A DNA stretch of 64,000 nucleotides, taken from assembly GCF_007990755.1 (NCBI RefSeq), contig NZ_BJXA01000044.1:1-64000 (forward strand), written 5' to 3'. Made by a program: the position numbers and the translations under genes. This stretch comes from Nocardia ninae NBRC 108245 (GTDB lineage Bacteria; Actinomycetota; Actinomycetes; Mycobacteriales; Mycobacteriaceae). This document shows positions 1 through 64,000 of the stretch, piece by piece. The notes under the pieces are model-generated. The model was not told where the DNA came from. It was given only the letters and a program-made list of their open reading frames with translations, and did not search any database. The first letter of the stretch is position 1, and every line of letters begins with the position of its first letter.

Positions 1-2
1 CC

Positions 3-800
3 AAGCACGGTGCGGACCGGCTGGCCAAACAGTTGCGCGGGGCAGGCGTCGCGGCGGGCGCGCTGCACGGCGGCAAGGCGCAGAACAACCGGACGCGCAC
101 GCTGGCGGCGTTCGCGGACGGGTCGATTCCGGTGCTGGTCACCACCGATGTCGCGGCGCGCGGTATCCACGTCGACAACATCTCGCTTGTGGTGCACGTC
201 GATCCGCCCGCGGAGTCCAAGGCGTATCTGCATCGCGCCGGGCGGACCGCGCGGGCGGGTGAGGACGGGGTGGTCGTCACGCTGGTGATGGACGAGGAAC
301 GGCGCGAGGTCGAAGCGATGACTCGCAAGGCGGGTGTCGAGATCGTCGGCATCGATGTTCGGCCCGGCGATCGTCGGCTGATCGAGATCACCGGGGCGCG
401 GCAGCCTTCAGGCGTTCCGGTGGCCGCGCCCGCGCCGCCCAAGCAGCCTGTGGCGGAGAGTAATTCGGGGACTGGTCGGCGACGCTCCGGAGCCCGGCGG
501 CGGTCGGGTGAGACGCGCGGCGGGGGTGCGCCGGTGCGGGCGGAGCATGCGGCGGCCGATCGGCGCAAGGATGGTTCGGCGAAAGGGTCGTCGCGCGATC
601 AGGGTTCGAAGGGCCGGTCCGGCGCGGGCGGCTCGGGTGGGCGCGCTACGGGCTCATCGAGTGGCACTGGATCGAGCGCGCGTGGGGCCGGCTCGGCCAA
701 AGTCGGGGGCGGCGCGGGCGGACGTGGGCGCGGGTCCGGTTCGGGTGGACGCGGGTCCGGCTCGGCGAAAGCGCCGGGTAGCTCGGGCGGTCGCGGATAG
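3..800 (+). CDS. DEAD/DEAH-box RNA helicase, C-terminal part (5' end outside window)
   Basis: This is the C-terminal RecA-like domain of an ATP-dependent RNA helicase; the frame is open from the first bases, so the gene starts upstream. Motif V (VTTDVAARGIHVDN) and motif VI (HRAGRTARAG) are intact; these contact RNA and the ATP gamma-phosphate in the family. From about residue 140 of the visible part the protein becomes a long, low-complexity tail rich in Gly, Ser and Arg. Such basic RGG-like tails are common on actinobacterial cold-shock or ribosome-assembly DEAD-box helicases and bind RNA non-specifically. The role in RNA remodelling is inferred from the family; which paralogue this is (RhlE- or CshA-like) cannot be told without the N-terminus. 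Confidence 0.93.
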   Translation, partial: KHGADRLAKQLRGAGVAAGALHGGKAQNNRTRTLAAFADGSIPVLVTTDVAARGIHVDNISLVVHVDPPAESKAYLHRAGRTARAGEDGVVVTLVMDEERREVEAMTRKAGVEIVGIDVRPGDRRLIEITGARQPSGVPVAAPAPPKQPVAESNSGTGRRRSGARRRSGETRGGGAPVRAEHAAADRRKDGSAKGSSRDQGSKGRSGAGGSGGRATGSSSGTGSSARGAGSAKVGGGAGGRGRGSGSGGRGSGSAKAPGSSGGRG

Positions 801-977
801 TTTGGATGGTCGCGGGCAGCTCGCACGATCGCAGGGAGCTCGCGAGCTGGGGCGAGCGGCGAGAATCGGGCGTTCCGACGGGACTACCGGCGGCGACACG
901 CCCGGGAATGCACGGCGACGCGCCGTGCGCCCGGAGCACTCGCCGGGGACTCGCAACCGTGGGGCAAACTGACGGTT

Positions 978-1823
978 GTGACCAACCATCCAGTGGGTGC
1001 TGTGGCTTGCGCACTGCTGGCGGCGCTGTTCTTCGCGGTGGCTGCGGTCGCGCAGCAACAGGCGGCGGCCGCGGTTCCCGAGGGTGATTCGCTCGTCCGG
1101 GCGCTGCTGCGCAGTCCGCGCTGGTGGGCTGGAATAGCCGGCGATGTCGGTGGTTATGCGATGCAGGTCGCCGCGCTCGCGTTGGGCGCGGTGCTGCTCG
1201 TGCAGCCGATCCTGGTGAGCGCGTTGGTGTTCGCGCTACCGCTGGCGGCCAAACTCAACGGCCGCCGCATCAGCGGGCGCACCTGGGCGACCGCGCTCGT
1301 GCTCACCGCGGCCCTGGCCTGCTTCCTTCTTGTCGGTAATCCGTCGGCGGGCAATACCGATGCGCCCCTACATCATTGGCTATTGCCGCTATTTGCCTTG
1401 GCCACGCTCATCGGCGCAGCCACCATCATCGGCCTCCGCAGTGCCGCCCCCGGCCGCCGCGCCCTGCTCCTCGGTGCAGCAAGCGGATCCCTCTACGGCG
1501 TGGCCGCCGCCCTCACCTCCTACGTCACCACACTGTTCGAACACGGACTCGCGGACGTACTCGGCAGCTGGCAGACCTGGACGCTCGCCGCCGCCGGAAT
1601 CACCGGTGTCTACTTGCAGCAGCGAGCATTCCAAGCCGGCCCCCTCGCCGCGTCCCTACCCGCCGTCACCATCGCCGAGCCCCTCGCCGCAGCCTTCATC
1701 GGCGTCACAGTCCTCGACGAACGCTTCCGCACCAACACCTTCGGACTCGTCGTCACCGCCCTCGCAGTGGTCGTCATGTGCGCCACCACAATCCGTCTAT
1801 CGAGCGCCCAAGCCGCCGCCTGA
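978..1823 (+). CDS. DMT-superfamily (EamA-like) membrane transporter
   Basis: A 281-residue, almost entirely hydrophobic protein with about nine to ten predicted membrane segments, starting with a GTG codon just after a short spacer. The N-terminal helix with AALFFAVAAVAQQQAAA, then LLRSPRWWAGI and an LVQPILVSALVFALPL segment, matches the drug/metabolite-transporter family found across Nocardia and Mycobacterium, which is related to NIPA-type magnesium transporters. The second half repeats the pattern (AALTSYVTTLFEHG, QAGPLAASLPAVTIAEPLAA), as expected for a tandem-duplicated EamA fold. Substrate is unknown. It stands alone between the helicase and a small membrane-anchored hypothetical. Confidence 0.8.
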   Translation: MTNHPVGAVACALLAALFFAVAAVAQQQAAAAVPEGDSLVRALLRSPRWWAGIAGDVGGYAMQVAALALGAVLLVQPILVSALVFALPLAAKLNGRRISGRTWATALVLTAALACFLLVGNPSAGNTDAPLHHWLLPLFALATLIGAATIIGLRSAAPGRRALLLGAASGSLYGVAAALTSYVTTLFEHGLADVLGSWQTWTLAAAGITGVYLQQRAFQAGPLAASLPAVTIAEPLAAAFIGVTVLDERFRTNTFGLVVTALAVVVMCATTIRLSSAQAAA

Positions 1824-1877
1824 TCCGGCATCATGAGTAGCGGGCTGTCAGCGATAGCCGAGGATCAGGGGGAACGC

Positions 1878-2417
1878 ATGCAAGGGTTTCTGGTCGCCGC
1901 GCTCGGGGCCTTCGTCGGCGGATTGGCCGGTTTCCTGTCCTCGCTGCTGCTGACCCGGCAGGAAAGGCGAGCCACCATCACCAGTGAGCTCATGGCCACG
2001 TTCTTCTCGGATGCGTTTCTCGCGCATCGCATTTCGATCTCCGACCTCTGGTACAAATTCAGGGCCGGTGAGGTACTGGCCGAGGATATCGCCGGTGGGT
2101 TCTGGTTCCCCGGCGTCTCCCCGCACTACGTCGGGGACACCTTCGGCACCCTCAACACCCATCAGCACCTCACGGCCTACATCGGCTTCATCGTGCGCCT
2201 CGATCACGAGATGACGCACCGTCGGCTGCATCGAGACGAGATCCGCAGCGCATTCGGGATGCAGTTGCACTACGCCGACGAACTGCTGACCCGAGTCGCG
2301 CAGGCGACAGCCGCGCAAGCCGAGCGCCACAACGCCCTCGCACCCGCGTGGATCGAAGCGGTGCAGCGCGTCCACGATGCCCTTGTCGTCTCCACCACCT
2401 CGATGAACCGCCGCTGA
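1878..2417 (+). CDS. Hypothetical protein with N-terminal membrane anchor
   Basis: I do not recognise the family. I chose the ATG at 1878 because a GGGGGA stretch lies about seven bases upstream; an in-frame start at 1833 has no such site and would precede the hydrophobic segment with an odd polar tail. The 179-residue product begins with one membrane helix (residues about 2-20, FLVAALGAFVGGLAGFLSSL) and continues as a soluble, helical, charged domain with several His and Trp residues. The layout resembles small actinobacterial anchored proteins of unknown role. It follows the DMT transporter by 54 bases and may be cotranscribed with it. Confidence 0.6.
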   Translation: MQGFLVAALGAFVGGLAGFLSSLLLTRQERRATITSELMATFFSDAFLAHRISISDLWYKFRAGEVLAEDIAGGFWFPGVSPHYVGDTFGTLNTHQHLTAYIGFIVRLDHEMTHRRLHRDEIRSAFGMQLHYADELLTRVAQATAAQAERHNALAPAWIEAVQRVHDALVVSTTSMNRR

Positions 2418-2567
2418 ATCCGGTGCGCGGGCCGCACCGCAGTCAGGTTCGCTATGAGCGCGCCGGGACGTTGCGGTAGACCGGTCCGGGGGTGTGGGTT
2501 GCGCCGTCCTCCCAGCCAGCGTGCCCGCGCAACGCTGTGAGGTACATCTCCACCGAGTGCTGGAGAA

Positions 2568-2598
2568 TTGCGCGCTACCGACCGGACTTGGTTATCAT
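2568..2598 (+). promoter_or_regulatory. Candidate promoter of guaB1, possibly leaderless
   Basis: A TATCAT -10 element lies at 2593-2598, only seven bases before the GTG start at 2606, and TTGCGC at 2568-2573 is a weak -35 with a long (19-base) spacer. No Shine-Dalgarno-like sequence precedes the GTG. If the -10 is real the transcript would begin at or beside the start codon, a leaderless arrangement that is common in mycolic-acid actinobacteria. Confidence 0.4.
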
Positions 2599-2605
2599 CG
2601 GTTAA

Positions 2606-4042
<1,437 letters not shown>

Positions 4043-4064
4043 GACACGCCGACACGGCACGACC

Positions 4065-4096
4065 ACCGGCCCACGCGACTCGACGCGTGGGCCGGT
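4065..4096 (+). terminator. Rho-independent-like terminator after guaB1
   Basis: A perfect 13-bp inverted repeat, ACCGGCCCACGCG at 4065-4077 and its complement at 4084-4096, encloses a six-base loop 22 bases after the guaB1 stop. There is no U-tract, as is usual in high-GC actinobacteria. Confidence 0.75.
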
Positions 4097-4151
4097 AACA
4101 TAGTGGTTGCCGGTCTCCGGCAGCACATCTTCGGCTTGCGAAAGGATCCAG

Positions 4152-4210
4152 TTGTCACCCGCGTCCGAGGGCGCAGCACAGGAGGGCTCCTCTACCGAGC
4201 CGGGTGACAA
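4152..4210 (+). promoter_or_regulatory. Structured leader upstream of the CNNM operon
   Basis: A 10-bp perfect stem (TTGTCACCCG at 4152-4161 with CGGGTGACAA at 4201-4210) closes a 39-base interior that contains a second small hairpin, AGGAG-GG-CTCCT at 4179-4190. It lies in the 177-base gap between the guaB1 terminator and the first CNNM start, so it would be in the 5' leader of the transporter mRNA. It does not match the M-box consensus as I remember it. A regulatory role is inference only. Confidence 0.35.
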
Positions 4211-4273
4211 ACCCGGCGTCCTCCTTCCCCCAGCCCCATTCCCCACCGTGCAGTTCCCAGTCCCGTTCGGCGG

Positions 4274-5689
4274 GTGCTGACGATGTCCGTCGCACTCACG
4301 GTGCTCAGCCTGCTGGGGTTCATCGCTCTCACGGCAGGCACCGCCCTCTTCGTCGCCGCCGAATTCTCGCTCACCGCGCTGGAACGCAGCACCGTAGAAG
4401 CGCACGCGCGCGACGGTGACGTTCGCGCCAGGATGGTCCGCCAAGCCCATCGGACGCTGTCGTTCCAGCTGTCCGGCGCGCAGCTCGGCATCACCATCAC
4501 CACGCTGATCACCGGTTATATCGCCGAGCCCGTGCTCGCGCGGCTGCTAAATCCGGTGTTCACCGGAGTCGGGCTGAGCGACACCGCCGCCCGCGGCGTC
4601 TCGCTCGCCCTCGCCCTGGTGCTGGCCACCTCGCTGTCGATGATCTACGGCGAGCTGGTGCCGAAGAACATCGCCATCGCCAAGCCGCTGGCCACCGCGC
4701 GCACCACCGCACCGCCGATGGTCGCGTTCTCCGTGATCTTCAAGTGGCTGATCCATTTCCTCAACAACACCGCGAACTGGGTCGTCCGCAGGCTCGGTGT
4801 CGAGCCGGCTGAGGAACTGCGTTCGGCGCGGTCGCCGCAGGAACTCGGGTCGCTGGTGCGCACGTCCGCGCTGCGCGGCTCGCTGGACCAGCGCACCGCC
4901 CTGGTGATCGACCGCTCGCTGCAGTTCGGCGAGCGCAGCGCCGAGGAACTGATGACGCCGCGGGTGAAGATCGAGGCGCTGGACAAGCTGGACACCATCG
5001 CCGACCTCATCGACGCCGCCCGCCGCACCGGCTACTCCCGTTTCCCGGTGATCGACGGCGACCTGGACAACACCCTGGGCGTCGTGCACATCAAGCAGGC
5101 GTTCACCCATCCCGCGAACGTGCGCCGCACCATCCCGCTGCAGATGCTGGCCCACCCGGTGCCGATCGTGCCCGCCAGCCTGGACGGCGACGAGGTGCTC
5201 GAACGAATCCGCGCCGACGGCATGCAGGTCGCGCTGGTCGTCGACGAATACGGCGGCACCGCGGGCATTGTCACGATGGAGGACATCATCGAGGAGATCC
5301 TCGGCGACGTCCGCGACGAGCACGACGAGGAAGAACTCGACGTGCGCCGAGTGGCCGACGGCTGGGACTGCTCCGGCCTGCTGCGCATCGACGAGGTCTC
5401 CCGCGCCACCGGATACGACGCCCCCGAGGGCGAATACGAGACGCTCGGCGGGCTCGTGCTCACCCGGCTCGGCCGCATCCCCGAAGCCGGTGACGAGGTC
5501 GTGCTGCCCAATCCGCGTTCCCAGCAATGGTCTTCGGGCGAGCAGCCGAGCACCGGCGGCTGGATCGCGCGGGTAGAGCGCATGGACGGCCGCCGGATCG
5601 ACCGGGTTCGGCTACTTCCGGTCGCCCCCGACGACCTCGCGTTCCGGCAGCTGCAAGCCGAACCAGAGCAGGAGCACAGTCATGGGTGA
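4274..5689 (+). CDS. CNNM/HlyC-CorC family membrane protein with CBS pair
   Basis: A 471-residue protein of the DUF21-CBS-CorC_HlyC type. Residues 1-185 form the CNNM membrane domain (AAEFSLTALERS; the SGAQLGITITTL turn; GELVPKNIAIAKPL). A CBS pair follows at about 205-330 with the signature DEYGGTAGIVTMEDI, then the small C-terminal CorC_HlyC domain (GEYETLGGLVLTRLGRIP). Family members move or regulate Mg2+ and other divalent cations at the plasma membrane, with the CBS pair sensing ATP-Mg. The GTG at 4274 and an in-frame ATG at 4283 are both possible starts. It overlaps the next gene by eight bases, and corresponds to Rv1842c by order and type. Confidence 0.9.
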   Translation: MLTMSVALTVLSLLGFIALTAGTALFVAAEFSLTALERSTVEAHARDGDVRARMVRQAHRTLSFQLSGAQLGITITTLITGYIAEPVLARLLNPVFTGVGLSDTAARGVSLALALVLATSLSMIYGELVPKNIAIAKPLATARTTAPPMVAFSVIFKWLIHFLNNTANWVVRRLGVEPAEELRSARSPQELGSLVRTSALRGSLDQRTALVIDRSLQFGERSAEELMTPRVKIEALDKLDTIADLIDAARRTGYSRFPVIDGDLDNTLGVVHIKQAFTHPANVRRTIPLQMLAHPVPIVPASLDGDEVLERIRADGMQVALVVDEYGGTAGIVTMEDIIEEILGDVRDEHDEEELDVRRVADGWDCSGLLRIDEVSRATGYDAPEGEYETLGGLVLTRLGRIPEAGDEVVLPNPRSQQWSSGEQPSTGGWIARVERMDGRRIDRVRLLPVAPDDLAFRQLQAEPEQEHSHG

Positions 5690-6746
5690 CCTCTTCGGTG
5701 TGCTGCTCACCGTGGTGCTGCTCGCGAGCAACGGCTTCTTCGTCGCGGCCGAGTTCGCCCTGATCTCCGCGCGCCGCGATCGCCTGGAAGCACTCGCAGC
5801 GCAGGGAAAGCGCAACGCCGACATCGTGATTCGGGCGGGCGAGAACCTGTCGATGATGCTCGCCGCCGCCCAGCTCGGCATCACCATCTGCTCGATCCTG
5901 CTTGGTCGCGTCGGCGAACCGGCGGTGGCGCACCTGCTGGAGGGGCCGTTCGATTTCCTCGGCATGCCCGACCAGCTGCTGCATCCGGTGGCGTTCGCCA
6001 TCGCGCTCGCCATCGTGGTGGTGCTGCACATCCTGTTCGGCGAGATGATCCCGAAGAACATCGCGCTGGCCGGGCCGGAACGCAGTGCGCTGCTGCTTGT
6101 TCCGGTGCACCTGATGTGGTTGCGGGTGGCCCGTCCACTCATCGCCTTCTACAACCTCTGCGCGAATCTCACGCTGCGGATGTTTCGGATCGAGCCGAAG
6201 GACGAGCTGCAGGCGACCGTCTCCTCGGTGGAACTCGCCGAGATGATCGGCGAGTCCCGCTCGGAGGGCCTGCTCGACGAGGAAGAACACCGCAGGCTCA
6301 CCCAGGCGCTGGGCACCAGCGAGCGAGTGGTCGCCGATGTGATGGTGTCGCTGGCTACCACCAGGACAGTTCCGTTGCGCGGCAACGGAACCACGCTCGG
6401 TGACATCGAAAGCGCGGTCGCCGAGACCGGCTTCTCCCGCTACCCCGTGCGCGCGAGCGACGGGTCGCTGGTCGGCTACATGCATGTGAAGGATGTGCTG
6501 GACAAGGTCGCCGACGAGAACGCGGGGCCGACGACACCCATCCCGCGCACCGACATTCGGCCGTTGCCGACGTTGAGCGTGCACACACCGCTGTACGAAG
6601 CGCTGGCCAGGTTGCGCCGGACGAACAGTCACCTGGGTCGTGTCGTCGATGCCCGCGGAAATACGACGGGCATTGTGGCGCTGGAGGATCTGGTGGAAGA
6701 GTTCGTCGGCACCGTCCGCGACGGGACGCACCGGATCGTCGAATGA
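5682..6746 (+). CDS. Second CNNM-family membrane protein, short form without CorC_HlyC domain
   Basis: A 354-residue paralogue of the preceding gene. The DUF21 domain is present (AAEFALISARRDRLEALA, AAAQLGITICSILLG, GEMIPKNIALAGPERS) with its four membrane helices, followed by a CBS pair (about 200-345, ending GNTTGIVALEDLVEEFVG). It stops there and lacks the C-terminal CorC_HlyC domain found in its neighbour. The start ATG lies inside the end of the upstream gene and its own stop overlaps the next start by ATGA, so the three genes should be translationally coupled. Paired long and short CNNM genes are the normal arrangement beside guaB1 in mycobacteria, suggesting a hetero-oligomer; that is inference. 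Confidence 0.88.
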   Translation: MGDLFGVLLTVVLLASNGFFVAAEFALISARRDRLEALAAQGKRNADIVIRAGENLSMMLAAAQLGITICSILLGRVGEPAVAHLLEGPFDFLGMPDQLLHPVAFAIALAIVVVLHILFGEMIPKNIALAGPERSALLLVPVHLMWLRVARPLIAFYNLCANLTLRMFRIEPKDELQATVSSVELAEMIGESRSEGLLDEEEHRRLTQALGTSERVVADVMVSLATTRTVPLRGNGTTLGDIESAVAETGFSRYPVRASDGSLVGYMHVKDVLDKVADENAGPTTPIPRTDIRPLPTLSVHTPLYEALARLRRTNSHLGRVVDARGNTTGIVALEDLVEEFVGTVRDGTHRIVE

Positions 6747-7642
6747 ACGGGTCGGAAGTCGCCGTCCTAGCCGAAGCGCGGTGGCGCGCACAGGCTGCGG
6801 AGCACCTGGATCGGGTGGATCGACTGGTCGGTCCGTATATCGAACGGCGGGCCGCCGGGTCGTCGCATCCGGTGATCGACTTCCTGTTCACCTATTACGG
6901 GCACAAGCCTGCCCAGTTGCGGCGCTGGCATCCGGGATTCGGCGTCGGACTGGCGGGGGCTCGCGAATACGACGGCGCGCGGGGCTATCACCGGCTCGCG
7001 GCGGATTTTCCGATTTTTACGGCGGACCCCGGCTATCTCGCGCGCCGTCGCGACACCATCCAGTTCGTCGCGAACCTGTTGCGTGCCACCGCATCCCGGC
7101 CCGCACAGCTGTCCTGTTTCGGGTTGCACGAATGGGCGATGGTGTATCGCACCGACGATGTCAGGCATCAGCAGGTGCCGCTGCGGTTGGGCCGGGCCGG
7201 CACCGACGAAGTCGTCGAGTCGATGTCGCTGCGCTGCACGCATTTCGACGCGTTCCGGTTCTTCACCCCCGACGCAGTGGGTCGGAATATCGAGCCGCTG
7301 ACTCGTGCCGATCAGGTCAGCCGGGAACAGCCAGGGTGCCTGCACGCGAATATGGATCTGTACAAATGGGGGTTCAAGCTGGTCCCGCTCGTCCCGTCCG
7401 CGCTGATACTGGACTGCTTCGAACTGGCCTGTGCGGCACGGGAACTCGACATGCGTGCCAGTCCGTACGATCTGGCCGAATACGGGTACGAGCCGGTACG
7501 CATCGAAACACCTTCCGGGCGTGCGGAATACGTGCGGTCCCAGTCCGCGCTGGCAGAGCGATCGGCGGAGCTGCGGCGGGTGCTGCTCGAGGTGTGCGAA
7601 GACCTGCTTGCATACGACGTGGCGAAGCTTCCAACGGACTGA
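6743..7642 (+). CDS. Conserved actinobacterial protein often labelled 3-methyladenine DNA glycosylase
   Basis: A 299-residue soluble protein coupled by ATGA to the second CNNM gene. Proteins of this sequence type (opening with LAEARWRAQAAEHLDRVD, with FLFTYYGHKPAQLRRWHPG and LSCFGLHEWAMVYR) are widely annotated as 3-methyladenine DNA glycosylases. I see none of the hallmarks of the known glycosylase folds: no helix-hairpin-helix Gly-Pro-Asp motif and no AAG-type sequence. The conserved Trp, His, Tyr and Asp residues (CFGLHEWAMVYR, CTHFDAFRFFTPDA) instead suggest an unknown enzyme. Its coupling to the transporter pair hints at a shared regulon. The function should be regarded as unassigned. 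Confidence 0.8.
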   Translation: MNGSEVAVLAEARWRAQAAEHLDRVDRLVGPYIERRAAGSSHPVIDFLFTYYGHKPAQLRRWHPGFGVGLAGAREYDGARGYHRLAADFPIFTADPGYLARRRDTIQFVANLLRATASRPAQLSCFGLHEWAMVYRTDDVRHQQVPLRLGRAGTDEVVESMSLRCTHFDAFRFFTPDAVGRNIEPLTRADQVSREQPGCLHANMDLYKWGFKLVPLVPSALILDCFELACAARELDMRASPYDLAEYGYEPVRIETPSGRAEYVRSQSALAERSAELRRVLLEVCEDLLAYDVAKLPTD

Positions 7643-7664
7643 ACCCCGCACCACACAACGAGTG

Positions 7665-7890
7665 GCCAGTGATCCCCGCTCGCACTTCCCGCCCCGCTCG
7701 CCGCCTATACCCACGCCTCGCATCCCACGCCCCTCGCCGCACCGCGCCGCGCGCCCAGCACCCCCGCCGCGCACTCCACGTCTCGCGTCGTCCAAGCGCC
7801 CCTCGCCCCCACGTCCTGCGCTCCATATCCCGCGCCCCAACGCTCCGCGCCCCACGCTCCTCGCCCGCGTCCCAAGTTCCACGTCATGCA
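7665..7890. other. Strand-asymmetric C-rich, G-poor tract in a gene-free gap
   Basis: The 423-base gap between the CNNM operon and the LVIVD gene contains about 225 bases in which the + strand is dominated by short runs of C separated by GC or A, for example CGCCCCACGCTCC and GCGCCCCAACGCTCC, which look like degenerate copies of one short unit. The minus strand therefore carries many GGGG runs that could form G-quadruplexes. Open frames here are compositional artefacts. A possible promoter with palindrome GTAGTTACTAC (7975-7985) lies just before the next gene. Confidence 0.5.
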
Positions 7891-8065
7891 CCTCAGACGG
7901 TGCGCCATGCCGACGACACCGCCCTGATCAGCTAGTTCATCGAATTTCCGCAAAACCTCCCGCATAAGTTAACGGTAGTTACTACTATTCAGTCAGTTCC
8001 CCGAGCTGTCCCAGTCAGCGGAGGGATGACAGAGCAACACCTTGATGAAGGTTGGGGAGTCGACG

Positions 8066-9640
8066 ATGCGCTCATTGGCGAGCCTGCGGCGTTTCAAACC
8101 ATTGGCCCTGGTCACGGTCGGCCTTGCCGCCGTGTTGATGCTGCCCACCAGCGCATCGGCCGACCTGCAATCCGACATCCAGAACGCGGTCCAGGAGTTC
8201 CTGGACGTCGGCCGCACCTCGGTTCCTCGGGCCGACTGCGGGCCGGGCTCGCTACCCGAGAACGGCATGCAAGGCGACGTCACGGCGGCCGACCGAGACA
8301 GTGGCCGCAGCACCCAGGGCTATCGCTGCAACATGTCGTTCGTGGGCGGCTTCGCCGGTCGCGGTGCGGGCATCACCTCGACCAGCTTCGAGCACTGCTC
8401 TTATATGGGTTCCTTCTTCCCGGGCGACCTGATCAGCGAGGGGCGCGGCGTCCAGGTCGTCGACGCGTCGGATCCCGCGAAGCCGCGACCGACCGCCAAC
8501 CTGACCGAACCCGCGATGCTCGCGGGCACCTGGGAGAGCTTGAAGGTCAACACCGCGCGCAAGCTGCTGGTCGGCACCGGGGTCCCGGTCGGCACGGGCG
8601 TCGGCTACCTGTCGGTCTACGACATCTCCGACTGCGCGCATCCGCGTCTGCTCAATCCCGGGCCCGGCACGAATATGCTGATGCCGCTCCCGATCACGAC
8701 GCACGAAGGCGGCTTCTCCCCGGACGGCAACACCTACTGGGCCTCGGGCATCGCGCCTGGCTTCGTCAGCGCCATCGATCTGTCCGATCCCAGCAACCCG
8801 CACGTCGTCTGGCAAGGCCTGACCGGGATCGAGGCGCACGGCTTCGGCATCAGCGCGGACGGCAACCGGATGTACATCTCCGCACTCGGCGGCTTCACCG
8901 TGCTCGATATCAGCGCGGTGCAGCGCCGCGATCCGAACCCGCAGGTGTCCCACATCGGCCGGGTGTTCTGGACCGACGGCTGGGCGACCCAGCACAGCAT
9001 TCCGGTGACCTACAACGGCAAGCCATACCTCTACACCGTCGACGAAGGCGGTTCGGGCGGTGTGAAACTCATCGATATCTCCGATGACACCAATCCGAAG
9101 GTCGCCGCGAAGATCAAGCTGGAAATCAACCTGCCGCAGAACCTCGACAGCAATATCGGTTCGTCCATGGGCGGTTCGGCCTTCGCTTACGAGTCGCACT
9201 ATTGCACCGCGGACCGCCGGGACAATCCGACGGCGCTCGCCTGCGGCTGGATCTCTTCCGGCATCAGGGTTTTCGATGTGCGCGACCCGTTCGACATTCG
9301 TGAGATCGCCTACTTCAACCCACCGGCCCGCACCGGCCAGAACCTGAGCCTGTGGAATTCACCGCACGCGCTCGCGTCGATCATCGGGGTGCCGTTGATG
9401 AGCGCGCCGCCTGCGATTCGCGCGGTGCTGGAGGGGCAGTTCAATCCGTCGGACGCGCTCACTCCGCGTACCGGCAGGCTCGCCTTCGGCGACGTCTCCA
9501 CCGACTGGTGCCTCTCGCCGCCGGAATGGCGTGGCTCGCAACTGTATGTCACCTGCTCCGACAACGGGTTCATGGTGTTGCAGCTGGAGAACGACGTGTA
9601 TTCGCCGCCGGCGGACCAAGAGTCGATCGTCGGGTCGTAG
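8066..9640 (+). CDS. Exported LVIVD-repeat protein
   Basis: A 524-residue secreted protein. The ATG at 8066 is preferred because GGGGAG lies six bases upstream and the product then opens with a classical signal peptide (MRSLASLRR, then a hydrophobic core ending SASA-D near residue 33). The body has several beta-propeller-like LVIVD repeats: VQVVDASDPAKP, LSVYDISDCAHPRLL, VSAIDLSDPSNPHVV, VKLIDISDDTNPKV and IRVFDVRDPFDIREI. Six or more cysteines suggest disulfides outside the membrane. The family is common in mycobacteria and nocardiae and has no assigned reaction. The DUF305 gene starts three bases after its stop, so the two are one operon and may act on the same surface substrate or metal. 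Confidence 0.82.
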   Translation: MRSLASLRRFKPLALVTVGLAAVLMLPTSASADLQSDIQNAVQEFLDVGRTSVPRADCGPGSLPENGMQGDVTAADRDSGRSTQGYRCNMSFVGGFAGRGAGITSTSFEHCSYMGSFFPGDLISEGRGVQVVDASDPAKPRPTANLTEPAMLAGTWESLKVNTARKLLVGTGVPVGTGVGYLSVYDISDCAHPRLLNPGPGTNMLMPLPITTHEGGFSPDGNTYWASGIAPGFVSAIDLSDPSNPHVVWQGLTGIEAHGFGISADGNRMYISALGGFTVLDISAVQRRDPNPQVSHIGRVFWTDGWATQHSIPVTYNGKPYLYTVDEGGSGGVKLIDISDDTNPKVAAKIKLEINLPQNLDSNIGSSMGGSAFAYESHYCTADRRDNPTALACGWISSGIRVFDVRDPFDIREIAYFNPPARTGQNLSLWNSPHALASIIGVPLMSAPPAIRAVLEGQFNPSDALTPRTGRLAFGDVSTDWCLSPPEWRGSQLYVTCSDNGFMVLQLENDVYSPPADQESIVGS

Positions 9641-9642
9641 CG

Positions 9643-10302
9643 ATGCCACGCTGGATGCGCGGCGCCGCGCTCGCCTCCCTGGCCTTCGCGCTACTGGTGC
9701 TCGGTGCCGCGCTGCGCCCGCTCGTCCTGCCGGAATCACACACGGCCGCACCGGTTCTCAATGCTGTCGAGATCGGTTTCGTGCAGGACATGACCGCGCA
9801 CCATCAGCAGGCGCTGATCATGGCGCAACGCCTCGACCGCGCCGTCGATCCTGCGGTGTTGCGACTGACCCAACAGCTCGACGACACCCAGCGGCTGGAG
9901 ATCGGCACCATGCTCGGCTGGTTGCGTTTGGCCAACGCCTCGCCGCTGCCCGCGCGGCCGATGGCGTGGATGCACACCGATGAGGCTCTGCCGCATCAGC
10001 ATTCGGCGCCGGTCGCGCAATCCGAGGGGAAGAAGTCATCGGATAGCGTGATGCCCGGGATGGCGACCATGGCGGAACTCGATGCGCTCGCCGGCGCGCG
10101 CGGTCGTGATGCCGAGATCCTGTTCTTGCAGCTCATGTTTCGCCATCATCAAGGCGGGATTCTGATGGCGCAGGCCGCCGATCATCTGCTGCCGTCCGGG
10201 CCGGTGAAGGAGACGGCGCGTTCGATGATCCACGCTCAGGGACAAGAGGCCGGGCTGATGGGTGTACTGCTCTCCCAACGAGGTGCCGCGCCGCTGCCCT
10301 GA
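9643..10302 (+). CDS. DUF305 family exported protein
   Basis: A 219-residue protein with an N-terminal signal anchor (ALASLAFALLVLGAALRPL, residues about 8-26) and two ferritin-like DUF305 halves. Each half carries the hallmark double histidine: DMTAHHQQALIMAQ and LMFRHHQGGILMAQ. Between them lies a Met/His-rich linker (WMHTDEALPHQHSAP, MPGMATMAELDAL), the sort of segment that binds copper or other soft metals. DUF305 proteins are often found near copper-handling genes, so periplasmic metal binding is a reasonable inference. The start follows the LVIVD stop by two bases. The minus-strand oxidoreductase ends six bases beyond it, convergently. Confidence 0.85.
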   Translation: MPRWMRGAALASLAFALLVLGAALRPLVLPESHTAAPVLNAVEIGFVQDMTAHHQQALIMAQRLDRAVDPAVLRLTQQLDDTQRLEIGTMLGWLRLANASPLPARPMAWMHTDEALPHQHSAPVAQSEGKKSSDSVMPGMATMAELDALAGARGRDAEILFLQLMFRHHQGGILMAQAADHLLPSGPVKETARSMIHAQGQEAGLMGVLLSQRGAAPLP

Positions 10303-10308
10303 CCCGAT

Positions 10309-11067
10309 TCACTGGGCGACATGCAAGCCGAATCCGGTGGACCCTGGCGCTTCCCGGCCGTGCTCCAATCGCAGGCTTCGGTCGTAGTCGCCGCCACCTT
10401 GCGGCCGATACCGAATCGGTTCGAGCTTTTCCAGTTCCGACATCCGCCGACGCAGATCGTCAGCGATCTCACCGAACCGCTCGTCGTCGACCCGAATCGT
10501 CCCGTGCACCACGAACGGCGGCAGCACATCCATGCCCGGGTAGTACAAGATTCCGTGCTGAATCGGAAACAACAGATCCTCGATCGGCCCGTTGATGCCC
10601 CGATCGGAATAGGACGGTTCTTTCCCGCCAACCGAAACCACCACCATCGCCCGCCGACCCGCTAACACCCCCGCACCGTATCGCGGTATCGCGTCACCAC
10701 CCGCCCCGTAAGCGAACCCACAGGTGAGGACCCGATCCACCCACCCCTTCATGATCGCGGGCATGCTGAACCACCACAGCGGGAAATGCAGCAGAACAGT
10801 ATCGGCCCACAGCAACTTCTCCTGCTCAGCGCGAATATCTGCGCTCAGCGTTCCATTTCGATACGCCTCCCCGGAGGCCAACATGAAGTTCGACTCCCCC
10901 ACCGCCCCGAAGTCCTCAGCATCCGCCTGCGCCTTCCACCCCATTCCATACAGATCAGTTATCCGGACCTCATGCCCATCCGCCCGCAACTGTTCCACCG
11001 CAACGTCTTTCAACGCCCCGGTCAATGAGCCGGGCTCAGGGTGCGCGTACACGACAAGTACGTTCAT
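10309..11067 (-). CDS. NAD(P)H-dependent quinone oxidoreductase, flavodoxin-like fold
   Basis: A 252-residue soluble flavoprotein of the NQO1/MdaB (Flavodoxin_2) family. The N-terminal MNVLVVYAHPEPGSLTGAL is the classic beta1-loop that binds FMN/FAD phosphate. The loop LLHFPLWWFSMPAIMKGW and the segment VLTCGFAYGAG are also characteristic. Members reduce quinones by two electrons to protect against redox stress. The start at 11067 was chosen because it places the flavin-binding strand at the N-terminus; the reading frame stays open for another hundred codons upstream without similarity. It stands alone, convergent with the DUF305 gene. Confidence 0.88.
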   Translation of the reverse strand: MNVLVVYAHPEPGSLTGALKDVAVEQLRADGHEVRITDLYGMGWKAQADAEDFGAVGESNFMLASGEAYRNGTLSADIRAEQEKLLWADTVLLHFPLWWFSMPAIMKGWVDRVLTCGFAYGAGGDAIPRYGAGVLAGRRAMVVVSVGGKEPSYSDRGINGPIEDLLFPIQHGILYYPGMDVLPPFVVHGTIRVDDERFGEIADDLRRRMSELEKLEPIRYRPQGGGDYDRSLRLEHGREAPGSTGFGLHVAQ

Positions 11068-11228
11068 TCCAGCTTCCGTCACACCCCCCTCGCAACACCC
11101 CACCCACCACAGGAATTCCAACCCATATTCGCACCCCGAATACTGTTGCAGCGGAACATTTTCCACCCAACCAGGTTGCGATAGCCGATGAACATAAGTT
11201 GTCGGTGGGTGCCGGTAACGTGCGGCGC

Positions 11229-11582
11229 ATGCCCTCCTCGGTGCACGAAGCCATGCACTGCCTACCCGCACGCAACGAGTACATTGACGTAATAATGGCC
11301 GCACTCCCCGCAGGAGCGGCCCGGCACTTCTTGGAGATGCTGATGATGACCAAATCCGGCCCGTACGTGAGCGCACACTTCAATGAGCTCTACGCCGAAG
11401 GCAAGTCCGAGGGCGTCGCCCAAGGCAAGGCCCAATCCTTGCTGATACTGGCCGTCAAACATTTCCCTACGGGCCCTCAGATAGAAGCCAAGGTCAACAG
11501 CTGTACCGACCCGGCCCAGCTCGACCAGTGGACCAGACGAGCCATCACAGCAGACTCGATCGAGGAAGTGTTCGCCGACTAG
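11229..11582 (+). pseudogene. C-terminal remnant of an Rpn/YadD-like (DUF4351-type) protein
   Basis: The last 117 codons resemble the C-terminal third of a protein family frequent in Streptomyces and Nocardia: an EYIDVIMAALPAGAARHFLEML stretch, a GKSEGVAQGKAQSLL helix with repeated Gly-Glu/Gln, and a closing CTDPAQLDQWTRRA then ITADSIEEVF. Intact members are about 290 residues, so more than half of the protein, including the nuclease-like N-terminal domain, is missing. Upstream in the same frame there is only low-complexity sequence. I read it as a 5'-truncated relic. A short expressed protein from the ATG at 11229 or a GTG near 11202 cannot be excluded. Confidence 0.6.
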
Positions 11583-11742
11583 CCGCAGTGCTGCGGATCC
11601 AGGGCTCCGGTCGGCCGTCCCCGCTGAGGTGGCGGCCGACCACACGGTTGAGGTCGAGAAGCCAGGATTCTCGCGGAACGACGACCGATACCGACCAAGC
11701 GTCGCCCAGAACCGAAGGTGACCGGGGCGAGAGGCGCAGGCG

Positions 11743-12318
11743 CTAGGACTCTTCGGTGAAGCGGTACCAGTTTCCCTGGAAGGTTTCGTATCCGATGCCG
11801 GAGGTGGGGGTGCCGAGGTAGGGCGGGGCGGTGTCGGGGAAGTAGGCGAAACCCTTGGCGGAGTTGGATTCTTCGCCTTGGGTGTAGAAGAGGCAGCCGC
11901 CGTCTCGGCGGGTGATGTAGGTGATGGTGTAGACGCCCAGGCGGGTGCGGTTGCCGGGGTTGGCGCAGTCGGCGGCTTGGTTTTGCAGGATGTTGCGGGA
12001 CAGTTTCCAGCCGGTGGTTTCGGGGACGTCGTACCAGACGAGCGCGACGAAGATGCCGATCACAAGGGGGGCGATGAGGCTGTAGAAGAAGGAGCGGTAG
12101 CGGAACAGGCCGATCAGCGCGAACAGCAGCGCGACCGCGCCGAGGATGCCGATGGCCGACCACAGGACCACCTGGACGGGGAAGGTGCCGTCGGCCGCCA
12201 ACTGCCAGAACAAGGCTAGGCAGCACAACACGATCAGGGCTGTCAGGAGCCCCATCCAGAGAATGAACCAACTCGGGGTGCGGCGCGTGGTTCCGGTGGT
12301 GTTCACGGTGCTCAACAT
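11743..12318 (-). CDS. Hypothetical membrane protein with extracytoplasmic tail
   Basis: A 191-residue product with three predicted membrane helices at roughly residues 15-38, 50-70 and 78-97 (FILWMGLLTALIVLCCLALF; VVLWSAIGILGAVALLFALI; FYSLIAPLVIGIFVALVW). The remaining 90 residues are polar, contain two cysteines (ADCANPG and GGCLFY) and several Tyr/Trp, and probably lie outside the membrane. I do not recognise the family. The ATG at 12318 puts the first helix near the N-terminus; a GTG at 12375 is the alternative. It is a single gene between the relic at 11.2-11.6 kb and a block of tandem repeats. Confidence 0.6.
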   Translation of the reverse strand: MLSTVNTTGTTRRTPSWFILWMGLLTALIVLCCLALFWQLAADGTFPVQVVLWSAIGILGAVALLFALIGLFRYRSFFYSLIAPLVIGIFVALVWYDVPETTGWKLSRNILQNQAADCANPGNRTRLGVYTITYITRRDGGCLFYTQGEESNSAKGFAYFPDTAPPYLGTPTSGIGYETFQGNWYRFTEES

Positions 12319-12408
12319 ACGGGGGGTATACCCGGATGGACCGCGAAATCCCGTTAACCCAACGGCGTTCAGCACACGCCGGGCAGATTCCTGCGCCGCG
12401 GGAGGTAC

Positions 12409-12690
12409 GCACCGGAGCTATGCCGGACCGAAGAACGAACACCTCGGCCGCAAAGACTACGGCTGCCAGATACCTGCGCCGAAACGACGCGGGGACGTAC
12501 ACATCAGAATTACGCCGGACCGAAGAACGAACACCTCGGCCGAGAAGACTACGGCTGCCAGATTTCCGCGCCGAGCGATGCGGGACGCCGCACCGGAGCT
12601 ACCGGGCCGACGAGCGAACCGCTCAGTCGAGAAGACTATGGCAGCCAGATTTCCGCGCCGAGCGAAGCCGGGAAGTATGCCCCGAATCTG
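12409..12690. repeat. Three imperfect tandem repeats of about 87-92 bp
   Basis: Three adjacent units share the order GCACCGGAGCTA, CGGACCGAAGAACGAAC, GACTACGGCTGCCAGAT and CGCGCCGAGCGA. The GACTAYGG anchor occurs at 12455, 12547 and 12634, giving spacings of 92 and 87 bases. A partial fourth unit (GGCAGATTCCTGCGCCGCG) precedes them at about 12380. The third unit is the most diverged. The block lies in a non-coding gap, and the frames that cross it are composition-driven. No spacers as in a CRISPR are present. Confidence 0.7.
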
Positions 12691-12717
12691 CGCCGCGCTG
12701 AGGAGTCGGCGAATACA

Positions 12718-12749
12718 CGAACGCCCCGGTCAAAAGACCAGGGCGTTCG
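12718..12749. terminator. Hairpin terminator
   Basis: A 14-bp stem with one mismatch (12718-12731 against 12736-12749) encloses an AAAA loop; the arms read CGAACGCCCCGGTC and GACCAGGGCGTTCG. It lies downstream of the minus-strand SCO6745-family gene and after the tandem repeats. Without a U-tract its direction cannot be settled. Confidence 0.6.
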
Positions 12750-13157
12750 CAAATTATCCGTTCAGCGCGCAATCAGAGCGGCGGAAACCCCGACGACCCG
12801 GTGGCCATCCAATTCCAGAACATCGCTGCACGATTGGCGAGCAACGCGACAACGTCGAGGACAACGCTTCCCATAAATCTTCCTCACATCCGACAATCTC
12901 CAGTGCAGCGCCCAGGGTAGCCGATCCAGCCTGCGCCGACCTGGCCGCCAACGACAATCCCGCCGCCCCATCGCAGTGGACCAGGGATTCCTTGCCGCCT
13001 AACGCTTCGCAGGGAGCGCAGCGCTTTGGCCGCGCGGCGACGACGGTGCACAAATCATCGCCGCGCTGGGCGTGACCATCCGCTGCCGCACCCCAGGTCC
13101 TGGAAACGGCCGCTGGACGCAGATGAGCGTCGATGGTGCCCTGACGACCCGAGAGGC
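12750..13157. other. Gene-free stretch
   Basis: About 400 bases in which I find no convincing gene. Minus-strand frames give Ala/Ser/Cys-rich peptides without an initiation signal, which may be the remains of a small exported protein but cannot be assigned. Confidence 0.4.
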
Positions 13158-13898
13158 TCAGCGAGCCAGGGCAACCTGGTGCGCGGCGGAGAGCAAGGCG
13201 GCCAGTTCCTGCTGCTCGGACTCGTCGAGAACCTCGAAGTAGGGCTGGATCATTCGATCGGTCAACGCCTCCGCTGCCACCCAGCGATCGCGCTGTTCGG
13301 CCGTGATCTCCTCGAACGGTTCCGGCCAACCGAGCAGCCGAGCCTGATCAGGCCCGTCGAGTATGGGCGACCCGGCGATGAGGATCGCCTGCAATGGTGT
13401 CAGCAGGTTCGCTGTCAAAGCCATGAAGTGCAGCCCACCACGCAGTTCGCGAAGGAGGTGAACCAACTGCAAAACTCTGGCAGAGCCGTTCTGCGGCAAC
13501 GGCATTGCGCGCCACCCCGCGAACAGCGCCAACCCGGCGGGCGATGCCGCGGTCACGACCGCCTGCAGCAGTTCCGCCAGCCTGTCCGCCTCCGGGAACG
13601 CGACGAGCTTGCGCCGGCCGAAGTCCTGGCATGCCACAAGGTAACCGCGGGCGGCGTCGGCGGGCGGGATCGGTACGGATTCCCAGGCCGACCGGACCCG
13701 GTCCGGCGCGAAGAACCCGAACGCCGCGGTGACCACGTCGGCATCCACCTCACCGAGCACGCCGCCGCGACCGCGGGTGTAGGGGCCGTGGAATCCGTCC
13801 ACCCCGGTTGCACGCCCGAATTCTTTTGCCTCGCGCGACATCATGAACGCCCCACCCAACTCGAGGACGTGCTTCTTGACCGTAACCGCGGTTGCCAT
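13158..13898 (-). CDS. SCO6745-family protein
   Basis: A 246-residue soluble helical protein. The N-terminal pattern (ELGGAFMMSREAKEFGRATG, GFHGPYTRGRGGVLGEV, VVTAAFGFFAPDRV) matches the actinobacterial SCO6745 family, whose members are about 270 residues and whose biochemistry is unknown; some carry a degenerate winged-helix. I chose the ATG at 13898 because GCAGGA lies nine bases upstream; an ATG at 13907 is in frame but has the purine run directly against it. A near-palindrome sits 40 bases upstream and may control it. The gene is divergent from the eroded epimerase gene at 14 kb. Confidence 0.72.
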   Translation of the reverse strand: MATAVTVKKHVLELGGAFMMSREAKEFGRATGVDGFHGPYTRGRGGVLGEVDADVVTAAFGFFAPDRVRSAWESVPIPPADAARGYLVACQDFGRRKLVAFPEADRLAELLQAVVTAASPAGLALFAGWRAMPLPQNGSARVLQLVHLLRELRGGLHFMALTANLLTPLQAILIAGSPILDGPDQARLLGWPEPFEEITAEQRDRWVAAEALTDRMIQPYFEVLDESEQQELAALLSAAHQVALAR

Positions 13899-13937
13899 AT
13901 CCGTCATTCCTGCGTCCGATTCGCTCAATCTCACAGG

Positions 13938-13953
13938 CTATAGTTAACCATAG
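13938..13953. promoter_or_regulatory. Palindrome in the promoter region of the SCO6745-family gene
   Basis: CTATAGTTAACCATAG is a 16-bp palindrome with a single mismatched pair. It lies about 40 bp upstream of the minus-strand gene, where an operator would be expected. No cognate regulator is adjacent. Confidence 0.4.
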
Positions 13954-13969
13954 TCAGAGTGATCAGTCA

Positions 13970-14717
13970 TTACCCAGCGAACAGTGGGTGCCGACGCCGA
14001 CCGAGGTCGGCAGCGCCGCCGAGTTCGGACTCCGGGAGCGAATCGCCATCTCCCAGTACCGATCCGGCCGATTGCGCTGGGCTGCGAATCGCCGAGTCCT
14101 CGACGAGCCACGACACGCACACGGAACGGTTCACCGCCCACAGCGCGACACCACCGTAGGTCGCAGCTCGACCGATGCCGTCGTGCGCCATTCAACGAGC
14201 AGGACCCACCGCACCGATGGCCTGCCTGCCGAATGAGTACGCAAGCCCCGAATACCAGGGTGATATCCCTACTCGGCAACGCAACCCTTATTGGAATCCC
14301 CCGAAATTGGAAACCCCGAGGGCAGGGTGGTCAGCTTCGACCGCGTCGACATCGGCAATCCGCATGCCGTCGCCTTCGTTCCGGACGCCACCGAGGAGTC
14401 GGCCCGCAGGGGTCGGCGCCTGGGCGGCCCGCCACCCCGGCATTCGGTCCGGACGGCACCAACGTGCAACTCTGCATTGCCGTCGACAGGCAAACGTTGA
14501 AACTCCAGATCTGGGAACGCGGCGCCGGCTAGACGCTGCTGGCATCGGGCAGCAGCAGCTGCGCGGCCGCGTATAGTGCCTTCCGCGCTGGATACGTCGA
14601 CAGGTCGGTCACGGTTACTATGCCAGGCGGCGAGTCACGGTGCTCATCGATAACGACCGAATTCATTTACCGGGGCGCTGCGAGTTCGTCGCCCACGGCA
14701 GCACGTTCGACAGCTGA
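13970..14717 (+). pseudogene. Eroded diaminopimelate epimerase (DapF-like) gene
   Basis: Pieces of a DapF-family protein occur in order in all three forward frames. Best preserved are FDRVDIGNPHAVAFVPDATEE (14339-14395), FGPDGTNVQLCIAV to IWERGAG (14443-14529), TLLASGSSSCAAAYSAF (14533-14583), VTVTMPGGES and, after another shift, a terminal EFVAHGSTFDS ending at 14717. The codon after ERGAG is TAG where the family has Glu in GET, so the catalytic loop itself is broken. At least two further frameshifts are needed. Weaker traces further upstream (SAAEFGLR; a GLRI segment; HTERFTAHSA) suggest that a nearly full-length copy once stood here. The SGSSS version of the cysteine loop places it in a DapF paralogue group rather than in housekeeping DapF. 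Confidence 0.72.
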
Positions 14718-14798
14718 CACGCAAGGTGATCATCCGGGCGACGGCACCGTCGCCGTAGCGAAAGGGGCGCTCAGATTTCGGATACCGGTGGGGTTTCG

Positions 14799-15236
14799 GT
14801 GGCAAGCGAAATGAAGCTGTATGTCGTGATCAATCGGTTGCTCCGCGAGGACCCCGGCCGGGCGATCAACGTCGCGGCCCACGCGATGGCGGGACTCGTC
14901 GCCAAAGCAGCATGCAAGGCGCCCGACTTGCTCCAAGCGATGGCATTCATCGACTACCCCGACGCGTCGGGCACCTCGCACGACTTCATCTCCGCCCACG
15001 GCCTGATCGTCCTGTCGGCCAAAACCGGTCAGCTGAAGACGCTTCGGCGCACCTTCACCGAGCAGGATGTCCACTCGATCGACTTCTGCGACGGCATGCT
15101 CGACGGATCGACCGACGAACAACTCGCCCGCGTCGCGGCAACTCCCGAGGAAGACATCGTCCCGCTGTGTGTCGCGGCGTTCGGACCGGTGGACACCATC
15201 GACCCGCATACCCGCCGACTGTCGCTATGGCGATAG
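14799..15236 (+). CDS. DUF2000-like (PTH2-fold) protein
   Basis: A 145-residue cytosolic protein starting with GTG at 14799 (ATG at 14811 also possible). The opening KLYVVINRLLREDPGRAINVAAHAMAGLVA resembles the first strand-helix unit of DUF2000 proteins, which share the fold of type 2 peptidyl-tRNA hydrolase, and the length is normal for that family. The later DGMLDGSTDEQLARVAAT and CVAAFGPVDTIDPHTRRLSLWR keep the alternation of the fold. No function has been assigned to the family. The gene lies right after the epimerase relic and just before the first glcB-end repeat. The family call is moderate, as it rests on pattern alone. Confidence 0.6.
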   Translation: MASEMKLYVVINRLLREDPGRAINVAAHAMAGLVAKAACKAPDLLQAMAFIDYPDASGTSHDFISAHGLIVLSAKTGQLKTLRRTFTEQDVHSIDFCDGMLDGSTDEQLARVAATPEEDIVPLCVAAFGPVDTIDPHTRRLSLWR

Positions 15237-15286
15237 CGCAAGCTCGTCTGCGCGTTTTGATTGTGACGGAACGGCATTCGAACTGA

Positions 15287-15430
15287 TCCAGCAACCGAAG
15301 TAGCCCCCGCCGGGTGTCGCCGGCGCGGGGCGTCGAGCTGACAATTGCTGATAGGCGCTTCTTTTCAAGCGCTGGGGTCACTCTCCTTGCAAGGTCACCT
15401 TGACCTCGCGGTGACGCCCATGCATCACCG
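15287..15430. repeat. Copy A of the glcB 3'-end/terminator repeat (most diverged)
   Basis: This 144-base stretch aligns over its whole length with the 3' end of glcB and its terminator at 46.3 kb: a degenerate CCCGCCGGGTGTCGCCGGCGCGGGG hairpin region, then GATAGGCGCTTCTTTTC, then a decayed coding end whose reverse strand still reads PVMHGRHREVKV where glcB has [12 protein letters not shown]. Similarity by eye is about 70 percent. No glcB-like sequence extends further. Confidence 0.7.
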
Positions 15431-15591
15431 GCCTGGTCTATCCGACCGACCGCGAAGAGAAGTCCAGGGTGCCGGAGCCGATTACGACGCCCGGAATATG
15501 CCGGGCGGAGGAGGCATTGGCATGCCTCCCCACCCACTGTCGCGCCCGCCGAAACTGCCGCCGCCCGAACACACCACGCACAGCATCGGCG

Positions 15592-16245
15592 TCAATAGTC
15601 GACGAGCTGGGCTTGGTGCGCGAAGATGGCGGCTTGGACACGGTTGCCCGCCCCGATGCGCTGCAGAATCGCGCTGACGTGTGCTTTCACTGTTCCCTCT
15701 GCGATGAAGAGCTGCTTGGCGATCTCTCGGTTGGACAGGCCCTGACCGAGGAGGGTCAGTACGTCGCGTTCCCGTTGCGTCAGACTTGACACTCGCTCGC
15801 GCGCGGCGTTCTTGCGTTCGAGGGTAGTGCCGCTGAGCTCGGTGATCACGCGATGGGCGATGCGCGGCGAGAGGAAAGCAGCCCCGTTCGCCGCCGCGTG
15901 GACGCCCATGAGTAGTTCACGAGGATCGGAGGCCTTGAGCAGGAACCCTTTTACACCGGCGGCGAGCGCACGCGCGACATAGTCGCCCTCGTCGAACGTG
16001 GTCACGATGACCACCGCGACCTCGGGGTGGGTTTCGCGTAGCTCGGCGGCGGCACCCAGCCCGTCAAGCACTGGCATCCTGATGTCGAGCAGCGCGACGT
16101 CGGGCTGGTGCACCTGCGTCAGTGCGACGGCCTCCCGCCCGTCCGCGGCTTCCGCGACCACTTCGATGCCGGGATCGCTGGCCAGAATCGCACGCACCCC
16201 CGCCCGAATCATGGCCTCGTCATCGGCCAGCAGAACCCGGATCAC
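15592..16245 (-). CDS. NarL/FixJ-family response regulator
   Basis: A 217-residue two-domain regulator. The receiver has the acidic pair DDE at 8-10, phospho-acceptor Asp54 in LLDIRMP, Thr83 in VIVTTFDEGDYV and Lys104 in FLLKAS. The C-terminal LuxR-type helix-turn-helix is complete (LTQRERDVLTLLGQG, NREIAKQLFIAEGTVKAHV). It is the last gene of a three-gene minus-strand operon: its ATG overlaps the kinase stop by ATGA. It should be phosphorylated by that kinase and bind DNA as a dimer, probably including its own operon promoter near 18.75 kb; that last point is inference. Confidence 0.95.
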   Translation of the reverse strand: MIRVLLADDEAMIRAGVRAILASDPGIEVVAEAADGREAVALTQVHQPDVALLDIRMPVLDGLGAAAELRETHPEVAVVIVTTFDEGDYVARALAAGVKGFLLKASDPRELLMGVHAAANGAAFLSPRIAHRVITELSGTTLERKNAARERVSSLTQRERDVLTLLGQGLSNREIAKQLFIAEGTVKAHVSAILQRIGAGNRVQAAIFAHQAQLVDY

Positions 16246-17291
16246 TCCGCCCCCGCCCGAACCGGCATGCGGGCGGTGACTGTGAAAACCGATCCGTCGT
16301 CGTCGACCTGAAGCGTCCCACCCAGCAGCTGAACTCGTTCGGCGAGACCGAGCAGCCCACTGCCCCGCCCATCGCCGGTTCCCACGCTGCGCCCAGCACC
16401 GCCGGACTTCACGTCACGACTGTTACGGCCGCCGGTTGCCTCGGTACCGATGCCGACTGCCTGCGCAGTGATCGGGTTGGTGACTACGAGGCCGAATTCG
16501 TCTCCGTGCTGCTCGATTTCGATCCGCACGCCGGCGCCGGGCGCGTGTCGGGCGGCGTTGGTCAGCGTTTCCTGCACGACGCGGCGGAGAGCCGATTCGA
16601 CCAGGGGTGGCAGATGGTCGCGTAGCTCGCTCTGGACCAGGTCAACTGTCATGCCGACGGTCCGGGCGCGGGCAATCAGCGCCTCGACGGACATGCTCGG
16701 TGGCTCGACGGCCACGGTGTGGTCGGCTCGGAGCATGCTGACGGTTCGGCGTAGCTCGTCGGAGGCGGTCACTGCGGAGGCTCGTAAGAGACTCGCAGCC
16801 TGGCGGTTCGATTCGTTCAGGTCGGCGCTGAGCTCCAGGGCGCCTGCCTGCACAGCGATCAAGGCCAGTTCATGGCCGAGGGCGTCGTGCATGTCGGTGG
16901 CGATGCGGGCCCGTTCGCGTAGGCGTGCGCTTTCTTCGGCCAGCACCTGGGTCTGCTCCAGGTGGCGGATTCGTTCCTGACCGACTGCGAGCAGTTCGGC
17001 CTGTTGCCGCCGGAACCTGCCGATCACCCACGGCAGCGCCACGAACAGCGCCAGCGACATGACCGCGCCGACGGCCTCGGCGACATCGACCACCGCGATC
17101 AGCGCCGCCGCGGCGAGAGCGACCAGTAGCACCGGCCCACCGTGCCGCTCCGGCAGGCGCCGGCCCTGTATGTAGGCGGCGGCGAAGAGCGCCACGAACA
17201 GCAACTGCCGCCAGCCTGGAAGCCCCTCTGTCGCAAGTCCGTTCAGCGCGCCACCCACCGCCGTGACCGCGAGCAGAGCGCTGTACCTCAT
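16242..17291 (-). CDS. Sensor histidine kinase, HisKA_3 type
   Basis: A 349-residue membrane kinase with about four N-terminal helices (residues 1-90) and no sizeable extracellular domain, so it probably senses within the membrane or through a partner. The dimerisation/phosphotransfer helix contains TDMHDALGHELALIAVQAG with phospho-acceptor His135, followed by the HATPase N-box (VVQETLTNAARHAPGA) and G-box (GSGLLGLAERVQLLGG). About 35 Gly/Ser/Arg-rich residues are inserted before the G-box. It overlaps the hydrolase upstream and the regulator downstream by four bases each. This tight coupling makes the upstream serine hydrolase its likely sensory partner or target. Confidence 0.93.
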   Translation of the reverse strand: MRYSALLAVTAVGGALNGLATEGLPGWRQLLFVALFAAAYIQGRRLPERHGGPVLLVALAAAALIAVVDVAEAVGAVMSLALFVALPWVIGRFRRQQAELLAVGQERIRHLEQTQVLAEESARLRERARIATDMHDALGHELALIAVQAGALELSADLNESNRQAASLLRASAVTASDELRRTVSMLRADHTVAVEPPSMSVEALIARARTVGMTVDLVQSELRDHLPPLVESALRRVVQETLTNAARHAPGAGVRIEIEQHGDEFGLVVTNPITAQAVGIGTEATGGRNSRDVKSGGAGRSVGTGDGRGSGLLGLAERVQLLGGTLQVDDDGSVFTVTARMPVRAGAE

Positions 17292-18724
17292 TCCGCCGAC
17301 CTTACCGAGCGCAGCCGGACCAATCGCAACGCCACTGTCGCCGTCCCGGCAGCCGCGACCACGAACAACGTGATGGTCAGCGGCGCAGCGAAGTACGTGA
17401 GCTGAGACCAGGTGACCGTCCTGCCTCCGCTGATGAAAGAGATGATGGCCGGATAAACGGCGAACACCAGAACCGGAACTGCCAGGGGCAGCAACCGGAG
17501 CGCGACCCGCCACCACGCGCGGCCGCCGTGCCGCCAAGCCCATCGGCGTGACCGCAGGGCTCCGAGCATGCCGAGTCCGATGGCGCCGAGTGCGATCAGG
17601 CCGAGAACCAGCTCGAAAATCTGCCGCCGACCACCGACCTCGCCGGGCGCTTCTCCCCTGCTGAGCGCCACCAGTCCCTTGACGATGTCGTAGGTGTCGT
17701 CGTGCAGCGCGGCGCTGTTGGCCAGCACCGCGAACCCGTAACCGCTCACGGGATCGATGGCTTGAAACGCGGAGTAGGTGAACAGGTTCCCGCTGTGCAC
17801 GAGCATGGCAGGATCGGCCCCCATAGGCTCCGGCGACCAGCCCATCGCATATTCCGCGACCGGTGACGAGGTGTGCGTGACGTCGAGGCCCGCCTGACTC
17901 AGCAGCCGCGGACCGCGGCCATTGTGGGCGATCAACCACTTCCCCATGTCCGCGACCGTGGTGATGACACCTCCGCTACCACTGCCGTCGAGAAACTCGG
18001 ACAACTCGGGGCGGGACACCCAGGCGCCGAACACCGAGTTGTAACCGTCCGCCGGTGTGATCCTCCCGGCGCTCACGGCACTGTGCGCCATCCCGAGCGG
18101 CCCGAACACCCGCTCGGCGAGGAAGTCCCCGAAACTCTGACCACTCGCGACCTCGACCAGCCGAGCCGCGACGTTGTAGTTCACATTGCAGTACTTGAAT
18201 CGCGTGCCGGGATCCGTCGCGAGCGAGGCAGTATCCAGCAGGGACACATACTGTTCGAGCGAACGGGCCTGCCCCAGCCTGCCGATATCGACGGTCGAAT
18301 CGGTCAGCCCCGAGGTCTGATTCAACAGCTGGCGCACCGTCACCGAGCCGCCCCGCGAGTCACCCGGAGCGAACCCGGGCAACTGCTCGGAAACGGGGCG
18401 ATCCAGCGACAGTCGCCCCTGCTCCACCAACACCAGCACGGCCGTCGCGGTGAACGATTTGCTGAGCGAGGCGACCCGCATCGGCGTATCCGCGGTGACC
18501 GGCCCGCCGCCGGACTCATGGCCGTAGCCACCCGCATGCACAACCCGATCACCGCGCGTCACAACGGCTGCCAAGCCAGGCAGCCCGGTGCGCTCGAGCG
18601 CGTCCTCGAGATATTTGTCGATAACAGCCGGAGTCAATGGAGTATCAGGCATGGCATGCGCCGTAGCACCAGGTGCCAGAACGACACCGGCTACGAGAGC
18701 GAGGGCGGCAATAAATCTGACCAT
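17288..18724 (-). CDS. Membrane-anchored serine hydrolase (class C beta-lactamase/PBP4* family)
   Basis: A 478-residue exported enzyme: signal peptide (about 1-24), hydrolase domain (about 30-370), then two or three membrane helices at the C-terminus. Catalytic motifs are SLSK (Ser86, Lys89), the Tyr-x-Asn equivalent YCN (178-180) and HSGN in place of Lys-Thr-Gly. Such proteins are D-amino-acid peptidases or esterases more often than true beta-lactamases. The anchored C-terminus keeps the active site outside the cell, facing the envelope. It is the first gene of an operon with the kinase and response regulator. The ATG at 18724 is preferred over a GTG at 18730. Confidence 0.9.
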   Translation of the reverse strand: MVRFIAALALVAGVVLAPGATAHAMPDTPLTPAVIDKYLEDALERTGLPGLAAVVTRGDRVVHAGGYGHESGGGPVTADTPMRVASLSKSFTATAVLVLVEQGRLSLDRPVSEQLPGFAPGDSRGGSVTVRQLLNQTSGLTDSTVDIGRLGQARSLEQYVSLLDTASLATDPGTRFKYCNVNYNVAARLVEVASGQSFGDFLAERVFGPLGMAHSAVSAGRITPADGYNSVFGAWVSRPELSEFLDGSGSGGVITTVADMGKWLIAHNGRGPRLLSQAGLDVTHTSSPVAEYAMGWSPEPMGADPAMLVHSGNLFTYSAFQAIDPVSGYGFAVLANSAALHDDTYDIVKGLVALSRGEAPGEVGGRRQIFELVLGLIALGAIGLGMLGALRSRRWAWRHGGRAWWRVALRLLPLAVPVLVFAVYPAIISFISGGRTVTWSQLTYFAAPLTITLFVVAAAGTATVALRLVRLRSVRSAE

Positions 18725-18978
18725 GCCCACGACGCTAGGGATCGGCGCCGCCTGGCGGATCTGTCGATCGACCGCACCTACCCCTGACGAAAGTTATAGA
18801 CCCCGAGCGCTATCGGTCCCCGATTCGCAGCTTGCAATGGCGACTGCCCGCCCCGGGCCCGCGCGGCGGAACCTGTTGAAACAACAGGTTATCGACCGAG
18901 TTCCGGCTATCATGAATCGGCCGGAGACGCTCCGGCAGATACAGCGATGCGCTTCGCCGACGACGTGCGAGGAGTCAT

Positions 18979-20013
18979 GTGGCGGAAGAACTGGCAACCC
19001 TGCGCTCCACGACCAGCGTCGCGCTTCTGGCCGAATACGCTATGCGACGGGGTTTGCCGCGGTCGGTGATCCTGCGCGATACCGGCATCAAAGAAGGCCA
19101 GCTCGACGATCCCGCAGGCGAGATCACGCTCGGCCAGGAACTGGCCCTGATGAGCAACCTCACGGCGGCGATCGACGACGAACCCGGGCAAGGGTTCATG
19201 GCCGGTCTGCTCTGCCACCCACCGAGCTTCGGAGTTCTGGGCTTCGCGTTGATGACCAGCCCAAATCTGCGGCACGCCTTGGAAATCGGACTGCGCTACG
19301 TCGATCTGTCGTTCACCGCCGCTCGCCTGGACGTGTGCGACCACGGTGCCGAGGTGTGGATCACGCGCGACGATCGAGCGCTACCGGTGCATATCCGCCG
19401 CTTTGCGCTGGAACGTGATCTGGCGGCGATCTCCACCATTCAGCAAGATCTACTGTCCACGCGGATCCCGGTAACCCGAGTGGAAGTGCCCTACGAACCG
19501 CATCCGATCTATGAAACGTTCGCCGCCATGCTCGGCGTGGAGAAAGTCGTGTACGGCGCCTCAGGCACGACATTGGTCGTCCAGTCGAGTGCGCTGCAAT
19601 TGCCGCTGCCGCAGGCCAATATCGCCACCGCGCGATTCTACGAACAACAATGCGCCGAGCTCATCGACCGCAGGCGCAGCCGCATGGGCATCAGCAAGCA
19701 AGTCCGGCAGCTACTCCTGCGCCAGGGCACCCTGGCCGATCAAGCGCGCGTCGCTGCCGCCCTCAACCTCAGCGTGCGCACCTTGCGACGCCGATTGGCC
19801 GAGGAAGGCACCACATTTCGCGAATTGAGCAACGAAACACTCGGCCTCCTCGCCGAAGAACTCCTCATGGCGGGCCTGACCGTGGAAAACGTTGCCGACC
19901 GCCTCGGCTACGCGAGCCCCTCTGCCTTCACCACAGCATTCCGCGGCTGGCGCGGACTGTCCCCGGGAAACTTCGCCCGCGTAAAGCGCGGACTCGCACC
20001 CGTCGGCGCTTGA
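18979..20013 (+). CDS. AraC-family transcriptional regulator (OruR/ArgR-like architecture)
   Basis: A 344-residue regulator with a long Arabinose_bd-type N-terminal domain (about 20-200) and a C-terminal AraC DNA-binding domain (about 245-335). The first helix-turn-helix is LADQARVAAALNLSVRTLRR and the second VENVADRLGYASPSAFTTAF ends at the signature RGWRGLSPGNFARVKR. Relatives respond to small metabolites such as amino acids or fatty-acid derivatives. GAGGAG lies five bases before the GTG start. It is divergent from the serine hydrolase operon, and no enzyme gene is cotranscribed with it. A 46-residue ORF follows immediately. Confidence 0.9.
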   Translation: MAEELATLRSTTSVALLAEYAMRRGLPRSVILRDTGIKEGQLDDPAGEITLGQELALMSNLTAAIDDEPGQGFMAGLLCHPPSFGVLGFALMTSPNLRHALEIGLRYVDLSFTAARLDVCDHGAEVWITRDDRALPVHIRRFALERDLAAISTIQQDLLSTRIPVTRVEVPYEPHPIYETFAAMLGVEKVVYGASGTTLVVQSSALQLPLPQANIATARFYEQQCAELIDRRRSRMGISKQVRQLLLRQGTLADQARVAAALNLSVRTLRRRLAEEGTTFRELSNETLGLLAEELLMAGLTVENVADRLGYASPSAFTTAFRGWRGLSPGNFARVKRGLAPVGA

Positions 20014-20022
20014 ACGCAACCG

Positions 20023-20163
20023 ATGTCGAGTTCCGCGCACAGGGGTCGGCCCCCGCTCTCCGCGGTCCTGCTCTACGCCATCCTCATGGGACTACGTCTG
20101 CCGCTGCTCGCAGGAACCGATCCCGACCCCGTACAGACCACCACGCCGACCGCACCCGTCTAA
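20023..20163 (+). CDS. Small single-span membrane peptide (46 aa), uncertain
   Basis: A 46-codon ORF beginning nine bases after the AraC stop. The peptide has a basic N-terminus (SSSAHRGRPP), one hydrophobic segment (LSAVLLYAILMGLRLPLLAG) and a polar Thr/Pro-rich tail. No good ribosome-binding site is visible, so it could be noise or the relic of a larger membrane protein. I list it because the hydrophobic segment and charge distribution look like those of a real small membrane protein. Confidence 0.35.
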   Translation: MSSSAHRGRPPLSAVLLYAILMGLRLPLLAGTDPDPVQTTTPTAPV

Positions 20164-20261
20164 TGCACTGGGTCACTCAACCGATAGCAAATGCTGCCTG
20201 TTTCGGGGACGATCTCCGGCGACGTCGATATGAACGGGCACGAGAAGGCTTAGCTTAATTT

Positions 20262-22310
20262 TCACCACCATTGAGTGATCTCGCCGATTCGGCGGCCGAG
20301 TTCAGGTGCCAGGGACCTGGCGTAGCTGGCAGTGAGGTGGTGCTCGTCGCGGTAGATCAGCACGTTGCCCTCGGCGGCGAGACAACGGTCGGGGCGGCAG
20401 ATGGCGTCGGACAGATCCAGCGGGAAGATGTTGGGATGTCGCGATGCCGGTAGCTCGGCGGGGTTCTCCGGATCGAGCGCGGCCGCTCGGTCCATCCCGC
20501 AACTGTAGGGAGTCCCCCGCTGTGCCAGGCAGTCGACGGCACGGTAGTGCACCTCGCCTCGACGCAGCCACGGGACATCGCGGATCGCGAGGACGTTGAG
20601 TCCGCGGTCTGCCAGTGCAATCCAGGTATCGATGAATTCCGTTGGTACGTAGTCTCCTTCGCCCCAGCGGGGGCGTGTGCCGATGGTGAACAGCCACTCC
20701 GGGCGGTGTTCGGCGAGCAGGTCGAGGACCTCGATGGACCATTCGCGGCATTCGGGGAACGGTGCGAGGGCATAGGAGGGCTGGTCGGCCAGGGTGAGCG
20801 GACAGTTTTCCTTCAGATATGTCACGATGCGGAATTGATGCTCGCTCGCAAGGAGTTCCAAGGCCGGCAGCCAGTGTTCGGAGTGTGAACCGCCGACCAA
20901 GGCGATGGTGCGGGCGGCGTTCACGTCACCATAGGTGCAGACACGGACTTCTCGGCTCGAGGTGATACAGCCGTCGGAGGTCGGTGCCGGCGCGTCGAGC
21001 GGGCCTTCGAACACGGTCGGCCGCATCGGCTCCGGTGCGACGGCCAGCTCCTCGAAAAGCGCTGCCGCACCGGGATATCGGTTGACGGCCAGCTCAGTCG
21101 CCGGGTGCGCGGGGTTCGCCCGGACCACCGCTTGCCAGCTGAGCGCGGCAACCAGCACGCCGACGCCCAGTACCGATACCGCCGCCCCGATTCCGCGCTT
21201 ATAACGCGCCGCCACACCGGACCCGGTACTGGTCGGGCGCAGGCGCAGCGGTGTCTCGATCAGCCGCTGCGTCGCCACCGCGAGGACGAGCGAGACGGCG
21301 ATGACGAGAATTCCGCCACCGATGCCGGGACTACTCTCGCCGTATTCGGTCAGGTAGAAGATCAGCACCGGCCAATGCCACAGGTAGAGCGAGTAGGCCA
21401 GCGCGCCGAGTTCGACGAGCAGCGGTGCCGCCAGCAGCCGGTTGATCCACGGCCGCGGTGCGGTTCCGGTGTTCATACCGGACACGATCAGCGCGGCAGT
21501 GGCGAGGACGGGATAAAGCGCGGCGGGGCCGGGGAATTCGGTGCCACCATCGATGAGCAGCCCACAGGAGATCACCATGCCCAGACCGACGACCGCGAGT
21601 ATCGCGCGCACCGGCTTGGAAATCGAAATCCATGGTGCGGCAACGGCCAATGCCGCACCGACGAGCAGTTCCCAGGCGCGGGCGCCGCTGTCGTAGTACG
21701 TCCACGCCTGATGCTGTGCCGATCCGGAGGCCGCGTAGCAGAACGAGACCACGCCGAACCCGGCCAGCCAGGTCAGCAACCGCCCACGAAATCGTAGAGT
21801 CCACGACCAGATCCCGACGATCAGCAGCATCAGTAGATAGAACTGACCGAGTACCGCCATCGACCACAGATGTTGCAGCGGACTGACCGAGGGATCGGGT
21901 GCGAGGTAGTCCAATTCCGCCCCTGCCAGATACCAGTTCTGGTAGTACAGCGCCGAGGCGAGAGTCTGGGCCGAGATATCAGCCCAGCGCGTATAGGGCT
22001 GGGCGATCACCGTGGCGGCCAGCACTGCGGCGAGGACCAGACACAGCGCGGGCAACAGCCTGCGTACGGTCCGGCGCACGGTGTATCCGAGACCGATCGC
22101 ATCGGTGGTCTCGATGCGGCGCAACAACATTGCGGTGAAGAAGAATCCCGACAGGACCAGGAACACGTCCACCCCGCCGGAGACCCGGCCCATCCACACG
22201 TGGAACACCACGACCAGCACTATCGCCAGGCCACGCAGACCGTCGAGGTCGCGTCGATACCCGGTGCCGGCCGCCGCCCCGGTCCGGTCCGCCTCGATCT
22301 CGTTCGACAC
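20262..22310 (-). CDS. OafA/YrhL-type acyltransferase with C-terminal SGNH domain
   Basis: A 682-residue envelope enzyme. The acyltransferase-3 domain (about 15-370) has around ten membrane helices; its signature parts are YRRDLDGLRGLAIVLVVVFH, GGVDVFLVLSGFFFTAMLL, RRTVRRLLPAL and SLYLWHWPVLIF. An SGNH hydrolase-like domain follows outside the membrane, with block I as ALVGGSHSEHW and the terminal Asp-x-x-His as YRDEHHLTASY. Such two-domain proteins O-acylate cell-wall glycans or lipids: the membrane part moves the acyl group and the SGNH part transfers it. GTG at 22310 with GAGG upstream is preferred; ATG at 22349 is possible. It is a single gene; the acceptor is unknown. Confidence 0.92.
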   Translation of the reverse strand: MSNEIEADRTGAAAGTGYRRDLDGLRGLAIVLVVVFHVWMGRVSGGVDVFLVLSGFFFTAMLLRRIETTDAIGLGYTVRRTVRRLLPALCLVLAAVLAATVIAQPYTRWADISAQTLASALYYQNWYLAGAELDYLAPDPSVSPLQHLWSMAVLGQFYLLMLLIVGIWSWTLRFRGRLLTWLAGFGVVSFCYAASGSAQHQAWTYYDSGARAWELLVGAALAVAAPWISISKPVRAILAVVGLGMVISCGLLIDGGTEFPGPAALYPVLATAALIVSGMNTGTAPRPWINRLLAAPLLVELGALAYSLYLWHWPVLIFYLTEYGESSPGIGGGILVIAVSLVLAVATQRLIETPLRLRPTSTGSGVAARYKRGIGAAVSVLGVGVLVAALSWQAVVRANPAHPATELAVNRYPGAAALFEELAVAPEPMRPTVFEGPLDAPAPTSDGCITSSREVRVCTYGDVNAARTIALVGGSHSEHWLPALELLASEHQFRIVTYLKENCPLTLADQPSYALAPFPECREWSIEVLDLLAEHRPEWLFTIGTRPRWGEGDYVPTEFIDTWIALADRGLNVLAIRDVPWLRRGEVHYRAVDCLAQRGTPYSCGMDRAAALDPENPAELPASRHPNIFPLDLSDAICRPDRCLAAEGNVLIYRDEHHLTASYARSLAPELGRRIGEITQWW

Positions 22311-22572
22311 CGACCTCAGGCGCACGGCGCCATGAACCCAAGTCAACATGCGCCGCCACCTCGTACACCGTCCACCGGCTTCGCCGACCTCCGCGTGAGC
22401 ACCGTCCGACTCCCACCATCGCTGTGACCGACCCGCCGCCCGGGCCGGGTTGCCGACCAGACCTCCCGGCACTCCGCCCGCAAACCATGCCGCAGCAGGC
22501 ACCGTCGAATCAAACCGGCAGCAGCACCCAGCGCTGGATGATGCGGTTCGGTTGCCTTGGCGCCGAGGATGT

Positions 22573-22775
22573 TCACGGTCTTCGATACCTGTCGGGTACT
22601 CCATCGCTGTCCGCGTCGTAGGCTTCTTGTTCGATGATGACGCGATAAACCCGGTTACGGAACCGCAGCAGCACGGTGGATGGCAGTGCGGGTGCCGGCT
22701 GTGGACCATCGTCGTCGCGGGCGTGCCGTGCCCGCTGCGATGAACCTCCGCAGTGAAATAGATCGTCCGCCGCAC
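22573..22775 (-). pseudogene. Frameshifted small gene, family unknown
   Basis: Two fragments in adjacent minus-strand frames look like one small protein. The upstream piece reads RRTIYFTAEVHRSG from a GTG at 22775. After a one-base shift the second reads STVLLRFRNRVYRVIIEQ then EAYDADSDGVPDRYRRP and stops at 22573. The second piece has clear coding character, with a possible calcium-loop-like DADSDGVPD motif. The total, about 66 residues, lies in the 588-base gap upstream of the acyltransferase. A sequencing error rather than a true frameshift is possible. Confidence 0.4.
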
Positions 22776-22898
22776 CTCCAATCGTGAGCGAAATCGGTGA
22801 TTACCCCGATGTGGACACTGCCCGGGCGGCATAAAGTTTCTTCGCGGGGGCGCGAAACATCAACGCGCCAACGTTTTTCGAACAGTCCGGGGGGCGAG

Positions 22899-23288
22899 GT
22901 GACAGGTATTCGTCGGTGGTCGATGACCGCTGCCGCGCTGTACACCGTGTGGGGTGTGCTGCACATGGGGCTCGGCGTCTCCATGGTGATCGGTGACCTC
23001 GCCGACGGCGCGCCCGGCACCGAGTTGGCGGCCGAAAGTCTGCTGTACTTCATTTGCGTGACCACGCTTGGGGCGCAGGCCATCTTCGTCGCGGTGACCA
23101 TGAACAGGGTCAACAGTCGCCTGGGTTTTTGGCTCAACGCCGTGGTACTCGGCGTGGTCGATCTGGCCTTCTCGGTGCTGCTCGCGGCGCCCGGTTACGT
23201 CGACCTGATCGGCGCGATCGTGGGACCGGTCGTCTGGCTGCTGGCCACCGCGTGCGCGGCCGTCGCATTGCGACAGCCCTCGACCTGA
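22899..23288 (+). CDS. Hypothetical four-helix membrane protein
   Basis: A 129-residue protein with four predicted membrane helices spread over its full length (AAALYTVWGVLHMGLGVSMV; LLYFICVTTLGAQAIFVAVT; LGFWLNAVVLGVVDLAFSVL; LIGAIVGPVVWLLATACAAV). The GTG start at 22899 follows a GGGGGGCGAG purine run. I do not recognise the family, but its size and topology resemble small DoxX-like or DUF-type actinobacterial membrane proteins. It is a single gene, closed by a strong shared terminator. Confidence 0.6.
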   Translation: MTGIRRWSMTAAALYTVWGVLHMGLGVSMVIGDLADGAPGTELAAESLLYFICVTTLGAQAIFVAVTMNRVNSRLGFWLNAVVLGVVDLAFSVLLAAPGYVDLIGAIVGPVVWLLATACAAVALRQPST

Positions 23289-23290
23289 CA

Positions 23291-23327
23291 GCGGCGTCCC
23301 CGGCGGCATACCTGCCGGGGACGCCGC
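23291..23327. terminator. Bidirectional terminator
   Basis: A perfect 14-bp stem, GCGGCGTCCCCGGC at 23291-23304 and its complement at 23314-23327, with a nine-base loop. It stands between two convergent genes whose stops are within a few bases of either arm, so it can serve both. Confidence 0.85.
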
Positions 23328-23334
23328 CGCGTAC

Positions 23335-23829
23335 TCAGCCGAGCGTGAACGTCGCGCGGCCCGCGATGTGCTCCAGATCGACATTCTGCGGATAGACCTT
23401 GGAGTACGTGTCGATCCACGCCTCCACCTTCCCGGCGCCCGGCCCCATGCCCATGCCGGTGATCACGTTGTCCGGCAGGCCGACCACCGAGGTGCCTTCG
23501 ACACGTTGCGACTGCCCGCTGGTCCGGCCGGTGTCGAGGTTGCGCCAATGCACGGTGACGAAGTAGGCCCCGCAGAACTCCCCGGTCTGCGTGATCTTCA
23601 CTCGAACACCGAACACACCGGACTGCGGCTGCGGCACCGTCTCGGCACTGATGATCGCGGCACAATCGGTCCCCGGCACCCGCGTGAGAGTCGAGGAGAA
23701 CTGCGTAACCGGATCGTCGGGGTTGGCGGCGGCCGACCCGGCGAATCCGCTCACCGCGGCAACCATCGCCGTCGCGACCACACCCGTGCGGAACATAAAC
23801 CGTTGTAGGAAAACATTTTTCAGACTCAT
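23335..23829 (-). CDS. Secreted protein of unknown function
   Basis: A 164-residue exported protein. The signal peptide runs to about residue 35 (hydrophobic GVVATAMVAAVSGFAGSAAA followed by NPDDP, a type I cleavage context). The mature part is beta-rich and has two cysteines (TDCAAII, EFCGAYF) that could form a disulfide. The ATG at 23829 has a GAGGGGG site just upstream. The family is unknown to me, but secreted proteins of this size and two-cysteine pattern are common in Nocardia. It is convergent with the four-helix membrane protein and shares its terminator. Confidence 0.65.
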   Translation of the reverse strand: MSLKNVFLQRFMFRTGVVATAMVAAVSGFAGSAAANPDDPVTQFSSTLTRVPGTDCAAIISAETVPQPQSGVFGVRVKITQTGEFCGAYFVTVHWRNLDTGRTSGQSQRVEGTSVVGLPDNVITGMGMGPGAGKVEAWIDTYSKVYPQNVDLEHIAGRATFTLG

Positions 23830-24208
23830 ACCCCCTCTTTCGCCCGGCACAGCGGCGACGTTATCGATCTTCGAGCCCTCAAACTCAGGGGCTCGACAAC
23901 ACCGCCACTCGGTGATGGACGGGCCGAAGCGTTCGATTCCTCGAGGGGTCGGCGAATCCGATCGGTCGCGCTGGACCAGGCGAACTCCGCGCCCCGTCCC
24001 GCATGAGCGGCGTGCCGGTTCGGAGTCGAGTCTCTAACGAGTCCCTACCAGCCGCCTGCTGTTTCGTTCATGAGCTGTCGGAATCCGCTGTGTCGCACGG
24101 GGTTCGACGTGCGAATCTCGACCATTCAGCGGGTTTGGCGGTCGCGGATACCCGACAATGGTGAACACCGGCGTTTCGTTGCCGGTGGGTGGCCGATAGG
24201 AGAGCCCG
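23830..24208. other. Gene-free intergenic stretch
   Basis: About 380 bases between divergent genes. I see only a ribosome-binding site (AGGAGAG at 24198-24204) for the next gene and no ORF with coding character. Confidence 0.5.
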
Positions 24209-25192
24209 ATGACACAGCTCGAATCCCCTTCCACCGCACCCGATTCCCCCAAGCCCGAGCAGCCCGTAGCAACCAGCGTGTTCGTCAACGGATACATTCC
24301 GCGGCGGCGTGGGCTGATCCTACTGCTCGGTGTGCTCGCCGGGTTCCTGCTGACCGTGGTGTGGTCGGCGCCGTTCGTGGACACCACGATCGGTGGCACG
24401 GTAGCCGACGGGCTGCTCGGCCACGACGCCAAGGAAACCGCGATCACCGGCGTCGGAGCGGGCATTGTGTTCGCGTTCGTCTCCGGCCTGGCGGGCACGT
24501 TCACCGCGTGCAATATCGCCGTCTTCGGCGCGGTGGCGCCGCTGGCGGGCAGCGCGGGCGGCTGGTGGAACCGGGTGCAGGCGGTGCTGCGGCCGCTGCT
24601 GTGGATGGCGGTCGGCATGATCGTCGTGTCCGCCGCCTACGGTGTCGTGGTCGGCATCTTCGGGACCGACATGCCGCAATTCGACACCGCGCCCAGCCAA
24701 CCCGGCCAGATCTCGCCGCGGCTGATCCAGTCCATGGTGGTGTTCGGCGTGATCGGGGTGATCATGACCTACCTCGGGCTGGCCGTCCTGGGTCTGGTGC
24801 GCGACCCGTTCGCCCGCATCGCCGCCCGCTTCCCGAACGCACCGCTCGTCGTCTTCGGCGCCCTGATCGGCGCCTTCCTCATCGGACGCCCGTTCCCGTT
24901 GTTCCGCAAGCTGTTCCGCGACGCCGCCGAAGAGGGCAACATCCTCTACGCCGCCAGTGCCTTCGTCCTGCAGTCCATCGGCAACATCATCATCCTCGCC
25001 GTCCTGCTCATCCTGACCGTCGTCGTCGGTGGGCGCTTGCAACGCTGGTTCCAAACCGACCCTCGCCGCGTCAGCATTCTCAGCGCCACCGCCCTGCTCA
25101 CCGTCGGCGTCTTCACCTTCCTCTACTGGGATGTCCGCCTGCTCGCCATGCGCGACATCATCCCGTGGTATCCGGTGGCGCCCTGGGTGTAG
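24209..25192 (+). CDS. Polytopic membrane protein of unknown function
   Basis: A 327-residue protein with seven or eight predicted membrane helices after a 30-residue polar N-terminus. A central GLAGTFTACNIAVFGAVAPL segment recalls the pore-lining turn of CcdA/DsbD-type proteins. It has only one cysteine, however, so a CcdA-like disulfide relay is not possible. Other conserved-looking parts are PLVVFGALIGAFLIGRPFPL and RDIIPWYPVAPWV at the C-terminus. AGGAGAG lies five bases before the ATG. It is a single gene. Function is not assignable from sequence alone. Confidence 0.65.
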   Translation: MTQLESPSTAPDSPKPEQPVATSVFVNGYIPRRRGLILLLGVLAGFLLTVVWSAPFVDTTIGGTVADGLLGHDAKETAITGVGAGIVFAFVSGLAGTFTACNIAVFGAVAPLAGSAGGWWNRVQAVLRPLLWMAVGMIVVSAAYGVVVGIFGTDMPQFDTAPSQPGQISPRLIQSMVVFGVIGVIMTYLGLAVLGLVRDPFARIAARFPNAPLVVFGALIGAFLIGRPFPLFRKLFRDAAEEGNILYAASAFVLQSIGNIIILAVLLILTVVVGGRLQRWFQTDPRRVSILSATALLTVGVFTFLYWDVRLLAMRDIIPWYPVAPWV

Positions 25193-25306
25193 GCGCAGGA
25201 GGGACCACTGCGCCTCGACTGGTTGTCAGACCGAGTGGTTAGAATCGGCGGCTGAGTTCACGACTCGGCGGGGCGGCCCCGTCCAAGCCCGGGAGGGGTT
25301 CTAGGC

Positions 25307-26170
25307 ATGACTGATCCGCCGCGCGAATCCAGCGATCAGCCGAGCGCGGGCAGCACTGATTCTGCTGCGCGACAACCGGATCCGCCGACAGCAGGCTGGG
25401 CACCCCTGGCCTCCGGCCAGCACCAGCACGGCAGTCAGGGGCATTGGCCACCGCCTCAACCGCTACCACCGGCGTATCCGTCGCCATCGGCCGGCCGCGG
25501 CAAACCGCTGCTGATCGTAGCCGGAGTCGCCGCATTGGTGGTGATGCTGTTGATCGGCGTCGCAATCGGTTTCGTCGCCAGGGGCCGAGACAGCGTCGGT
25601 ATCCCCGCCGACGCCTCGCCTGCTACCCCACAGGGACCGAGCACTTATTCGATGAGCGGCATCACCAACGCATGCGATCTGGTCGATCCGACGCCATTGA
25701 CCAAGTGGGCGTCGGCACCGCGACTCGATCCCGAACACGAGGAAACGTCGCAGTCCGGCACATTCGGCGTCCTGCGCTGCAGTGTCTACTACGGCAATTC
25801 GACCGGTGACAAATTTCCGATGAATATCGCCGAGATCAGCGTCCGGGCCGATGTCACGGACGGTTCGGCTGCCCGCAAGTACGACAATTGGAAACGCACC
25901 GCCGCCGACCTCGCCGACGACGGATCGGTGGTGACGTCCGGGGAGTTCACCGGCGTCGGCACCCAGGGCTACTGGCAGTTCGAAGCCGACAACTTCGGTG
26001 GCATCGTGGACTCGAAATACGTTGTGTGCGTATGGGACGGTGGCGTCGCGGTGCAGGTAACCATCGACCTCTCCCGGGAAAAGGAATCCCCGGTGGTAGA
26101 CAGGGACGAACTCGATGCGGTCGCCAGGTCCCAAGCCCGCAAAGTGCTGGACGGACTGCGACAGAAATGA
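25307..26170 (+). CDS. Membrane-anchored DUF3558-like exported protein 1
   Basis: A 287-residue protein with a Pro/Gln/Ser-rich cytoplasmic head (1-62), one membrane helix (about 65-90, LLIVAGVAALVVMLLIGVAIG) and an extracytoplasmic domain. That domain has two or three cysteines (ITNACDLVDPTPLTKW, LRCSVYY, YVVCVW) and the layout of DUF3558 proteins of mycobacteria and nocardiae, where the N-A-C-D-L-V-D-P start is typical. It is coupled by ATGA to a paralogue. The role is unknown; cell-envelope anchoring is inferred from topology. GGGAGGGG precedes the ATG. Confidence 0.7.
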   Translation: MTDPPRESSDQPSAGSTDSAARQPDPPTAGWAPLASGQHQHGSQGHWPPPQPLPPAYPSPSAGRGKPLLIVAGVAALVVMLLIGVAIGFVARGRDSVGIPADASPATPQGPSTYSMSGITNACDLVDPTPLTKWASAPRLDPEHEETSQSGTFGVLRCSVYYGNSTGDKFPMNIAEISVRADVTDGSAARKYDNWKRTAADLADDGSVVTSGEFTGVGTQGYWQFEADNFGGIVDSKYVVCVWDGGVAVQVTIDLSREKESPVVDRDELDAVARSQARKVLDGLRQK

Positions 26171-26919
26171 CCGCTTCGCCACCACCCCAGCCTCTCGCAC
26201 CGCAGCAGCCTTCCCCCGGTAAGCCAGTTTTGGTCGCGGCCGGTGCCGCCGGGCTTGTCGTAGCGCTGGGCGCTGGTGTGGTGATCGGAATCCTCATCGC
26301 CGACGGCGACGGCGGCGATCAGTCCCCCGCTGTGGCGGCCTCCTCGAGTGCGCCGACGACGTCATCCACGACCACGACTCCACGCCCAGAACCTGCACCA
26401 GGAATCTATTCGATGGATGGGATCTCCAATGCGTGCGACCTGGTCGACCCCACCCCGCTGCACAAGTGGTCGTCCACACCGGACCAACCGCCCTACCATC
26501 ACGAAACCGCACCGAGCGCCCATTCCCCCGGTCGCCTGTCATGCCAATTCAGCTACAAGAGCCTCGCCGGCGACGGCGCCCACTGGAATCAAGCGGCCAT
26601 CGACCTCAGCGTCGAGTTCACAGCGACTGGAGCCGAACCGACCTACAACCAATGGAAACACAAGGACACCAACGGATCTGGGGTGGACTTCGGCGACATC
26701 ACCGGCATCGGCACCCAAGGTTACTGGCACACCGCGGTATCGGATTCCAGCCACACAACGGGAACCGACTACGTCGTAGGTGTGCAGGACAGCAATGTTT
26801 CGGTGCGAGTACGAATTCCCATCCTGCGCCAGCACGGCGAGCCCCCGGTAAATTTGGATGAGCTCGGCGCAATCGCCAGGAACCAAGCCCAGCTGGCCCT
26901 GGACGGACTGAAGAAATAG
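26167..26919 (+). CDS. Membrane-anchored DUF3558-like exported protein 2
   Basis: A 250-residue paralogue of the preceding gene, starting in its stop codon. It keeps the same plan: a short Pro/Gln head, one helix (about 20-44, VLVAAGAAGLVVALGAGVVIG), a Ser/Thr linker and a domain that opens SMDGISNACDLVDPTPLHKW, nearly identical to its neighbour. It then diverges, retaining GTQGYWH and the closing LDELGAIARNQAQLALDGL. The third cysteine of the paralogue is not conserved (DYVVGVQD replaces YVVCVW). The pair is a local tandem duplication. Confidence 0.7.
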   Translation: MTASPPPQPLAPQQPSPGKPVLVAAGAAGLVVALGAGVVIGILIADGDGGDQSPAVAASSSAPTTSSTTTTPRPEPAPGIYSMDGISNACDLVDPTPLHKWSSTPDQPPYHHETAPSAHSPGRLSCQFSYKSLAGDGAHWNQAAIDLSVEFTATGAEPTYNQWKHKDTNGSGVDFGDITGIGTQGYWHTAVSDSSHTTGTDYVVGVQDSNVSVRVRIPILRQHGEPPVNLDELGAIARNQAQLALDGLKK

Positions 26920-27075
26920 CCGCCACCGGTCACGTTGAGATCCTCGGATCGCCGCCCTGCGCTCGGCGCCCGCGGTTCGGGTGGCAGACGTCGAAAGCTT
27001 CCGGGTTGGTGTCCTAACCGCGTTCGGTCGCCACCGCAAAGCAGTCGCCCGCGGTCGTGAGCCCATCGACTGGCC

Positions 27076-27774
27076 CTAACCGCCCGATGTCGGTCCTCGG
27101 CGGTCGCGGACTGCGTCGGCTCTGTGGGAAGCCGGTGAAGCGGAGTGGCCGGTGGACTCGGGTATGTCCAGTGATTCCACGCAGCGCAATGCGATCTCAG
27201 CCGCGTGTTGCATTGCGGCATGGGTCCGTTCGGGCGGCTCGCCGCATTGCAGGCTGGCGACGGCGGCGGCGCTTATCGCGCCCATCAGCGCGCCGACGAC
27301 GCCGGCCGCGGTGACCTCGTCGAGTGCGTCCGGGTACGCCTTGCGCAGTGCTGCGGCGATTCGGGTCTGGCCGGTGAACATGGTGTGCAGCACGCGTGAC
27401 TGAACGGCGGGTGTGGTGACTACCAGCCGGGCACGAAGCGCCGCAAGTCCTTTCGGCAGGTCACCGGTGGCGGTGTTGGCGATCATGTTCTGCATGGCTT
27501 CGGCCAATGCGTCACTGATCGGCGTGTCGGGTCGCCGTTCCTCGATGGCCCGCACTGCCAGGTCGACCCGCGTGTGGCTATCGGCCAGCAGCACGTCTTC
27601 CTTCGTGGGGAAGTGCAGGAAGAACGTGCGCTTGCTGACGTCGGCGGCCTCGGCGATATCGGCCACGCTCGTCTGGTCGTAGCCCTGTTCGGTGAACAGG
27701 CGGACGGCCGCGTCCACGAGCGCCTGCCGGGTGAGCTGCTTTTTTCGTTCGCGACGTCCGACTTCATCTGGCAC
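27076..27774 (-). CDS. TetR-family transcriptional repressor
   Basis: A 232-residue regulator with a canonical N-terminal TetR domain: RQALVDAAVRLFTEQGYDQT, SVADIAEAADVSKRTFFLHF, PTKEDVLL. The C-terminal ligand domain is helical, and the last 25 residues are a basic tail. Start choice is uncertain: GTG at 27774 and GTG at 27810 are both in frame and neither has a clear ribosome-binding site. It is divergent from the SDR gene at 27.9 kb with about 100 bases between, which contain a TTAGTATACTGA palindrome, so it most likely represses that gene and itself. Confidence 0.88.
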   Translation of the reverse strand: MPDEVGRRERKKQLTRQALVDAAVRLFTEQGYDQTSVADIAEAADVSKRTFFLHFPTKEDVLLADSHTRVDLAVRAIEERRPDTPISDALAEAMQNMIANTATGDLPKGLAALRARLVVTTPAVQSRVLHTMFTGQTRIAAALRKAYPDALDEVTAAGVVGALMGAISAAAVASLQCGEPPERTHAAMQHAAEIALRCVESLDIPESTGHSASPASHRADAVRDRRGPTSGG

Positions 27775-27816
27775 TGGATGAGCATAATCACTATTCCTAT
27801 CAGTGCACACGGTGTA

Positions 27817-27828
27817 TTAGTATACTGA
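27817..27828. promoter_or_regulatory. Candidate TetR operator in the TetR/SDR divergent promoter
   Basis: TTAGTATACTGA is a 12-bp near-palindrome around a perfect AGTATACT core. It is flanked by direct AGTGCA repeats (one on each side), all within the short AT-richer stretch between the divergent genes. Binding by the adjacent TetR is inferred from position. Confidence 0.4.
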
Positions 27829-27877
27829 GTGCATTTATTTTCGGTAGTACGCGAGGCAAGAGGAGAGCGGCGTCGTG

Positions 27878-28855
27878 ATGGGCGAGTTGACGGGACGAAC
27901 GGTGTTGGTGACCGGTGCCGGACGCGGGATCGGCCGAGCCGAGGCGCTGTATCTGGCGGCCAGCGGGGCGAATGTAGTGGTGAACGACCCGGGGGTCGAT
28001 ATCGATGGGCACGGAGGCGACGAAAAGGTGGCCGCCACCGTGGTCGACGAGATCCGCGCCCGAGGCGGGCAGGCGGTCGCCGACACCGGCAGCGTCGCCG
28101 ATTGGGCGGATGCTCAGCGCATGATCGAGCTGGCCGTCACAGCGTTCGGCGATCTGCACGCGGTGGTCAACAACGCTGCGATCGAAGTCAACAAGGGGCT
28201 CGAGCGGCTGACCGAAGCGGAGTTCGATGATGTAATCGCGGTAAAACTGAAAGGGACCTTCGCGCTGAGTCGCTGGGCCGCCGCGTACTGGCGGGGCCGG
28301 GTGGCCGACGGAACGCGCACCGACCGCGCCATCGTCAACACCGCCTCAGGCTCCGGCCTGCTCAACCCACTGCCCACGCAGACGAACTATGCGTCAGCGA
28401 ACGCCGGAGTCGCGGCCATGACCACCGTGCACGCGCTGGAACTGCGGCGGTTGGGGGTTCGGGTGAACTGCATCAGCCCATCGATGGTTCGCACTCGACT
28501 GACGAACCCGGTGCCCGGCATGGACCAGGCAGTGCTGGACGGAGAACTGGACCCCAAGGACCCTTCCGTGGTCGCTCCCCTCGTCGCATACCTGGTCAGC
28601 GAGGATTGTCCACTGACCGGACAGGTCTTGTCGGTGCGCGGCGGCTCGATCCAGGTCAACCACGGTTGGTCGCGTGGCGCGCAGGTCAACAAGGAGGGTC
28701 AACTCTGGACCGTTCCCGAACTCGCGGAAACACTGGCGGCTATGCAACTGGAGGACCCGTTCGACCGGCTTGCGACCGCGCTCGGTGGCGCGCTGGGCAT
28801 CCACGGCCGCGATGAATTCGAGACGATGATCAACGCGGAACTCGATAAGAACTGA
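27878..28855 (+). CDS. Short-chain dehydrogenase/reductase with altered active site
   Basis: A 325-residue SDR. The dinucleotide motif TGAGRGIG and the NNA element (AVVNNAAIE) are intact, as is the serine region (VNTASGSGLL). The catalytic Tyr-x-x-x-Lys is replaced: the sequence is NYASANAGV, with Asn where Lys is expected. The 70-residue C-terminal extension resembles the extended SDRs of mycobacterial lipid pathways, close to FabG-like or hydroxyacyl-CoA dehydrogenases. AGGAGAG lies ten bases before the ATG (a GTG at 27875 is also possible). It is divergent from, and presumably controlled by, the TetR gene. Whether it remains an enzyme is open. Confidence 0.85.
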   Translation: MGELTGRTVLVTGAGRGIGRAEALYLAASGANVVVNDPGVDIDGHGGDEKVAATVVDEIRARGGQAVADTGSVADWADAQRMIELAVTAFGDLHAVVNNAAIEVNKGLERLTEAEFDDVIAVKLKGTFALSRWAAAYWRGRVADGTRTDRAIVNTASGSGLLNPLPTQTNYASANAGVAAMTTVHALELRRLGVRVNCISPSMVRTRLTNPVPGMDQAVLDGELDPKDPSVVAPLVAYLVSEDCPLTGQVLSVRGGSIQVNHGWSRGAQVNKEGQLWTVPELAETLAAMQLEDPFDRLATALGGALGIHGRDEFETMINAELDKN

Positions 28856-29212
28856 GCGGTTCAGCCTATGCAAGTGCATCCTCGACGGGCCGAGAAAGGC
28901 GGAGGCACGTCCTCTTCCCCTCAACCCGCCGAGCTTGAATCACAAAACGACCCAGAAACCCACAGCCCGACAAGACACACACCTGTCAACCTTGCTGCCT
29001 GTCTGGCGAGTATGTCGGCGTCGCTTTCCAGTTCCAAGGGTTAGTACGGACCGTTCGCCGCCACGCCATTCCACTGTTCGCCGGGCGGTCCGGCCAACCG
29101 CTGATCGTGGTCGTCCGAACGCGCGTCCAGCGACTAGGACACGCAATCGACAAAATTCGCCTGCACCTGCTCGAATTCGCGCAGAGGCGATGGCACTACC
29201 GCCGAGTACGGG
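28856..29212. other. Gene-free intergenic stretch
   Basis: About 357 bases between convergent genes. I see no ORF of coding character and no clear terminator hairpin. Confidence 0.4.
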
Positions 29213-29776
29213 TCAACCGGTTTCGACCACCTCACGCAGCGCGCGGAATTCCGCGGCGAGGGCGTCGAGTGTGTAGTGGGCGTTGAGCCCGCTGGGGTTG
29301 GGCAGGACCCATATCGCGGTCTCACCGATCCGCTCGGTTTGCGGGCCGATTGTGGTGCGCGGGCGACCGAAAGCCGTGCGGTAGGCGCCGATACCGAGTA
29401 CGGCCAGTACTCGGGGGCGATACTGCTCGACCCGATCGACCAGGGCGCGTCCACCGGCGCGCAGTTCGTCGGCGGTCAGTTGCTCGGCTTTGGCGGTCGT
29501 GCGGGCGGCCACATTCGTGATCCCCAAGCCCAGCCCGAGCATTTCTTGCTGTTCGTCGGGCCGCAACTGACGCGGTGTAAAGCCGGACCGATGCAAGGCC
29601 GGCCAGAACCTATTTCCCGGACGAGCAAAGTGATATCCGGTCGCCCCGGACCACAGGCCCGGATTGATCCCGCAGAACAGCACATGCAAGCCGGGTCCGA
29701 TCACATCGGGAACAGTCTTGTCCTGCGCCGCGGCCAGATCCGCGGGCGTCGGCCGCGCTGACGAACCAGAACCCAT
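29213..29776 (-). CDS. mug: G/U mismatch-specific DNA glycosylase (Mug/TDG family)
   Basis: A 187-residue DNA-repair enzyme. Motif A reads VLFCGINPGLWSGATGYHFA, with the Asn of GINPG that activates water in Mug/TDG enzymes. The downstream RPGNRFWPALHRSG is also characteristic, and the minor-groove wedge motif is NPSGLNAHYT. It removes uracil or thymine from G mismatches, and ethenocytosine, in the base-excision pathway. Length is normal. It is a single gene; an in-frame extension to 29830 lacks similarity. It lies directly before the second glcB-end repeat and shows no sign of decay. Confidence 0.93.
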   Translation of the reverse strand: MGSGSSARPTPADLAAAQDKTVPDVIGPGLHVLFCGINPGLWSGATGYHFARPGNRFWPALHRSGFTPRQLRPDEQQEMLGLGLGITNVAARTTAKAEQLTADELRAGGRALVDRVEQYRPRVLAVLGIGAYRTAFGRPRTTIGPQTERIGETAIWVLPNPSGLNAHYTLDALAAEFRALREVVETG

Positions 29777-29892
29777 TCCCTCAGTCTGCCGAGTGCCCGG
29801 CCGACCACCCGCTGCAGGGGGACATTCCACCGCGTTTCCAGCAAGCCGGATCGCGGGTCAGCTTCGACAACCGACTTCCACCTCGTCAGCGA

Positions 29893-30045
29893 CTCCAGTA
29901 ATGGAAGAGGCCCCGCGCCGGGCGTCTCCGGTGCGGGGCCTCAAGCTGAAAAGAGCTGCTAGGCGCTACTTTTCAGCAGTGAACGTCACTCTACTTCAGA
30001 CCTCCTTGGCCTCGCGCCGAGGCCGATGCAGAATCGGATCGGTGT
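29893..30045. repeat. Copy B of the glcB 3'-end/terminator repeat
   Basis: This stretch is nearly identical (I estimate 85-90 percent by eye over about 150 bases) to 46282-46435, the true end of glcB with its terminator. The shared hairpin spans 29907-29942. The reverse strand still reads DPILHRPRREAKEV and then stops, against [16 protein letters not shown] in glcB. Similarity ends abruptly near 30045, about 55 coding bases into glcB, so this was never a whole gene in its present position. Confidence 0.85.
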
Positions 30046-30149
30046 CACAGCCCAATCCAATCAACCCAGCTGACCTGCATGGACACGTGGAACCTCACGC
30101 TGTGTGACCGCTTTCAGCAGGCCAGCCCTGAAGCACCAGGACCCGCAAA

Positions 30150-31103
30150 TCAGCGGATCTGGACCACCACTTTGCCCAGGGCGCGTCCTGTACCAACGTG
30201 GGACAGCGCTTTCGCGGTCTCGTCGAGCGGGAAGGTGTGGTCGACGTGGATTCCGATCCTGCCTGCGACACACGCCCCCGCGAGGGGTGTGAAGTGCGCG
30301 GGCCCTTCCTGCACCGCGAGGACTCCGAGAGAACGCCCGGTCACCAATCCGGTGAGCACGCCGACCGTCGCCATCCGGAGCAACGCGCTTGTGGTGCCGC
30401 CGACGCAGCGGTACCGGCCGCCGCGGGCGACCGACCTGCGGTAGGCGAAGACCGACCGGTAAGCGACGAGGTCGAGTACTCGGTCGTATGGTCCGGTTCG
30501 GGTGAAGTTCTCGACGCGATAGTCGATAACCTCGTCGGCGCCGAGCGTGCGCATGAACGTCAGCTTGTCGGCGTTGTCGACCGCGGTCACGTGCGCCCCG
30601 GCGTTCTTAGCCAACTGGATCGCGAACGCTCCGGATCCGCCGCCCGCTCCGTTGATCAACACCGACATTCCGGCAGCGATATCGGCCGTGCCCTGTAGGG
30701 CGATCGCCCCGGCTTGGGGCAGGGTCGACGCTTCGGCGAAGCTCAGCGACGCCGGTTTGTGGGCCAGCGCCGATGCAGCAGCCACGGCATATTCAGCGAA
30801 TCCGCCCTTGAGCATCAGATTGTCGCCGTAGACCTCGTCACCGGGCGCGAACTGGGTGACCTCGGTGCCGACGGCTTCGACCCGTCCGGCGATATCGGAT
30901 CCGAGAACCCGGCGACCGGGAGTCCGGAGCCCGCCGATGCGCGAATACAGCGGCGTCCCCCGCAATGTCTCCCAGTCGGAGAGGTTGATCGACGTCGCAT
31001 ACACCTGGACGAGCACCTGTTTCGGCGCCGGCGACGGCGTCGGGATATCCGCGATCGACAGCACCTCGGGGCCGCCGTAGCGGTCGTACACGACGGCCCT
31101 CAT
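30150..31103 (-). CDS. Zinc-independent medium-chain dehydrogenase/quinone oxidoreductase
   Basis: A 317-residue MDR-family enzyme. The N-terminal GroES-like domain opens MRAVVYDRYGGPEVL, and the Rossmann part has SVLINGAGGGSGAFAIQLAK, which binds NADPH. The cysteines and histidines of the catalytic and structural zinc sites are absent, so it belongs with quinone/enone reductases. The C-terminal ALGKVVVQIR is typical. It is a single gene, oriented against the lipase remnant next to it. It reduces some activated carbonyl or alkene; the substrate cannot be told. Confidence 0.88.
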   Translation of the reverse strand: MRAVVYDRYGGPEVLSIADIPTPSPAPKQVLVQVYATSINLSDWETLRGTPLYSRIGGLRTPGRRVLGSDIAGRVEAVGTEVTQFAPGDEVYGDNLMLKGGFAEYAVAAASALAHKPASLSFAEASTLPQAGAIALQGTADIAAGMSVLINGAGGGSGAFAIQLAKNAGAHVTAVDNADKLTFMRTLGADEVIDYRVENFTRTGPYDRVLDLVAYRSVFAYRRSVARGGRYRCVGGTTSALLRMATVGVLTGLVTGRSLGVLAVQEGPAHFTPLAGACVAGRIGIHVDHTFPLDETAKALSHVGTGRALGKVVVQIR

Positions 31104-31151
31104 GCGATACCGGAGCGGAGGATCGAGCGACAGCCTGACACGTGACAAAGC

Positions 31152-31607
31152 CTAGTCGGCGGGCCGCTCCGCGGGCGGCGAACTGTGCGCCCGCCTTACC
31201 GGGCCGAGCCCGACGTAATCGCTTGCGGCGACGGCGTATCCGGCGCCAAGGAAACGAGGCAGGTCCGGCGTGTGATCAACCGGCCCGACGGCACCGCCGT
31301 TCCGGCTCGCCACGCAATCCTCGGTCATCCCGGAGATACCGTCCCCAGTAAACGACCGGCCAGCCACGTTGCGGCTTCCCTCGGGCACGTAGACCATGCC
31401 CCCGCTGATCACCGACCCTTCGCTCTGCCCGGTCGTGCGATAGACGAGCCGAAAACCGCTGCCCGCGTGCGGAATCAACTCGGAACCTTGCAGTAGCGCA
31501 GGGTCGACCACAGTTCCCGGCGCCATCAGATCGCGCAGGCCCAACACACTTACATGGCCCTGAGGCCAGTGTCGAGTAGCCGCTGGGCGCGCTGACCGAA
31601 GCGGTCA
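31152..31607 (-). pseudogene. Fragment of a secretory lipase/alpha-beta hydrolase
   Basis: Pieces of the N-terminal third of a Nocardia/Mycobacterium-type secreted lipase lie in two minus-strand frames. One frame gives LRDLMAPGTVVDPALLQGSE, FRLVYRTTGQSEGSV, then GISGMTEDCVASRNGG and FLGAGYAVAASDYVGLG. A neighbouring frame supplies the KPQRGWPVVYWG that should join them. Two compensating shifts are therefore present around 31.33-31.40 kb. The sequence stops after DYVGLG, before the nucleophile elbow and the rest of the enzyme. It is a dead fragment. Confidence 0.7.
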
Positions 31608-31667
31608 CGTGGAAGTCGCCGGCGTGCCAGAGCCGTTGCGGCTCAGGACATCCGATGGTGCCGACGA
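31579..31667. repeat. Direct repeat, left copy (about 89 bp)
   Basis: This sequence recurs in the same orientation at 33268-33357: CGCGCTGA, GGTCACG, then GCGGCTCAGGACATCCGAT and GTGCCGACGA are shared, with about three-quarters identity by eye. The two copies bracket the alpha/beta hydrolase and GNAT genes. This copy is continuous with the 5' side of the lipase fragment. Confidence 0.6.
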
Positions 31668-31687
31668 CAGCATGGGTACCGCGACAC

Positions 31688-32551
31688 CTATCCGAGGAAT
31701 CGGATAAGGGTTTCGGCGAGTTGAGCGGGGTTTTCCTCGGCCATGTGGTGACCGGATTCGATGCGAGCGGATGTCAGCTCGCCGCTGACCCAGGATCGCC
31801 AGATGTCGGCGGGGTCGCCGTAGAGATCTTCCATGTCGTCCCTGGTGGACCAGGCGACCAGGGTGGCGCAAGTGATCGTGCGTCGTGCCGCTCGGTCCGC
31901 CTCGTCGTTTGCGCGATCGATGGTCAGTCCGGCTCGATAGTCCTCCAGCATGGCGCGCACGGTGGCCGGATCGCTGACCGCGCGTGCCATATCGCGGTAG
32001 TTCTCGTGCCCCATGGTATTCGCGTCGGGCCGATACCAGGCGAGGGGATCGGCGGTGATCACACGCTCGGCGTGCGGGGCGGCACCGAAGAAGAACCAGT
32101 GCCACCATTTCGCGGCGAACCGGGCGTCGGCGCGTTCGAGTGCCTCGAGGATCGGCACACTGTCCAAGACGACAAGGCGGGTGACGGAGTCGGGATGATC
32201 GAGCGCGGTTCGGTAGGCGACGTAACTGCCGCGGTCATGGCCTACCACGGCGAATCGGTGATGACCCCGGCTGCGCATCAGGGCGACGATGTCGGCTGCC
32301 ATGGTGCGGTCGCAGTAGACCTCGTGCCTTTCGTCGGGGGCAGGTTTGGACGAGCGGCCGTAGCCGCGCAGGTCGGGACACACGACGGTGAAACCCGCCA
32401 GAGCAAGCTGCGGGGCCACTCGGTACCAGGTTGTGTGGGTCCGGGGATGTCCGTGCAACAACACCACCGCCGGCCCCTGACCCCCGCTTCTCCCATGAAT
32501 GGTCACGGAGCCACCAACGGAGACGTCCCACTCCTCGAAGCTGTCGAACAC
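31688..32551 (-). CDS. Alpha/beta hydrolase, haloacetate dehalogenase-like
   Basis: A 287-residue soluble hydrolase. The oxyanion loop is LLHGHPRTHTTW, the nucleophile elbow GHDRGSY has Asp as nucleophile, and the late histidine lies in IESGHHMAEENP. PDLRGYGRSSKP and the cap sequence WHWFFFGAAPHAERVI match fluoroacetate/haloacetate dehalogenases, which hydrolyse C-F or C-Cl bonds through an Asp-ester. Epoxide hydrolases share the Asp nucleophile, so the substrate remains open. The GTG at 32551 gives the usual family N-terminus. It lies between the two direct repeats, with the GNAT gene upstream on the same strand. Confidence 0.88.
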   Translation of the reverse strand: MFDSFEEWDVSVGGSVTIHGRSGGQGPAVVLLHGHPRTHTTWYRVAPQLALAGFTVVCPDLRGYGRSSKPAPDERHEVYCDRTMAADIVALMRSRGHHRFAVVGHDRGSYVAYRTALDHPDSVTRLVVLDSVPILEALERADARFAAKWWHWFFFGAAPHAERVITADPLAWYRPDANTMGHENYRDMARAVSDPATVRAMLEDYRAGLTIDRANDEADRAARRTITCATLVAWSTRDDMEDLYGDPADIWRSWVSGELTSARIESGHHMAEENPAQLAETLIRFLG

Positions 32552-32697
32552 CGCACCATGGTCTCACCGTCGAGAACCGACCGCTCGAGCCGCGCTCAGT
32601 GGTGAGATCCGGTGCGGCGCACAATATCCGCAAGCCGACACGCGCCCCGTCTGGGTGAGACGAGAGCACCCCGCGTGGGGACACCGAATCGAGCAGG

Positions 32698-33180
32698 TCA
32701 GAGCATCATTTCGAGGATCAGTTCGTCATGGATCTCGATGCCGTAGTTACCGATATCGGGAATGCTGGATTTGAGGGTGCGGGCGCTGTCGACGGCGCCC
32801 GGCGTTACTGCGGTGATCCGCATGCCACGGCGTTGATAGAAACGCAGGGCGTCGAGGTTGTCGTTGGTGGTGACCAGCCAGACCCGTCGAGCGGCGGCCT
32901 CGCGTGCGCACTCGGCGGCCGCGGTGAACAGGGCGGTGCCAATTCCAGAGTGCTGTTCGCTCGCGTCCAAGGTGATTATCTCGAGGCTGTCGCCGTCGAG
33001 GGTGTAGGTCAGCAAGCCGACGGCGCGACCGTCTCGTTCGGCGAGTAGCGCCGGTAGCCGAGAGGCATCGTAGCTGGTGCCGTGGGCGATCACGGTTGTG
33101 CTACTCCAGGACTCGGTCAGCAGAGTGGCGACGGTGTCCAGATCGGTAGCGATGGCGGGGCGAACGAGCATGCGTGTCAT
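32698..33180 (-). CDS. GNAT-family N-acetyltransferase
   Basis: A 160-residue single-domain GNAT. The acetyl-CoA pyrophosphate loop is the HSGIGTALF segment (the Q/RxxGxG/A motif), preceded by the strand LEIITLDASEQ and followed by LDALRFYQRRGM, the usual beta-bulge and last helix. Substrate is unknown: GNATs of this size modify small amines or protein N-termini. It is upstream of the alpha/beta hydrolase with a 146-base gap. Both lie inside a pair of direct repeats. Confidence 0.88.
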   Translation of the reverse strand: MTRMLVRPAIATDLDTVATLLTESWSSTTVIAHGTSYDASRLPALLAERDGRAVGLLTYTLDGDSLEIITLDASEQHSGIGTALFTAAAECAREAAARRVWLVTTNDNLDALRFYQRRGMRITAVTPGAVDSARTLKSSIPDIGNYGIEIHDELILEMML

Positions 33181-33267
33181 CGTGACGTCGGTCGGGGTTT
33201 GTGGTCACCTGAATTTCGGTGTCCCCACCATAACCGGCGATCGCCGCCGAGCCGAACGCACTCTCTT

Positions 33268-33357
33268 GCCGCTGTGCGCGCTGAGCGAACCGGCCACGCG
33301 GTGGGGGCCGACGGGCCAGACCCCGGTGCGGCTCAGAACATCCGATAGTGCCGACGA
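33268..33357. repeat. Direct repeat, right copy (about 90 bp)
   Basis: This is the second copy of the 31579-31667 repeat, same orientation. On the minus strand both copies encode VGTIGCxEP at the same place, so the duplicated segment probably came from a coding region or its immediate 5' end. Confidence 0.6.
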
Positions 33358-33533
33358 GCGGAAGTCCGCCGGGCGCGGAACTCGGTTGTGCGCGAAGAAC
33401 TCCGCTGCGTCGCCGTCTGTGGGCGATACCGCAGCACGGATATGGTCCTGAATCAGACATCCTCTACGGATACGAGCAGGGCGACAACTTCACCGCAAAC
33501 TGATGGAAATGGATTCGATCTAGGTTCGGGACC

Positions 33534-34628
33534 ATGACATCGCCGCATCGCGTGCCGGGCGCGACACCCAACCGCCGAACTGTGCTTCGTTACTCTGGGA
33601 TGGCCGGTGCGGCGTTGGGCGTGGGTTTGTTCGCCGGTTGCGCCGAGGACTCGCCGGCCGGCTCGGACACAAATGCTTCCCGGGAGGCCACGATCACGAT
33701 TCCGCGCTACGAGTTGCACTGTCACCTCGACGGTTCCGTTCGTCCTGACACCGTCGCCGCGCTCGCGCGCGAGCAGGGTATCGCGCTGGACAAGCCGGTC
33801 GAACAGTTGGTGACCGCCCCGCCGCGCTGCGATAGTTTGAAGACTTTCTTGGGCTATATCGATTTTCCGCTACAAGTTCTCCAGACTCCGGACGCGCTGA
33901 CCCGCACCGCCAGGGAGCTGGTTCAGGACTGGCACGCAGACGGTGTCGTGTACGGGGAAGTGCGATTCGCCCCGCAACTGCACGGCCGCAACGGTATGAG
34001 CATCGACGACGCCGTGCGGGCTGTGGCTGCGGGCTTGGCTCAGGGGCGTACGGACACGAGCGTGCGGACCGGTTTGCTGTTGTGCTGCCTGCGTCACCAG
34101 AGTCCGGATCAGAGCCTGGCCGTCGCTGAGGCCGCGGTCGGTAACCGCGGGGTGGTCGCCGGGCTCGATCTCGCCGGTGACGAGGCCGCCTATCGCGCCG
34201 GAATCCACCGGGAGGCCTTCGATCTCGTGCATCGGGCGGGCGTGCCCGCCACCGTGCACGCCGGTGAGGCCGCCGGCGCGGAAAGCATGTGGGAAGCCAT
34301 CGATGTGCTGGGCGCGCGGCGTATCGGTCACGGGGTGCGCTGTGTCAGCGACCGAGCGCTCGTCGAGCGGCTCCGCACCGAGCGGATCGCGCTGGAGATG
34401 TGCCCGACGAGCAACGTGCAGACCGGAGCCGTGGCCGGTCTCGACGCCCACCCTGCCGTCCCACTGCTCGGCGAAGGGCTCACCATCACCATCAGCACCG
34501 ATACCCGGACCACCTCGGCGACCACCCTGAGAGGTGAATTCCAGGCGTTGCGCGCCAACCCGAAATGGGCCGAGCCGTACGAGGCTCTCGCTCAGGACAA
34601 CGCGGCCTACGCCGCCTTCGATCACTGA
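33534..34628 (+). CDS. Exported adenosine deaminase (predicted Tat lipoprotein)
   Basis: A 364-residue adenosine/AMP-deaminase-family enzyme with an unusual N-terminus: PNRRTVLRYSGMAGAALG is a twin-arginine signal, and LFAGC is a lipobox with Cys near residue 36. The zinc and catalytic residues are all present: His-x-His in ELHCHLDGS, VHAGEAAG with His and Glu, RRIGHGVRC, and the Asp of STDTRTTSATTL. Cytosolic adenosine deaminases in this phylum lack such a leader. It would convert extracellular adenosine or deoxyadenosine to inosine at the cell surface. The C-terminus is slightly short. It is a single gene with no purine transporter beside it. Confidence 0.88.
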   Translation: MTSPHRVPGATPNRRTVLRYSGMAGAALGVGLFAGCAEDSPAGSDTNASREATITIPRYELHCHLDGSVRPDTVAALAREQGIALDKPVEQLVTAPPRCDSLKTFLGYIDFPLQVLQTPDALTRTARELVQDWHADGVVYGEVRFAPQLHGRNGMSIDDAVRAVAAGLAQGRTDTSVRTGLLLCCLRHQSPDQSLAVAEAAVGNRGVVAGLDLAGDEAAYRAGIHREAFDLVHRAGVPATVHAGEAAGAESMWEAIDVLGARRIGHGVRCVSDRALVERLRTERIALEMCPTSNVQTGAVAGLDAHPAVPLLGEGLTITISTDTRTTSATTLRGEFQALRANPKWAEPYEALAQDNAAYAAFDH

Positions 34629-34639
34629 TCCCACACTGG

Positions 34640-35390
34640 TGTGCGACATTTCCGACGACTGTCGTGCCGGAGAACTCCCGATACTCCACGGACCCGACGA
34701 GGAGGGGCGTGACCCAGCGGACGCCGCGGGCCCGGGCCGGCGCGAGATCGAAGGGGCTGTCGGGTCGAGCGAGCTCGTCGAGCTGTTCGCGCAGCGCCTG
34801 GCGCATCGCACGAGTGAAACCCGTGCCTACATGGCCCACATAGACGAATGCCGAATCCTCGGCGTAGGCTCCCAGCACCAACGATCCGACGCTTTCGCGT
34901 AGGCCGCCGCTGGTTGGAATCCAGCCTGCCACAACAACTTCCGTCGTCTTGCGCAGCACCGATTTGATCCACAGCCGGCAGCGGCGGCCGGGTTGACAAG
35001 CGGAATCGAGGCGCTTGGACACGATGCCCTCGAGTCGTGCTGGCGGGCCACGTCGAGCATGGTGTCGCGTCCACGGTCCAGTAGGGCGGGGTCAGCACCA
35101 GCCGCCCGGACAGTGCGAGATCGTCGAGGATCTCGCGGCGGGCAACGTAGGGCATGCCGATCAACGACCGGCCTTGATACTCCAGCACATCGAAGGCAAC
35201 CAGCTGCACGCCGACGCTGCGGATCAGCGCGGCGGCTACCTCGGGAAACGAGCCGGTCACCTCGTTGCCGTTTCGCGAGATCAATTTCAGTGTGTCGGAA
35301 ACGTATGCGGCAGCGCGGATTCCGTCGTATTTCACCTCATAGTCCCTTCTCTGAACTAACGGGCCAGCGACGGCGTCGAGCGCACCCACG
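34640..35390 (-). pseudogene. Decayed ATP-dependent DNA ligase (LigD-type ligase domain)
   Basis: Ordered fragments of a ligase lie in two minus-strand frames. Upstream: EVKYDGIRAAAYVSDTLKLI with the nucleotidyl-transfer Lys, then RNGNEVTGSFPEVAAAL, then QLVAFDVLEYQGRSLIGMPY and LSGRLVLTPPYWTVDA. Downstream, in another frame: LWIKSVLRKTTEVVVAGW, GSLVLGAYAED, FVYVGHVGTGFTRAMRQAL and VGSVEYREFSG, which is the OB-fold domain. About 40 residues are missing where LDGEIVAL should stand, and at least one frameshift lies near 35.0 kb. The gene can no longer make a ligase. It resembles the stand-alone or LigD-associated NHEJ ligases of actinobacteria. Confidence 0.82.
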
Positions 35391-35589
35391 CGCTCAACCA
35401 CCCACGCCCCCACACCGGCACCGGATATCCACGATTGACCACCTCGCCCAACGACCCGAAGCGGCCTCATCCGAGCGCGGCTGTTCAATCCGGTCGCTGT
35501 GGTTCGCGGATGAGTAGCGGAGGACGCCCTGTCGGGCCGCAGGTCTCGCCAGCTGGTGCCGGTAACGCCCACGCCGCCAGAGTTGACGA

Positions 35590-35725
35590 AGCCAAGCTCG
35601 TCAGCCTCGGCTGTAGTCGAACCGAATGCATGGACCTGAAGAACTACAACACAGGCACCCCGGTAACTCTGGAGGGTTGCGACCACTCCACCAACGGAAG
35701 TAACAAATGGGGACGGGCGTACTAA
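35590..35725 (+). pseudogene. Fragment of a ricin-type beta-trefoil lectin
   Basis: The last 35 codons of a forward frame read ECMDLKNYNTGTPVTLEGCD and then SNKWGRAY. This is one beta-trefoil subdomain of the ricin-B type (C-L-D-x-x-x, a Gly-Thr-Pro-Val strand, Cys, then Q/N-x-W). One intact lectin has three such repeats after a signal peptide; here there is one, and the sequence upstream is unrelated. A whole lectin of the same family lies at 42.4-42.9 kb. Confidence 0.5.
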
Positions 35726-35888
35726 TAGTCGAAGGCCCCCACCTCGGCAGGCCAGATTGAGCCAGCGAGTTCCTGTTCGGGCGTCGTTACGGTGCGGCGC
35801 TCGGTCCCGCACGCCCGTATCAGGACGGGTGGCATCGGTCTGACCGAGCGCCGCTGCACCACTCGATGACGCATTCCACGTTACGCAT

Positions 35889-36896
35889 TCAGATGTAGTG
35901 CTCCGGAGTGTCTGATCCGGTAGCAAAAGTGCGGCGGTAGGAGGTCGGTGTCACCCCGAGGTGCTGGCGGAACTTCGCGCGCAGATTGGCGGCGGTGCCG
36001 AGACCGCAGTGATGGGCGATGCGGTCGACGGGCAGGTCGGTGGTCTCGAGCAGTCGCTGGGCATGGGTGATACGTTCCCGCGAGAGCCACTGCTGCGGGG
36101 TCATCGAGGTAGTGGCTTTGAACCGGCGGATCAGGGTGCGATGACTCAGTCCGGCACGGCGCGCCAAATCCGCCACGGTGAGATCCTCGGCGAGACGTTC
36201 ACGCGCCCACCGCAGCAGCTCAGGCTCCGACGGCCCGTGGTCGCCCTGTCGTGCTGAAGCCGGCACAAATTGGGCTTGCCCACCGGAACGATGCGGCGGC
36301 ACCACCATGCGCCGCGCCACTTCCGCCGCGACCCCGCCGCCGTGGTCGCGGCGGATCAATTCCAGGCACAAGTCGATTCCCGCGGCAGTTCCCGCGGAGG
36401 TCCAGATGTTGCCTTCCTGGTGGTAGAGGACATCGGCGGCGACACTAACATCGGGGTATCTCTGGGCCAGCGCGGTGGCGTGCATCCAGTGGGTGGTCGC
36501 GGTGCGGCCGTCGAGCAGCCCAGCCTCGGCCAACACGAAAGCACCGGAGCAGATCGAGGCGATGCGAACGCCGCGCCGGTCGGCCTCGCGCAGCACGGCG
36601 AGCAGCGCCGACGGTGCGCCGATCCCATCGAGGGGGTTCGCGCGCCCGGTCACGATGATGGTGTCCAGGTCAGCGAGGTCTTCGAGGGCGCTGGCGTGCG
36701 CGGCCATGAAACCCACGGTCAGCGGGGTGCTGGGCTCGGTGGGGTGCACGCTGAACCGATACCACGGATCAACCAGATCACGACGATGAATGCCGAAGAC
36801 CTCACACACCAGCGCGGCCTCGAAGATCGGGGTTTCCGGTACGACAGCCAACCCGATCGAATGCCCACCATCAGTCATGGCGAATTCGTGACGCAT
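35889..36896 (-). CDS. GlxA-family transcriptional regulator (DJ-1/PfpI + AraC)
   Basis: A 335-residue regulator made of a class I glutamine-amidotransferase-like DJ-1/PfpI domain (about 12-185) and an AraC helix-turn-helix domain (about 225-325). The nucleophile-elbow equivalent is SICSGAFVLAEAGLLDGR, with Cys present, and TTHWMHATAL follows. The DNA-binding part has VADLARRAGLSHRTLIRRF and the FxxxxGVTPxxYR end. Related proteins sense methylated quaternary amines or other nitrogen metabolites. The N-terminus could begin at 36896 or at an inner ATG at 36878. About 45 bases around the start are repeated in inverse orientation at 43.55 kb. No target gene is adjacent. Confidence 0.92.
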   Translation of the reverse strand: MRHEFAMTDGGHSIGLAVVPETPIFEAALVCEVFGIHRRDLVDPWYRFSVHPTEPSTPLTVGFMAAHASALEDLADLDTIIVTGRANPLDGIGAPSALLAVLREADRRGVRIASICSGAFVLAEAGLLDGRTATTHWMHATALAQRYPDVSVAADVLYHQEGNIWTSAGTAAGIDLCLELIRRDHGGGVAAEVARRMVVPPHRSGGQAQFVPASARQGDHGPSEPELLRWARERLAEDLTVADLARRAGLSHRTLIRRFKATTSMTPQQWLSRERITHAQRLLETTDLPVDRIAHHCGLGTAANLRAKFRQHLGVTPTSYRRTFATGSDTPEHYI

Positions 36897-36926
36897 CGTG
36901 TCAAATCCTCCACTCGCCCACAGTGA
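36880..36926. repeat. Inverted dispersed repeat, copy at the glxA-like start
   Basis: This 47-base segment (start codon region plus upstream TTTGACA) matches the reverse complement of 43546-43592 with about six or seven differences. Both contain GGCGAGT, ATTTGACA and AATTCGCCA, followed by unrelated sequence. Confidence 0.6.
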
Positions 36927-37344
36927 TTCGGGTCGTCAAGCTAGAACGTGTGAACTTCCTGCCGGTCCGGCCCCGACGTACCGCCATCGCGACGGATCCA
37001 GTGACGAGAAGGAACTCGAGCTCTCGCACGAGACCTGCGCTCGGCATGATCCCTGAGCCAGCAAGGCAGGCGCATCGAGGATCTCGCGGTCAGTCGTGCC
37101 TCCACGATGTGCAACGAATCGCGACATTCAACCCCCCAGCGTCCGGTCGTTACCCATCAACGTGACAGTACGAGTACGAGATCGCAACCACACGCAACTG
37201 GGGTCTTGCTCCCCACCCGCAGCAATCAAAACTCGTCGAATACTGACCTGGCCGACCGCCGAAAAGTCCTGTGCCACCGCATCCCAACAGGGGCATGGGC
37301 CGCGAACCCTTTGCCGTGAACGTCAATGAAACATGGAGAAACTC
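36927..37344. other. Gene-free intergenic stretch
   Basis: About 418 bases upstream of the Tat-exported CxxC-repeat gene. I find no ORF with coding character. GGAGA lies just before the next ATG. Confidence 0.5.
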
Positions 37345-37920
37345 ATGTCGAACCCCATATCGAATTCCAGCGACAAGCCCGAACTGTCCCGTAGAGCCGC
37401 GCTTCGCGGAATCGGTGCCACGGGCGCAATCGCTCTGGGCGGTGCCGTCGTTCTCAGCGGGACGAGCACGGCCCACGCTACCCAGAATTGGTGGGGCTGG
37501 TGCAAATTCTGCGAAGGCTTGTGGTACTCCAGAGGCGGTTCGGGAAGACCCTGCCCCGGCAGCTCTACGGGACACACCGCCGAAGGCAGCGGCAACTACA
37601 CACTCAAGTACAGCTCCGACGGCGGCGGTGGACAGAACGGCTGGCGCTGGTGCTCGAAATGCCACGGCCTCTGGTACAGCGGCAACGTCGCTGGCAAAAT
37701 CGTCTGCCCCGACGGCGGGGGCGCTCACTACGCGCGTGGAAGCGGCGACTATCTGCTCGACTACAGCCCCAACGGTGGCGGGCAGGGCGGCTGGTACTGG
37801 TGCAGATTCTGCTCAGGCTTGTGGAGTGGCCTCAGCCTCGGCAGAAATGTCTGCCCTGCTGGCTACTCCCACAGTGCCAAAGGCAGCGGCGAGTACATGA
37901 TTCGCATCGGCCCCCAGTAG
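37345..37920 (+). CDS. Tat-exported protein with three CxxC-GLW repeats
   Basis: A 191-residue secreted protein. The N-terminus has a twin-arginine signal (LSRRAALRGIGATGAIALGG) with cleavage likely after AHA near residue 46. The mature part is three repeats of about 44-47 residues, each with W-x-W-C-x-x-C-x-G-L-W (WWGWCKFCEGLWYS, GWRWCSKCHGLWYS, GWYWCRFCSGLWSG), then C-P-x-G-x-x-H and G-S-G-x-Y. Tat export implies folding, and probably metal loading, in the cytoplasm. The CxxC plus Cys and His per repeat suggests one zinc-ribbon-like site each. The repeat is found as a C-terminal appendage on actinobacterial exoenzymes; here it stands alone. GGAGA supports the ATG at 37345. Confidence 0.75.
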   Translation: MSNPISNSSDKPELSRRAALRGIGATGAIALGGAVVLSGTSTAHATQNWWGWCKFCEGLWYSRGGSGRPCPGSSTGHTAEGSGNYTLKYSSDGGGGQNGWRWCSKCHGLWYSGNVAGKIVCPDGGGAHYARGSGDYLLDYSPNGGGQGGWYWCRFCSGLWSGLSLGRNVCPAGYSHSAKGSGEYMIRIGPQ

Positions 37921-37943
37921 AAGGTGACTCCGCCTCGTCGGCT

Positions 37944-38222
37944 TCACGATTCCGACTGCCAACGGCCTCGCCGCGGCGAGGCGCGGCAATGGTGCTCGTC
38001 GCGGGCACTGATCAGGTCGGAGCGACGGCGCCCCTGGACGTGGCGAAGCCTGTACGGATCGAGGACCACGATCTCACCATCGACAGCGAAGGGCTGATCC
38101 GCAGGCGCGAGCCCAGCCAGTTCAGGCCACACGGCATCGGCGCGTAACGCGGCAGCCCGCTCACGCCAGTCTCGCCGCCGCCATGGTCGCCCTTCCGATG
38201 AGGTGAGGCCGGTTTCTGGCAA
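37944..38222 (-). pseudogene. Possible second ATP-dependent DNA ligase fragment
   Basis: A 92-codon frame reads PWRRRDWRERAAALRADAVW, then PELAGLAPADQPFAVDGEIV and VLDPYRLRHVQG. The P-E-L-A-x-L then V-D-G-E-I-V-x-L-D pattern is the segment that follows motif Ia in NHEJ-type ATP-dependent DNA ligases. It overlaps in position the piece missing from the ligase relic at 34.6-35.4 kb. The rest of a ligase is absent. The call is tentative. Confidence 0.35.
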
Positions 38223-38575
38223 TTAGCTGGATAATTCCGATTGGCTGCCCGATGTCATCGATCCGGCCAACGCAGTCCGCGACCGGTCAATCCCGTGTGC
38301 CGGTTGTCGCCCCGTCGGCGACGCGACGGGGCGGGGCTGGAGGCGGGAAGCAGGGCAGTGCGGGGCGCTCATGTCGGGAAAGCTCGGCAGCCTCAGATCC
38401 ACCGTCGTGGCGCGGCGGGGGCGCTGGTCAAGCTGGTTGAGTTTGTCCTGGGCAGCGGCCAGGCTCACCCGCAGGCCCTCGACCTCGCCGATCCAGCCCG
38501 CCTTTTCGGCCTCGGTGACGCGTGCGGTGAGGTTGTCGCGGATTTCGACCAGCCGCGGCCTGCGTGAACGCCAGC
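38223..38575 (-). pseudogene. Integrase relic A: C-terminal tail of a large tyrosine recombinase
   Basis: The minus strand encodes RPRLVEIRDNLTARVTEAEK, AGWIGEVEGLRVSLAAAQDK and LNQLDQRPRRATTVDLRLPS. This is clearly the same as the tail of relic B (RARLEEIRVNLEARIIEARR, EGWLGEVESLQVSYSGVNDK, LAQIDATPQRTT). Only the last 65 or so residues of the recombinase remain. It abuts relic B head-to-head near 38575, as after an inversion or a rearranged double insertion. Confidence 0.75.
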
Positions 38576-40176
38576 CGTCCCTGGACTTCGCCAGCATCGA
38601 CGCGGTCTCGAGGACGCTGGCCGGCCTGTTCTGGGCCCGCATCGAGACACTGTCTCCCGGCATCGACACCCTGCAGATCCCTCCGGAGGTGATGCGTTCC
38701 TGGAAGGACGCCCTCGGCACCATCGAACGCACCACGATCAGCAGCAACGGCGAGCGGATCAAGGTGCCGGTGCCGCGGCTGAACCTGAAAGATGAACTGA
38801 TGCGAGTGCGGGCCCTCTACCTCGACATCGCGCACTGGGCTGTCGAGGACCCAGCTTGTTGAGGACCATGGGTTGCGCCCTGCCCAATCACCAACGCCGA
38901 AATTCAGAAGGCCAAGGAACGCAAGCACCGCAAGGCACGCATGGACCAGCGCACCCGGGAACGGCTGCCCGTCCTGCCTGTCCTCGTGCGCACCGTCAAC
39001 GACCGGCGTCTCGCTGCGGCCCGAGTACTGGCCTCAGCCCAGGCGGCAGAACCTGGGGCGATCGTCGACGGCACCGACGGAAAGTGGCGAAAAGCTGTTG
39101 TTCCCCATGCGATCGGGCGATTCGTCTGGGCCGAGGACGTCGCTACTGGCAAACGCCGCAACCTGTCCTACGAGGAAGAGGAGGCGTTCTGGGCGTTCGC
39201 GACCATCGAGGTCTTGCGCCTGACCGGCATCCGCTGCGAGGAACTGCTCGAACTGACCCACCACAGCATCACCGAATACCGGCTGCCCAGCACAGGCGAG
39301 CTGGTGCCGCTGCTGCAGATCGCACCGTCCAAGACCGACACCGAGCGCCTGCTCCTGGTCAGCCCCGAGCCGGCCGACATTCTCAGCACCATCGTCCAGC
39401 GCTTACGCAACCCGGACGGCTCCATCCCGCTAATCGTCTCCTACGACGTCAGGGAGAGAATCTGGAACCCGCCGATGCCCGTGCTGTTCCAGCGCGGCAT
39501 CGGCAACGAACGCCGCGCTTACACCCCGACCGCGATCCGCAAGCTGCTCATCAACACCCTCGCCGCAACCCGGCTCACCGACCCGAACGGCGACCCACTG
39601 ATTTTCAGCCCCCACGACTTCCGCAGGATCTTCGTCACCGACGCCATCATGAACGGCCTGCCACCGCACATCGCACAGGTCATTTGCGGGCACAAAAGCA
39701 TCGACACAACCACGGGTTACAAGGCCGTCTACCCTGCAGAAACCATTGAGGCGCACCGGGCGTTCATCGCGCGCCGCCGGTCCGTTCGGCCCGGCGAGGA
39801 ATACCGCACTCCGACCGACGAAGAGTGGGACGCATTTCTGTCCCACTTCGAGAAGCGGAAAGTGTCGGTCGGGACATGCGCGCGGGCATTTTCGACGCCG
39901 TGTATTCATGAGCACGCATGTGTCCGATGTTCACTCCTGAGGCCGGACCCGGCCCAACGAGCCAGGCTCGAAGAGATCCGCGTCAATCTCGAAGCCCGCA
40001 TCATCGAGGCCAGACGCGAGGGCTGGCTCGGCGAAGTCGAGAGCCTGCAGGTCAGCTACAGCGGCGTCAACGACAAACTCGCCCAGATCGACGCCACGCC
40101 CCAGCGAACCACAGCAGGGACCGAACTCGGCATCCCCGGATTCGATGCGATTTTCGGAAGGACTGCTGCCCCATAG
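38575..40176 (+). pseudogene. Integrase relic B: nearly intact large tyrosine recombinase with one internal stop
   Basis: One forward frame runs from about 38575 to 40176 and encodes some 530 residues of a phage-integrase-type recombinase, interrupted only by TGA at 38860-38862. The paralogue (relic C) has Trp in the equivalent DPARWAAWVAPCP, so TGG to TGA is the likely lesion. Catalytic residues remain: Arg in LRLTGIRCEELLELTHHS, His-x-x-Arg in SPHDFRRIFVT, and GHKSIDTTTGYKAVYP with the nucleophilic Tyr region. The C-terminal tail contains a Cys/His cluster (CIHEHACVRC). The N-terminal arm is missing. A fragment from the ATG at 38941 could still be translated and would keep the catalytic domain. 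Confidence 0.82.
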
Positions 40177-40257
40177 GGATTAGCTCAGATGCTCCTCAAT
40201 CCAGCCGCCGCAGCGTCGGTCAACGGCGATTGATGGTTACGGACTACCCTGCCGTTG

Positions 40258-40908
40258 ATGAGCGCAGACGACTGGTTGACCGATACCCGAATCTCCTACG
40301 ACACTGTCGCGCTGAGCTATGCCGACCAGGTGCGCGATGCCTTGGCTGGACACCCATACCTCCGTGCAGCTCTGGCATTGTTCGCGGACAGCGTGCGGGC
40401 CGCTGGCGGCGGGCTCGTAGCCGATGTCGGGTGCGGTCCCGGACACGTTACCGCCTACTTACACGAGCTGGGTGTTGATGCTTTCGGTGTCGATCTTTCC
40501 CCTGGGATGATCGAGGCAGCTCGGCGTGACCACCCCGGACTGCGGTTCGAGGTGGGTTCTATGACGGAGCTGGACTTCCCGGCAGCCTCGATGGCCGGCA
40601 TGCTGGTTTGGCAGTCGTTGATCCACGTCCCCGACGACGAGGTCCCGGCCGTGCTGAGGCACTTTCATCGAGTACTGCGTCCCGGCGGACCACTGCAATT
40701 ACTGTTCCACGTCGGCACCGAGTCGCAGTTGAAGACCCAAGGCTATGGCGGTCACCCGATGAATGTCCATGTCCACCGTCGGCAGCCGGACCTCATGACG
40801 ACCTGGCTGCGTGATGCCGGATTCAAGGTCGAGGCTCACATGCTGCTCGCCCCGGAAGAGAAAGCTTCGCAAGCAATACTTTTCGCACGTCACCAGCCCT
40901 ACCAGTAG
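40258..40908 (+). CDS. Class I SAM-dependent methyltransferase
   Basis: A 216-residue small-molecule methyltransferase. Motif I is VADVGCGPGHVTAYL, the acidic residue after strand 2 is in VDLSPGMIEAAR, motif II lies at VGSMTELDF, and post-motif HRVLRPGGPLQLLFHV is intact. It belongs to the UbiE/Methyltransf_11 type, and the substrate is unknown. It begins 81 bases after relic B and is flanked on both sides by recombinase debris, so it is probably cargo of the mobile element. Its codon use does not stand out from the backbone. Confidence 0.88.
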   Translation: MSADDWLTDTRISYDTVALSYADQVRDALAGHPYLRAALALFADSVRAAGGGLVADVGCGPGHVTAYLHELGVDAFGVDLSPGMIEAARRDHPGLRFEVGSMTELDFPAASMAGMLVWQSLIHVPDDEVPAVLRHFHRVLRPGGPLQLLFHVGTESQLKTQGYGGHPMNVHVHRRQPDLMTTWLRDAGFKVEAHMLLAPEEKASQAILFARHQPYQ

Positions 40909-40989
40909 TTCAGAGAAGCAGCTGTGCTCGTGCTGGCAACTTGTTCCATAAGCACGCCCGCAATCACCGAGAGCCAGTTTGCAACGTTC

Positions 40990-42095
40990 GAAATGGCCCG
41001 GGAACTCCTCCTACTCGGTATCGGTCGGGGTGCGGTACTCCTCGCCCGGGCGCAAGGCGCGCCAGGCGGGCAATGAACGCTCGAAGGGCTTGGATCGTTT
41101 CCTATGGGTAGATCGCCTTGTTACCCGTGGTGGTGTTAATGTCCTTGTGCCCCGAAAAGAACTTATGCGCTATGCGGAGGCATGCCGTTCACGATCGCCT
41201 CGGTGACAAAGATCCGGCGCAGGTCATGCGGCTGGAAGTACAGCGGCTCGCCCGCAGCGTCGGTCATCGCGGTCTTGTCCAACAGCTCGATCGGCGCCGC
41301 GCGAACCAGCCCCGCGGAGACCCCGCGTCGCTGTGCGCCGGAGCGCCACTGGAACAGCAGCGGCGCCAAGGCGTTTAGGTCCGGTCGGCCAAATCGTAGA
41401 ACGGCACCAGCGGCACCCGCCCGTCACGGTCGCGGACCCGGGATACGATCGTGGCCAGCACGTCGGCCAACTCCGGGCCCACCACCAGCAGTCGCGCCTC
41501 ATCGCTCTTCGACGGCGCGATATGCAGCAGCGGCACGATCTCCCCGGTACCGGGCAGCCGGTACTGGATGATGCTGTGGTGGCTGATCTCGAGCATTTCC
41601 TCGATCCGAGCACCGGTATGGCGCAGCACCTCCACACTCGCCCACGCCCAGAACGCGCGATTCTCCAACTCGTGCAACCGAATCCGGCGACCATCAGAGT
41701 CGGAGATGTGCGGGATAGTCTCGGTGCAGGCCTCGGTCCACGGCTTGGAGCGGGTGTAGACGCGCTCACCGAACTCGAAACTGGCACCAGCGGGTGCGGC
41801 CACAGCCGCAGCGACCAATGCCTGGGCATCGCGCATCCGGTGCTCGGCCAGGCGCACTAGCTGTGGCCACACAGGCAGCCGCTCACGCGTGCGCTGATCC
41901 ATGCGTTCCTTGCGTCGGCGTTCGAGCTTTTTCGCGCTCGTCTCCGCGGGGCTGGTCGGGCACGGTGCCACCCACGCAGCCCAGCGTGCCGGATCGGTAG
42001 CCGCCCATGCCGCCAGGTCCAGGTAGAAGCGGCGGACCGAGGTGAGCAGGTTGATGCTGATCAGATAGTTGCCGCTGCCGACGGCAGTGGCCCTC
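40990..42095 (-). pseudogene. Integrase relic C: frameshifted copy of the same large tyrosine recombinase
   Basis: The minus strand holds a third copy: FYLDLAAWAATDPARWAAWV, RMDQRTRERLPVWPQLVRLA, GARIEEMLEISHHSIIQYRL and TGEIVPLLHIAPSKSDEARL in one frame ending near 41375. After shifts come FQPHDLRRIFVTEAIVNGMP and SGHKDINTTTGNKAIYP, with a TAG directly after IYP. The N-terminal arm and the C-terminal tail are gone. At least two frameshifts and one stop make it non-functional. The Tyr of TTGYKA is Asn here (TTGNKA), so even the catalytic site has decayed. Confidence 0.82.
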
Positions 42096-42387
42096 GCACA
42101 TACGACACCAGCGCCAGTTGTCTTGGGCAGCGTGCGGCGTGTTCGATCCATCGAGGGCCTACGGTGCCGGCTAAGGCAATTGCACCCGTGGCTCCCATTC
42201 CCCGAAGCATCCCCTGCGAGACAGCTCAGGCGTGCCAGGTCAGGCATAAAGTTCGACATAGTTTCCCATGGCGTGAGTTCTATCCCGGCACCCTCCTATG
42301 GGCCGCCTGTTCATTGAAGTGGGACGACACCCGGCTTTCGGGTTTCAGGATCCATATTCAGCTTCCGAAACCGGCGGAAGTGAAGAT

Positions 42388-42945
42388 TCATGGCTGGTAT
42401 TTGTCATCCCAGAAAGCGTTGCGTTGACCTACGCAATCCCACTGTTGCGCCACCGCTCCGTTTGATTGGTTGGCGTCTGCGATTTCTAGGCACTTCCCGC
42501 TGTGAAGATTGACGAAGAAGGAGCGGTATACGCCGTCGATTCGATCGTCTTTCCATCTCCAGTATGCGTTTGCTTGCCCGACGCAATCCCATAGTTGAGC
42601 CTTGGCGCCGTTTTGCTTGCTGTAGTCGGCGATCTCCAGACACTTGGTGGGATGCGACACTGGCGTAAAGAAGTAGAGATTCTCTCCGGTGCTGTCGTCA
42701 TAGTGACTGGTCCAATACGCCGAATCCTGATCTTCGCATTTCCACTGTTGGACTCGCGCACCGTTACGGCCATCATTGTTACTCACCTCCAGGCATTTAC
42801 CGGTAGCGTGATTGACGAAATATAAACCACTGCCTAGGGATTCGGGAGGCCGGCTGACTCCATCTGATGCCTGAGCGGGAGCTGCCATCGCTGCGGTGCT
42901 CGCAACTGCCATTCCGACAACAATCGCTCGTAATCTATTGTTCAC
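42388..42945 (-). CDS. Secreted ricin-type beta-trefoil lectin
   Basis: A 185-residue exported protein: signal peptide about 1-27 (VVGMAVASTAAMAAPAQA), then a single beta-trefoil. Three repeats each have C-L-E-[VI]-[AS] and Q-x-W: KCLEVSNNDG with VQQWKCEDQ, KCLEIADYSK with AQLWDCVGQ, and KCLEIADANQ with AQQWDCVGQ. All three sugar-binding Q-x-W sites look intact and the paired cysteines should form disulfides. No catalytic domain is attached, so it is a free carbohydrate-binding protein. GTG at 42945 is preferred (AAGG upstream); GTG at 42975 is also in frame. It neighbours recombinase relic C. Confidence 0.83.
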   Translation of the reverse strand: MNNRLRAIVVGMAVASTAAMAAPAQASDGVSRPPESLGSGLYFVNHATGKCLEVSNNDGRNGARVQQWKCEDQDSAYWTSHYDDSTGENLYFFTPVSHPTKCLEIADYSKQNGAKAQLWDCVGQANAYWRWKDDRIDGVYRSFFVNLHSGKCLEIADANQSNGAVAQQWDCVGQRNAFWDDKYQP

Positions 42946-44393
42946 GATTCCAACCTTTACGTGGGTTTGAGACACATGTTCTTACCGGCGGGATTTGCTT
43001 CGGTGCGACCTTGGCCGAGTTGGGTGCGGCGAATCACTGACAGAGGTAGCGCTGACGCCTTGACTATGGTGCCGCCGAAACGTCACTCGACTCGGGCTCG
43101 AACGCGCCCGCAATATAGTCGTGACCGTCGCGTTGTCAACCGCAGTTGATTCGCTCCGAGCTTCTTCTAATGGGCGGAAATGCCGATGATTATTTCACAT
43201 AGAAGTGTTACATCATGTCAAGTCTGACGGCAGCCCTGGTATCTGGGGCAATACCCAGATACCAGTAGGCTTGGGGTTGGCTCACCCGTCTGGGAACCTG
43301 ACCCGCAGGGGCCTGATCGTTATGGGGTTGAATGTCACGAATGCATTCACCGTCGGCAGGCGCGCCGTCCGGGACATTGATGCGCCCGCCCGAGTCGCCG
43401 CTTGGGCGTTTCTGCCCCAACTGAGCAAGGATCGCGTGTCCTTTTGATCACCGCACACGAGCTCAGTGCAGATGCGCCTGCTCCCGCAGGGAGGAGTGTT
43501 GGGTTCATGTGCCCCAGTGTGCCGCGCTCAATACTGTTGGGCGAGTAGAGAATTTGACAAGGTGCGTAACAAATTCGCCACCGACGACCGGAGGAGATCC
43601 ACCCGGCGATCGGAACGCCAGGCGGATCGACTGGGCATCCGAGGAAGAGGCGACTCCGACGATTGCCACAATGATCAACGTGGGGATCAACCGCAGTACA
43701 CCCAGCACTGCCGGACCGATTAGCGACCTGACTGGCGGGCGGGCTTCGTCGCTGCTGCCAACGCTGCGGTCTGGGCATCAGTAGTGCTTGCGGTACCAAT
43801 CACCGGGGTCACCGCGCCCGAGGGCCGATCCCGACGTCAGCGTATGTGCCCAGACCCGCGCGTCTGAAGGGTGAGCCGCTGTGCATGACGCAATCAAGGC
43901 TGCTCCCCACAGCGCGAATGCGGCGGGCAACCCGCGCAATGCGACTGCGAAGGCATCATTTGGGCGGAAATCGTCCTCGAAACGTGCCAGCGCTGCCGAG
44001 ATCGCACAGCTCTTCGAGCGGCTGAACATCCGCCCTTGATCGTCCGGGTGCGACTCGGACCGACCTCCTGCCCCTCCGGAAGCGAACGACTGCGCGGTTG
44101 CGGCTGAACCGAGGGTCGGCCTCAGTTGACGACCGCAGCGAACTTCCTGACACAGTGAAGTCCCCTTCCCCTGACGTGGCGACCCACTATATGGCGCAAC
44201 TGGAACGAGACTCGCATCCGCCTAAGCGAGGTCGGCGACGTCGTGGAGGGTCCAAGTCTGCGGGCCGCCGGACCACACCGAACTAGCGTTGTCTGATCTG
44301 ATCGATCATCCGTGCCCAGCCTACGTTGCGGTCAGCCGGCGCAGAGGAAGCCAGTATCATAGTATTTCGATTGTCATGAATCGAGGGGTGCGG
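42946..44393. other. Gene-poor stretch with doubtful small ORFs
   Basis: About 1.4 kb with no assignable gene. Two minus-strand frames have some coding character: 43778-44029 (83 codons, containing a hydrophobic LRGLPAAFALWGAALIAS) and 43505-43708 (67 codons, with LGVLRLIPTLIIVAIVGVAS). Either could be a small membrane protein or the debris of one. No ribosome-binding site supports them. An inverted copy of the glxA-like start region lies at 43546-43592. Confidence 0.35.
43546..43592. repeat. Inverted dispersed repeat, copy away from the glxA-like gene
   Basis: On the + strand this reads GGGCGAGTAGAGAATTTGAC followed by a GTG and ACAAATTCGCCA. It is the counterpart of the glxA-like start region on the minus strand at 36880-36926. 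No regulator gene follows here: only the first six or so codons are shared. Confidence 0.6.
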
Positions 44394-45281
44394 ATGGCAG
44401 GTCAACGTGCGCGATTGCAGATCATTTCCCTGACCGCCGCCATTGTTATCGGCACCTTAGGAATAGTCGGAAATTCGGCGGACATTCTCTCTCTTTTTAC
44501 AACGATTGGTCTCGTCGGTACCGCCGCAGTCCTGGCCGCAGCAGTCGGTATTGCGGCCTTCATCGATATTTTTCGCGCTCGACACTACCCCTCTCCGCAG
44601 GAGAGTCCTCGGTCCGAGCGGGCCATCGTTGCGGAGAAGGCGATCGGCGTGACGGCTACAGTGATGGCGGTCGTTTTGGCTACGCTCGCCATCTTGCAGG
44701 CACCGGCGGGACAGGGAAATGACAACCCCGGAGCGGCTGCTTCGACGACGAGTAACGACCAACGGCTGCCCATCGGTACTACGGCCGCTACCCCGGTTCT
44801 CGGTTTCGAGTTCTGGCAGGACGGTGCCCGCCCTCCAGTCCGAACCAGCCGTGACCCAGGCTACGATGTAGCCCAGGTCAGGCTGCAGCCGAAGCCGTTC
44901 GAGATCCACCTGCCTCGCCGTGGGGCGGACGTAGGAGTCCGTATTGTTGCCTGGCTCGACCGATCGATCTTCGATCTGGCAAATGGACGTAGAACCGCCG
45001 ACACATCATATTTCCGACCAGGTACCGGTTACGCGGACCATTCTTATGGCGAGACCGGACTGTTCCTCGGCAAAGAAGGCCACAACCATTTCGCCCGTGA
45101 CCGGATTGTCGATGCAGTGGGGAATTCGCCACAAATGGAGAAGTTTTTCGTCAAATCTATTCGCGCGCCCCAGAGCGAAATATTCCCTCCCGGCGTCGCG
45201 CTAACGATATTTATAGACAAAAACAGCAACACTACCATCGACGATGGCGAATACGAGTATGCCGAGCTCGAGTTCCAATGA
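44394..45281 (+). CDS. Hypothetical membrane protein with large C-terminal domain
   Basis: A 295-residue protein with three predicted membrane helices (about 8-28, 36-60 and 85-110: LQIISLTAAIVIGTLGIVG; TIGLVGTAAVLAAAVGIAAF; GVTATVMAVVLATLAILQ). A Ser/Thr-rich linker and a 160-residue polar domain follow (LGFEFWQDGARPPVRTSRDP, FEIHLPRRGADVGVRIVAWL, FIDKNSNTTIDDGEYEYAEL). The ATG at 44394 is supported by GAGGGG four bases upstream; in-frame ATGs at 44376 and 44289 lack one. I do not recognise the family. Its AT content and codon use look slightly less GC-biased than the backbone, in keeping with an accessory origin. Confidence 0.65.
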   Translation: MAGQRARLQIISLTAAIVIGTLGIVGNSADILSLFTTIGLVGTAAVLAAAVGIAAFIDIFRARHYPSPQESPRSERAIVAEKAIGVTATVMAVVLATLAILQAPAGQGNDNPGAAASTTSNDQRLPIGTTAATPVLGFEFWQDGARPPVRTSRDPGYDVAQVRLQPKPFEIHLPRRGADVGVRIVAWLDRSIFDLANGRRTADTSYFRPGTGYADHSYGETGLFLGKEGHNHFARDRIVDAVGNSPQMEKFFVKSIRAPQSEIFPPGVALTIFIDKNSNTTIDDGEYEYAELEFQ

Positions 45282-46281
45282 AGGGCATCGTACTTCCGGG
45301 CACGACGTTTCTCTCCCGCTGTCGAAAGTGATGTTCATCGGAGAGCTCATCGTGTCGTCGGATTCCAGCTCAACCAGTCGATGACAACCCGGCATCCGCA
45401 GAGAACTCGCGCGGGTCGCTCAAAGATCGCGCTCGTCGGCGTACAGGACGATCTCGGCGGTATCGGCAGGGAATATCGGGGATAATCCGCTGCGGAATCG
45501 AACAAGGCCCCATACGGTCACAGGGCACCACGTTGACCAGCGAGGTGAAGCTGAGCCCCAACCCTCGGGTTCGCTGATTCTTTAGTCAACCGAGCACTCT
45601 CAGGGGCAGATTCGAACCGTAGTTGCCCCTGTATTCCCCTGCGGTACCGCCGTCCTGGTGCCCCGCAGAACCACCGCAGCCGAACTGCGACACCATCGCC
45701 CGCCATTCAGGGGTGGTGAGCGAGGAACACGATAACGGCGGGCTGTACAGATCGTCACCGCCTGCGACCGGTGACAGCATCGAAGGCCAGCACGCTGCGC
45801 AAGAACATCTACAGCGTGCCGTTTGCCGCGAGATTGCCAGACGCAAAAAGGGTCACTCGATCGCCAGGAACCTTTTCGCGAATGGACTGCGCCCAACGTC
45901 CAAGCAGCCGTCCGCAGCGACCAGCGCCGCAACTGCCGCCACAGGCATCGGGTATCGCCGCCGAGCCACCGACACCGAATCCGTGGTGTGGGGGCCCGGT
46001 AGCGCATAACCGCCGGAGGCGACCGAACCATTTGCATCTCATCCGCGCTGGGCCGGGGCGATGGACGTACATCCCGGCGCCCCTGGGCCAGCGGGTCACT
46101 GACTGACGCGAGCATTGCGTCCGACCCACCAGTTCGGTCATGAGACCTACGATTCGCACCACCGCAGGCGCAGCCCGAAGGGAGGGGCTACAAATCCGCT
46201 GGTAGGCAAGCTTTGGTGATTGTGGCGGCACACCCCGTTTTGTGACCGGTTTGGGCGTGACGAACCGGTATTTCCGCTGAG
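45282..46281. other. Gene-free kilobase before glcB terminator
   Basis: About 1 kb without a gene I can support. Overlapping frames on both strands (for example minus 45600-46115) are Arg/Ala/Pro-rich with no initiation site and no recognisable motif. This is consistent with decayed island DNA at the right edge of the accessory region. Confidence 0.4.
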
Positions 46282-46435
46282 CTCCAGTAATGAAAGAGGC
46301 CCCGCGCCGGGTGTCCCCGGCGCGGGGCCTCAAGCCGAAAAGCGTTGCTAGGCGCTACTTTTCAGCACTGAACGTCACGCTACTTGCAGGCTTCCTTGGC
46401 CTCCCGCCGACGCCGATGCAAAATCGGCTCGGTGT
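46282..46435. repeat. Copy C: the genuine glcB 3' end and terminator
   Basis: This is the parental copy of the repeat seen at 15.3 and 29.9 kb. It comprises the last 55 or so coding bases of glcB, its TAG (46380-46382), a short GAAAAG/CTTTTC element and the terminator hairpin. Confidence 0.85.
46296..46331 (-). terminator. glcB terminator
   Basis: A perfect 16-bp stem (GAGGCCCCGCGCCGGG at 46296-46311 and its complement at 46316-46331) with a TGTC loop, about 50 bases after the glcB stop. On the minus strand it is followed by CTTTCATTACTGG, giving a short T-rich tail. Confidence 0.85.
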
Positions 46436-48557
46436 ACCCGTTGGGCTGCTTGGTGCCCTCGAGGATCAGTTCCTTGGCCGCCTGGAAGGCGATGCTGCCC
46501 GCGAAGTCCGGCGACAGCGGACGGTAGTTCGGGTCGCCGTCGTTCTGCCGGTCCACCACCGGTGCCATCCGCTCCAGGCTGGCCACTACCTCGTCGGCGG
46601 TGACGATGCCGTGGCGCAGCCAGTTCGCCATCAGCTGGCTCGAAATGCGCAGGGTGGCACGGTCTTCCATGAGGGCGACGTCTTCGATGTCGGGGACCTT
46701 GGAGCAGCCGACGCCCTGGTCGATCCAGCGCACCACGTAGCCGAGGATGGACTGGGAGTTGTTGTCCAGTTCCTGCTGCTTCTCCTCGGCGGACCAGTTC
46801 GGCGCCGCGGCGAGTGGGATCTCCAGGATCTGGTCGACGGTCGCGCGCGGGCCGCCCTTGATGATCTCCTGCTGCCGTTCCAGCACGTTCACCTGATGGT
46901 AGTGGGTGACGTGCAGGGTGGCGGCGGTCGGCGACGGCACCCACGCGGTGTTGGCGCCCGCCTTCGGGTGCCCGATCTTCTGCTCGAGCATGTCGTGCAT
47001 CAGATCCGGCATCGCCCACATGCCCTTACCGATCTGTGCCTTGCCGGGCAGTCCGGTGGCCAGGCCGGTGTCGACGTTCCAGTCCTCGTAGGACTTGATC
47101 CACTGCTGGGCCTTCATGTCGGCCTTGCGGACCATCGGCCCGGCCTCCATGGAGGTGTGGATCTCGTCGCCGGTGCGGTCGAGGAAGCCGGTGTTGATGA
47201 ACACGACGCGGTCGGCGGCGGCCTGAATGCAGGCCTTGAGGTTCACCGTGGTGCGACGCTCCTCGTCCATGATGCCGACCTTGAGGGTGTTGCGCGGCAG
47301 GCCGAGCACGTCCTCGATCCGGCCGAACAGTTCGTTGGTGAACGCGACCTCGTCGGGGCCGTGCATCTTCGGCTTCACGATGTAGACCGAGCCGGTGCGG
47401 CTGTTCTTCAGCTCGGTGTCGCCGCGCAGCGAGTGGGTGGCGACGAGCGAGGTGACCAGGCCGTCCATGATGCCTTCGGGCACCTCGTTGCCCTCGGCGT
47501 CGAGGATGGCATCGCTGGTCATCAGGTGACCGACGTTGCGCACGAACAGCAGCGAACGACCATGCAGCACAAGCTCGCTGCCGTCGAGCGCGGTGTAGAC
47601 GCGGTCGGGGTTCATGGTGCGGGTGAAGGTCTTGTCGCCCTTGCTGACCTGCTCGGCGAGGTCGCCCTTCATCAGGCCCAGCCAGTTGCGGTAGCAGAGG
47701 ACCTTGTCCTCGGCGTCCACGGCCGCCACCGAGTCCTCGAAGTCCATGATCGTGGTGATCGCGGACTCGAGCACCAGATCCTTGACGCCCGCGGTGTCGG
47801 TGCTGCCGACGGGCGACTCGGGGTCGATCTGGATCTCGATGTGCAAACCGTTGTGCTTCAACAACACTGCGGTCGGCGCGGCCGGGTCGCCGAGGTAGCC
47901 GACGAGCTGCGACGGATCGGCGAGGCCGATCTCGGTGCCGTCTTCCAGGCCGACCTCGAGCTCACCGTCGACGATCTTGTAGGAGGTCGAGCCGACGTGC
48001 GAGCCGGTGATCAGGGTCGCGGAGTCGTCGAGGAAGTTACGGGCCCACTCGATGACCTTGTCGCCGCGAACCTTGTTGTAGCCCTTGCCCTTCTCCGCGC
48101 CGTTGGCCTCGGAGATGGCGTCGGTGCCGTAGAGCGCGTCGTACAGCGAGCCCCACCGCGCGTTGGCGGCGTTGATCGCGAAGCGGGCGTTCATCACCGG
48201 CACCACGAGCTGCGGGCCCGCGGTGGTGGCGATCTCGGTATCCACGTTCTGGGTGGCGATCTGGAAATCGGCGGGTTCGGGGCGCAGGTAGCCGATTTCG
48301 CTCAGGAAGCTCTTGTAGGCGGCCTTGTCGTAGTTCGCGCCGGGGTGCTCGGCGTGCCAGGCGTCGACCTTGCCCTGGATCTCGTCGCGTTCGGCGAGCA
48401 GCGCGCGATTGCGCGGTGCGAGATCGTTGATGACCTGCTCGGCTCCGGCCCAGAACGCGGCGGAATCTACGCCGGTTCCGGGGAGCGCCTGGTTCTCGAT
48501 GAACTCGTGGAGAACGCTGGCCACCTGAAGCCCGCCGACCTGAATCCGCTCTGTCAT
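46380..48557 (-). CDS. glcB: Malate synthase G
   Basis: A 725-residue enzyme that condenses glyoxylate with acetyl-CoA to malate, the second step of the glyoxylate shunt; it is cytosolic. Family marks include [41 protein letters not shown], the [18 protein letters not shown] strand and [20 protein letters not shown]. The acetyl-CoA-binding end includes [20 protein letters not shown]. Length matches isoform G (about 720-740). GAGG precedes the ATG. It is a single gene with its own strong terminator. Its last codons and terminator are duplicated twice to the left in this window. Confidence 0.97.
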
Positions 48558-48762
48558 CTACTGCCTCACTTCTGAGAAAGCCGGGTGGGAAAGACGCATC
48601 CATGTTACCCGTGGGTAGTGATAACACCCCGTACCGGGTCGAACGCGGCCTCTCGCCGTGGGAATTTCGGCACGCCGATCGTGAGGGGATCGATCAGTCG
48701 GCGCGTCGCGGGGTGTCGGCGGTCGGCCGGACAACCCCTTGATTGTATCGCCGCCGGGATTT

Positions 48763-48782
48763 AATGTACTGATCGGAACATT
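48763..48782. promoter_or_regulatory. Operator-like palindrome before the SDR operon
   Basis: AATGTACTGATCGGAACATT is a 20-bp near-palindrome (AATGT and ACATT outer arms, inner TGATC/GATCGG pairing) about 22 bases before the SDR start. A TTGTAT at 48744 may be part of the promoter. The TetR gene of the same operon is the obvious candidate to bind it. Confidence 0.45.
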
Positions 48783-48804
48783 TTCTGATCTGGCGGGAGT
48801 GTGC

Positions 48805-49545
48805 GTGTCGCTCAGGGACAAGGTCGTCGTGGTGACCGGCGGGAGCCGTGGCCTCGGCAAAGAGATGGTGCTGGCGTTCGCCGCGGCGGGTGCGGACGTG
48901 GTGATCGCCAGCCGCAAACTCGACAGTTGCGTGGCACTGGCAGAGGAGGTGCGGAGCACCCACGGCCGGCGTGCGCTGCCGGTGGCGTGCAATGTCAGCG
49001 ACTGGGCGCAGTGCGACGCACTGGTGGAGACCGCTTACGCCGAATTCGGCCGGGTCGACGTGCTGGTGAACAACGCGGGCCTCTCACCCCTCTACCCGAG
49101 CCTGGATCAGGTCTCGGAGGCCCTGTTCGACAAGGTGATCGGTGTGAACCTCAAAGGGCCGTTCCGGCTCTCCTCGCTCATCGGCACCCGGATGGCGGCC
49201 GACGGCGGCGGGTCGATCATCAACATCTCCTCGATCGAGGCGGTCCGGCCTGCGCCGTTCGCGCTGCCCTATGCCGCCGCGAAGGCCGGATTGAACACGC
49301 TCACCGCGGGTCTCGCGCAGAGCTTCGGACCGACGGTGCGGGTCAACACGATTCAGTGCGGCGCCTTCGCTACGGACATCTCGAAGGCCTGGACCGAGGA
49401 GATGCGCACGCACCTCGACACTCTCAACGCCCAGCAACGAGTCGGTCAACCACACGAGATCGTGGGCGCCGCAATATTCTTCGCCACGGACGCCGCTGCC
49501 TTCTGCACCGGCGCCACCCTCGCACTGGACGGCGGTTGGCGATGA
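48805..49545 (+). CDS. Short-chain dehydrogenase/reductase
   Basis: A 246-residue classical SDR with all key elements: TGGSRGLG (NAD(P) loop), NNAG at about residue 87, the serine strand SIINISSIEA and Tyr-x-x-x-Lys in YAAAKAG. The C-terminus ends in the usual LDGGWR. GGGAG lies five bases before the GTG at 48805. It is the first gene of an operon with an alcohol dehydrogenase (ATGA overlap), a TetR regulator and an acyl-CoA dehydrogenase. It probably oxidises or reduces a hydroxy/keto intermediate of that pathway; the substrate is unknown. Confidence 0.93.
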   Translation: MSLRDKVVVVTGGSRGLGKEMVLAFAAAGADVVIASRKLDSCVALAEEVRSTHGRRALPVACNVSDWAQCDALVETAYAEFGRVDVLVNNAGLSPLYPSLDQVSEALFDKVIGVNLKGPFRLSSLIGTRMAADGGGSIINISSIEAVRPAPFALPYAAAKAGLNTLTAGLAQSFGPTVRVNTIQCGAFATDISKAWTEEMRTHLDTLNAQQRVGQPHEIVGAAIFFATDAAAFCTGATLALDGGWR

Positions 49546-50591
49546 AAGCACTGACTTACCAAGGCCCGCGGCAGATCTCGTACTCCGACGTGCCCGACCC
49601 CACCCTCACCGCGCCGGACAGCGCGATCATCCGGGTCACCGCGACCGGCATCTGCGGCAGCGACCTGCACATATACGGCGGGCACGGCTTCACCGACAAG
49701 ACCGGCTACAGCGTCGGCCACGAAGCCGTCGGCGAGATCGTCGAACTCGGCCCGGAGGTGCGTCGCCTCGCGGTCGGCGACCGGGTGCTGGTGGCCGCGT
49801 CCGCCGGATGCGACCGCTGCGCCAAGTGCCGGGTCGGCATCGTGGCCGCCTGCGAGCGCACGCCCCTGGCGATCGATGCCTGCTACGGGCTCGGTGGCGC
49901 ACTGCCCGGCGGGCAGGCCGAGCTGCTCGCCGTCCCGCACGCCGACGGAAACCTGGTGCGGCTGCCCGAGGAAGTCAGCGACGCCGCCGCGGTGGTGCTC
50001 ACCGACAACGCGCCCACCGCGTGGTACGGCGCCCGGCGTGCGCGCATCGCGCCCGGCGAGACCGTCGTGGTGATCGGCCTCGGCCCGGTCGGGCTGATGG
50101 CGATCCAGTCGGCGTTCGCGATGGGTGCCGCGCGGGTGCTCGGCGTCGACCTGATCCCCGAGCGCCGCAAACAGGCCGCCGAACTCGGCGCCGAGCCGAT
50201 CGAGGCCGAGGACCCCAAGCTCGCGATCCGCGACATGCTCGACGGCGGCGCCGATGTCGCGATCGAAGCCGTCGGCGCCGACGCCACCATCAAGCTGGCC
50301 ACCAGCGCGGTCGGCCATCGCGGCCGGGTCAGCGTCATCGGTGTCAACCAGAACCGGGCCTACCCGTTCCATATGCCGCTGGCTCAGGTCAAGGAGCTCG
50401 AGTTCCATATCGGACTGTGCTCGATCCAGTACGAGCTACCCACCTTGCTGAAGCTCACCGCGGCGGGCCGGTTGCGCCCGGAAGCTATTGTCACCCATCC
50501 GCTTCCGATGTCCGAGGGCGCGGACGCCTATCGACTGTTCGCCGAGCGCGCAGACGGGGTGAGCAAGGTCGTGTTGGACCCGGCCCGATGA
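49542..50591 (+). CDS. Zinc-dependent alcohol dehydrogenase (MDR family)
   Basis: A 349-residue Zn-MDR. Catalytic zinc ligands: Cys in TGICGSDLHIYGGHG and His in GHEAVGEIVE. A structural-zinc-like cluster, CDRCAKCRVGIVAACE, has the four-cysteine spacing. The Rossmann loop is VVVIGLGPVGLMAIQ and an acidic residue follows at VDLIPERR, favouring NAD. It is related to threonine/sorbitol-type and mycobacterial alcohol dehydrogenases. Its start overlaps the SDR stop by ATGA. It supplies a dehydrogenation step in the same catabolic operon. Confidence 0.92.
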   Translation: MKALTYQGPRQISYSDVPDPTLTAPDSAIIRVTATGICGSDLHIYGGHGFTDKTGYSVGHEAVGEIVELGPEVRRLAVGDRVLVAASAGCDRCAKCRVGIVAACERTPLAIDACYGLGGALPGGQAELLAVPHADGNLVRLPEEVSDAAAVVLTDNAPTAWYGARRARIAPGETVVVIGLGPVGLMAIQSAFAMGAARVLGVDLIPERRKQAAELGAEPIEAEDPKLAIRDMLDGGADVAIEAVGADATIKLATSAVGHRGRVSVIGVNQNRAYPFHMPLAQVKELEFHIGLCSIQYELPTLLKLTAAGRLRPEAIVTHPLPMSEGADAYRLFAERADGVSKVVLDPAR

Positions 50592-50670
50592 GTCCCGCAT
50601 CGTGCTCCACGCGGGGGGAATGAGGCGCCCCCGACATCGCGCGGACGCGACCGAGCGCGGTGGTGAGCCG

Positions 50671-51324
50671 ATGACCCGGTTACCCGATGTCGCACCGACC
50701 CGCCGTCGCGGCCGCCCGCCGGCCGCCGAATCGACGGCGGGCGACACCCGGCAACGCATCGTGCGCGCCGCAGTGGAACTGTTCGCGGAGAAGGGCTTCC
50801 ACGGCACCGGTGTCGCGGAGATCGGTGACCGCGCCGACGTGCAGCGCGGCGCGCTGTACTACCACATCGGCTCCAAAGAGGAACTGCTCTGGCAGATCCT
50901 GCACGACTACATTCAGCTGATGCTGGTCGACGCCGAACGCATCACCGCGAGCGCCGACGACCCGATCACCAAGCTGCGCAAGCTGATCCACAGCCACGTC
51001 GGCCTGATCATCGATCACCGCCGCGAGGTCGCGATCCAGCTGCGCGATGTCACCGCGCTCAGCGGTGAACGCGGTGCGCAGCTACAGGAACTTCGCGACC
51101 AGGTACAGCAATGCTGGCAGCGGGTGATCGACGCGGGTCACGCCGCCGGTCTGTTGCGCACCGACGACCACGTGGTCACCAACAGCGTGCTCGGCATGCT
51201 GAACATGGTGACCTTCTGGTATCGGCCGCACGGCGAGCACTCCCCCGCCGAGATCGCCGACATCCTCGCGACCACCTTCCTCGACGGCGTGGTGAGCACG
51301 TCCGACAAACACACGAAAGGCTGA
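50671..51324 (+). CDS. TetR-family regulator of the SDR/ADH/acyl-CoA dehydrogenase operon
   Basis: A 217-residue TetR protein with N-terminal basic extension RRRGRPPAAES and DNA-binding helices RIVRAAVELFAEKGFHGT, VAEIGDRADVQRGALYYHI and GSKEELLWQILHDYI. The C-terminal domain resembles the KstR2/FadR-like regulators that bind acyl-CoA thioesters, which would suit the neighbouring acyl-CoA dehydrogenase. GGTGAG precedes the ATG at 50671. It is cotranscribed with, and presumably represses, the operon through the palindrome at 48763-48782. The ligand is inferred. Confidence 0.9.
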   Translation: MTRLPDVAPTRRRGRPPAAESTAGDTRQRIVRAAVELFAEKGFHGTGVAEIGDRADVQRGALYYHIGSKEELLWQILHDYIQLMLVDAERITASADDPITKLRKLIHSHVGLIIDHRREVAIQLRDVTALSGERGAQLQELRDQVQQCWQRVIDAGHAAGLLRTDDHVVTNSVLGMLNMVTFWYRPHGEHSPAEIADILATTFLDGVVSTSDKHTKG

Positions 51325-51326
51325 CC

Positions 51327-52616
51327 ATGGCTTGGGATTTCGAGACCGACCCGGACTTCCAGCAGAAGCTGGACTGGGCGGCGGAATTCGTCCGCACCGA
51401 GGTGGAGCCGCTCGACCTGCTCTACCCGAACCCCTACGATCGCACCGACAAAGAGGCGATGGCGCTGATGCGCCCGCTCAAGGAGCAGGTCAAGGAGCAG
51501 GGACTGTGGGCCTGCCACCTCGGCCCGGAGCTCGGCGGCCAGGGCTACGGGCAGATGAAGCTGGCCCTGCTCAACGAGGTGCTCGGCACGTCGTTCTGGG
51601 CGCCGTCGGTCTTCGGTTGCCAGGCACCGGATTCCGGCAACGCCGAGATTCTGGCGCACTACGGCACCGCGGAGCAGAAGGCGAAATACCTGGAGCCGCT
51701 GCTGGCCGGCGAGATCGGCTCCTGTTACGTGATGACCGAACCCACCGGCGGCTCGGACCCGACGACGTTCAAGACGCGCGCCGTGCGCGACGGCGACCAC
51801 TGGGTGATCAACGGCGAGAAGTGGTTCAACTCCAACGCCCAGTTCGCCAGCTTCCACATCGTCATGGTGGTCACCAACACCGAAGTCAGCCCGTACCAGG
51901 GCATGTCGATGTTCATCGTGCCCGCCGACACCCCCGGCCTGGAGATCGTCAAGAACTTCCACGTGCACGGGTTCAGCGAGCACGAGGGCCACCTGCGCTT
52001 CACCGATGTCCGCGTCCCCGCCGACCATCTGCTCGGCGCCGAAGGCCAGGGCTTCATCGTCGCGCAGACCCGCCTCGGCGGCGGCCGCGTGCACCACGCC
52101 ATGCGCACGGTCGCGTTGGTGCGCAAGGCCTTCGACATGATGGCCGAACGCGCCGTCTCCCGCCCGATGCGCAAGGGCCCGCTGGCCGGCCTGCAGATGA
52201 CCCAGGAACGCATCGCGGACAGCTGGATCGAGATGGAGCAGTTCCGCCTGCTCGTCCTGCGCACCGCGTGGCGCATCGACAAGGAACAGGACTATCTGAA
52301 GGTGCGCAAGGACATTGCCGCCATCAAGGTGGCCATGCCCAAGGTGATGCACGACATCGCCCAGCGCGCACTGCATCTGCACGGCGCGATCGGCGTCAGC
52401 ACCGACCTGCCCTTCGTGGACATGATGAACTACGCCGAGGTGATGGCGATCGCCGACGGCCCCACCGAGGTGCACAAGATCACCCTCGCCAAGGAGGTTC
52501 TGAAGGACTACGCGCCAGGCGATCCCGTCTACCCGAGCGGCTACCGCCCGGCCCTGCGCGAAAAGGCCCGCGAGCTCGTCGCCCAGCGCCTCGAACACAT
52601 CGTCGGCAACCTGTAG
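51327..52616 (+). CDS. Acyl-CoA dehydrogenase
   Basis: A 429-residue flavoenzyme starting two bases after the TetR stop. The N-terminal helical domain is followed by the FAD-binding strand SCYVMTEPTGGSDPTTFKTR and WVINGEKWFNSNAQ. The middle and C-terminal parts carry FTDVRVPADHLLG, GGGRVHHAMRTV and the closing LHLHGAIGVSTDLPF with ADGPTEVHKITLAKEVL. The family oxidises acyl-CoA at the alpha-beta bond and passes electrons to ETF. The relatively long form with the G-Q-G-Y motif resembles FadE-type enzymes for branched or cyclic substrates. It is the last gene of the 48.8-52.6 kb operon. Confidence 0.93.
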   Translation: MAWDFETDPDFQQKLDWAAEFVRTEVEPLDLLYPNPYDRTDKEAMALMRPLKEQVKEQGLWACHLGPELGGQGYGQMKLALLNEVLGTSFWAPSVFGCQAPDSGNAEILAHYGTAEQKAKYLEPLLAGEIGSCYVMTEPTGGSDPTTFKTRAVRDGDHWVINGEKWFNSNAQFASFHIVMVVTNTEVSPYQGMSMFIVPADTPGLEIVKNFHVHGFSEHEGHLRFTDVRVPADHLLGAEGQGFIVAQTRLGGGRVHHAMRTVALVRKAFDMMAERAVSRPMRKGPLAGLQMTQERIADSWIEMEQFRLLVLRTAWRIDKEQDYLKVRKDIAAIKVAMPKVMHDIAQRALHLHGAIGVSTDLPFVDMMNYAEVMAIADGPTEVHKITLAKEVLKDYAPGDPVYPSGYRPALREKARELVAQRLEHIVGNL

Positions 52617-52626
52617 GACGCGCGGC

Positions 52627-52657
52627 CCGGACCTCGACCAGCCGGTTCGAGGTCCGG
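52627..52657. terminator. Bidirectional terminator between convergent genes
   Basis: An 11-bp perfect stem, CCGGACCTCGA at 52627-52637 and TCGAGGTCCGG at 52647-52657, with a nine-base loop. It lies between the acyl-CoA dehydrogenase stop and the convergent HxlR gene end. Confidence 0.75.
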
Positions 52658-52667
52658 ACCGACCCGC

Positions 52668-53357
52668 TCACGAAGCGCGCGAAGCAAAGTCGACGGGCAC
52701 CGAACCGGTGTACGGCGCCATCGGGCTCAACCGGAGCACCGACGGCATCCGGCGGGTCAGCGCGGACGGTCCGGCGAAGGACAGCCGCCCGGTCCGAATC
52801 GCCTGTATCACCGGCAATCTGCCGAGCCACACCAGATACAACGAGCCGACGTCGGAGATGATGGTGACGTCGACCGGATAACCGGGATCGGCCGCGCACA
52901 CCGACGGCACCCCGGACTCCACAACGATCCAGAATCGGTGCGGCACATCGGTGAAGCGGACGGCGAGGACGTGTCGCTTACCGGGAAACGACGAGGTGTC
53001 CAGGCGCGTGTGCATCCACCACACCAGCACCGCCGGATCCAGCTCGGCCTGCTGCGGATCACCGAAGGCCCACCGCGCGCCCCACTCGCCGAGACCGAAC
53101 AGGATCGGCTCCAGTTCCCGGCCCGCCGCGGTGAGCAGATACGCCGAGCCGACCTTCTCGACCAATCCGGCCCGCTCGAACTGACGCAGCCGCTTGGCCA
53201 GCAGACTGCGCGACAGTCCCGGCAGGCCACGGGCGAGATCGTTGTAGCGCGCCGTGCCGAGCAGCAGATCACGCAGGATCAGCAGCGACCAGCGCTCACC
53301 GAGGACGTCGAGCGCCCGGGAGATCGGACAGTACTGGCCGTAGCCGGGTGTCGTCAT
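52668..53357 (-). CDS. HxlR-family regulator with C-terminal SCP2-like domain
   Basis: A 229-residue protein: an HxlR winged helix (about 1-100) beginning YGQYCPISRALDVLGERWSL and LILRDLLLGTARYNDLARGL, with the conserved Cys that some members use for redox or electrophile sensing. A C-terminal domain of about 110 residues follows that looks like a sterol-carrier-2-type lipid-binding fold. It is divergent from an acyl-CoA dehydrogenase with 91 bases between, containing two identical-class palindromes. GAGG precedes the ATG at 53357. It likely controls both genes in response to a hydrophobic or acyl ligand; that is inference. Confidence 0.9.
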   Translation of the reverse strand: MTTPGYGQYCPISRALDVLGERWSLLILRDLLLGTARYNDLARGLPGLSRSLLAKRLRQFERAGLVEKVGSAYLLTAAGRELEPILFGLGEWGARWAFGDPQQAELDPAVLVWWMHTRLDTSSFPGKRHVLAVRFTDVPHRFWIVVESGVPSVCAADPGYPVDVTIISDVGSLYLVWLGRLPVIQAIRTGRLSFAGPSALTRRMPSVLRLSPMAPYTGSVPVDFASRAS

Positions 53358-53376
53358 GGTCACCTCGCGATCAGGG

Positions 53377-53413
53377 GTCCATTTCTTGGACCGGAAGAGT
53401 CCACTTTCTGGAC
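53377..53413. promoter_or_regulatory. Tandem operator: two GTCCA-N5-TGGAC palindromes
   Basis: Two perfect 15-bp inverted repeats stand at 53377-53391 (spacer TTTCT) and 53399-53413 (spacer CTTTC). Their centres are 22 bp apart, two helical turns, so two dimers would sit on the same face. They lie between the divergent HxlR and acyl-CoA dehydrogenase genes. Binding by the adjacent HxlR protein is the simplest reading. Confidence 0.7.
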
Positions 53414-53448
53414 TATTCGGTTATCGCGGCCGTTCCTACCTTCGAAAC

Positions 53449-54579
53449 ATGACGACAACATCCGCTCACCTCACCACCGACTGGGTCGCGCTCGCGCGGC
53501 AGGCTGGCGAAGCCCTGCGCCCCGAAGTGGCTGTCCGCGACCGCACAGGCGAGTTCTCCCCCACCGCGTTCGAGATGCTGCGCATCACCGGACTGTCGGC
53601 CGCGCTGGTGCCCGCCGAATTCGGTGGCGGCGGCGCCACGCACCGCGAGATGGGCGCGATCCTGCGCGAACTCGGCCGCCACGACCCGTCCACCGCGGTC
53701 GCGTTCGCGATGCATACGCACCTCGTTGCCGCGCAGGTCTGGCGGCACAACCACGGCATCGACGCCGCACCACTGTTCGGCAAGGTGGTCGACGGCGCGA
53801 TCCTGATCAGCACCGGCGCCGCGGATTGGGTCGGTTCCAGCGGCCGCGCCGAGCAGGTCGAGGGCGGCTACCGGGTGCACGCCCGCAAGGCACCGGCCAG
53901 CGGCGTCGAGGCGGGCACCCTGCTGGTCACCAGTATTCGCTGGGACGACGCGCCCGACGGCGCGCAGGTGCTGCACTGTGCCATCCCGGTCGGCGCACCC
54001 GGTGTTCGTATCGAAAAGACCTGGGACACACTCGGATTGCGGGCCAGCGGCTCGCACACGGTGATTCTCGATGACGTCTTCGTGCCCGAGGCCGCCGTGT
54101 CCCTGCTGCGCCGCGCCGACGCCTGGCCACCGCTGTTGAACGTCGTGATGGGCGCGGCGATGCCGCTGGTGATGGCTGCCTACCTCGGCATCGCCGACGC
54201 GGCGGTCGACCTCGCCACCGCGCTGGTGGCCGACCGGGCCGACGCACCCACTTTCCAACTCGCCGGCGAGATGGCCAACGCGCACACCACCGCCGCCGAC
54301 CTGATCGAGGCCATGTTCGCCGGCTCGGACAACCTGCACTTCGACAACACCGACAGCTACGCCAGCCGCACCCTGAGCCGCAAGACAGCGGCCGCGGACG
54401 CGCTCATCGCCACCGTCCGCCTCGCCATCGAAACCGTTGGCGGGCTCGGCTATTCGCGCGCCTGCGAGCTCGAGATGCGGTACCGGGATGTGCACGGCTG
54501 TCTGTTCCATCCGCTGCCGAGGGCCAAGCAGACCCGGTTCACCGGGCGAGTCCTGCTCGGACACTCGCCGATCGGTTAA
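53449..54579 (+). CDS. Acyl-CoA dehydrogenase-like flavoprotein
   Basis: A 376-residue protein of the acyl-CoA dehydrogenase superfamily, shorter than the enzyme at 51.3 kb. The FAD-domain is recognisable in ALVPAEFGGGGATHREMGAI, ISTGAADWVGSSGRAEQVEG and WDTLGLRASGSHTVILDDVF, and the C-terminal helical domain in AIETVGGLGYSRACELEMRY. The G-L-R-A-S-x-S-H motif is typical of the HsaA/DszC/NcnH-like flavin monooxygenase branch as well as of FadE-like proteins. An oxygenase role is therefore as likely as a dehydrogenase one. It is divergent from HxlR and under the paired palindromes. Confidence 0.87.
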   Translation: MTTTSAHLTTDWVALARQAGEALRPEVAVRDRTGEFSPTAFEMLRITGLSAALVPAEFGGGGATHREMGAILRELGRHDPSTAVAFAMHTHLVAAQVWRHNHGIDAAPLFGKVVDGAILISTGAADWVGSSGRAEQVEGGYRVHARKAPASGVEAGTLLVTSIRWDDAPDGAQVLHCAIPVGAPGVRIEKTWDTLGLRASGSHTVILDDVFVPEAAVSLLRRADAWPPLLNVVMGAAMPLVMAAYLGIADAAVDLATALVADRADAPTFQLAGEMANAHTTAADLIEAMFAGSDNLHFDNTDSYASRTLSRKTAAADALIATVRLAIETVGGLGYSRACELEMRYRDVHGCLFHPLPRAKQTRFTGRVLLGHSPIG

Positions 54580-54592
54580 CAACGCGGCTGTC

Positions 54593-54616
54593 TGCCCCCA
54601 TGACCAGGTGGGGGCA
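54593..54616 (+). terminator. Terminator after the acyl-CoA dehydrogenase-like gene
   Basis: An 8-bp perfect stem, TGCCCCCA (54593-54600) and TGGGGGCA (54609-54616), with an eight-base loop, thirteen bases after the stop codon. Confidence 0.6.
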
Positions 54617-54672
54617 ATATCCCCCGCAGCGGTGTTGAATGAGACACAACGGCCGTCCCGGAGGAGGAAACC

Positions 54673-55206
54673 ATGGTGTCCGTCCGCAAGATCGCGCGGT
54701 CCCCGATCACCTGGACGCTGGCCGTGGTGCTGGTGATCGGGCTCGGCGTGGGGCTGGCACTGACCCAGCCGTGGCGACTGTTCACCAACACCACCGTCAA
54801 CGAGGCCGCGCCCTCGGTCACCGCTCCGGCGGCGCCCGGCGAGCCCGCCCAGCCGCGCACGCTCGCGCGCGGCAGTCTCATCTCGCACGAGCACCAGACC
54901 TCCGGCACCGTGCTGATCGTGCAACTGCCCGACGGCACCCGGGTGCTGCGGCTCGAGGACCTCGACACCTCCGATGGCCCCGACCTGCATGTCTGGCTCA
55001 CCGACGCCGAGGTGCTCGAGGGTAAGGCGGGCTGGTTCGTCTTCGACGACGGCAGCCACACCGATCTCGGCAGTCTCAAAGGCAACAAGGGCAGCCAGAA
55101 CTATCCCATCGCCGCCGACACCGACCTGTCGGCGCTGACCAGTGTCTCGATCTGGTGCGAGCGATTCCGTGTCTCCTTCGGTGCCGCCCAGCTCCAGAGC
55201 GCCTGA
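54673..55206 (+). CDS. DM13-domain exported protein
   Basis: A 177-residue membrane-anchored protein: one helix at about 12-31 (WTLAVVLVIGLGVGLALTQP), a Pro/Ala linker, then a DM13 domain (about 65-175). The domain has RVLRLEDLDTSDGPDLHVWL, DLGSLKGNKGSQNYPI and VSIWCERFRVSFGAAQL with the single conserved Cys. DM13 domains are proposed to take part in extracellular electron transfer or redox signalling. GGAGGAGG lies six bases before the ATG, an unusually strong site for this window. It is a single gene. Confidence 0.88.
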   Translation: MVSVRKIARSPITWTLAVVLVIGLGVGLALTQPWRLFTNTTVNEAAPSVTAPAAPGEPAQPRTLARGSLISHEHQTSGTVLIVQLPDGTRVLRLEDLDTSDGPDLHVWLTDAEVLEGKAGWFVFDDGSHTDLGSLKGNKGSQNYPIAADTDLSALTSVSIWCERFRVSFGAAQLQSA

Positions 55207-55263
55207 CCCGCTGAGCCGGTCCGGAAATAAATGACCCGACAGCGGTAGGTCCGTTATGTCACC

Positions 55264-55332
55264 ATGGGATTCGACGATGATCACCAGGTAGCGGTGATCC
55301 ACGAGCGTATGGAGAGGAGGAGGTGGCGATGA
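55264..55332 (+). CDS. Upstream micro-ORF (22 aa), coupled to next ORF
   Basis: A 22-codon ORF (MGFDDDHQVAVIHERMERRR and WR) whose TGA overlaps the ATG of the next small ORF as ATGA. The codons near its end create the GGAGGAGG ribosome-binding site of that ORF. It could be a leader peptide that couples translation, or a non-functional by-product of that site. Confidence 0.35.
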   Translation: MGFDDDHQVAVIHERMERRRWR

Positions 55333-55445
55333 TTCCGATCAAGGCGAATGACGCTGCGGTGCAACGATTGTCGACCGGCAAACCCGCATTCGACCGACAG
55401 CTGAGCTGCGGACATGAAGACGGCCACCTCCCGGCCGATAGCTGA
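55329..55445 (+). CDS. Small protein (38 aa) with strong ribosome-binding site
   Basis: A 38-codon ORF with GGAGGAGG seven bases before the ATG, one of the strongest sites in the window. The peptide reads MIPIKANDAAVQRLSTGKPA and then FDRQLSCGHEDGHLPADS. It is soluble, with a C-G-H-E-D-G-H motif that might bind a metal. It lies 38 bases before the HNH endonuclease gene on the same strand. I know of no family. Confidence 0.45.
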   Translation: MIPIKANDAAVQRLSTGKPAFDRQLSCGHEDGHLPADS

Positions 55446-55483
55446 CCGCCCTCCTCGCCCGCCCGCTCGATCTCTCCCGAAAC

Positions 55484-56041
55484 ATGGTGATTCCCATGCC
55501 CTTTCGCCATGCCGCCGAACCTGCGGCGCTCACCCCCGACAACTGGATACGCACCGGGGTGCTGGTGCTGAACGCCTCCTACGAGGCGCTCGACATGGTC
55601 AGCGCCGACCGGGCCGTCGTGCTGCTGCTGGCGGGCGCCGCGGAGTCGATCGCCGACCGGGCGCCGCACTTCCCGGTCCGGTCGAAGCACTTCGAGGTGC
55701 TGCTGCCGGAGACCATTCGGCTGCTGCGCTACGTGTACATCGAGCACAGCGCGCGGGTACACGACGAGAGCAGGGCCACGCTGGCCGGCGTCCTGCGCCG
55801 CGACCGGAACCGGTGCGGCTACTGCGCCGCCTGGGCCCGCACCGTCGACCACATCCGGCCGCGCAGCCGGGGCGGACCGAACACCTGGAGCAACCTCGTC
55901 GCCTGCTGCGGGCCCTGCAACACGACCAAGGCCGACCGCACTCCCGAGGAAGCCGGCATGCGGCTGCTGTGGCAACCCAAGGCACCCAACCACCACCTCA
56001 AGCAACAGCGGCAGATCTGGAAGCAGCTCGCCGCCACCTGA
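55484..56041 (+). CDS. HNH endonuclease family protein
   Basis: A 185-residue protein with a C-terminal HNH nuclease domain: LRRDRNRCGYCAAWARTVDH, then RPRSRGGPNTWSNLVACCGP and CNTTKADRTP. The first C-x-x-C and the second C-x-x-C frame the D-H-I-x-P and N-L-V-x-x-C core, so zinc and metal-ion ligands are complete. The N-terminal 90 residues (WIRTGVLVLNASYEALDMVS) match the HNH_5-type proteins common in actinobacteria, which are usually not mobile-element nucleases and have no proven role. Start is ATG 55484 or 55496. It precedes a WhiB gene by 24 bases and probably shares its transcript. Confidence 0.88.
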   Translation: MVIPMPFRHAAEPAALTPDNWIRTGVLVLNASYEALDMVSADRAVVLLLAGAAESIADRAPHFPVRSKHFEVLLPETIRLLRYVYIEHSARVHDESRATLAGVLRRDRNRCGYCAAWARTVDHIRPRSRGGPNTWSNLVACCGPCNTTKADRTPEEAGMRLLWQPKAPNHHLKQQRQIWKQLAAT

Positions 56042-56065
56042 CCCACCGAGAAAGGAGTAATCGCG

Positions 56066-56341
56066 ATGACCGTTCGCAACCAGACCGCCGCGGTCGTGGA
56101 GCTGACCCTGGCCGAGCTGCTCCCGCTCTCGGACTCCCGAGAGTGGCATCGGGCGGCCTGCCGTGGTGATCCGCATCACGAGGCGTGGTTCCCGTACCCG
56201 TCGCAGGACTTCGACTACGCCCGCAGCGTCTGCGCGGGCTGCCCCATTCGCGCAGCCTGTGCCGAATTCGCCGCCCGCACCGGACAGTCCGGGGTTTGGG
56301 GTGGTCACGAGTTCGACCGCGGGCAGCTGATTCGCCCCTGA
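56066..56341 (+). CDS. WhiB-family iron-sulfur transcription factor
   Basis: A 91-residue WhiB protein. The four cluster-binding cysteines are in RAACRGD, VCAGCPIR and AACAEF (C, then C-x-x-C, then C). The G[VI]WGG turn is SGVWGGHEF, and a short basic-poor tail follows. WhiB proteins bind [4Fe-4S] and the sigma factor, and regulate transcription in response to redox, nitric oxide or development. The short C-terminus without an obvious basic tail means the subgroup is uncertain. AAAGGAG precedes the ATG. It is coupled with the HNH gene upstream, and a strong terminator follows. Confidence 0.93.
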   Translation: MTVRNQTAAVVELTLAELLPLSDSREWHRAACRGDPHHEAWFPYPSQDFDYARSVCAGCPIRAACAEFAARTGQSGVWGGHEFDRGQLIRP

Positions 56342-56345
56342 GCAC

Positions 56346-56374
56346 CGCCGCCGTGCCGCCATGGCACGGCGGCG
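56346..56374 (+). terminator. Terminator after the whiB-like gene
   Basis: A 12-bp perfect stem, CGCCGCCGTGCC (56346-56357) and GGCACGGCGGCG (56363-56374), with a five-base loop, a few bases after the stop. Confidence 0.75.
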
Positions 56375-56441
56375 GGCGTTTCGCGGCGGCTCGCCGATCT
56401 CGGCGAGGCCGCAAACCGCAGGTGAACATACACTGTGCAGC

Positions 56442-58109
56442 GTGGGCACTCATCGCAGCGGAGCCAGATCCCGAGGCATCAGCAAAGGTCCGGTTATCGC
56501 AGTGGTCGCCATCGTGCTGCTGGTCGCCGGGGTCTTCGCGTGGTTCCAATTACGGGACCGGGCAGCCGACGAGGACAGCGCCGCGGCGGCGGAGTGCGTG
56601 TCCGGCCCCTCGACGCTGTATGTGACGGCCGATCCGGACATCGCCACGCTGGTCCGCGCCGCCGCGGACCACTACAACGCGACCAAACCTCGGGTGCGCG
56701 ACCACTGCGCCCAGGTCGCGGTGACCGCGCAGCCCTCGGCCGCCGTCGTCGCCGCCTTCACCAGCGGTAAGCCGTGGGACCAGTCGCTCGGCCCGCAACC
56801 GGTGCTGTGGATCCCCGACTCGTCGCGCTCGATCGAGGCCATGCGGGTGCCCGGGCTGATCGAAGGCACGCCCGCGCCGATCGCGGTGAGCCCGATCGTG
56901 CTCGCGGTGCCCGACGAATTGCGTGGCGCGCTCGACCAAGCCAAGACCACCTGGGCGGATCTGCCACGCCTGCAACAGGGTTCGCTCAACGACGTCGGCC
57001 TGTCCGGCTGGGGTGGCCTACGCATGGCGTTGCCGCCCGGCGATGCCTCGCTGGCCGCGGCCGTCGCCGTCGGGTCCGCCATCTCCGGCGCCGAGCCGCT
57101 GACCGAGCAGGCCGCGCAGTCCGGTCAGGCCGTGTCCGCCGTCTCCGGACTCGCCGCCGGTGCACCCGAGACGCCGGACACCGCGGCGGCATTCGGCATC
57201 ATCGCGACCGCGCCGCAGACCGCCACCGTGCACGCCGTCGCCACCACCGAACAGCAGGCGAAAACCCAACCGGGACTTACCGTCTACCAGCCGACCGGCG
57301 CCGCACCGGTCGCCGACCACCCCGCCGCGCTGATGTCCGGCCCTTGGGTGGACAAGACGCAGAACCTCATCGGCGGCCTCTTCGCCGACTTCCTGCGCGC
57401 CCCCGAGCAAGCCCGAACGTTCACCGCCGCAGGGTTCACCACCGCGCCGGCGACCACTCCGGTGCCGGCACGCGCCGCGCTCGACAAAGTGCGCGACACC
57501 ATGGCCAATCCGGTGCTCGGCGTGCAATCCACTGTCCTGGTGGACGTCTCGGCGTCCATGACGACCACCGACGGTTCGATGACCCGGCTCGCGAATGTCC
57601 TTGCCGCCCTGAACTCCACGATGACCGTGATGCCGCCCGACTTCGGCCTCGGCGTCTGGACGTTCGGCAAAAACCTCGACGGCAACACGCCGTACAAGGT
57701 GCAGGCCGCGACCGCTCCCCTCACCAACGAGCAGCGCACCAAGCTCAGCACCGCCTTGAATGCCGTGCGCGCCAGCGATGTTCGCGCCGATCAGGCCTAC
57801 CCGACGCTGATCGCCGCGTACAAGAACGCGATCAAGGAGTACACCGCGGGCCGCACCAATTCGGTGCTGCTCATCACCGACGGGCCCGAGGACGACTCGA
57901 CGGTCACCGGCGCGAAACTCGCCGGCGACATGGCCGCCGCGATCGACAAGGCCCATCCGGTTCGCGTCGACATCATCGTGATCGGCGGGCAAGGCACGCA
58001 GACGCTGAAGAGCATCTCCGAGCAGTCCGGCGGCACCTACACCCGCGTGGCCACCTCGGACGATCTCAAATTCGCGTCCGCCGTCGTGCAATCGCTCACC
58101 ACGCCGTAG
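56442..58109 (+). CDS. Substrate-binding and VWA domain protein, membrane-anchored
   Basis: A 555-residue protein anchored by one helix at about 20-40 (PVIAVVAIVLLVAGVFAWF). Residues about 52-330 are a periplasmic-binding-protein-like domain (GPSTLYVTADPDIATLVRAA; WIPDSSRSIEAM; TPAPIAVSPIVLAVP). Residues about 355-550 are a von Willebrand A domain with the metal-ion site D-x-S-x-S in VLVDVSASMTTTDG, and a second loop TDGPEDDS. Extracellular location of both domains follows from the anchor. It resembles the conserved mycobacterial protein next to glcB (Rv1836c as I recall). Adhesion or scaffold function is inferred. The start GTG at 56442 lacks a clear ribosome-binding site. Confidence 0.85.
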   Translation: MGTHRSGARSRGISKGPVIAVVAIVLLVAGVFAWFQLRDRAADEDSAAAAECVSGPSTLYVTADPDIATLVRAAADHYNATKPRVRDHCAQVAVTAQPSAAVVAAFTSGKPWDQSLGPQPVLWIPDSSRSIEAMRVPGLIEGTPAPIAVSPIVLAVPDELRGALDQAKTTWADLPRLQQGSLNDVGLSGWGGLRMALPPGDASLAAAVAVGSAISGAEPLTEQAAQSGQAVSAVSGLAAGAPETPDTAAAFGIIATAPQTATVHAVATTEQQAKTQPGLTVYQPTGAAPVADHPAALMSGPWVDKTQNLIGGLFADFLRAPEQARTFTAAGFTTAPATTPVPARAALDKVRDTMANPVLGVQSTVLVDVSASMTTTDGSMTRLANVLAALNSTMTVMPPDFGLGVWTFGKNLDGNTPYKVQAATAPLTNEQRTKLSTALNAVRASDVRADQAYPTLIAAYKNAIKEYTAGRTNSVLLITDGPEDDSTVTGAKLAGDMAAAIDKAHPVRVDIIVIGGQGTQTLKSISEQSGGTYTRVATSDDLKFASAVVQSLTTP

Positions 58110-58204
58110 CGACTTCTCCCGCAACGGCTTCCGCAGGCGATGGCTCCTGCGGGAGATCAACTCGCCGTCCAGGCAATGGCACCTCGAGTCAAGCCCAGAC
58201 GAAT

Positions 58205-58236
58205 GCGCCCTCCAGCTGGTTGCAGCTGGAGGGCGC
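58205..58236. terminator. Bidirectional terminator
   Basis: A perfect 14-bp stem (GCGCCCTCCAGCTG at 58205-58218, complement at 58223-58236) with loop GTTG, between the convergent VWA gene and gcvP. Confidence 0.9.
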
Positions 58237-58283
58237 CTTCGCTAGGTCAGTCGGCGAAAACGTCCGACCCTAATCGGTCCCTG

Positions 58284-61094
58284 TCACTCGGCGTACGCCT
58301 CGAGCGGCGGGCACGAGCACACCAGGTTACGGTCGCCATAGGCCCCGTCGATCCGGCGCACCGGCGGCCACACCTTCGCCCGCGAATGCCCGAGACCCCG
58401 TGGGTAAACAGCGGTTTCGCGGCTGTACGGGTGCTCCCACTCCCCGACCAGGCTGGCCGCGGTATGCGGCGCACCACGCAGCGGGTTGTCGGTAACCGGC
58501 CACACCCCGGCCGCCACCTGATCGATCTCCTTGCGGATCGCGATCATCGCCTCGATGAAATCGTCCAGCTCGGCGAGGTTCTCGCTCTCGGTGGGCTCCA
58601 CCATCAACGTGCCCGCCACCGGGAAACTCATGGTCGGCGCGTGGAATCCGTAGTCCGCCAGACGCTTCGCCACATCGTCGACGGTGACACCGGTCTGCTT
58701 GGTGATCTCCCGCAGATCCAGAATGCACTCGTGCGCGACCATGCCGTGCTCGCCGGTGTAGAGCACCGGGAAGTACTCGTCCAGCCTGCGCGCGATGTAG
58801 TTGGCCGACGCGATCGCCGTCAAGGTGGCGCTGCGCAGCCCGTCCGCGCCCATCATCCGGATGTAGGCCCAGGTGATCGGCAGGATCGAGGCGGAGCCGT
58901 AGTTCGCGGCCGACACCGCGTGCGAGTCGGTCACCAGCGGATCGCCCGGCAGGTACTGCGCGAGGTGCGAGCGGACCGCCACCGGGCCGACGCCCGGACC
59001 GCCGCCGCCGTGCGGGATGCAGAACGTCTTGTGCAGGTTCAGGTGGCTCACGTCGCCGCCGAACTTGCCCGGACGGGCGAGCCCGACAAGAGCATTCAGG
59101 TTCGCGCCGTCGACGTACACCTGACCGCCCGCGTCGTGCACCAGCTCGCACAGCTCGGCGACCTCGTGCTCGTAGACGCCGTGCGTGGACGGGTAGGTGA
59201 TCATGATGCAGGCCAGCCGGGCGGCGTGGTCGGCGATCTTGGCCCGCAGGTCGTCCAGGTCGATATCGCCGTTCTCGCGGCACTTGACCACCTCGACGCG
59301 CAGCCCGGCCATTGCCGCCGAGGCCGCGTTGGTGCCGTGCGCGCTGGACGGGATCAGGCAGGTATCCCGGTGTGTGTCACCACGATCCAGGTGGTAACGC
59401 CGGATCGCCAGCAGGCCCGCGTACTCGCCCTGGCTGCCCGCGTTGGGCTGCAAGCTCACCGAGTCGTAGCCGGTGATGGCGCACAGCCACTGCTCCAGAT
59501 CGGTGATCACCTGCAGCAGGCCGGGGGCGTCCTCGACCGGCGCGTACGGGTGCACGCGGGCGAAGCCGGGCCAGGTGATGGCCTCCATCTCGGCGGTCGC
59601 GTTGAGCTTCATGGTGCAGGAGCCGAGCGGAATCATGCTGCGGTCCAAGGCAATGTCCTTGTCCGACAGCGACCGCAGGTAGCGCAGCATGGCGGTTTCG
59701 GTGTGGTACTTGGTGAAGGCCGGGTGGTCGAGGAACCCGGAGGTGCGGTTCTCGATCGCGGCGACCGGGGCCGGCTCGCTCTGCTCGGCCGACAGTGTGG
59801 TGCCGAAGGATTCGAGCACGGCCGCGACATGCGCCTCGGTGGTCGCCTCGTCGCAGGCGATGCCGACATGATCGGCGTCGACCAGGCGCAGGTTGATCCC
59901 GCGCGACTTCGCCTTCGCCACAACGGCTTCCGCACCACCGGGCACGTGCGCGAGCACGGTGTCGAAGAAGGTGTCGTGCACGACCGCACCGTCGAGCCCC
60001 GCGGCGATGGTGGCCGCGTGCCGGTGCACCCGGCGGGCGATCTCGCGCAGCCCGTCGGCACCGTGGTAGCTCGCGTACATCGCCGCGACGATGGCCAGCA
60101 GCACCTGCGCGGTGCAGATGTTGGAGGTGGCCTTCTCGCGCCGGATGTGCTGTTCCCGGGTCTGCAACGCCAACCGGTAGGCCACGTCACCGTCGGCGTC
60201 CACCGAGACGCCGACCAGTCGACCCGGCAGCTGCCTGGCATACGCCGTGCGCACCGCCAGATACCCCGCGTGCGGTCCACCGAAGCCGAGCGGCACGCCG
60301 AAACGCTGGGTGGTGCCGAAGCAGACGTCCGCGCCCTGGTCGCCGGGCGAGGCGATCAACGTCATCGCCAGCAGGTCCGCGCCGACCGCGACCAGTGCGC
60401 CGCGCTCGTGCGCCGCGCTGATCAGCGACGTCCAGTCCACTACACGGCCCGACGCGCCGGGAGCCTGCACGAGCAGGCCGAAGAACTCACCCTCGGGCAG
60501 TTCGCCGCCCGCCAGGTCCGCCGGAACGAGCTCGATACCCAGTGGCTGGGCCCGGGTGGTGAGCACGGTTTTGGTCTGCGGGAACAGATCGGTGTCGATC
60601 ACCAGGCGCATCGACTTGGACCTGCTGGCCCGGTGCAGCAGCGTCATCGCCTCGGCGGCCGCGGTGGCCTCGTCGAGCATGGACGCGTTGGCCACGTCCA
60701 TGCCGGTCAGTTCCGACACCATCGTCTGGAAGTTGAGCAGCGCCTCGAGCCTGCCCTGGCTGATCTCCGGCTGGTACGGCGTGTAGGCGGTGTACCAGGC
60801 CGGGTTCTCCAGCAGATTGCGTACCAGCACCGGCGGGGTCAGCGTGTCGTAGTAGCCGAGCCCGATCATCGAGGTGGCCACGGTGTTCGAGTGGGCGAGC
60901 CCGGCGAGTTCGGTGAGCACCTCGTGTTCGGTTGCCGCGGGGGGCAATCCGGTCAGGCCGGAGCCGTCCAGGATGGTGGCGGGCAAGGCCTTCGTGGCGA
61001 GCTCGTCGAGCGAGCCGACGCCCACGACGTCCAGGATCCGGGCGAGTTCGCCCCGGTCGGGTCCGATGTGGCGATCGGCGAATGAGCGAGTCAC
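58284..61094 (-). CDS. gcvP: Glycine dehydrogenase (decarboxylating), P-protein
   Basis: A 936-residue PLP enzyme that decarboxylates glycine and passes aminomethyl to the lipoyl H-protein in the glycine cleavage system. The N-terminal half opens [18 protein letters not shown], the fused two-half form. PLP-lysine is in [16 protein letters not shown], and CMVAHE-type and [17 protein letters not shown] elements follow near the end. I chose the GTG at 61094 because GGGAG precedes it by six bases; ATG 61106 gives four more residues. A tandem glycine riboswitch lies in its leader. gcvH is not in this window. Order matches Rv1832 beside Rv1830. Confidence 0.96.
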
Positions 61095-61149
61095 GGCAGC
61101 TCCCATTGGGTCGGGCGGGTCGACGGCGGTCGACGGGTACCAGCCCTCC

Positions 61150-61345
61150 CCCTCTGTTTTGTTGCCTGAGAGATTCGGACGCCGCGGCCTAGGCCGAGCC
61201 CCTTTCCCCATCGGCGGGCAGCCCGAAGCCACCGCTTTCCAGAGGCGCCCAAGCCCGCACGGTCCCTGTTGCCTGAGAGATTGACGGGGAGGTGCTGCTC
61301 CTTCGGCGCCCGGACTCTGACGAACCCGGGACTCTCCCGCACGGC
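61150..61345 (-). promoter_or_regulatory. Tandem glycine riboswitch upstream of gcvP
   Basis: On the minus strand, two aptamers of the gcvT type follow each other. The first runs from GCGGGAGAGTCCCGGG through CGCCGAAGGAGCAGC to CAATCTCTCAGGCAACAGGG. The second continues through CTCTGGAAAGCGG and CGATGGGGAAAGG to CGAATCTCTCAGGCAACAAA. The CTCTCAGGCAA core occurs in both, as expected. It ends about 50 bases before the gcvP start and should switch on expression when glycine is high. Confidence 0.92.
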
Positions 61346-61555
61346 GTTGGCGCGCCACCAGTTTAAGCCGATGACACGCCGGAACGTGGCACTGGTCCCG
61401 TCCCGGCGGTGTCGCGCTCGTCACGTGCAGGTCAGGGCCGTTCGAGTAGGAACATAGTTAGATGCGCATATCTACTTAACAACATGTTTTTTGGAACTCC
61501 ATAAGCCCCTGCCGGGGTCCCCGCCCGCTGCACCAAAAATCAAGTGCCACACAGC

Positions 61556-61600
61556 ACAACACCCCGCTACCCTCGACACGTCGGGGAGGCGGGGTGTTGT
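61556..61600. terminator. Terminator after the MerR gene
   Basis: ACAACACCCCG (61556-61566) and its perfect complement CGGGGTGTTGT (61590-61600) form an 11-bp stem; the 23-base interior contains CCTCGACACGTCGGGG, which adds a second small hairpin. It lies sixteen bases beyond the stop of the minus-strand MerR gene. Confidence 0.7.
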
Positions 61601-61615
61601 TTCGGTTGGCTACTC

Positions 61616-62173
61616 TTAACCGGTCTTGCGGCTCATCCGCGCCTTGCGCCGGTAGGACAGCTCGTCCTCCGGCCGCTCCGTCACCGCGGACGCGCGTTCC
61701 GCGGGGAAGTTGGCGATGGCGCCGGTGAGTTCATGCATGGCTCCGCTGATGGCGATGCCGAAGACGCCTTGCCCGCCCTGCAGTAAATCAACTACCTCCT
61801 CGGCCGAGGTGCACTCGTACACCGAGGTACCGTCGGAGAACAAGGTGATGCCCGCAAGGTCCTGCACTCCCCTGCTGCGTAGGTGGTCGACCGCGATCCG
61901 AATGTTTTGTAGCGAGATGCCCGCGTCGAGCAGCCGCTTCACGATCTTGAGGACGAGGATGTCCTTGAACGAGTACAGGCGCTGGCTCCCCGAACCTGCG
62001 GCGCTGCGGATGGAGGGCACGACCAATCCGGTGCGCGCCCAGTAGTCGAGCTGCCGGTAGGTGATCCCGGCTACCTGGCATGCACTGGGTACCCGGTAGC
62101 CGACCAGATCGTCGGGAACCGAGTCGTCCGGGAACAGGCCTGGCTGTACCACATCCTGCGATTGCTCTGCCAC
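61616..62173 (-). CDS. MerR-family regulator (Rv1830-like)
   Basis: A 185-residue regulator. The MerR winged-helix occupies about 25-95: YRVPSACQVAGITYRQLDYW, ARTGLVVPSIRSAAGSGSQR, LYSFKDILVLKIVKRLLDAG. A C-terminal domain follows without effector cysteines, so this is not a metal-sensing MerR. The GTG at 62173 is preferred as AAGGGAG lies six bases upstream. Gene order (MerR, DUF151, MerR, gcvP) matches Rv1828-Rv1832 in M. tuberculosis. The role is not known to me for this gene; a link to glycine or central carbon metabolism is suggested only by location. Confidence 0.9.
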   Translation of the reverse strand: MAEQSQDVVQPGLFPDDSVPDDLVGYRVPSACQVAGITYRQLDYWARTGLVVPSIRSAAGSGSQRLYSFKDILVLKIVKRLLDAGISLQNIRIAVDHLRSRGVQDLAGITLFSDGTSVYECTSAEEVVDLLQGGQGVFGIAISGAMHELTGAIANFPAERASAVTERPEDELSYRRKARMSRKTG

Positions 62174-62410
62174 TGACCACTCCCTTGCTTCGCCGACGGC
62201 TAGCCTCATCGATGACCCGGCTCCGTTTCGACCACTGCTTGTACTGACGACCTGGCCAAAACGGACGTGGCCCAACTATCGAGATTACTCCCCTTGATTG
62301 TCCAGGGAGCACCATCGTCGAGCCAAACGCGACGCGCGGTTAAAGTCTCGACCTCTGGTTCAGCTCCGCGCGTCGTCGGCGTGGCGGCACCGGGGCGGCG
62401 GATGGGCCGG

Positions 62411-62884
62411 TCAGCTGTCGGTGGCCTTGAAGTCGTCCGGTGAGACGGATTCGAGAAATTCCTTGAACTTCTCCACCTCGTCCTCGCGCTCGTCCGGCAT
62501 GACCAGCCCGGCTTCCTCGAGCACCGGCTCCTCGGCGTAGATCGGGCAACCGACCCGCAAGGCGATCGCTACCGAATCCGACGGCCTGGCCGAGATGTGC
62601 AGATCGTTCTCGAAGACCAGGTCCGCGTAGAAGGTGCCTTCCTGCAGATCGACGATGCGCACCTCTTTGAGGGTGTGCCCGAGCTCGGTGATCAGGATCT
62701 TGATCAGATCGTGGGTCAGCGGGCGGATCGGGGTCACCCCCTCCTGCTCCAGCACGATCGCGGTCGCCTCGGCCTGCCCGATCCAAATCGGTAGGTACCG
62801 ATCCCCCGACACCTCACGGAGCAACAGCACGGGTTGGTTCTGTGGCTGCTCGACACGAATGCCGATTACACGCATCTCACTCAT
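62411..62884 (-). CDS. DUF151 bifunctional nuclease family protein (Rv1829-like)
   Basis: A 157-residue protein with the DUF151 (bifunctional nuclease, BFN) fold: MRVIGIRVEQPQNQPVLLLR, LPIWIGQAEATAIVLEQEG, RPLTHDLIKILITELG, and RPSDSVAIALRVGCPIYAEE. Plant BFN proteins have RNase and DNase activity; in bacteria the role is undefined. The TmDUF151-type acidic-rich C-terminus (PDEREDEVEKFKEFLESV) is present. It is preceded by two micro-ORFs coupled to it by ATGA overlaps. It lies between the two MerR genes, as in mycobacteria. Confidence 0.92.
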   Translation of the reverse strand: MSEMRVIGIRVEQPQNQPVLLLREVSGDRYLPIWIGQAEATAIVLEQEGVTPIRPLTHDLIKILITELGHTLKEVRIVDLQEGTFYADLVFENDLHISARPSDSVAIALRVGCPIYAEEPVLEEAGLVMPDEREDEVEKFKEFLESVSPDDFKATDS

Positions 62885-62961
62885 GCCTGCACCTCGCTGA
62901 CGCTCGGCTCCGGCATGAGCGAAGCACGCTGTGACATGACTCGTTCGCTGCGCTCACTCAT
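62881..62961 (-). CDS. Coupled micro-ORF 2 (26 aa), MSERSER type
   Basis: A 26-codon ORF reading MSERSERVMSQRASLMPEP then SVSEVQA. Its TGA overlaps the DUF151 ATG (ATGA) and its ATG overlaps the stop of the preceding micro-ORF in the same way. GAGGTG lies before each downstream ATG, within the codons for S-E-V. The peptide is a near copy of micro-ORF 1, so the segment is a tandem duplication of about 78 bp. Confidence 0.5.
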   Translation of the reverse strand: MSERSERVMSQRASLMPEPSVSEVQA

Positions 62962-63041
62962 GCCTGCACCTCGCTCACGAAATTTCGCCCCGGCACGCGC
63001 GACACACGCTGTGACATGATTCGTTCGCTACGCTCACTCAT
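62958..63041 (-). CDS. Coupled micro-ORF 1 (27 aa), MSERSER type
   Basis: A 27-codon ORF reading MSERSERIMSQRVSRVPGR then NFVSEVQA, with GGGAGG seven bases before the ATG at 63041. Its stop overlaps the next micro-ORF start by ATGA. It would be the entry point for ribosomes that go on to translate micro-ORF 2 and the DUF151 gene. Confidence 0.5.
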   Translation of the reverse strand: MSERSERIMSQRVSRVPGRNFVSEVQA

Positions 63042-63214
63042 CGCACTGCCTCCCAATACTCGCCGGCCGCCCGGCACGACCACCGCCCAGCTCGCCGTAC
63101 CAACGAGTCTAGGCGAACCCGCGCGGGTGCAGTGATCGGTGTGCACAGCCGAAATCGGCGTGTTGGATGACCGAAACATGACGCGGATCGCGCGTCGGTG
63201 GCCGAACGGGATGT

Positions 63215-64000
63215 TCAGCCGCCCAGCGACGTCCGCACCGACGACTTCACCAGACAGGTGTGCAACGTCAGCGACAGCGCCGCGAGTTCGCGCACTGTTT
63301 CCTCGGCACGGGCGCGGGCACCGGCGTCCCGGCTCTTCGCGATGGGGGCGGCGATCTGTGCGACCAGCGCGGCCTCGCGATCGGCGGCCAGCTTGAACGC
63401 ACGCAAATGCCGTGCCTCCAAACCGAATTCGGCCATCGCCTTGGCGGTCCTGGCGAGCGTCACGTCGTCGCCGTCGAAGAATCCGGCGGGGCCGGGCGTG
63501 ATGAGGTTCGCGCGGACCAGATCGTTGAGGAAGGTCTCGTCGATCTCGGCCTGGGCGAGCAGATCCGCGCGGGTGAGCCGTATTTCGTGATCGAAACGCA
63601 GATCATCGGGGGAAATCTCGCTGGGCACCACGCCGAGCCTCCTCGGCGCCGCGGCACCGTTCCGATTCCCGCCGGTGGTGGCCGGGTGCTCGGAGCCGGA
63701 CGGTGCCGACTCCGACGCACCCGCACGGCCGGAGTGCGCCCGGGCGCGGGCTTCCCGCACGCCGAGCGTCGCCGCACCGCTGTCGATCGCTTCGAGTTGT
63801 TCCTTGATCACCTTCAGCGGCAGGTACTGATCGCGTTGCGCGGTCAGCACGAACCGAAGCCGTTCACAATCGGCCACCGAGAATCGGCGGTAGCCCGAGG
63901 GCGTGCGCTCCGGACGGATCAGGCCTTCCGCTTCCAGGAAGCGGATCTTGGAGATGGTGACGTCCGGAAAATCCGGGCGCAGCAGGTCGAGCACGGAGCC
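63215..64000 (-). CDS. MerR-family regulator (Rv1828-like), 5' end outside window
   Basis: A partial gene: 261 codons from the right edge to a TGA at 63215, still open at 64000. The N-terminal MerR domain is nearly complete (VTISKIRFLEAEGLIRPER, SGYRRFSVADCERLRFVL, DQYLPLKVIKEQLEAIDSG). A Ser/Gly/Asn-rich linker of about 40 residues follows, and then a C-terminal domain with a second winged-helix-like unit (ISPDDLRFDHEIRLTRADLL; DETFLNDLVRANLITPG). Rv1828-type proteins are non-metal MerR proteins that bind palindromic DNA. Its place next to DUF151 and the second MerR confirms the backbone order. Confidence 0.9.
   Translation of the reverse strand, partial: GSVLDLLRPDFPDVTISKIRFLEAEGLIRPERTPSGYRRFSVADCERLRFVLTAQRDQYLPLKVIKEQLEAIDSGAATLGVREARARAHSGRAGASESAPSGSEHPATTGGNRNGAAAPRRLGVVPSEISPDDLRFDHEIRLTRADLLAQAEIDETFLNDLVRANLITPGPAGFFDGDDVTLARTAKAMAEFGLEARHLRAFKLAADREAALVAQIAAPIAKSRDAGARARAEETVRELAALSLTLHTCLVKSSVRTSLGG

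Follow-up and report, generated by a model that had tools for sequence, protein, structure and literature searches.

The 3' end of glcB, the gene for malate synthase G, has very probably served in Nocardia as the entry point for a family of genomic islands, which were stacked there by a tyrosine recombinase, each of them giving the gene a new tail and a new terminator. In the window, i.e. the whole stretch of 64,000 nucleotides of the Nocardia ninae NBRC 108245 genome that was analyzed here, copies of the glcB tail lie one behind another, and the DNA between them can thus be described as three stacked, decayed islands, A, B and C, devoid of an integrase gene (int). From the comparison with the systems discussed below, the mechanism appears to be a known one, in which genomic islands enter the 3' end of a gene and restore it. 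What is new is the glcB site, its integrase family, and the unusually legible stack of layers.

We propose the following scenario. For the island family in Nocardia, the attachment site on the chromosome would be the final ~45 bases of the glcB coding sequence. The island would encode a ~445-aa tyrosine recombinase (joined, in four of the elements seen, by a small Xis-like protein of the HTH_17 type), and its attP would consist of a copy of the glcB core, the island's own last codons, a stop codon and a terminator, with ACGGYCAC arm repeats on both sides. Recombination would provide glcB with the tail and terminator of the island, and shift the tail that the gene had before to the opposite end of the island, where it would adjoin int. 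As the new tail is a site again, the insertions can stack. The resulting order in the window would be the remnant of the native tail (at 13.0 kb), element A, copy 3, element B, copy 2, element C, and the present end of glcB. The direction of the exchange at the glcB core and the way in which the islands travel between cells are deduced in this scenario, and the mobility of the window's own islands is presumed.

Copies of the glcB tail in the window

The glcB gene (46380..48557, minus strand; 725 aa according to its translation) has orthologues of 85-99% identity in the relatives compared, and its 3' end is the predicted attachment site. The present tail, copy 1 (46282..46435, minus strand), was delimited by a repeat search and alignment, as were copies 2 and 3. 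It comprises the core, the last codons (EACK), the stop, a GAAAAG/CTTTTC element and the terminator, and we read it as having been supplied by element C. Its terminator folds into a hairpin of -43.1 kcal/mol (z -7.8 against shuffled sequences), and the folding of the GAAAAG/CTTTTC element is no better than that of the shuffles (z -0.5). Copy 2 (29893..30045, minus strand) is a displaced older tail of 90-91% identity, with a frameshift and a partly decayed terminator (-33.6 kcal/mol, z -6.3). Copy 3 (15285..15444, minus strand) is another displaced tail, strongly decayed (65-75% identity; 75% with an E-value of 4e-20 in the gapped match at 15287-15444), the hairpin of which reaches only -26.2 kcal/mol (z -1.8). 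As a family of direct repeats, the three align without gaps over 46282-46385, 29893-29996 and 15285-15388, where the outer copies are 91% and 65% identical to the middle one, and continue over 46387-46435, 29997-30045 and 15391-15439, with 88% and 67%. The shared block corresponds to the last ~55 coding bases of glcB, the stop codon and the terminator. As the initial annotation had claimed and the alignment bears out, all the copies share one orientation (minus strand) and the similarity breaks off abruptly inside the gene.

The same annotation had counted three copies and concluded that two successive insertions had occurred. The three places stand well above chance, but the number has to be corrected, because the tails of relatives, used as queries, revealed a fourth copy at 13019..13053 (minus strand; E-value 6e-7), which retains only the coding part and is what remains of the glcB 3' end in its native form; at least three insertions must therefore be assumed. 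With the displaced native tail of one relative (G046) as the query in an ungapped test of 35 nt, scored on the window and on 50 kb of other loci of the same genome, copy 4 obtained a score of 31 and copy 2 one of 27, against a background that did not exceed 23 in the rest of the window and 24 in the other loci, with copies 1 and 3 (24 and 23) at the background level. Just downstream of copy 4 there is a small ORF of 33 aa (MGSVVLDVV..GFPPL; 12773..12874, minus strand), which in many relatives is located directly 3' of glcB and thus represents its native downstream neighbor. The conserved gene to the left of the hotspot (11743..12375, minus strand) has orthologues that adjoin either the small ORF or the displaced tail in relatives.

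A scatter of the repeat over the genome, which the initial annotation had named as an observation that would speak against an attachment site, was not found. When copy 2 was compared with the whole genome of N. ninae (9.7 Mb, E-value up to 10), 42 matches were obtained, among which the strong ones were copy 2 itself and the glcB end (8e-82 and 1e-52); the others were short, with E-values of at least 0.0025. Copy 3 was not listed in this search, which indicates that decayed copies would escape it. With the glcB end as the query (E-value up to 1e-4), three of the four matches were copies 1-3 and the fourth was probably the hairpin matched in reverse. No further clear copy of the glcB-tail block was thus found in the 9.7-Mb genome by searches that very decayed copies would escape.

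Islands A, B and C and the age of the layers

Element A (13054..15284), of which ~2.2 kb are left, carries genes for DUF2000 and HTH_67 proteins, as assigned with Pfam. Element B (15445..29892, ~14.4 kb, possibly composite) contains, also according to Pfam, a two-component system, a beta-lactamase-fold hydrolase, an AraC regulator, an acyltransferase-SGNH protein, a TetR regulator, an SDR and a uracil-DNA glycosylase. The Pfam-assigned cargo of element C (30046..46281, ~16.2 kb) includes a Zn-ADH, a hydrolase, a GNAT protein, an adenosine deaminase, an AraC regulator, recombinase fragments, a methyltransferase and a ricin-type lectin. The adenosine deaminase was found in only one of 148 Nocardia genomes, namely that of N. 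ninae (E-value up to 1e-60). The uracil-DNA glycosylase of element B is present in 74 of the 148 (N. ninae included), among the matches listed mostly away from glcB, although in N. ninae and in G115 it sits in the interval from glcB to the small ORF; being widespread in the genus, it is no mark of a foreign origin of element B. A tRNA-Arg predicted at 24556-24640 falls inside an ORF (24209-25192) and was set aside. Pfam detected neither replication (rep) genes nor FtsK-type transfer (tra) genes among 30 window ORFs or among the scanned ORFs of relatives' islands, and no structural phage family, as would characterize a prophage, among the same 30 window ORFs.

The ends of element C are recognizable. 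Beside copy 1 we identified, by motif search, a P'-type arm repeat CAAACCGGTCACAAAACGG (46235..46253, minus strand), which is the sole match in the window within three mismatches, with 0 expected, and which has counterparts with the same motif in the same place in relatives. Upstream of copy 2, the motif search revealed a P-type arm (CGGTCAC...GCAGGTCAG; 30070..30110, minus strand), the only window match (0 expected) to a pattern that was drawn up after viewing the relatives and this very site; its spacing, judged by eye, is that seen in an int-bearing locus of a relative (L087). With both arms found in the window, the two ends of element C can be recognized, although its int gene is gone. For element A, alignment by eye suggests a degenerate P'-type arm CCGTCACAATCAAAACG (15250..15275, minus strand), and a similar stretch adjoins copy 3 in a sister genome, G079.

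The glcB gene of G079 is 98% identical to that of the window, and next to the small ORF this genome again shows the native remnant, along with the element A genes, a portion of copy 3 together with its arm, and genes of element B. It is colinear with the window over 9.8-25.2 kb, with 86-95% identity over the main stretches, interrupted by gaps and by extra DNA of its own. Within element B, the stretches at 15.5-18.8 and 20.3-25.2 kb are colinear at ~91% identity and the stretch at ~18.8-20.3 kb is absent. Further to the right, nothing in the window's 25.3-46.1 kb was matched in the 86 kb of G079 under study, except for the tail and two stretches of ~100 bp. The absence of both ~18.8-20.3 and 25.3-29.9 kb from G079 is the reason why element B may be composite. 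G079 also has the left end of element C, up to 46173, so that element C cannot be dated by this genome.

The native remnant, element A and element B up to 25.2 kb are common to the two sister genomes and the interior of element C is not, which suggests that the leftmost layers are the oldest. The decay of the hairpin from copy 1 through copy 2 to copy 3 points in the same direction, and these sequence comparisons agree with a growth of the stack at glcB that would have left the oldest layers on the left. The initial annotation had already regarded the left insertion as the oldest. It had also reasoned that a relative with the full gene order and a single copy would contradict an attachment site; G079, the relative that shares 9.8-25.2 kb, keeps both the native remnant and a part of copy 3.

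Integrase and attachment site in relatives

The window contains no int gene or Int remnant of the glcB type, and hence we infer the enzyme responsible for its insertions, a recombinase of this type, from the relatives. In nine of nine genomes with Int homologues of at least 75% identity (G014, G016, G018, G032, G033, G054, G057, G059 and G093, with truncated frames in G014 and G032), the int gene precedes a glcB-tail copy by ~100-112 bp, in the orientation of glcB. C-terminal Int remnants precede three more copies (L089, which is rearranged, L094, where the remnant is weak, and L098). Thus int adjoins the attachment site in relatives, and is missing from this position in the window. The protein, ~445 aa long, is a tyrosine recombinase (PF00589, E-value 9e-10; phrog_1, E-value 3e-30), with R255, R397, H419 and Y430, which we take to be the catalytic residues, invariant in 7/7 sequences. 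In four elements int is preceded by a gene for a protein of 66-89 aa, which in three of them (L088, L134 and L140) matches HTH_17 below the curated cut-off of Pfam and in the fourth (L131) was placed by alignment. In phages and plasmids only matches below 27% identity to Int were found (26.5% for the best phage integrase), and the sequence search retrieved no solved structure. Among 301 genomes of the family, two had Int at an E-value of up to 1e-60, both of them from Nocardia, among the matches listed (up to five candidates per genome); judging by these searches, the recombinase family appears here only in Nocardia. Three homologues of ~58% identity (L142-L144) have no adjoining glcB block.

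In the int-bearing loci, CAAAACGGYCACAAAACGGYCAC-like repeats and GCAGGTCAGG are found upstream of the tail copy, and the same arm repeat is seen again at the glcB end of the island, downstream of the terminator. The octamer ACGGYCAC was counted 59 times in the 14.3 kb beside the copies and 170 times in the loci as a whole (637.7 kb, with some overlap between loci). Repeats of the arm type therefore lie on both sides of the core, as befits an island that a tyrosine recombinase inserts into the 3' end of a gene, and direct repeats, one at the gene's 3' end and the other at the far end of the island, are present both in the window and in relatives.

Four genomes (G014, G018, G046 and G059) are particularly informative with respect to the position of the crossover: their glcB ends with the full block, including the terminator, and the distal copy, which adjoins int or its remnant, consists of the coding core only. 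The crossover is thereby placed within the final ~45 coding bases of the gene. The homology of the copies begins at the YTEP codons and extends to about REAK, and 11 of 12 pairs of proximal and distal copies (several of which join contigs of one genome, their pairing being assumed) share an identical run that spans about CGAGCC to +18; only the old pair of the window itself does not. At the empty sites that we read (n=17, L154-L170), most glcB genes end with REAKALACV and are followed by a different terminator (CGAATCCCC...). Considered together with the contrast between the full block at glcB and the coding-only distal copy, this indicates that the terminator is supplied by the element. In G014 and G046 the last residues at one end are clearly different from those at the other, and the element-type ends often read EACK, AACK or FKAAQK. 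However, in seven of the 41 element-type genomes examined (G017, G018, G028, G043, G059, G124 and G144) the gene ends in residues that look like native or lineage tails, and FKAAQK is the tail throughout one clade of glcB, so that only in G014 and G046 is it directly seen that the element changes the residues. In G128 the distal copy contains extra coding sequence, in G043 the tail copy is far from glcB, and in G127 and G139 it is on another contig.

The relatives with int, arms, and empty as well as occupied sites thus corroborate the initial proposal that the 3' end of glcB is an attachment site. The accompanying suggestion of a tyrosine recombinase that carries a replacement gene end is likewise supported, by the association of the closest Int homologues with tail copies in relatives and by the element-type ends of glcB.

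Occupancy of the site, alternative explanations and known systems

The glcB end was matched in 143 of 148 Nocardia genomes (N. ninae included), 16 of which, besides N. ninae, have two or three matches, although some of these counts may include the reverse hairpin, and the second copy counted in G074 was not located. In 132 of the 143 a match that starts from query base 1 is among those listed, and 106 of these genomes also possess the small ORF. If a match to query base 85 or beyond is taken as the full block (element-type), 52 of the 132 glcB genes have it and 80 have the coding part only (native-type). The small ORF lies on the same strand within 1.5 kb in none of 40 element-type genomes, compared to 35 of 66 native-type genomes, which present the empty site (Fisher p 8e-10, uncorrected for kinship). 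In the element-type group glcB and the small ORF are 4.1-144 kb apart in the 28 genomes where they share a contig, and are on different contigs in 12. In the other 31 native-type genomes the small ORF is at 1.5-5 kb (11), at 5-75 kb (8) or on the opposite strand (12), which indicates that the native order varies and that other insertions occur. In three of the eight at 5-75 kb (G066, G083 and G138; L171-L173) the tail is of the native type and other DNA comes after it. In a maximum-likelihood tree computed by a quick method from 60 selected glcB genes (40 element-type, 20 native-type; G112, another of these eight, was included and G008 left out as short), the end type changes nine times, with at least seven changes forced by supported branches, and thus the occupation of the site is recurrent.

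The strong hairpin terminator within the shared block might suggest that the copies belong to a terminator module which moves or is otherwise repeated and has nothing to do with the DNA that separates them. We rejected this reading, by now exceedingly improbable, after the searches of the 9.7-Mb genome, which revealed no further clear copies; moreover, the block begins inside coding sequence, has a fixed start after int and the arm repeats in relatives, and lacks the terminator in the distal copies of four genomes. It is also very improbable that glcB underwent a tandem duplication or homologous recombination and that the accessory DNA was gained later. The copies of G128, which are 98.7% alike over 77 bp and of which the distal one holds 45 glcB codons, would fit such an origin, but in the int-bearing loci the start of the copy has a constant position behind int and the arm, and duplication does not give tails that differ between the two ends, as those of G014 and G046 do.

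The site-specific insertions may be real and the layers of the window nevertheless the work of another recombinase, e.g. of the large tyrosine recombinase that is represented by fragments at 38.3-42 kb. Fragments of this family do lie inside element C, in a window from which the glcB-type Int has disappeared; yet matches to the family are spread over many contigs of the genus, no link to tail copies was seen among those listed, and the arm motifs on both sides of element C are of the glcB type, which makes this explanation improbable. The Phage_integrase fragment at 38941-40176 was also discarded as a candidate for the glcB-site enzyme, as it is related to larger recombinases, encoded on many contigs, which form another family. 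We thus favor the stacking of islands at the end of glcB by the recombinase found next to the tail copies in relatives.

Among the known systems, the e14-type prophages in icd supply a replacement 3' end of that gene. The e14 and phage-21-type prophages of Escherichia coli are described as inserting at icd (PMC12803456), and the glcB islands resemble them in using a site in the coding part of a gene of central metabolism. They differ from the icd prophages in the integrase, the gene and the phylum. To our knowledge, neither the stacking of decayed elements nor an element-supplied terminator is part of the icd prophages. A parallel for the tandem arrangement is provided by the Salmonella genomic island 1 (SGI1), which is reported to form tandem arrays in the 3' end of thdF (trmE), i.e. 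also in the 3' end of a protein-coding gene (PMC2297512). However, SGI1 has an attP of 18 bp and its arrays are described as made of one island (PMC2297512), whereas at glcB different islands of different ages follow one another, each with a tail and terminator. The tyrosine-type AICEs, described as residing mostly in the 3' ends of tRNA genes, share with the glcB islands an actinobacterial tyrosine integrase accompanied by Xis at the att site (PMC3218068). Unlike them, our islands use glcB rather than a tRNA gene, and rep and tra genes were not identified among the element genes scanned. Restoration of the target gene and the use of protein-coding genes as attB are also features of the islands described with TIGER / Integrase-On-Demand (PMC12884075), in the main text of which glcB, malate and Nocardia do not appear. 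No report of glcB serving as an integration site emerged from the literature searched.

It is tempting to go one step further and regard the islands as exchangers of gene ends, in which the module that is kept tunes the enzyme, or insulates or couples the transcription of the island, instead of merely healing the gene; we consider this rather doubtful. On this reading, the last residues and the terminator of glcB may have been repeatedly rewritten by islands across the genus, in which 52 of 132 glcB genes examined have an island-type end with its own terminator. As the islands can replace the terminator and, in at least two genomes, the last residues, the 3' ends of glcB in Nocardia should not be taken simply as a product of vertical inheritance. 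We hope that this insertion hotspot of Nocardia, defined together with its integrase, core and arms, will aid the reconstruction of island histories and possibly serve as an integration tool, with the stacked tails as a layered archive of insertions that followed one another at a single site.

Surroundings of the glcB end

In the interval between the stop codon of glcB (malate synthase G) and the terminator, the element GAAAAGTAGC...CTTTTC is conserved in the present gene end (copy 1), in its displaced repeat at 29893-30045 (copy 2), and in many element-type ends of the relatives, i.e. those matched over the full block including the terminator. When copy 1 was tested, this element did not fold better than shuffled sequences.

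To the left of the native glcB remnant (13019-13053), a repeat search revealed an 83-bp unit present three times in tandem (12400-12661), with copies spaced by 92 and 87 bp and matching the first copy at 64-86%. A small ORF of 33 aa (12773-12874) has matches in 112 of the 148 Nocardia genomes compared, including that of N. ninae itself (E<=0.01), and it lies downstream of glcB within 1.5 kb in 35 of the 66 genomes with native-type ends, where only the coding part is matched.

Recombinase remnants and distant homologues

The stretch 38376-42259 within element C, the island next to glcB (30046-46281), is a graveyard of large tyrosine recombinase fragments in both orientations, which belong to a family distinct from Int, the probable glcB-site recombinase of the relatives; it includes an inverted repeat (39184-39446 / 41394-41656, 71%) detected in a repeat search of the window. 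The same island carries a gene for a ricin-type beta-trefoil lectin (42388-42975), around which the G+C content is lower.

Int homologues of about 58% identity occur at loci L142, L143 and L144, none of which contained the glcB block when compared with the tail block. At L142 and L144, int is followed by a different conserved stretch common to both loci, while inspection by eye suggests that L143 adjoins the 3' end of msrB.

Unusually placed tail copies in relatives

In genome G128 (locus L097, 3299-6039), two tail copies, i.e. repeats of the glcB 3' end, are separated by merely ~2.5 kb. They are 98.7% alike across 77 bp, the distal one includes 45 glcB codons, and no int was found; the pair is perhaps a later duplication. 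In three other genomes, a tail copy with the terminator and a P'-type arm (an ACGGYCAC-type repeat on the glcB side of the terminator) lies apart from glcB: ~480 kb away and on the opposite strand in the one-contig genome G043 (L148), and on a different contig in G127 (L149) and G139 (L150). These stray copies may reflect a rearrangement or a secondary site.
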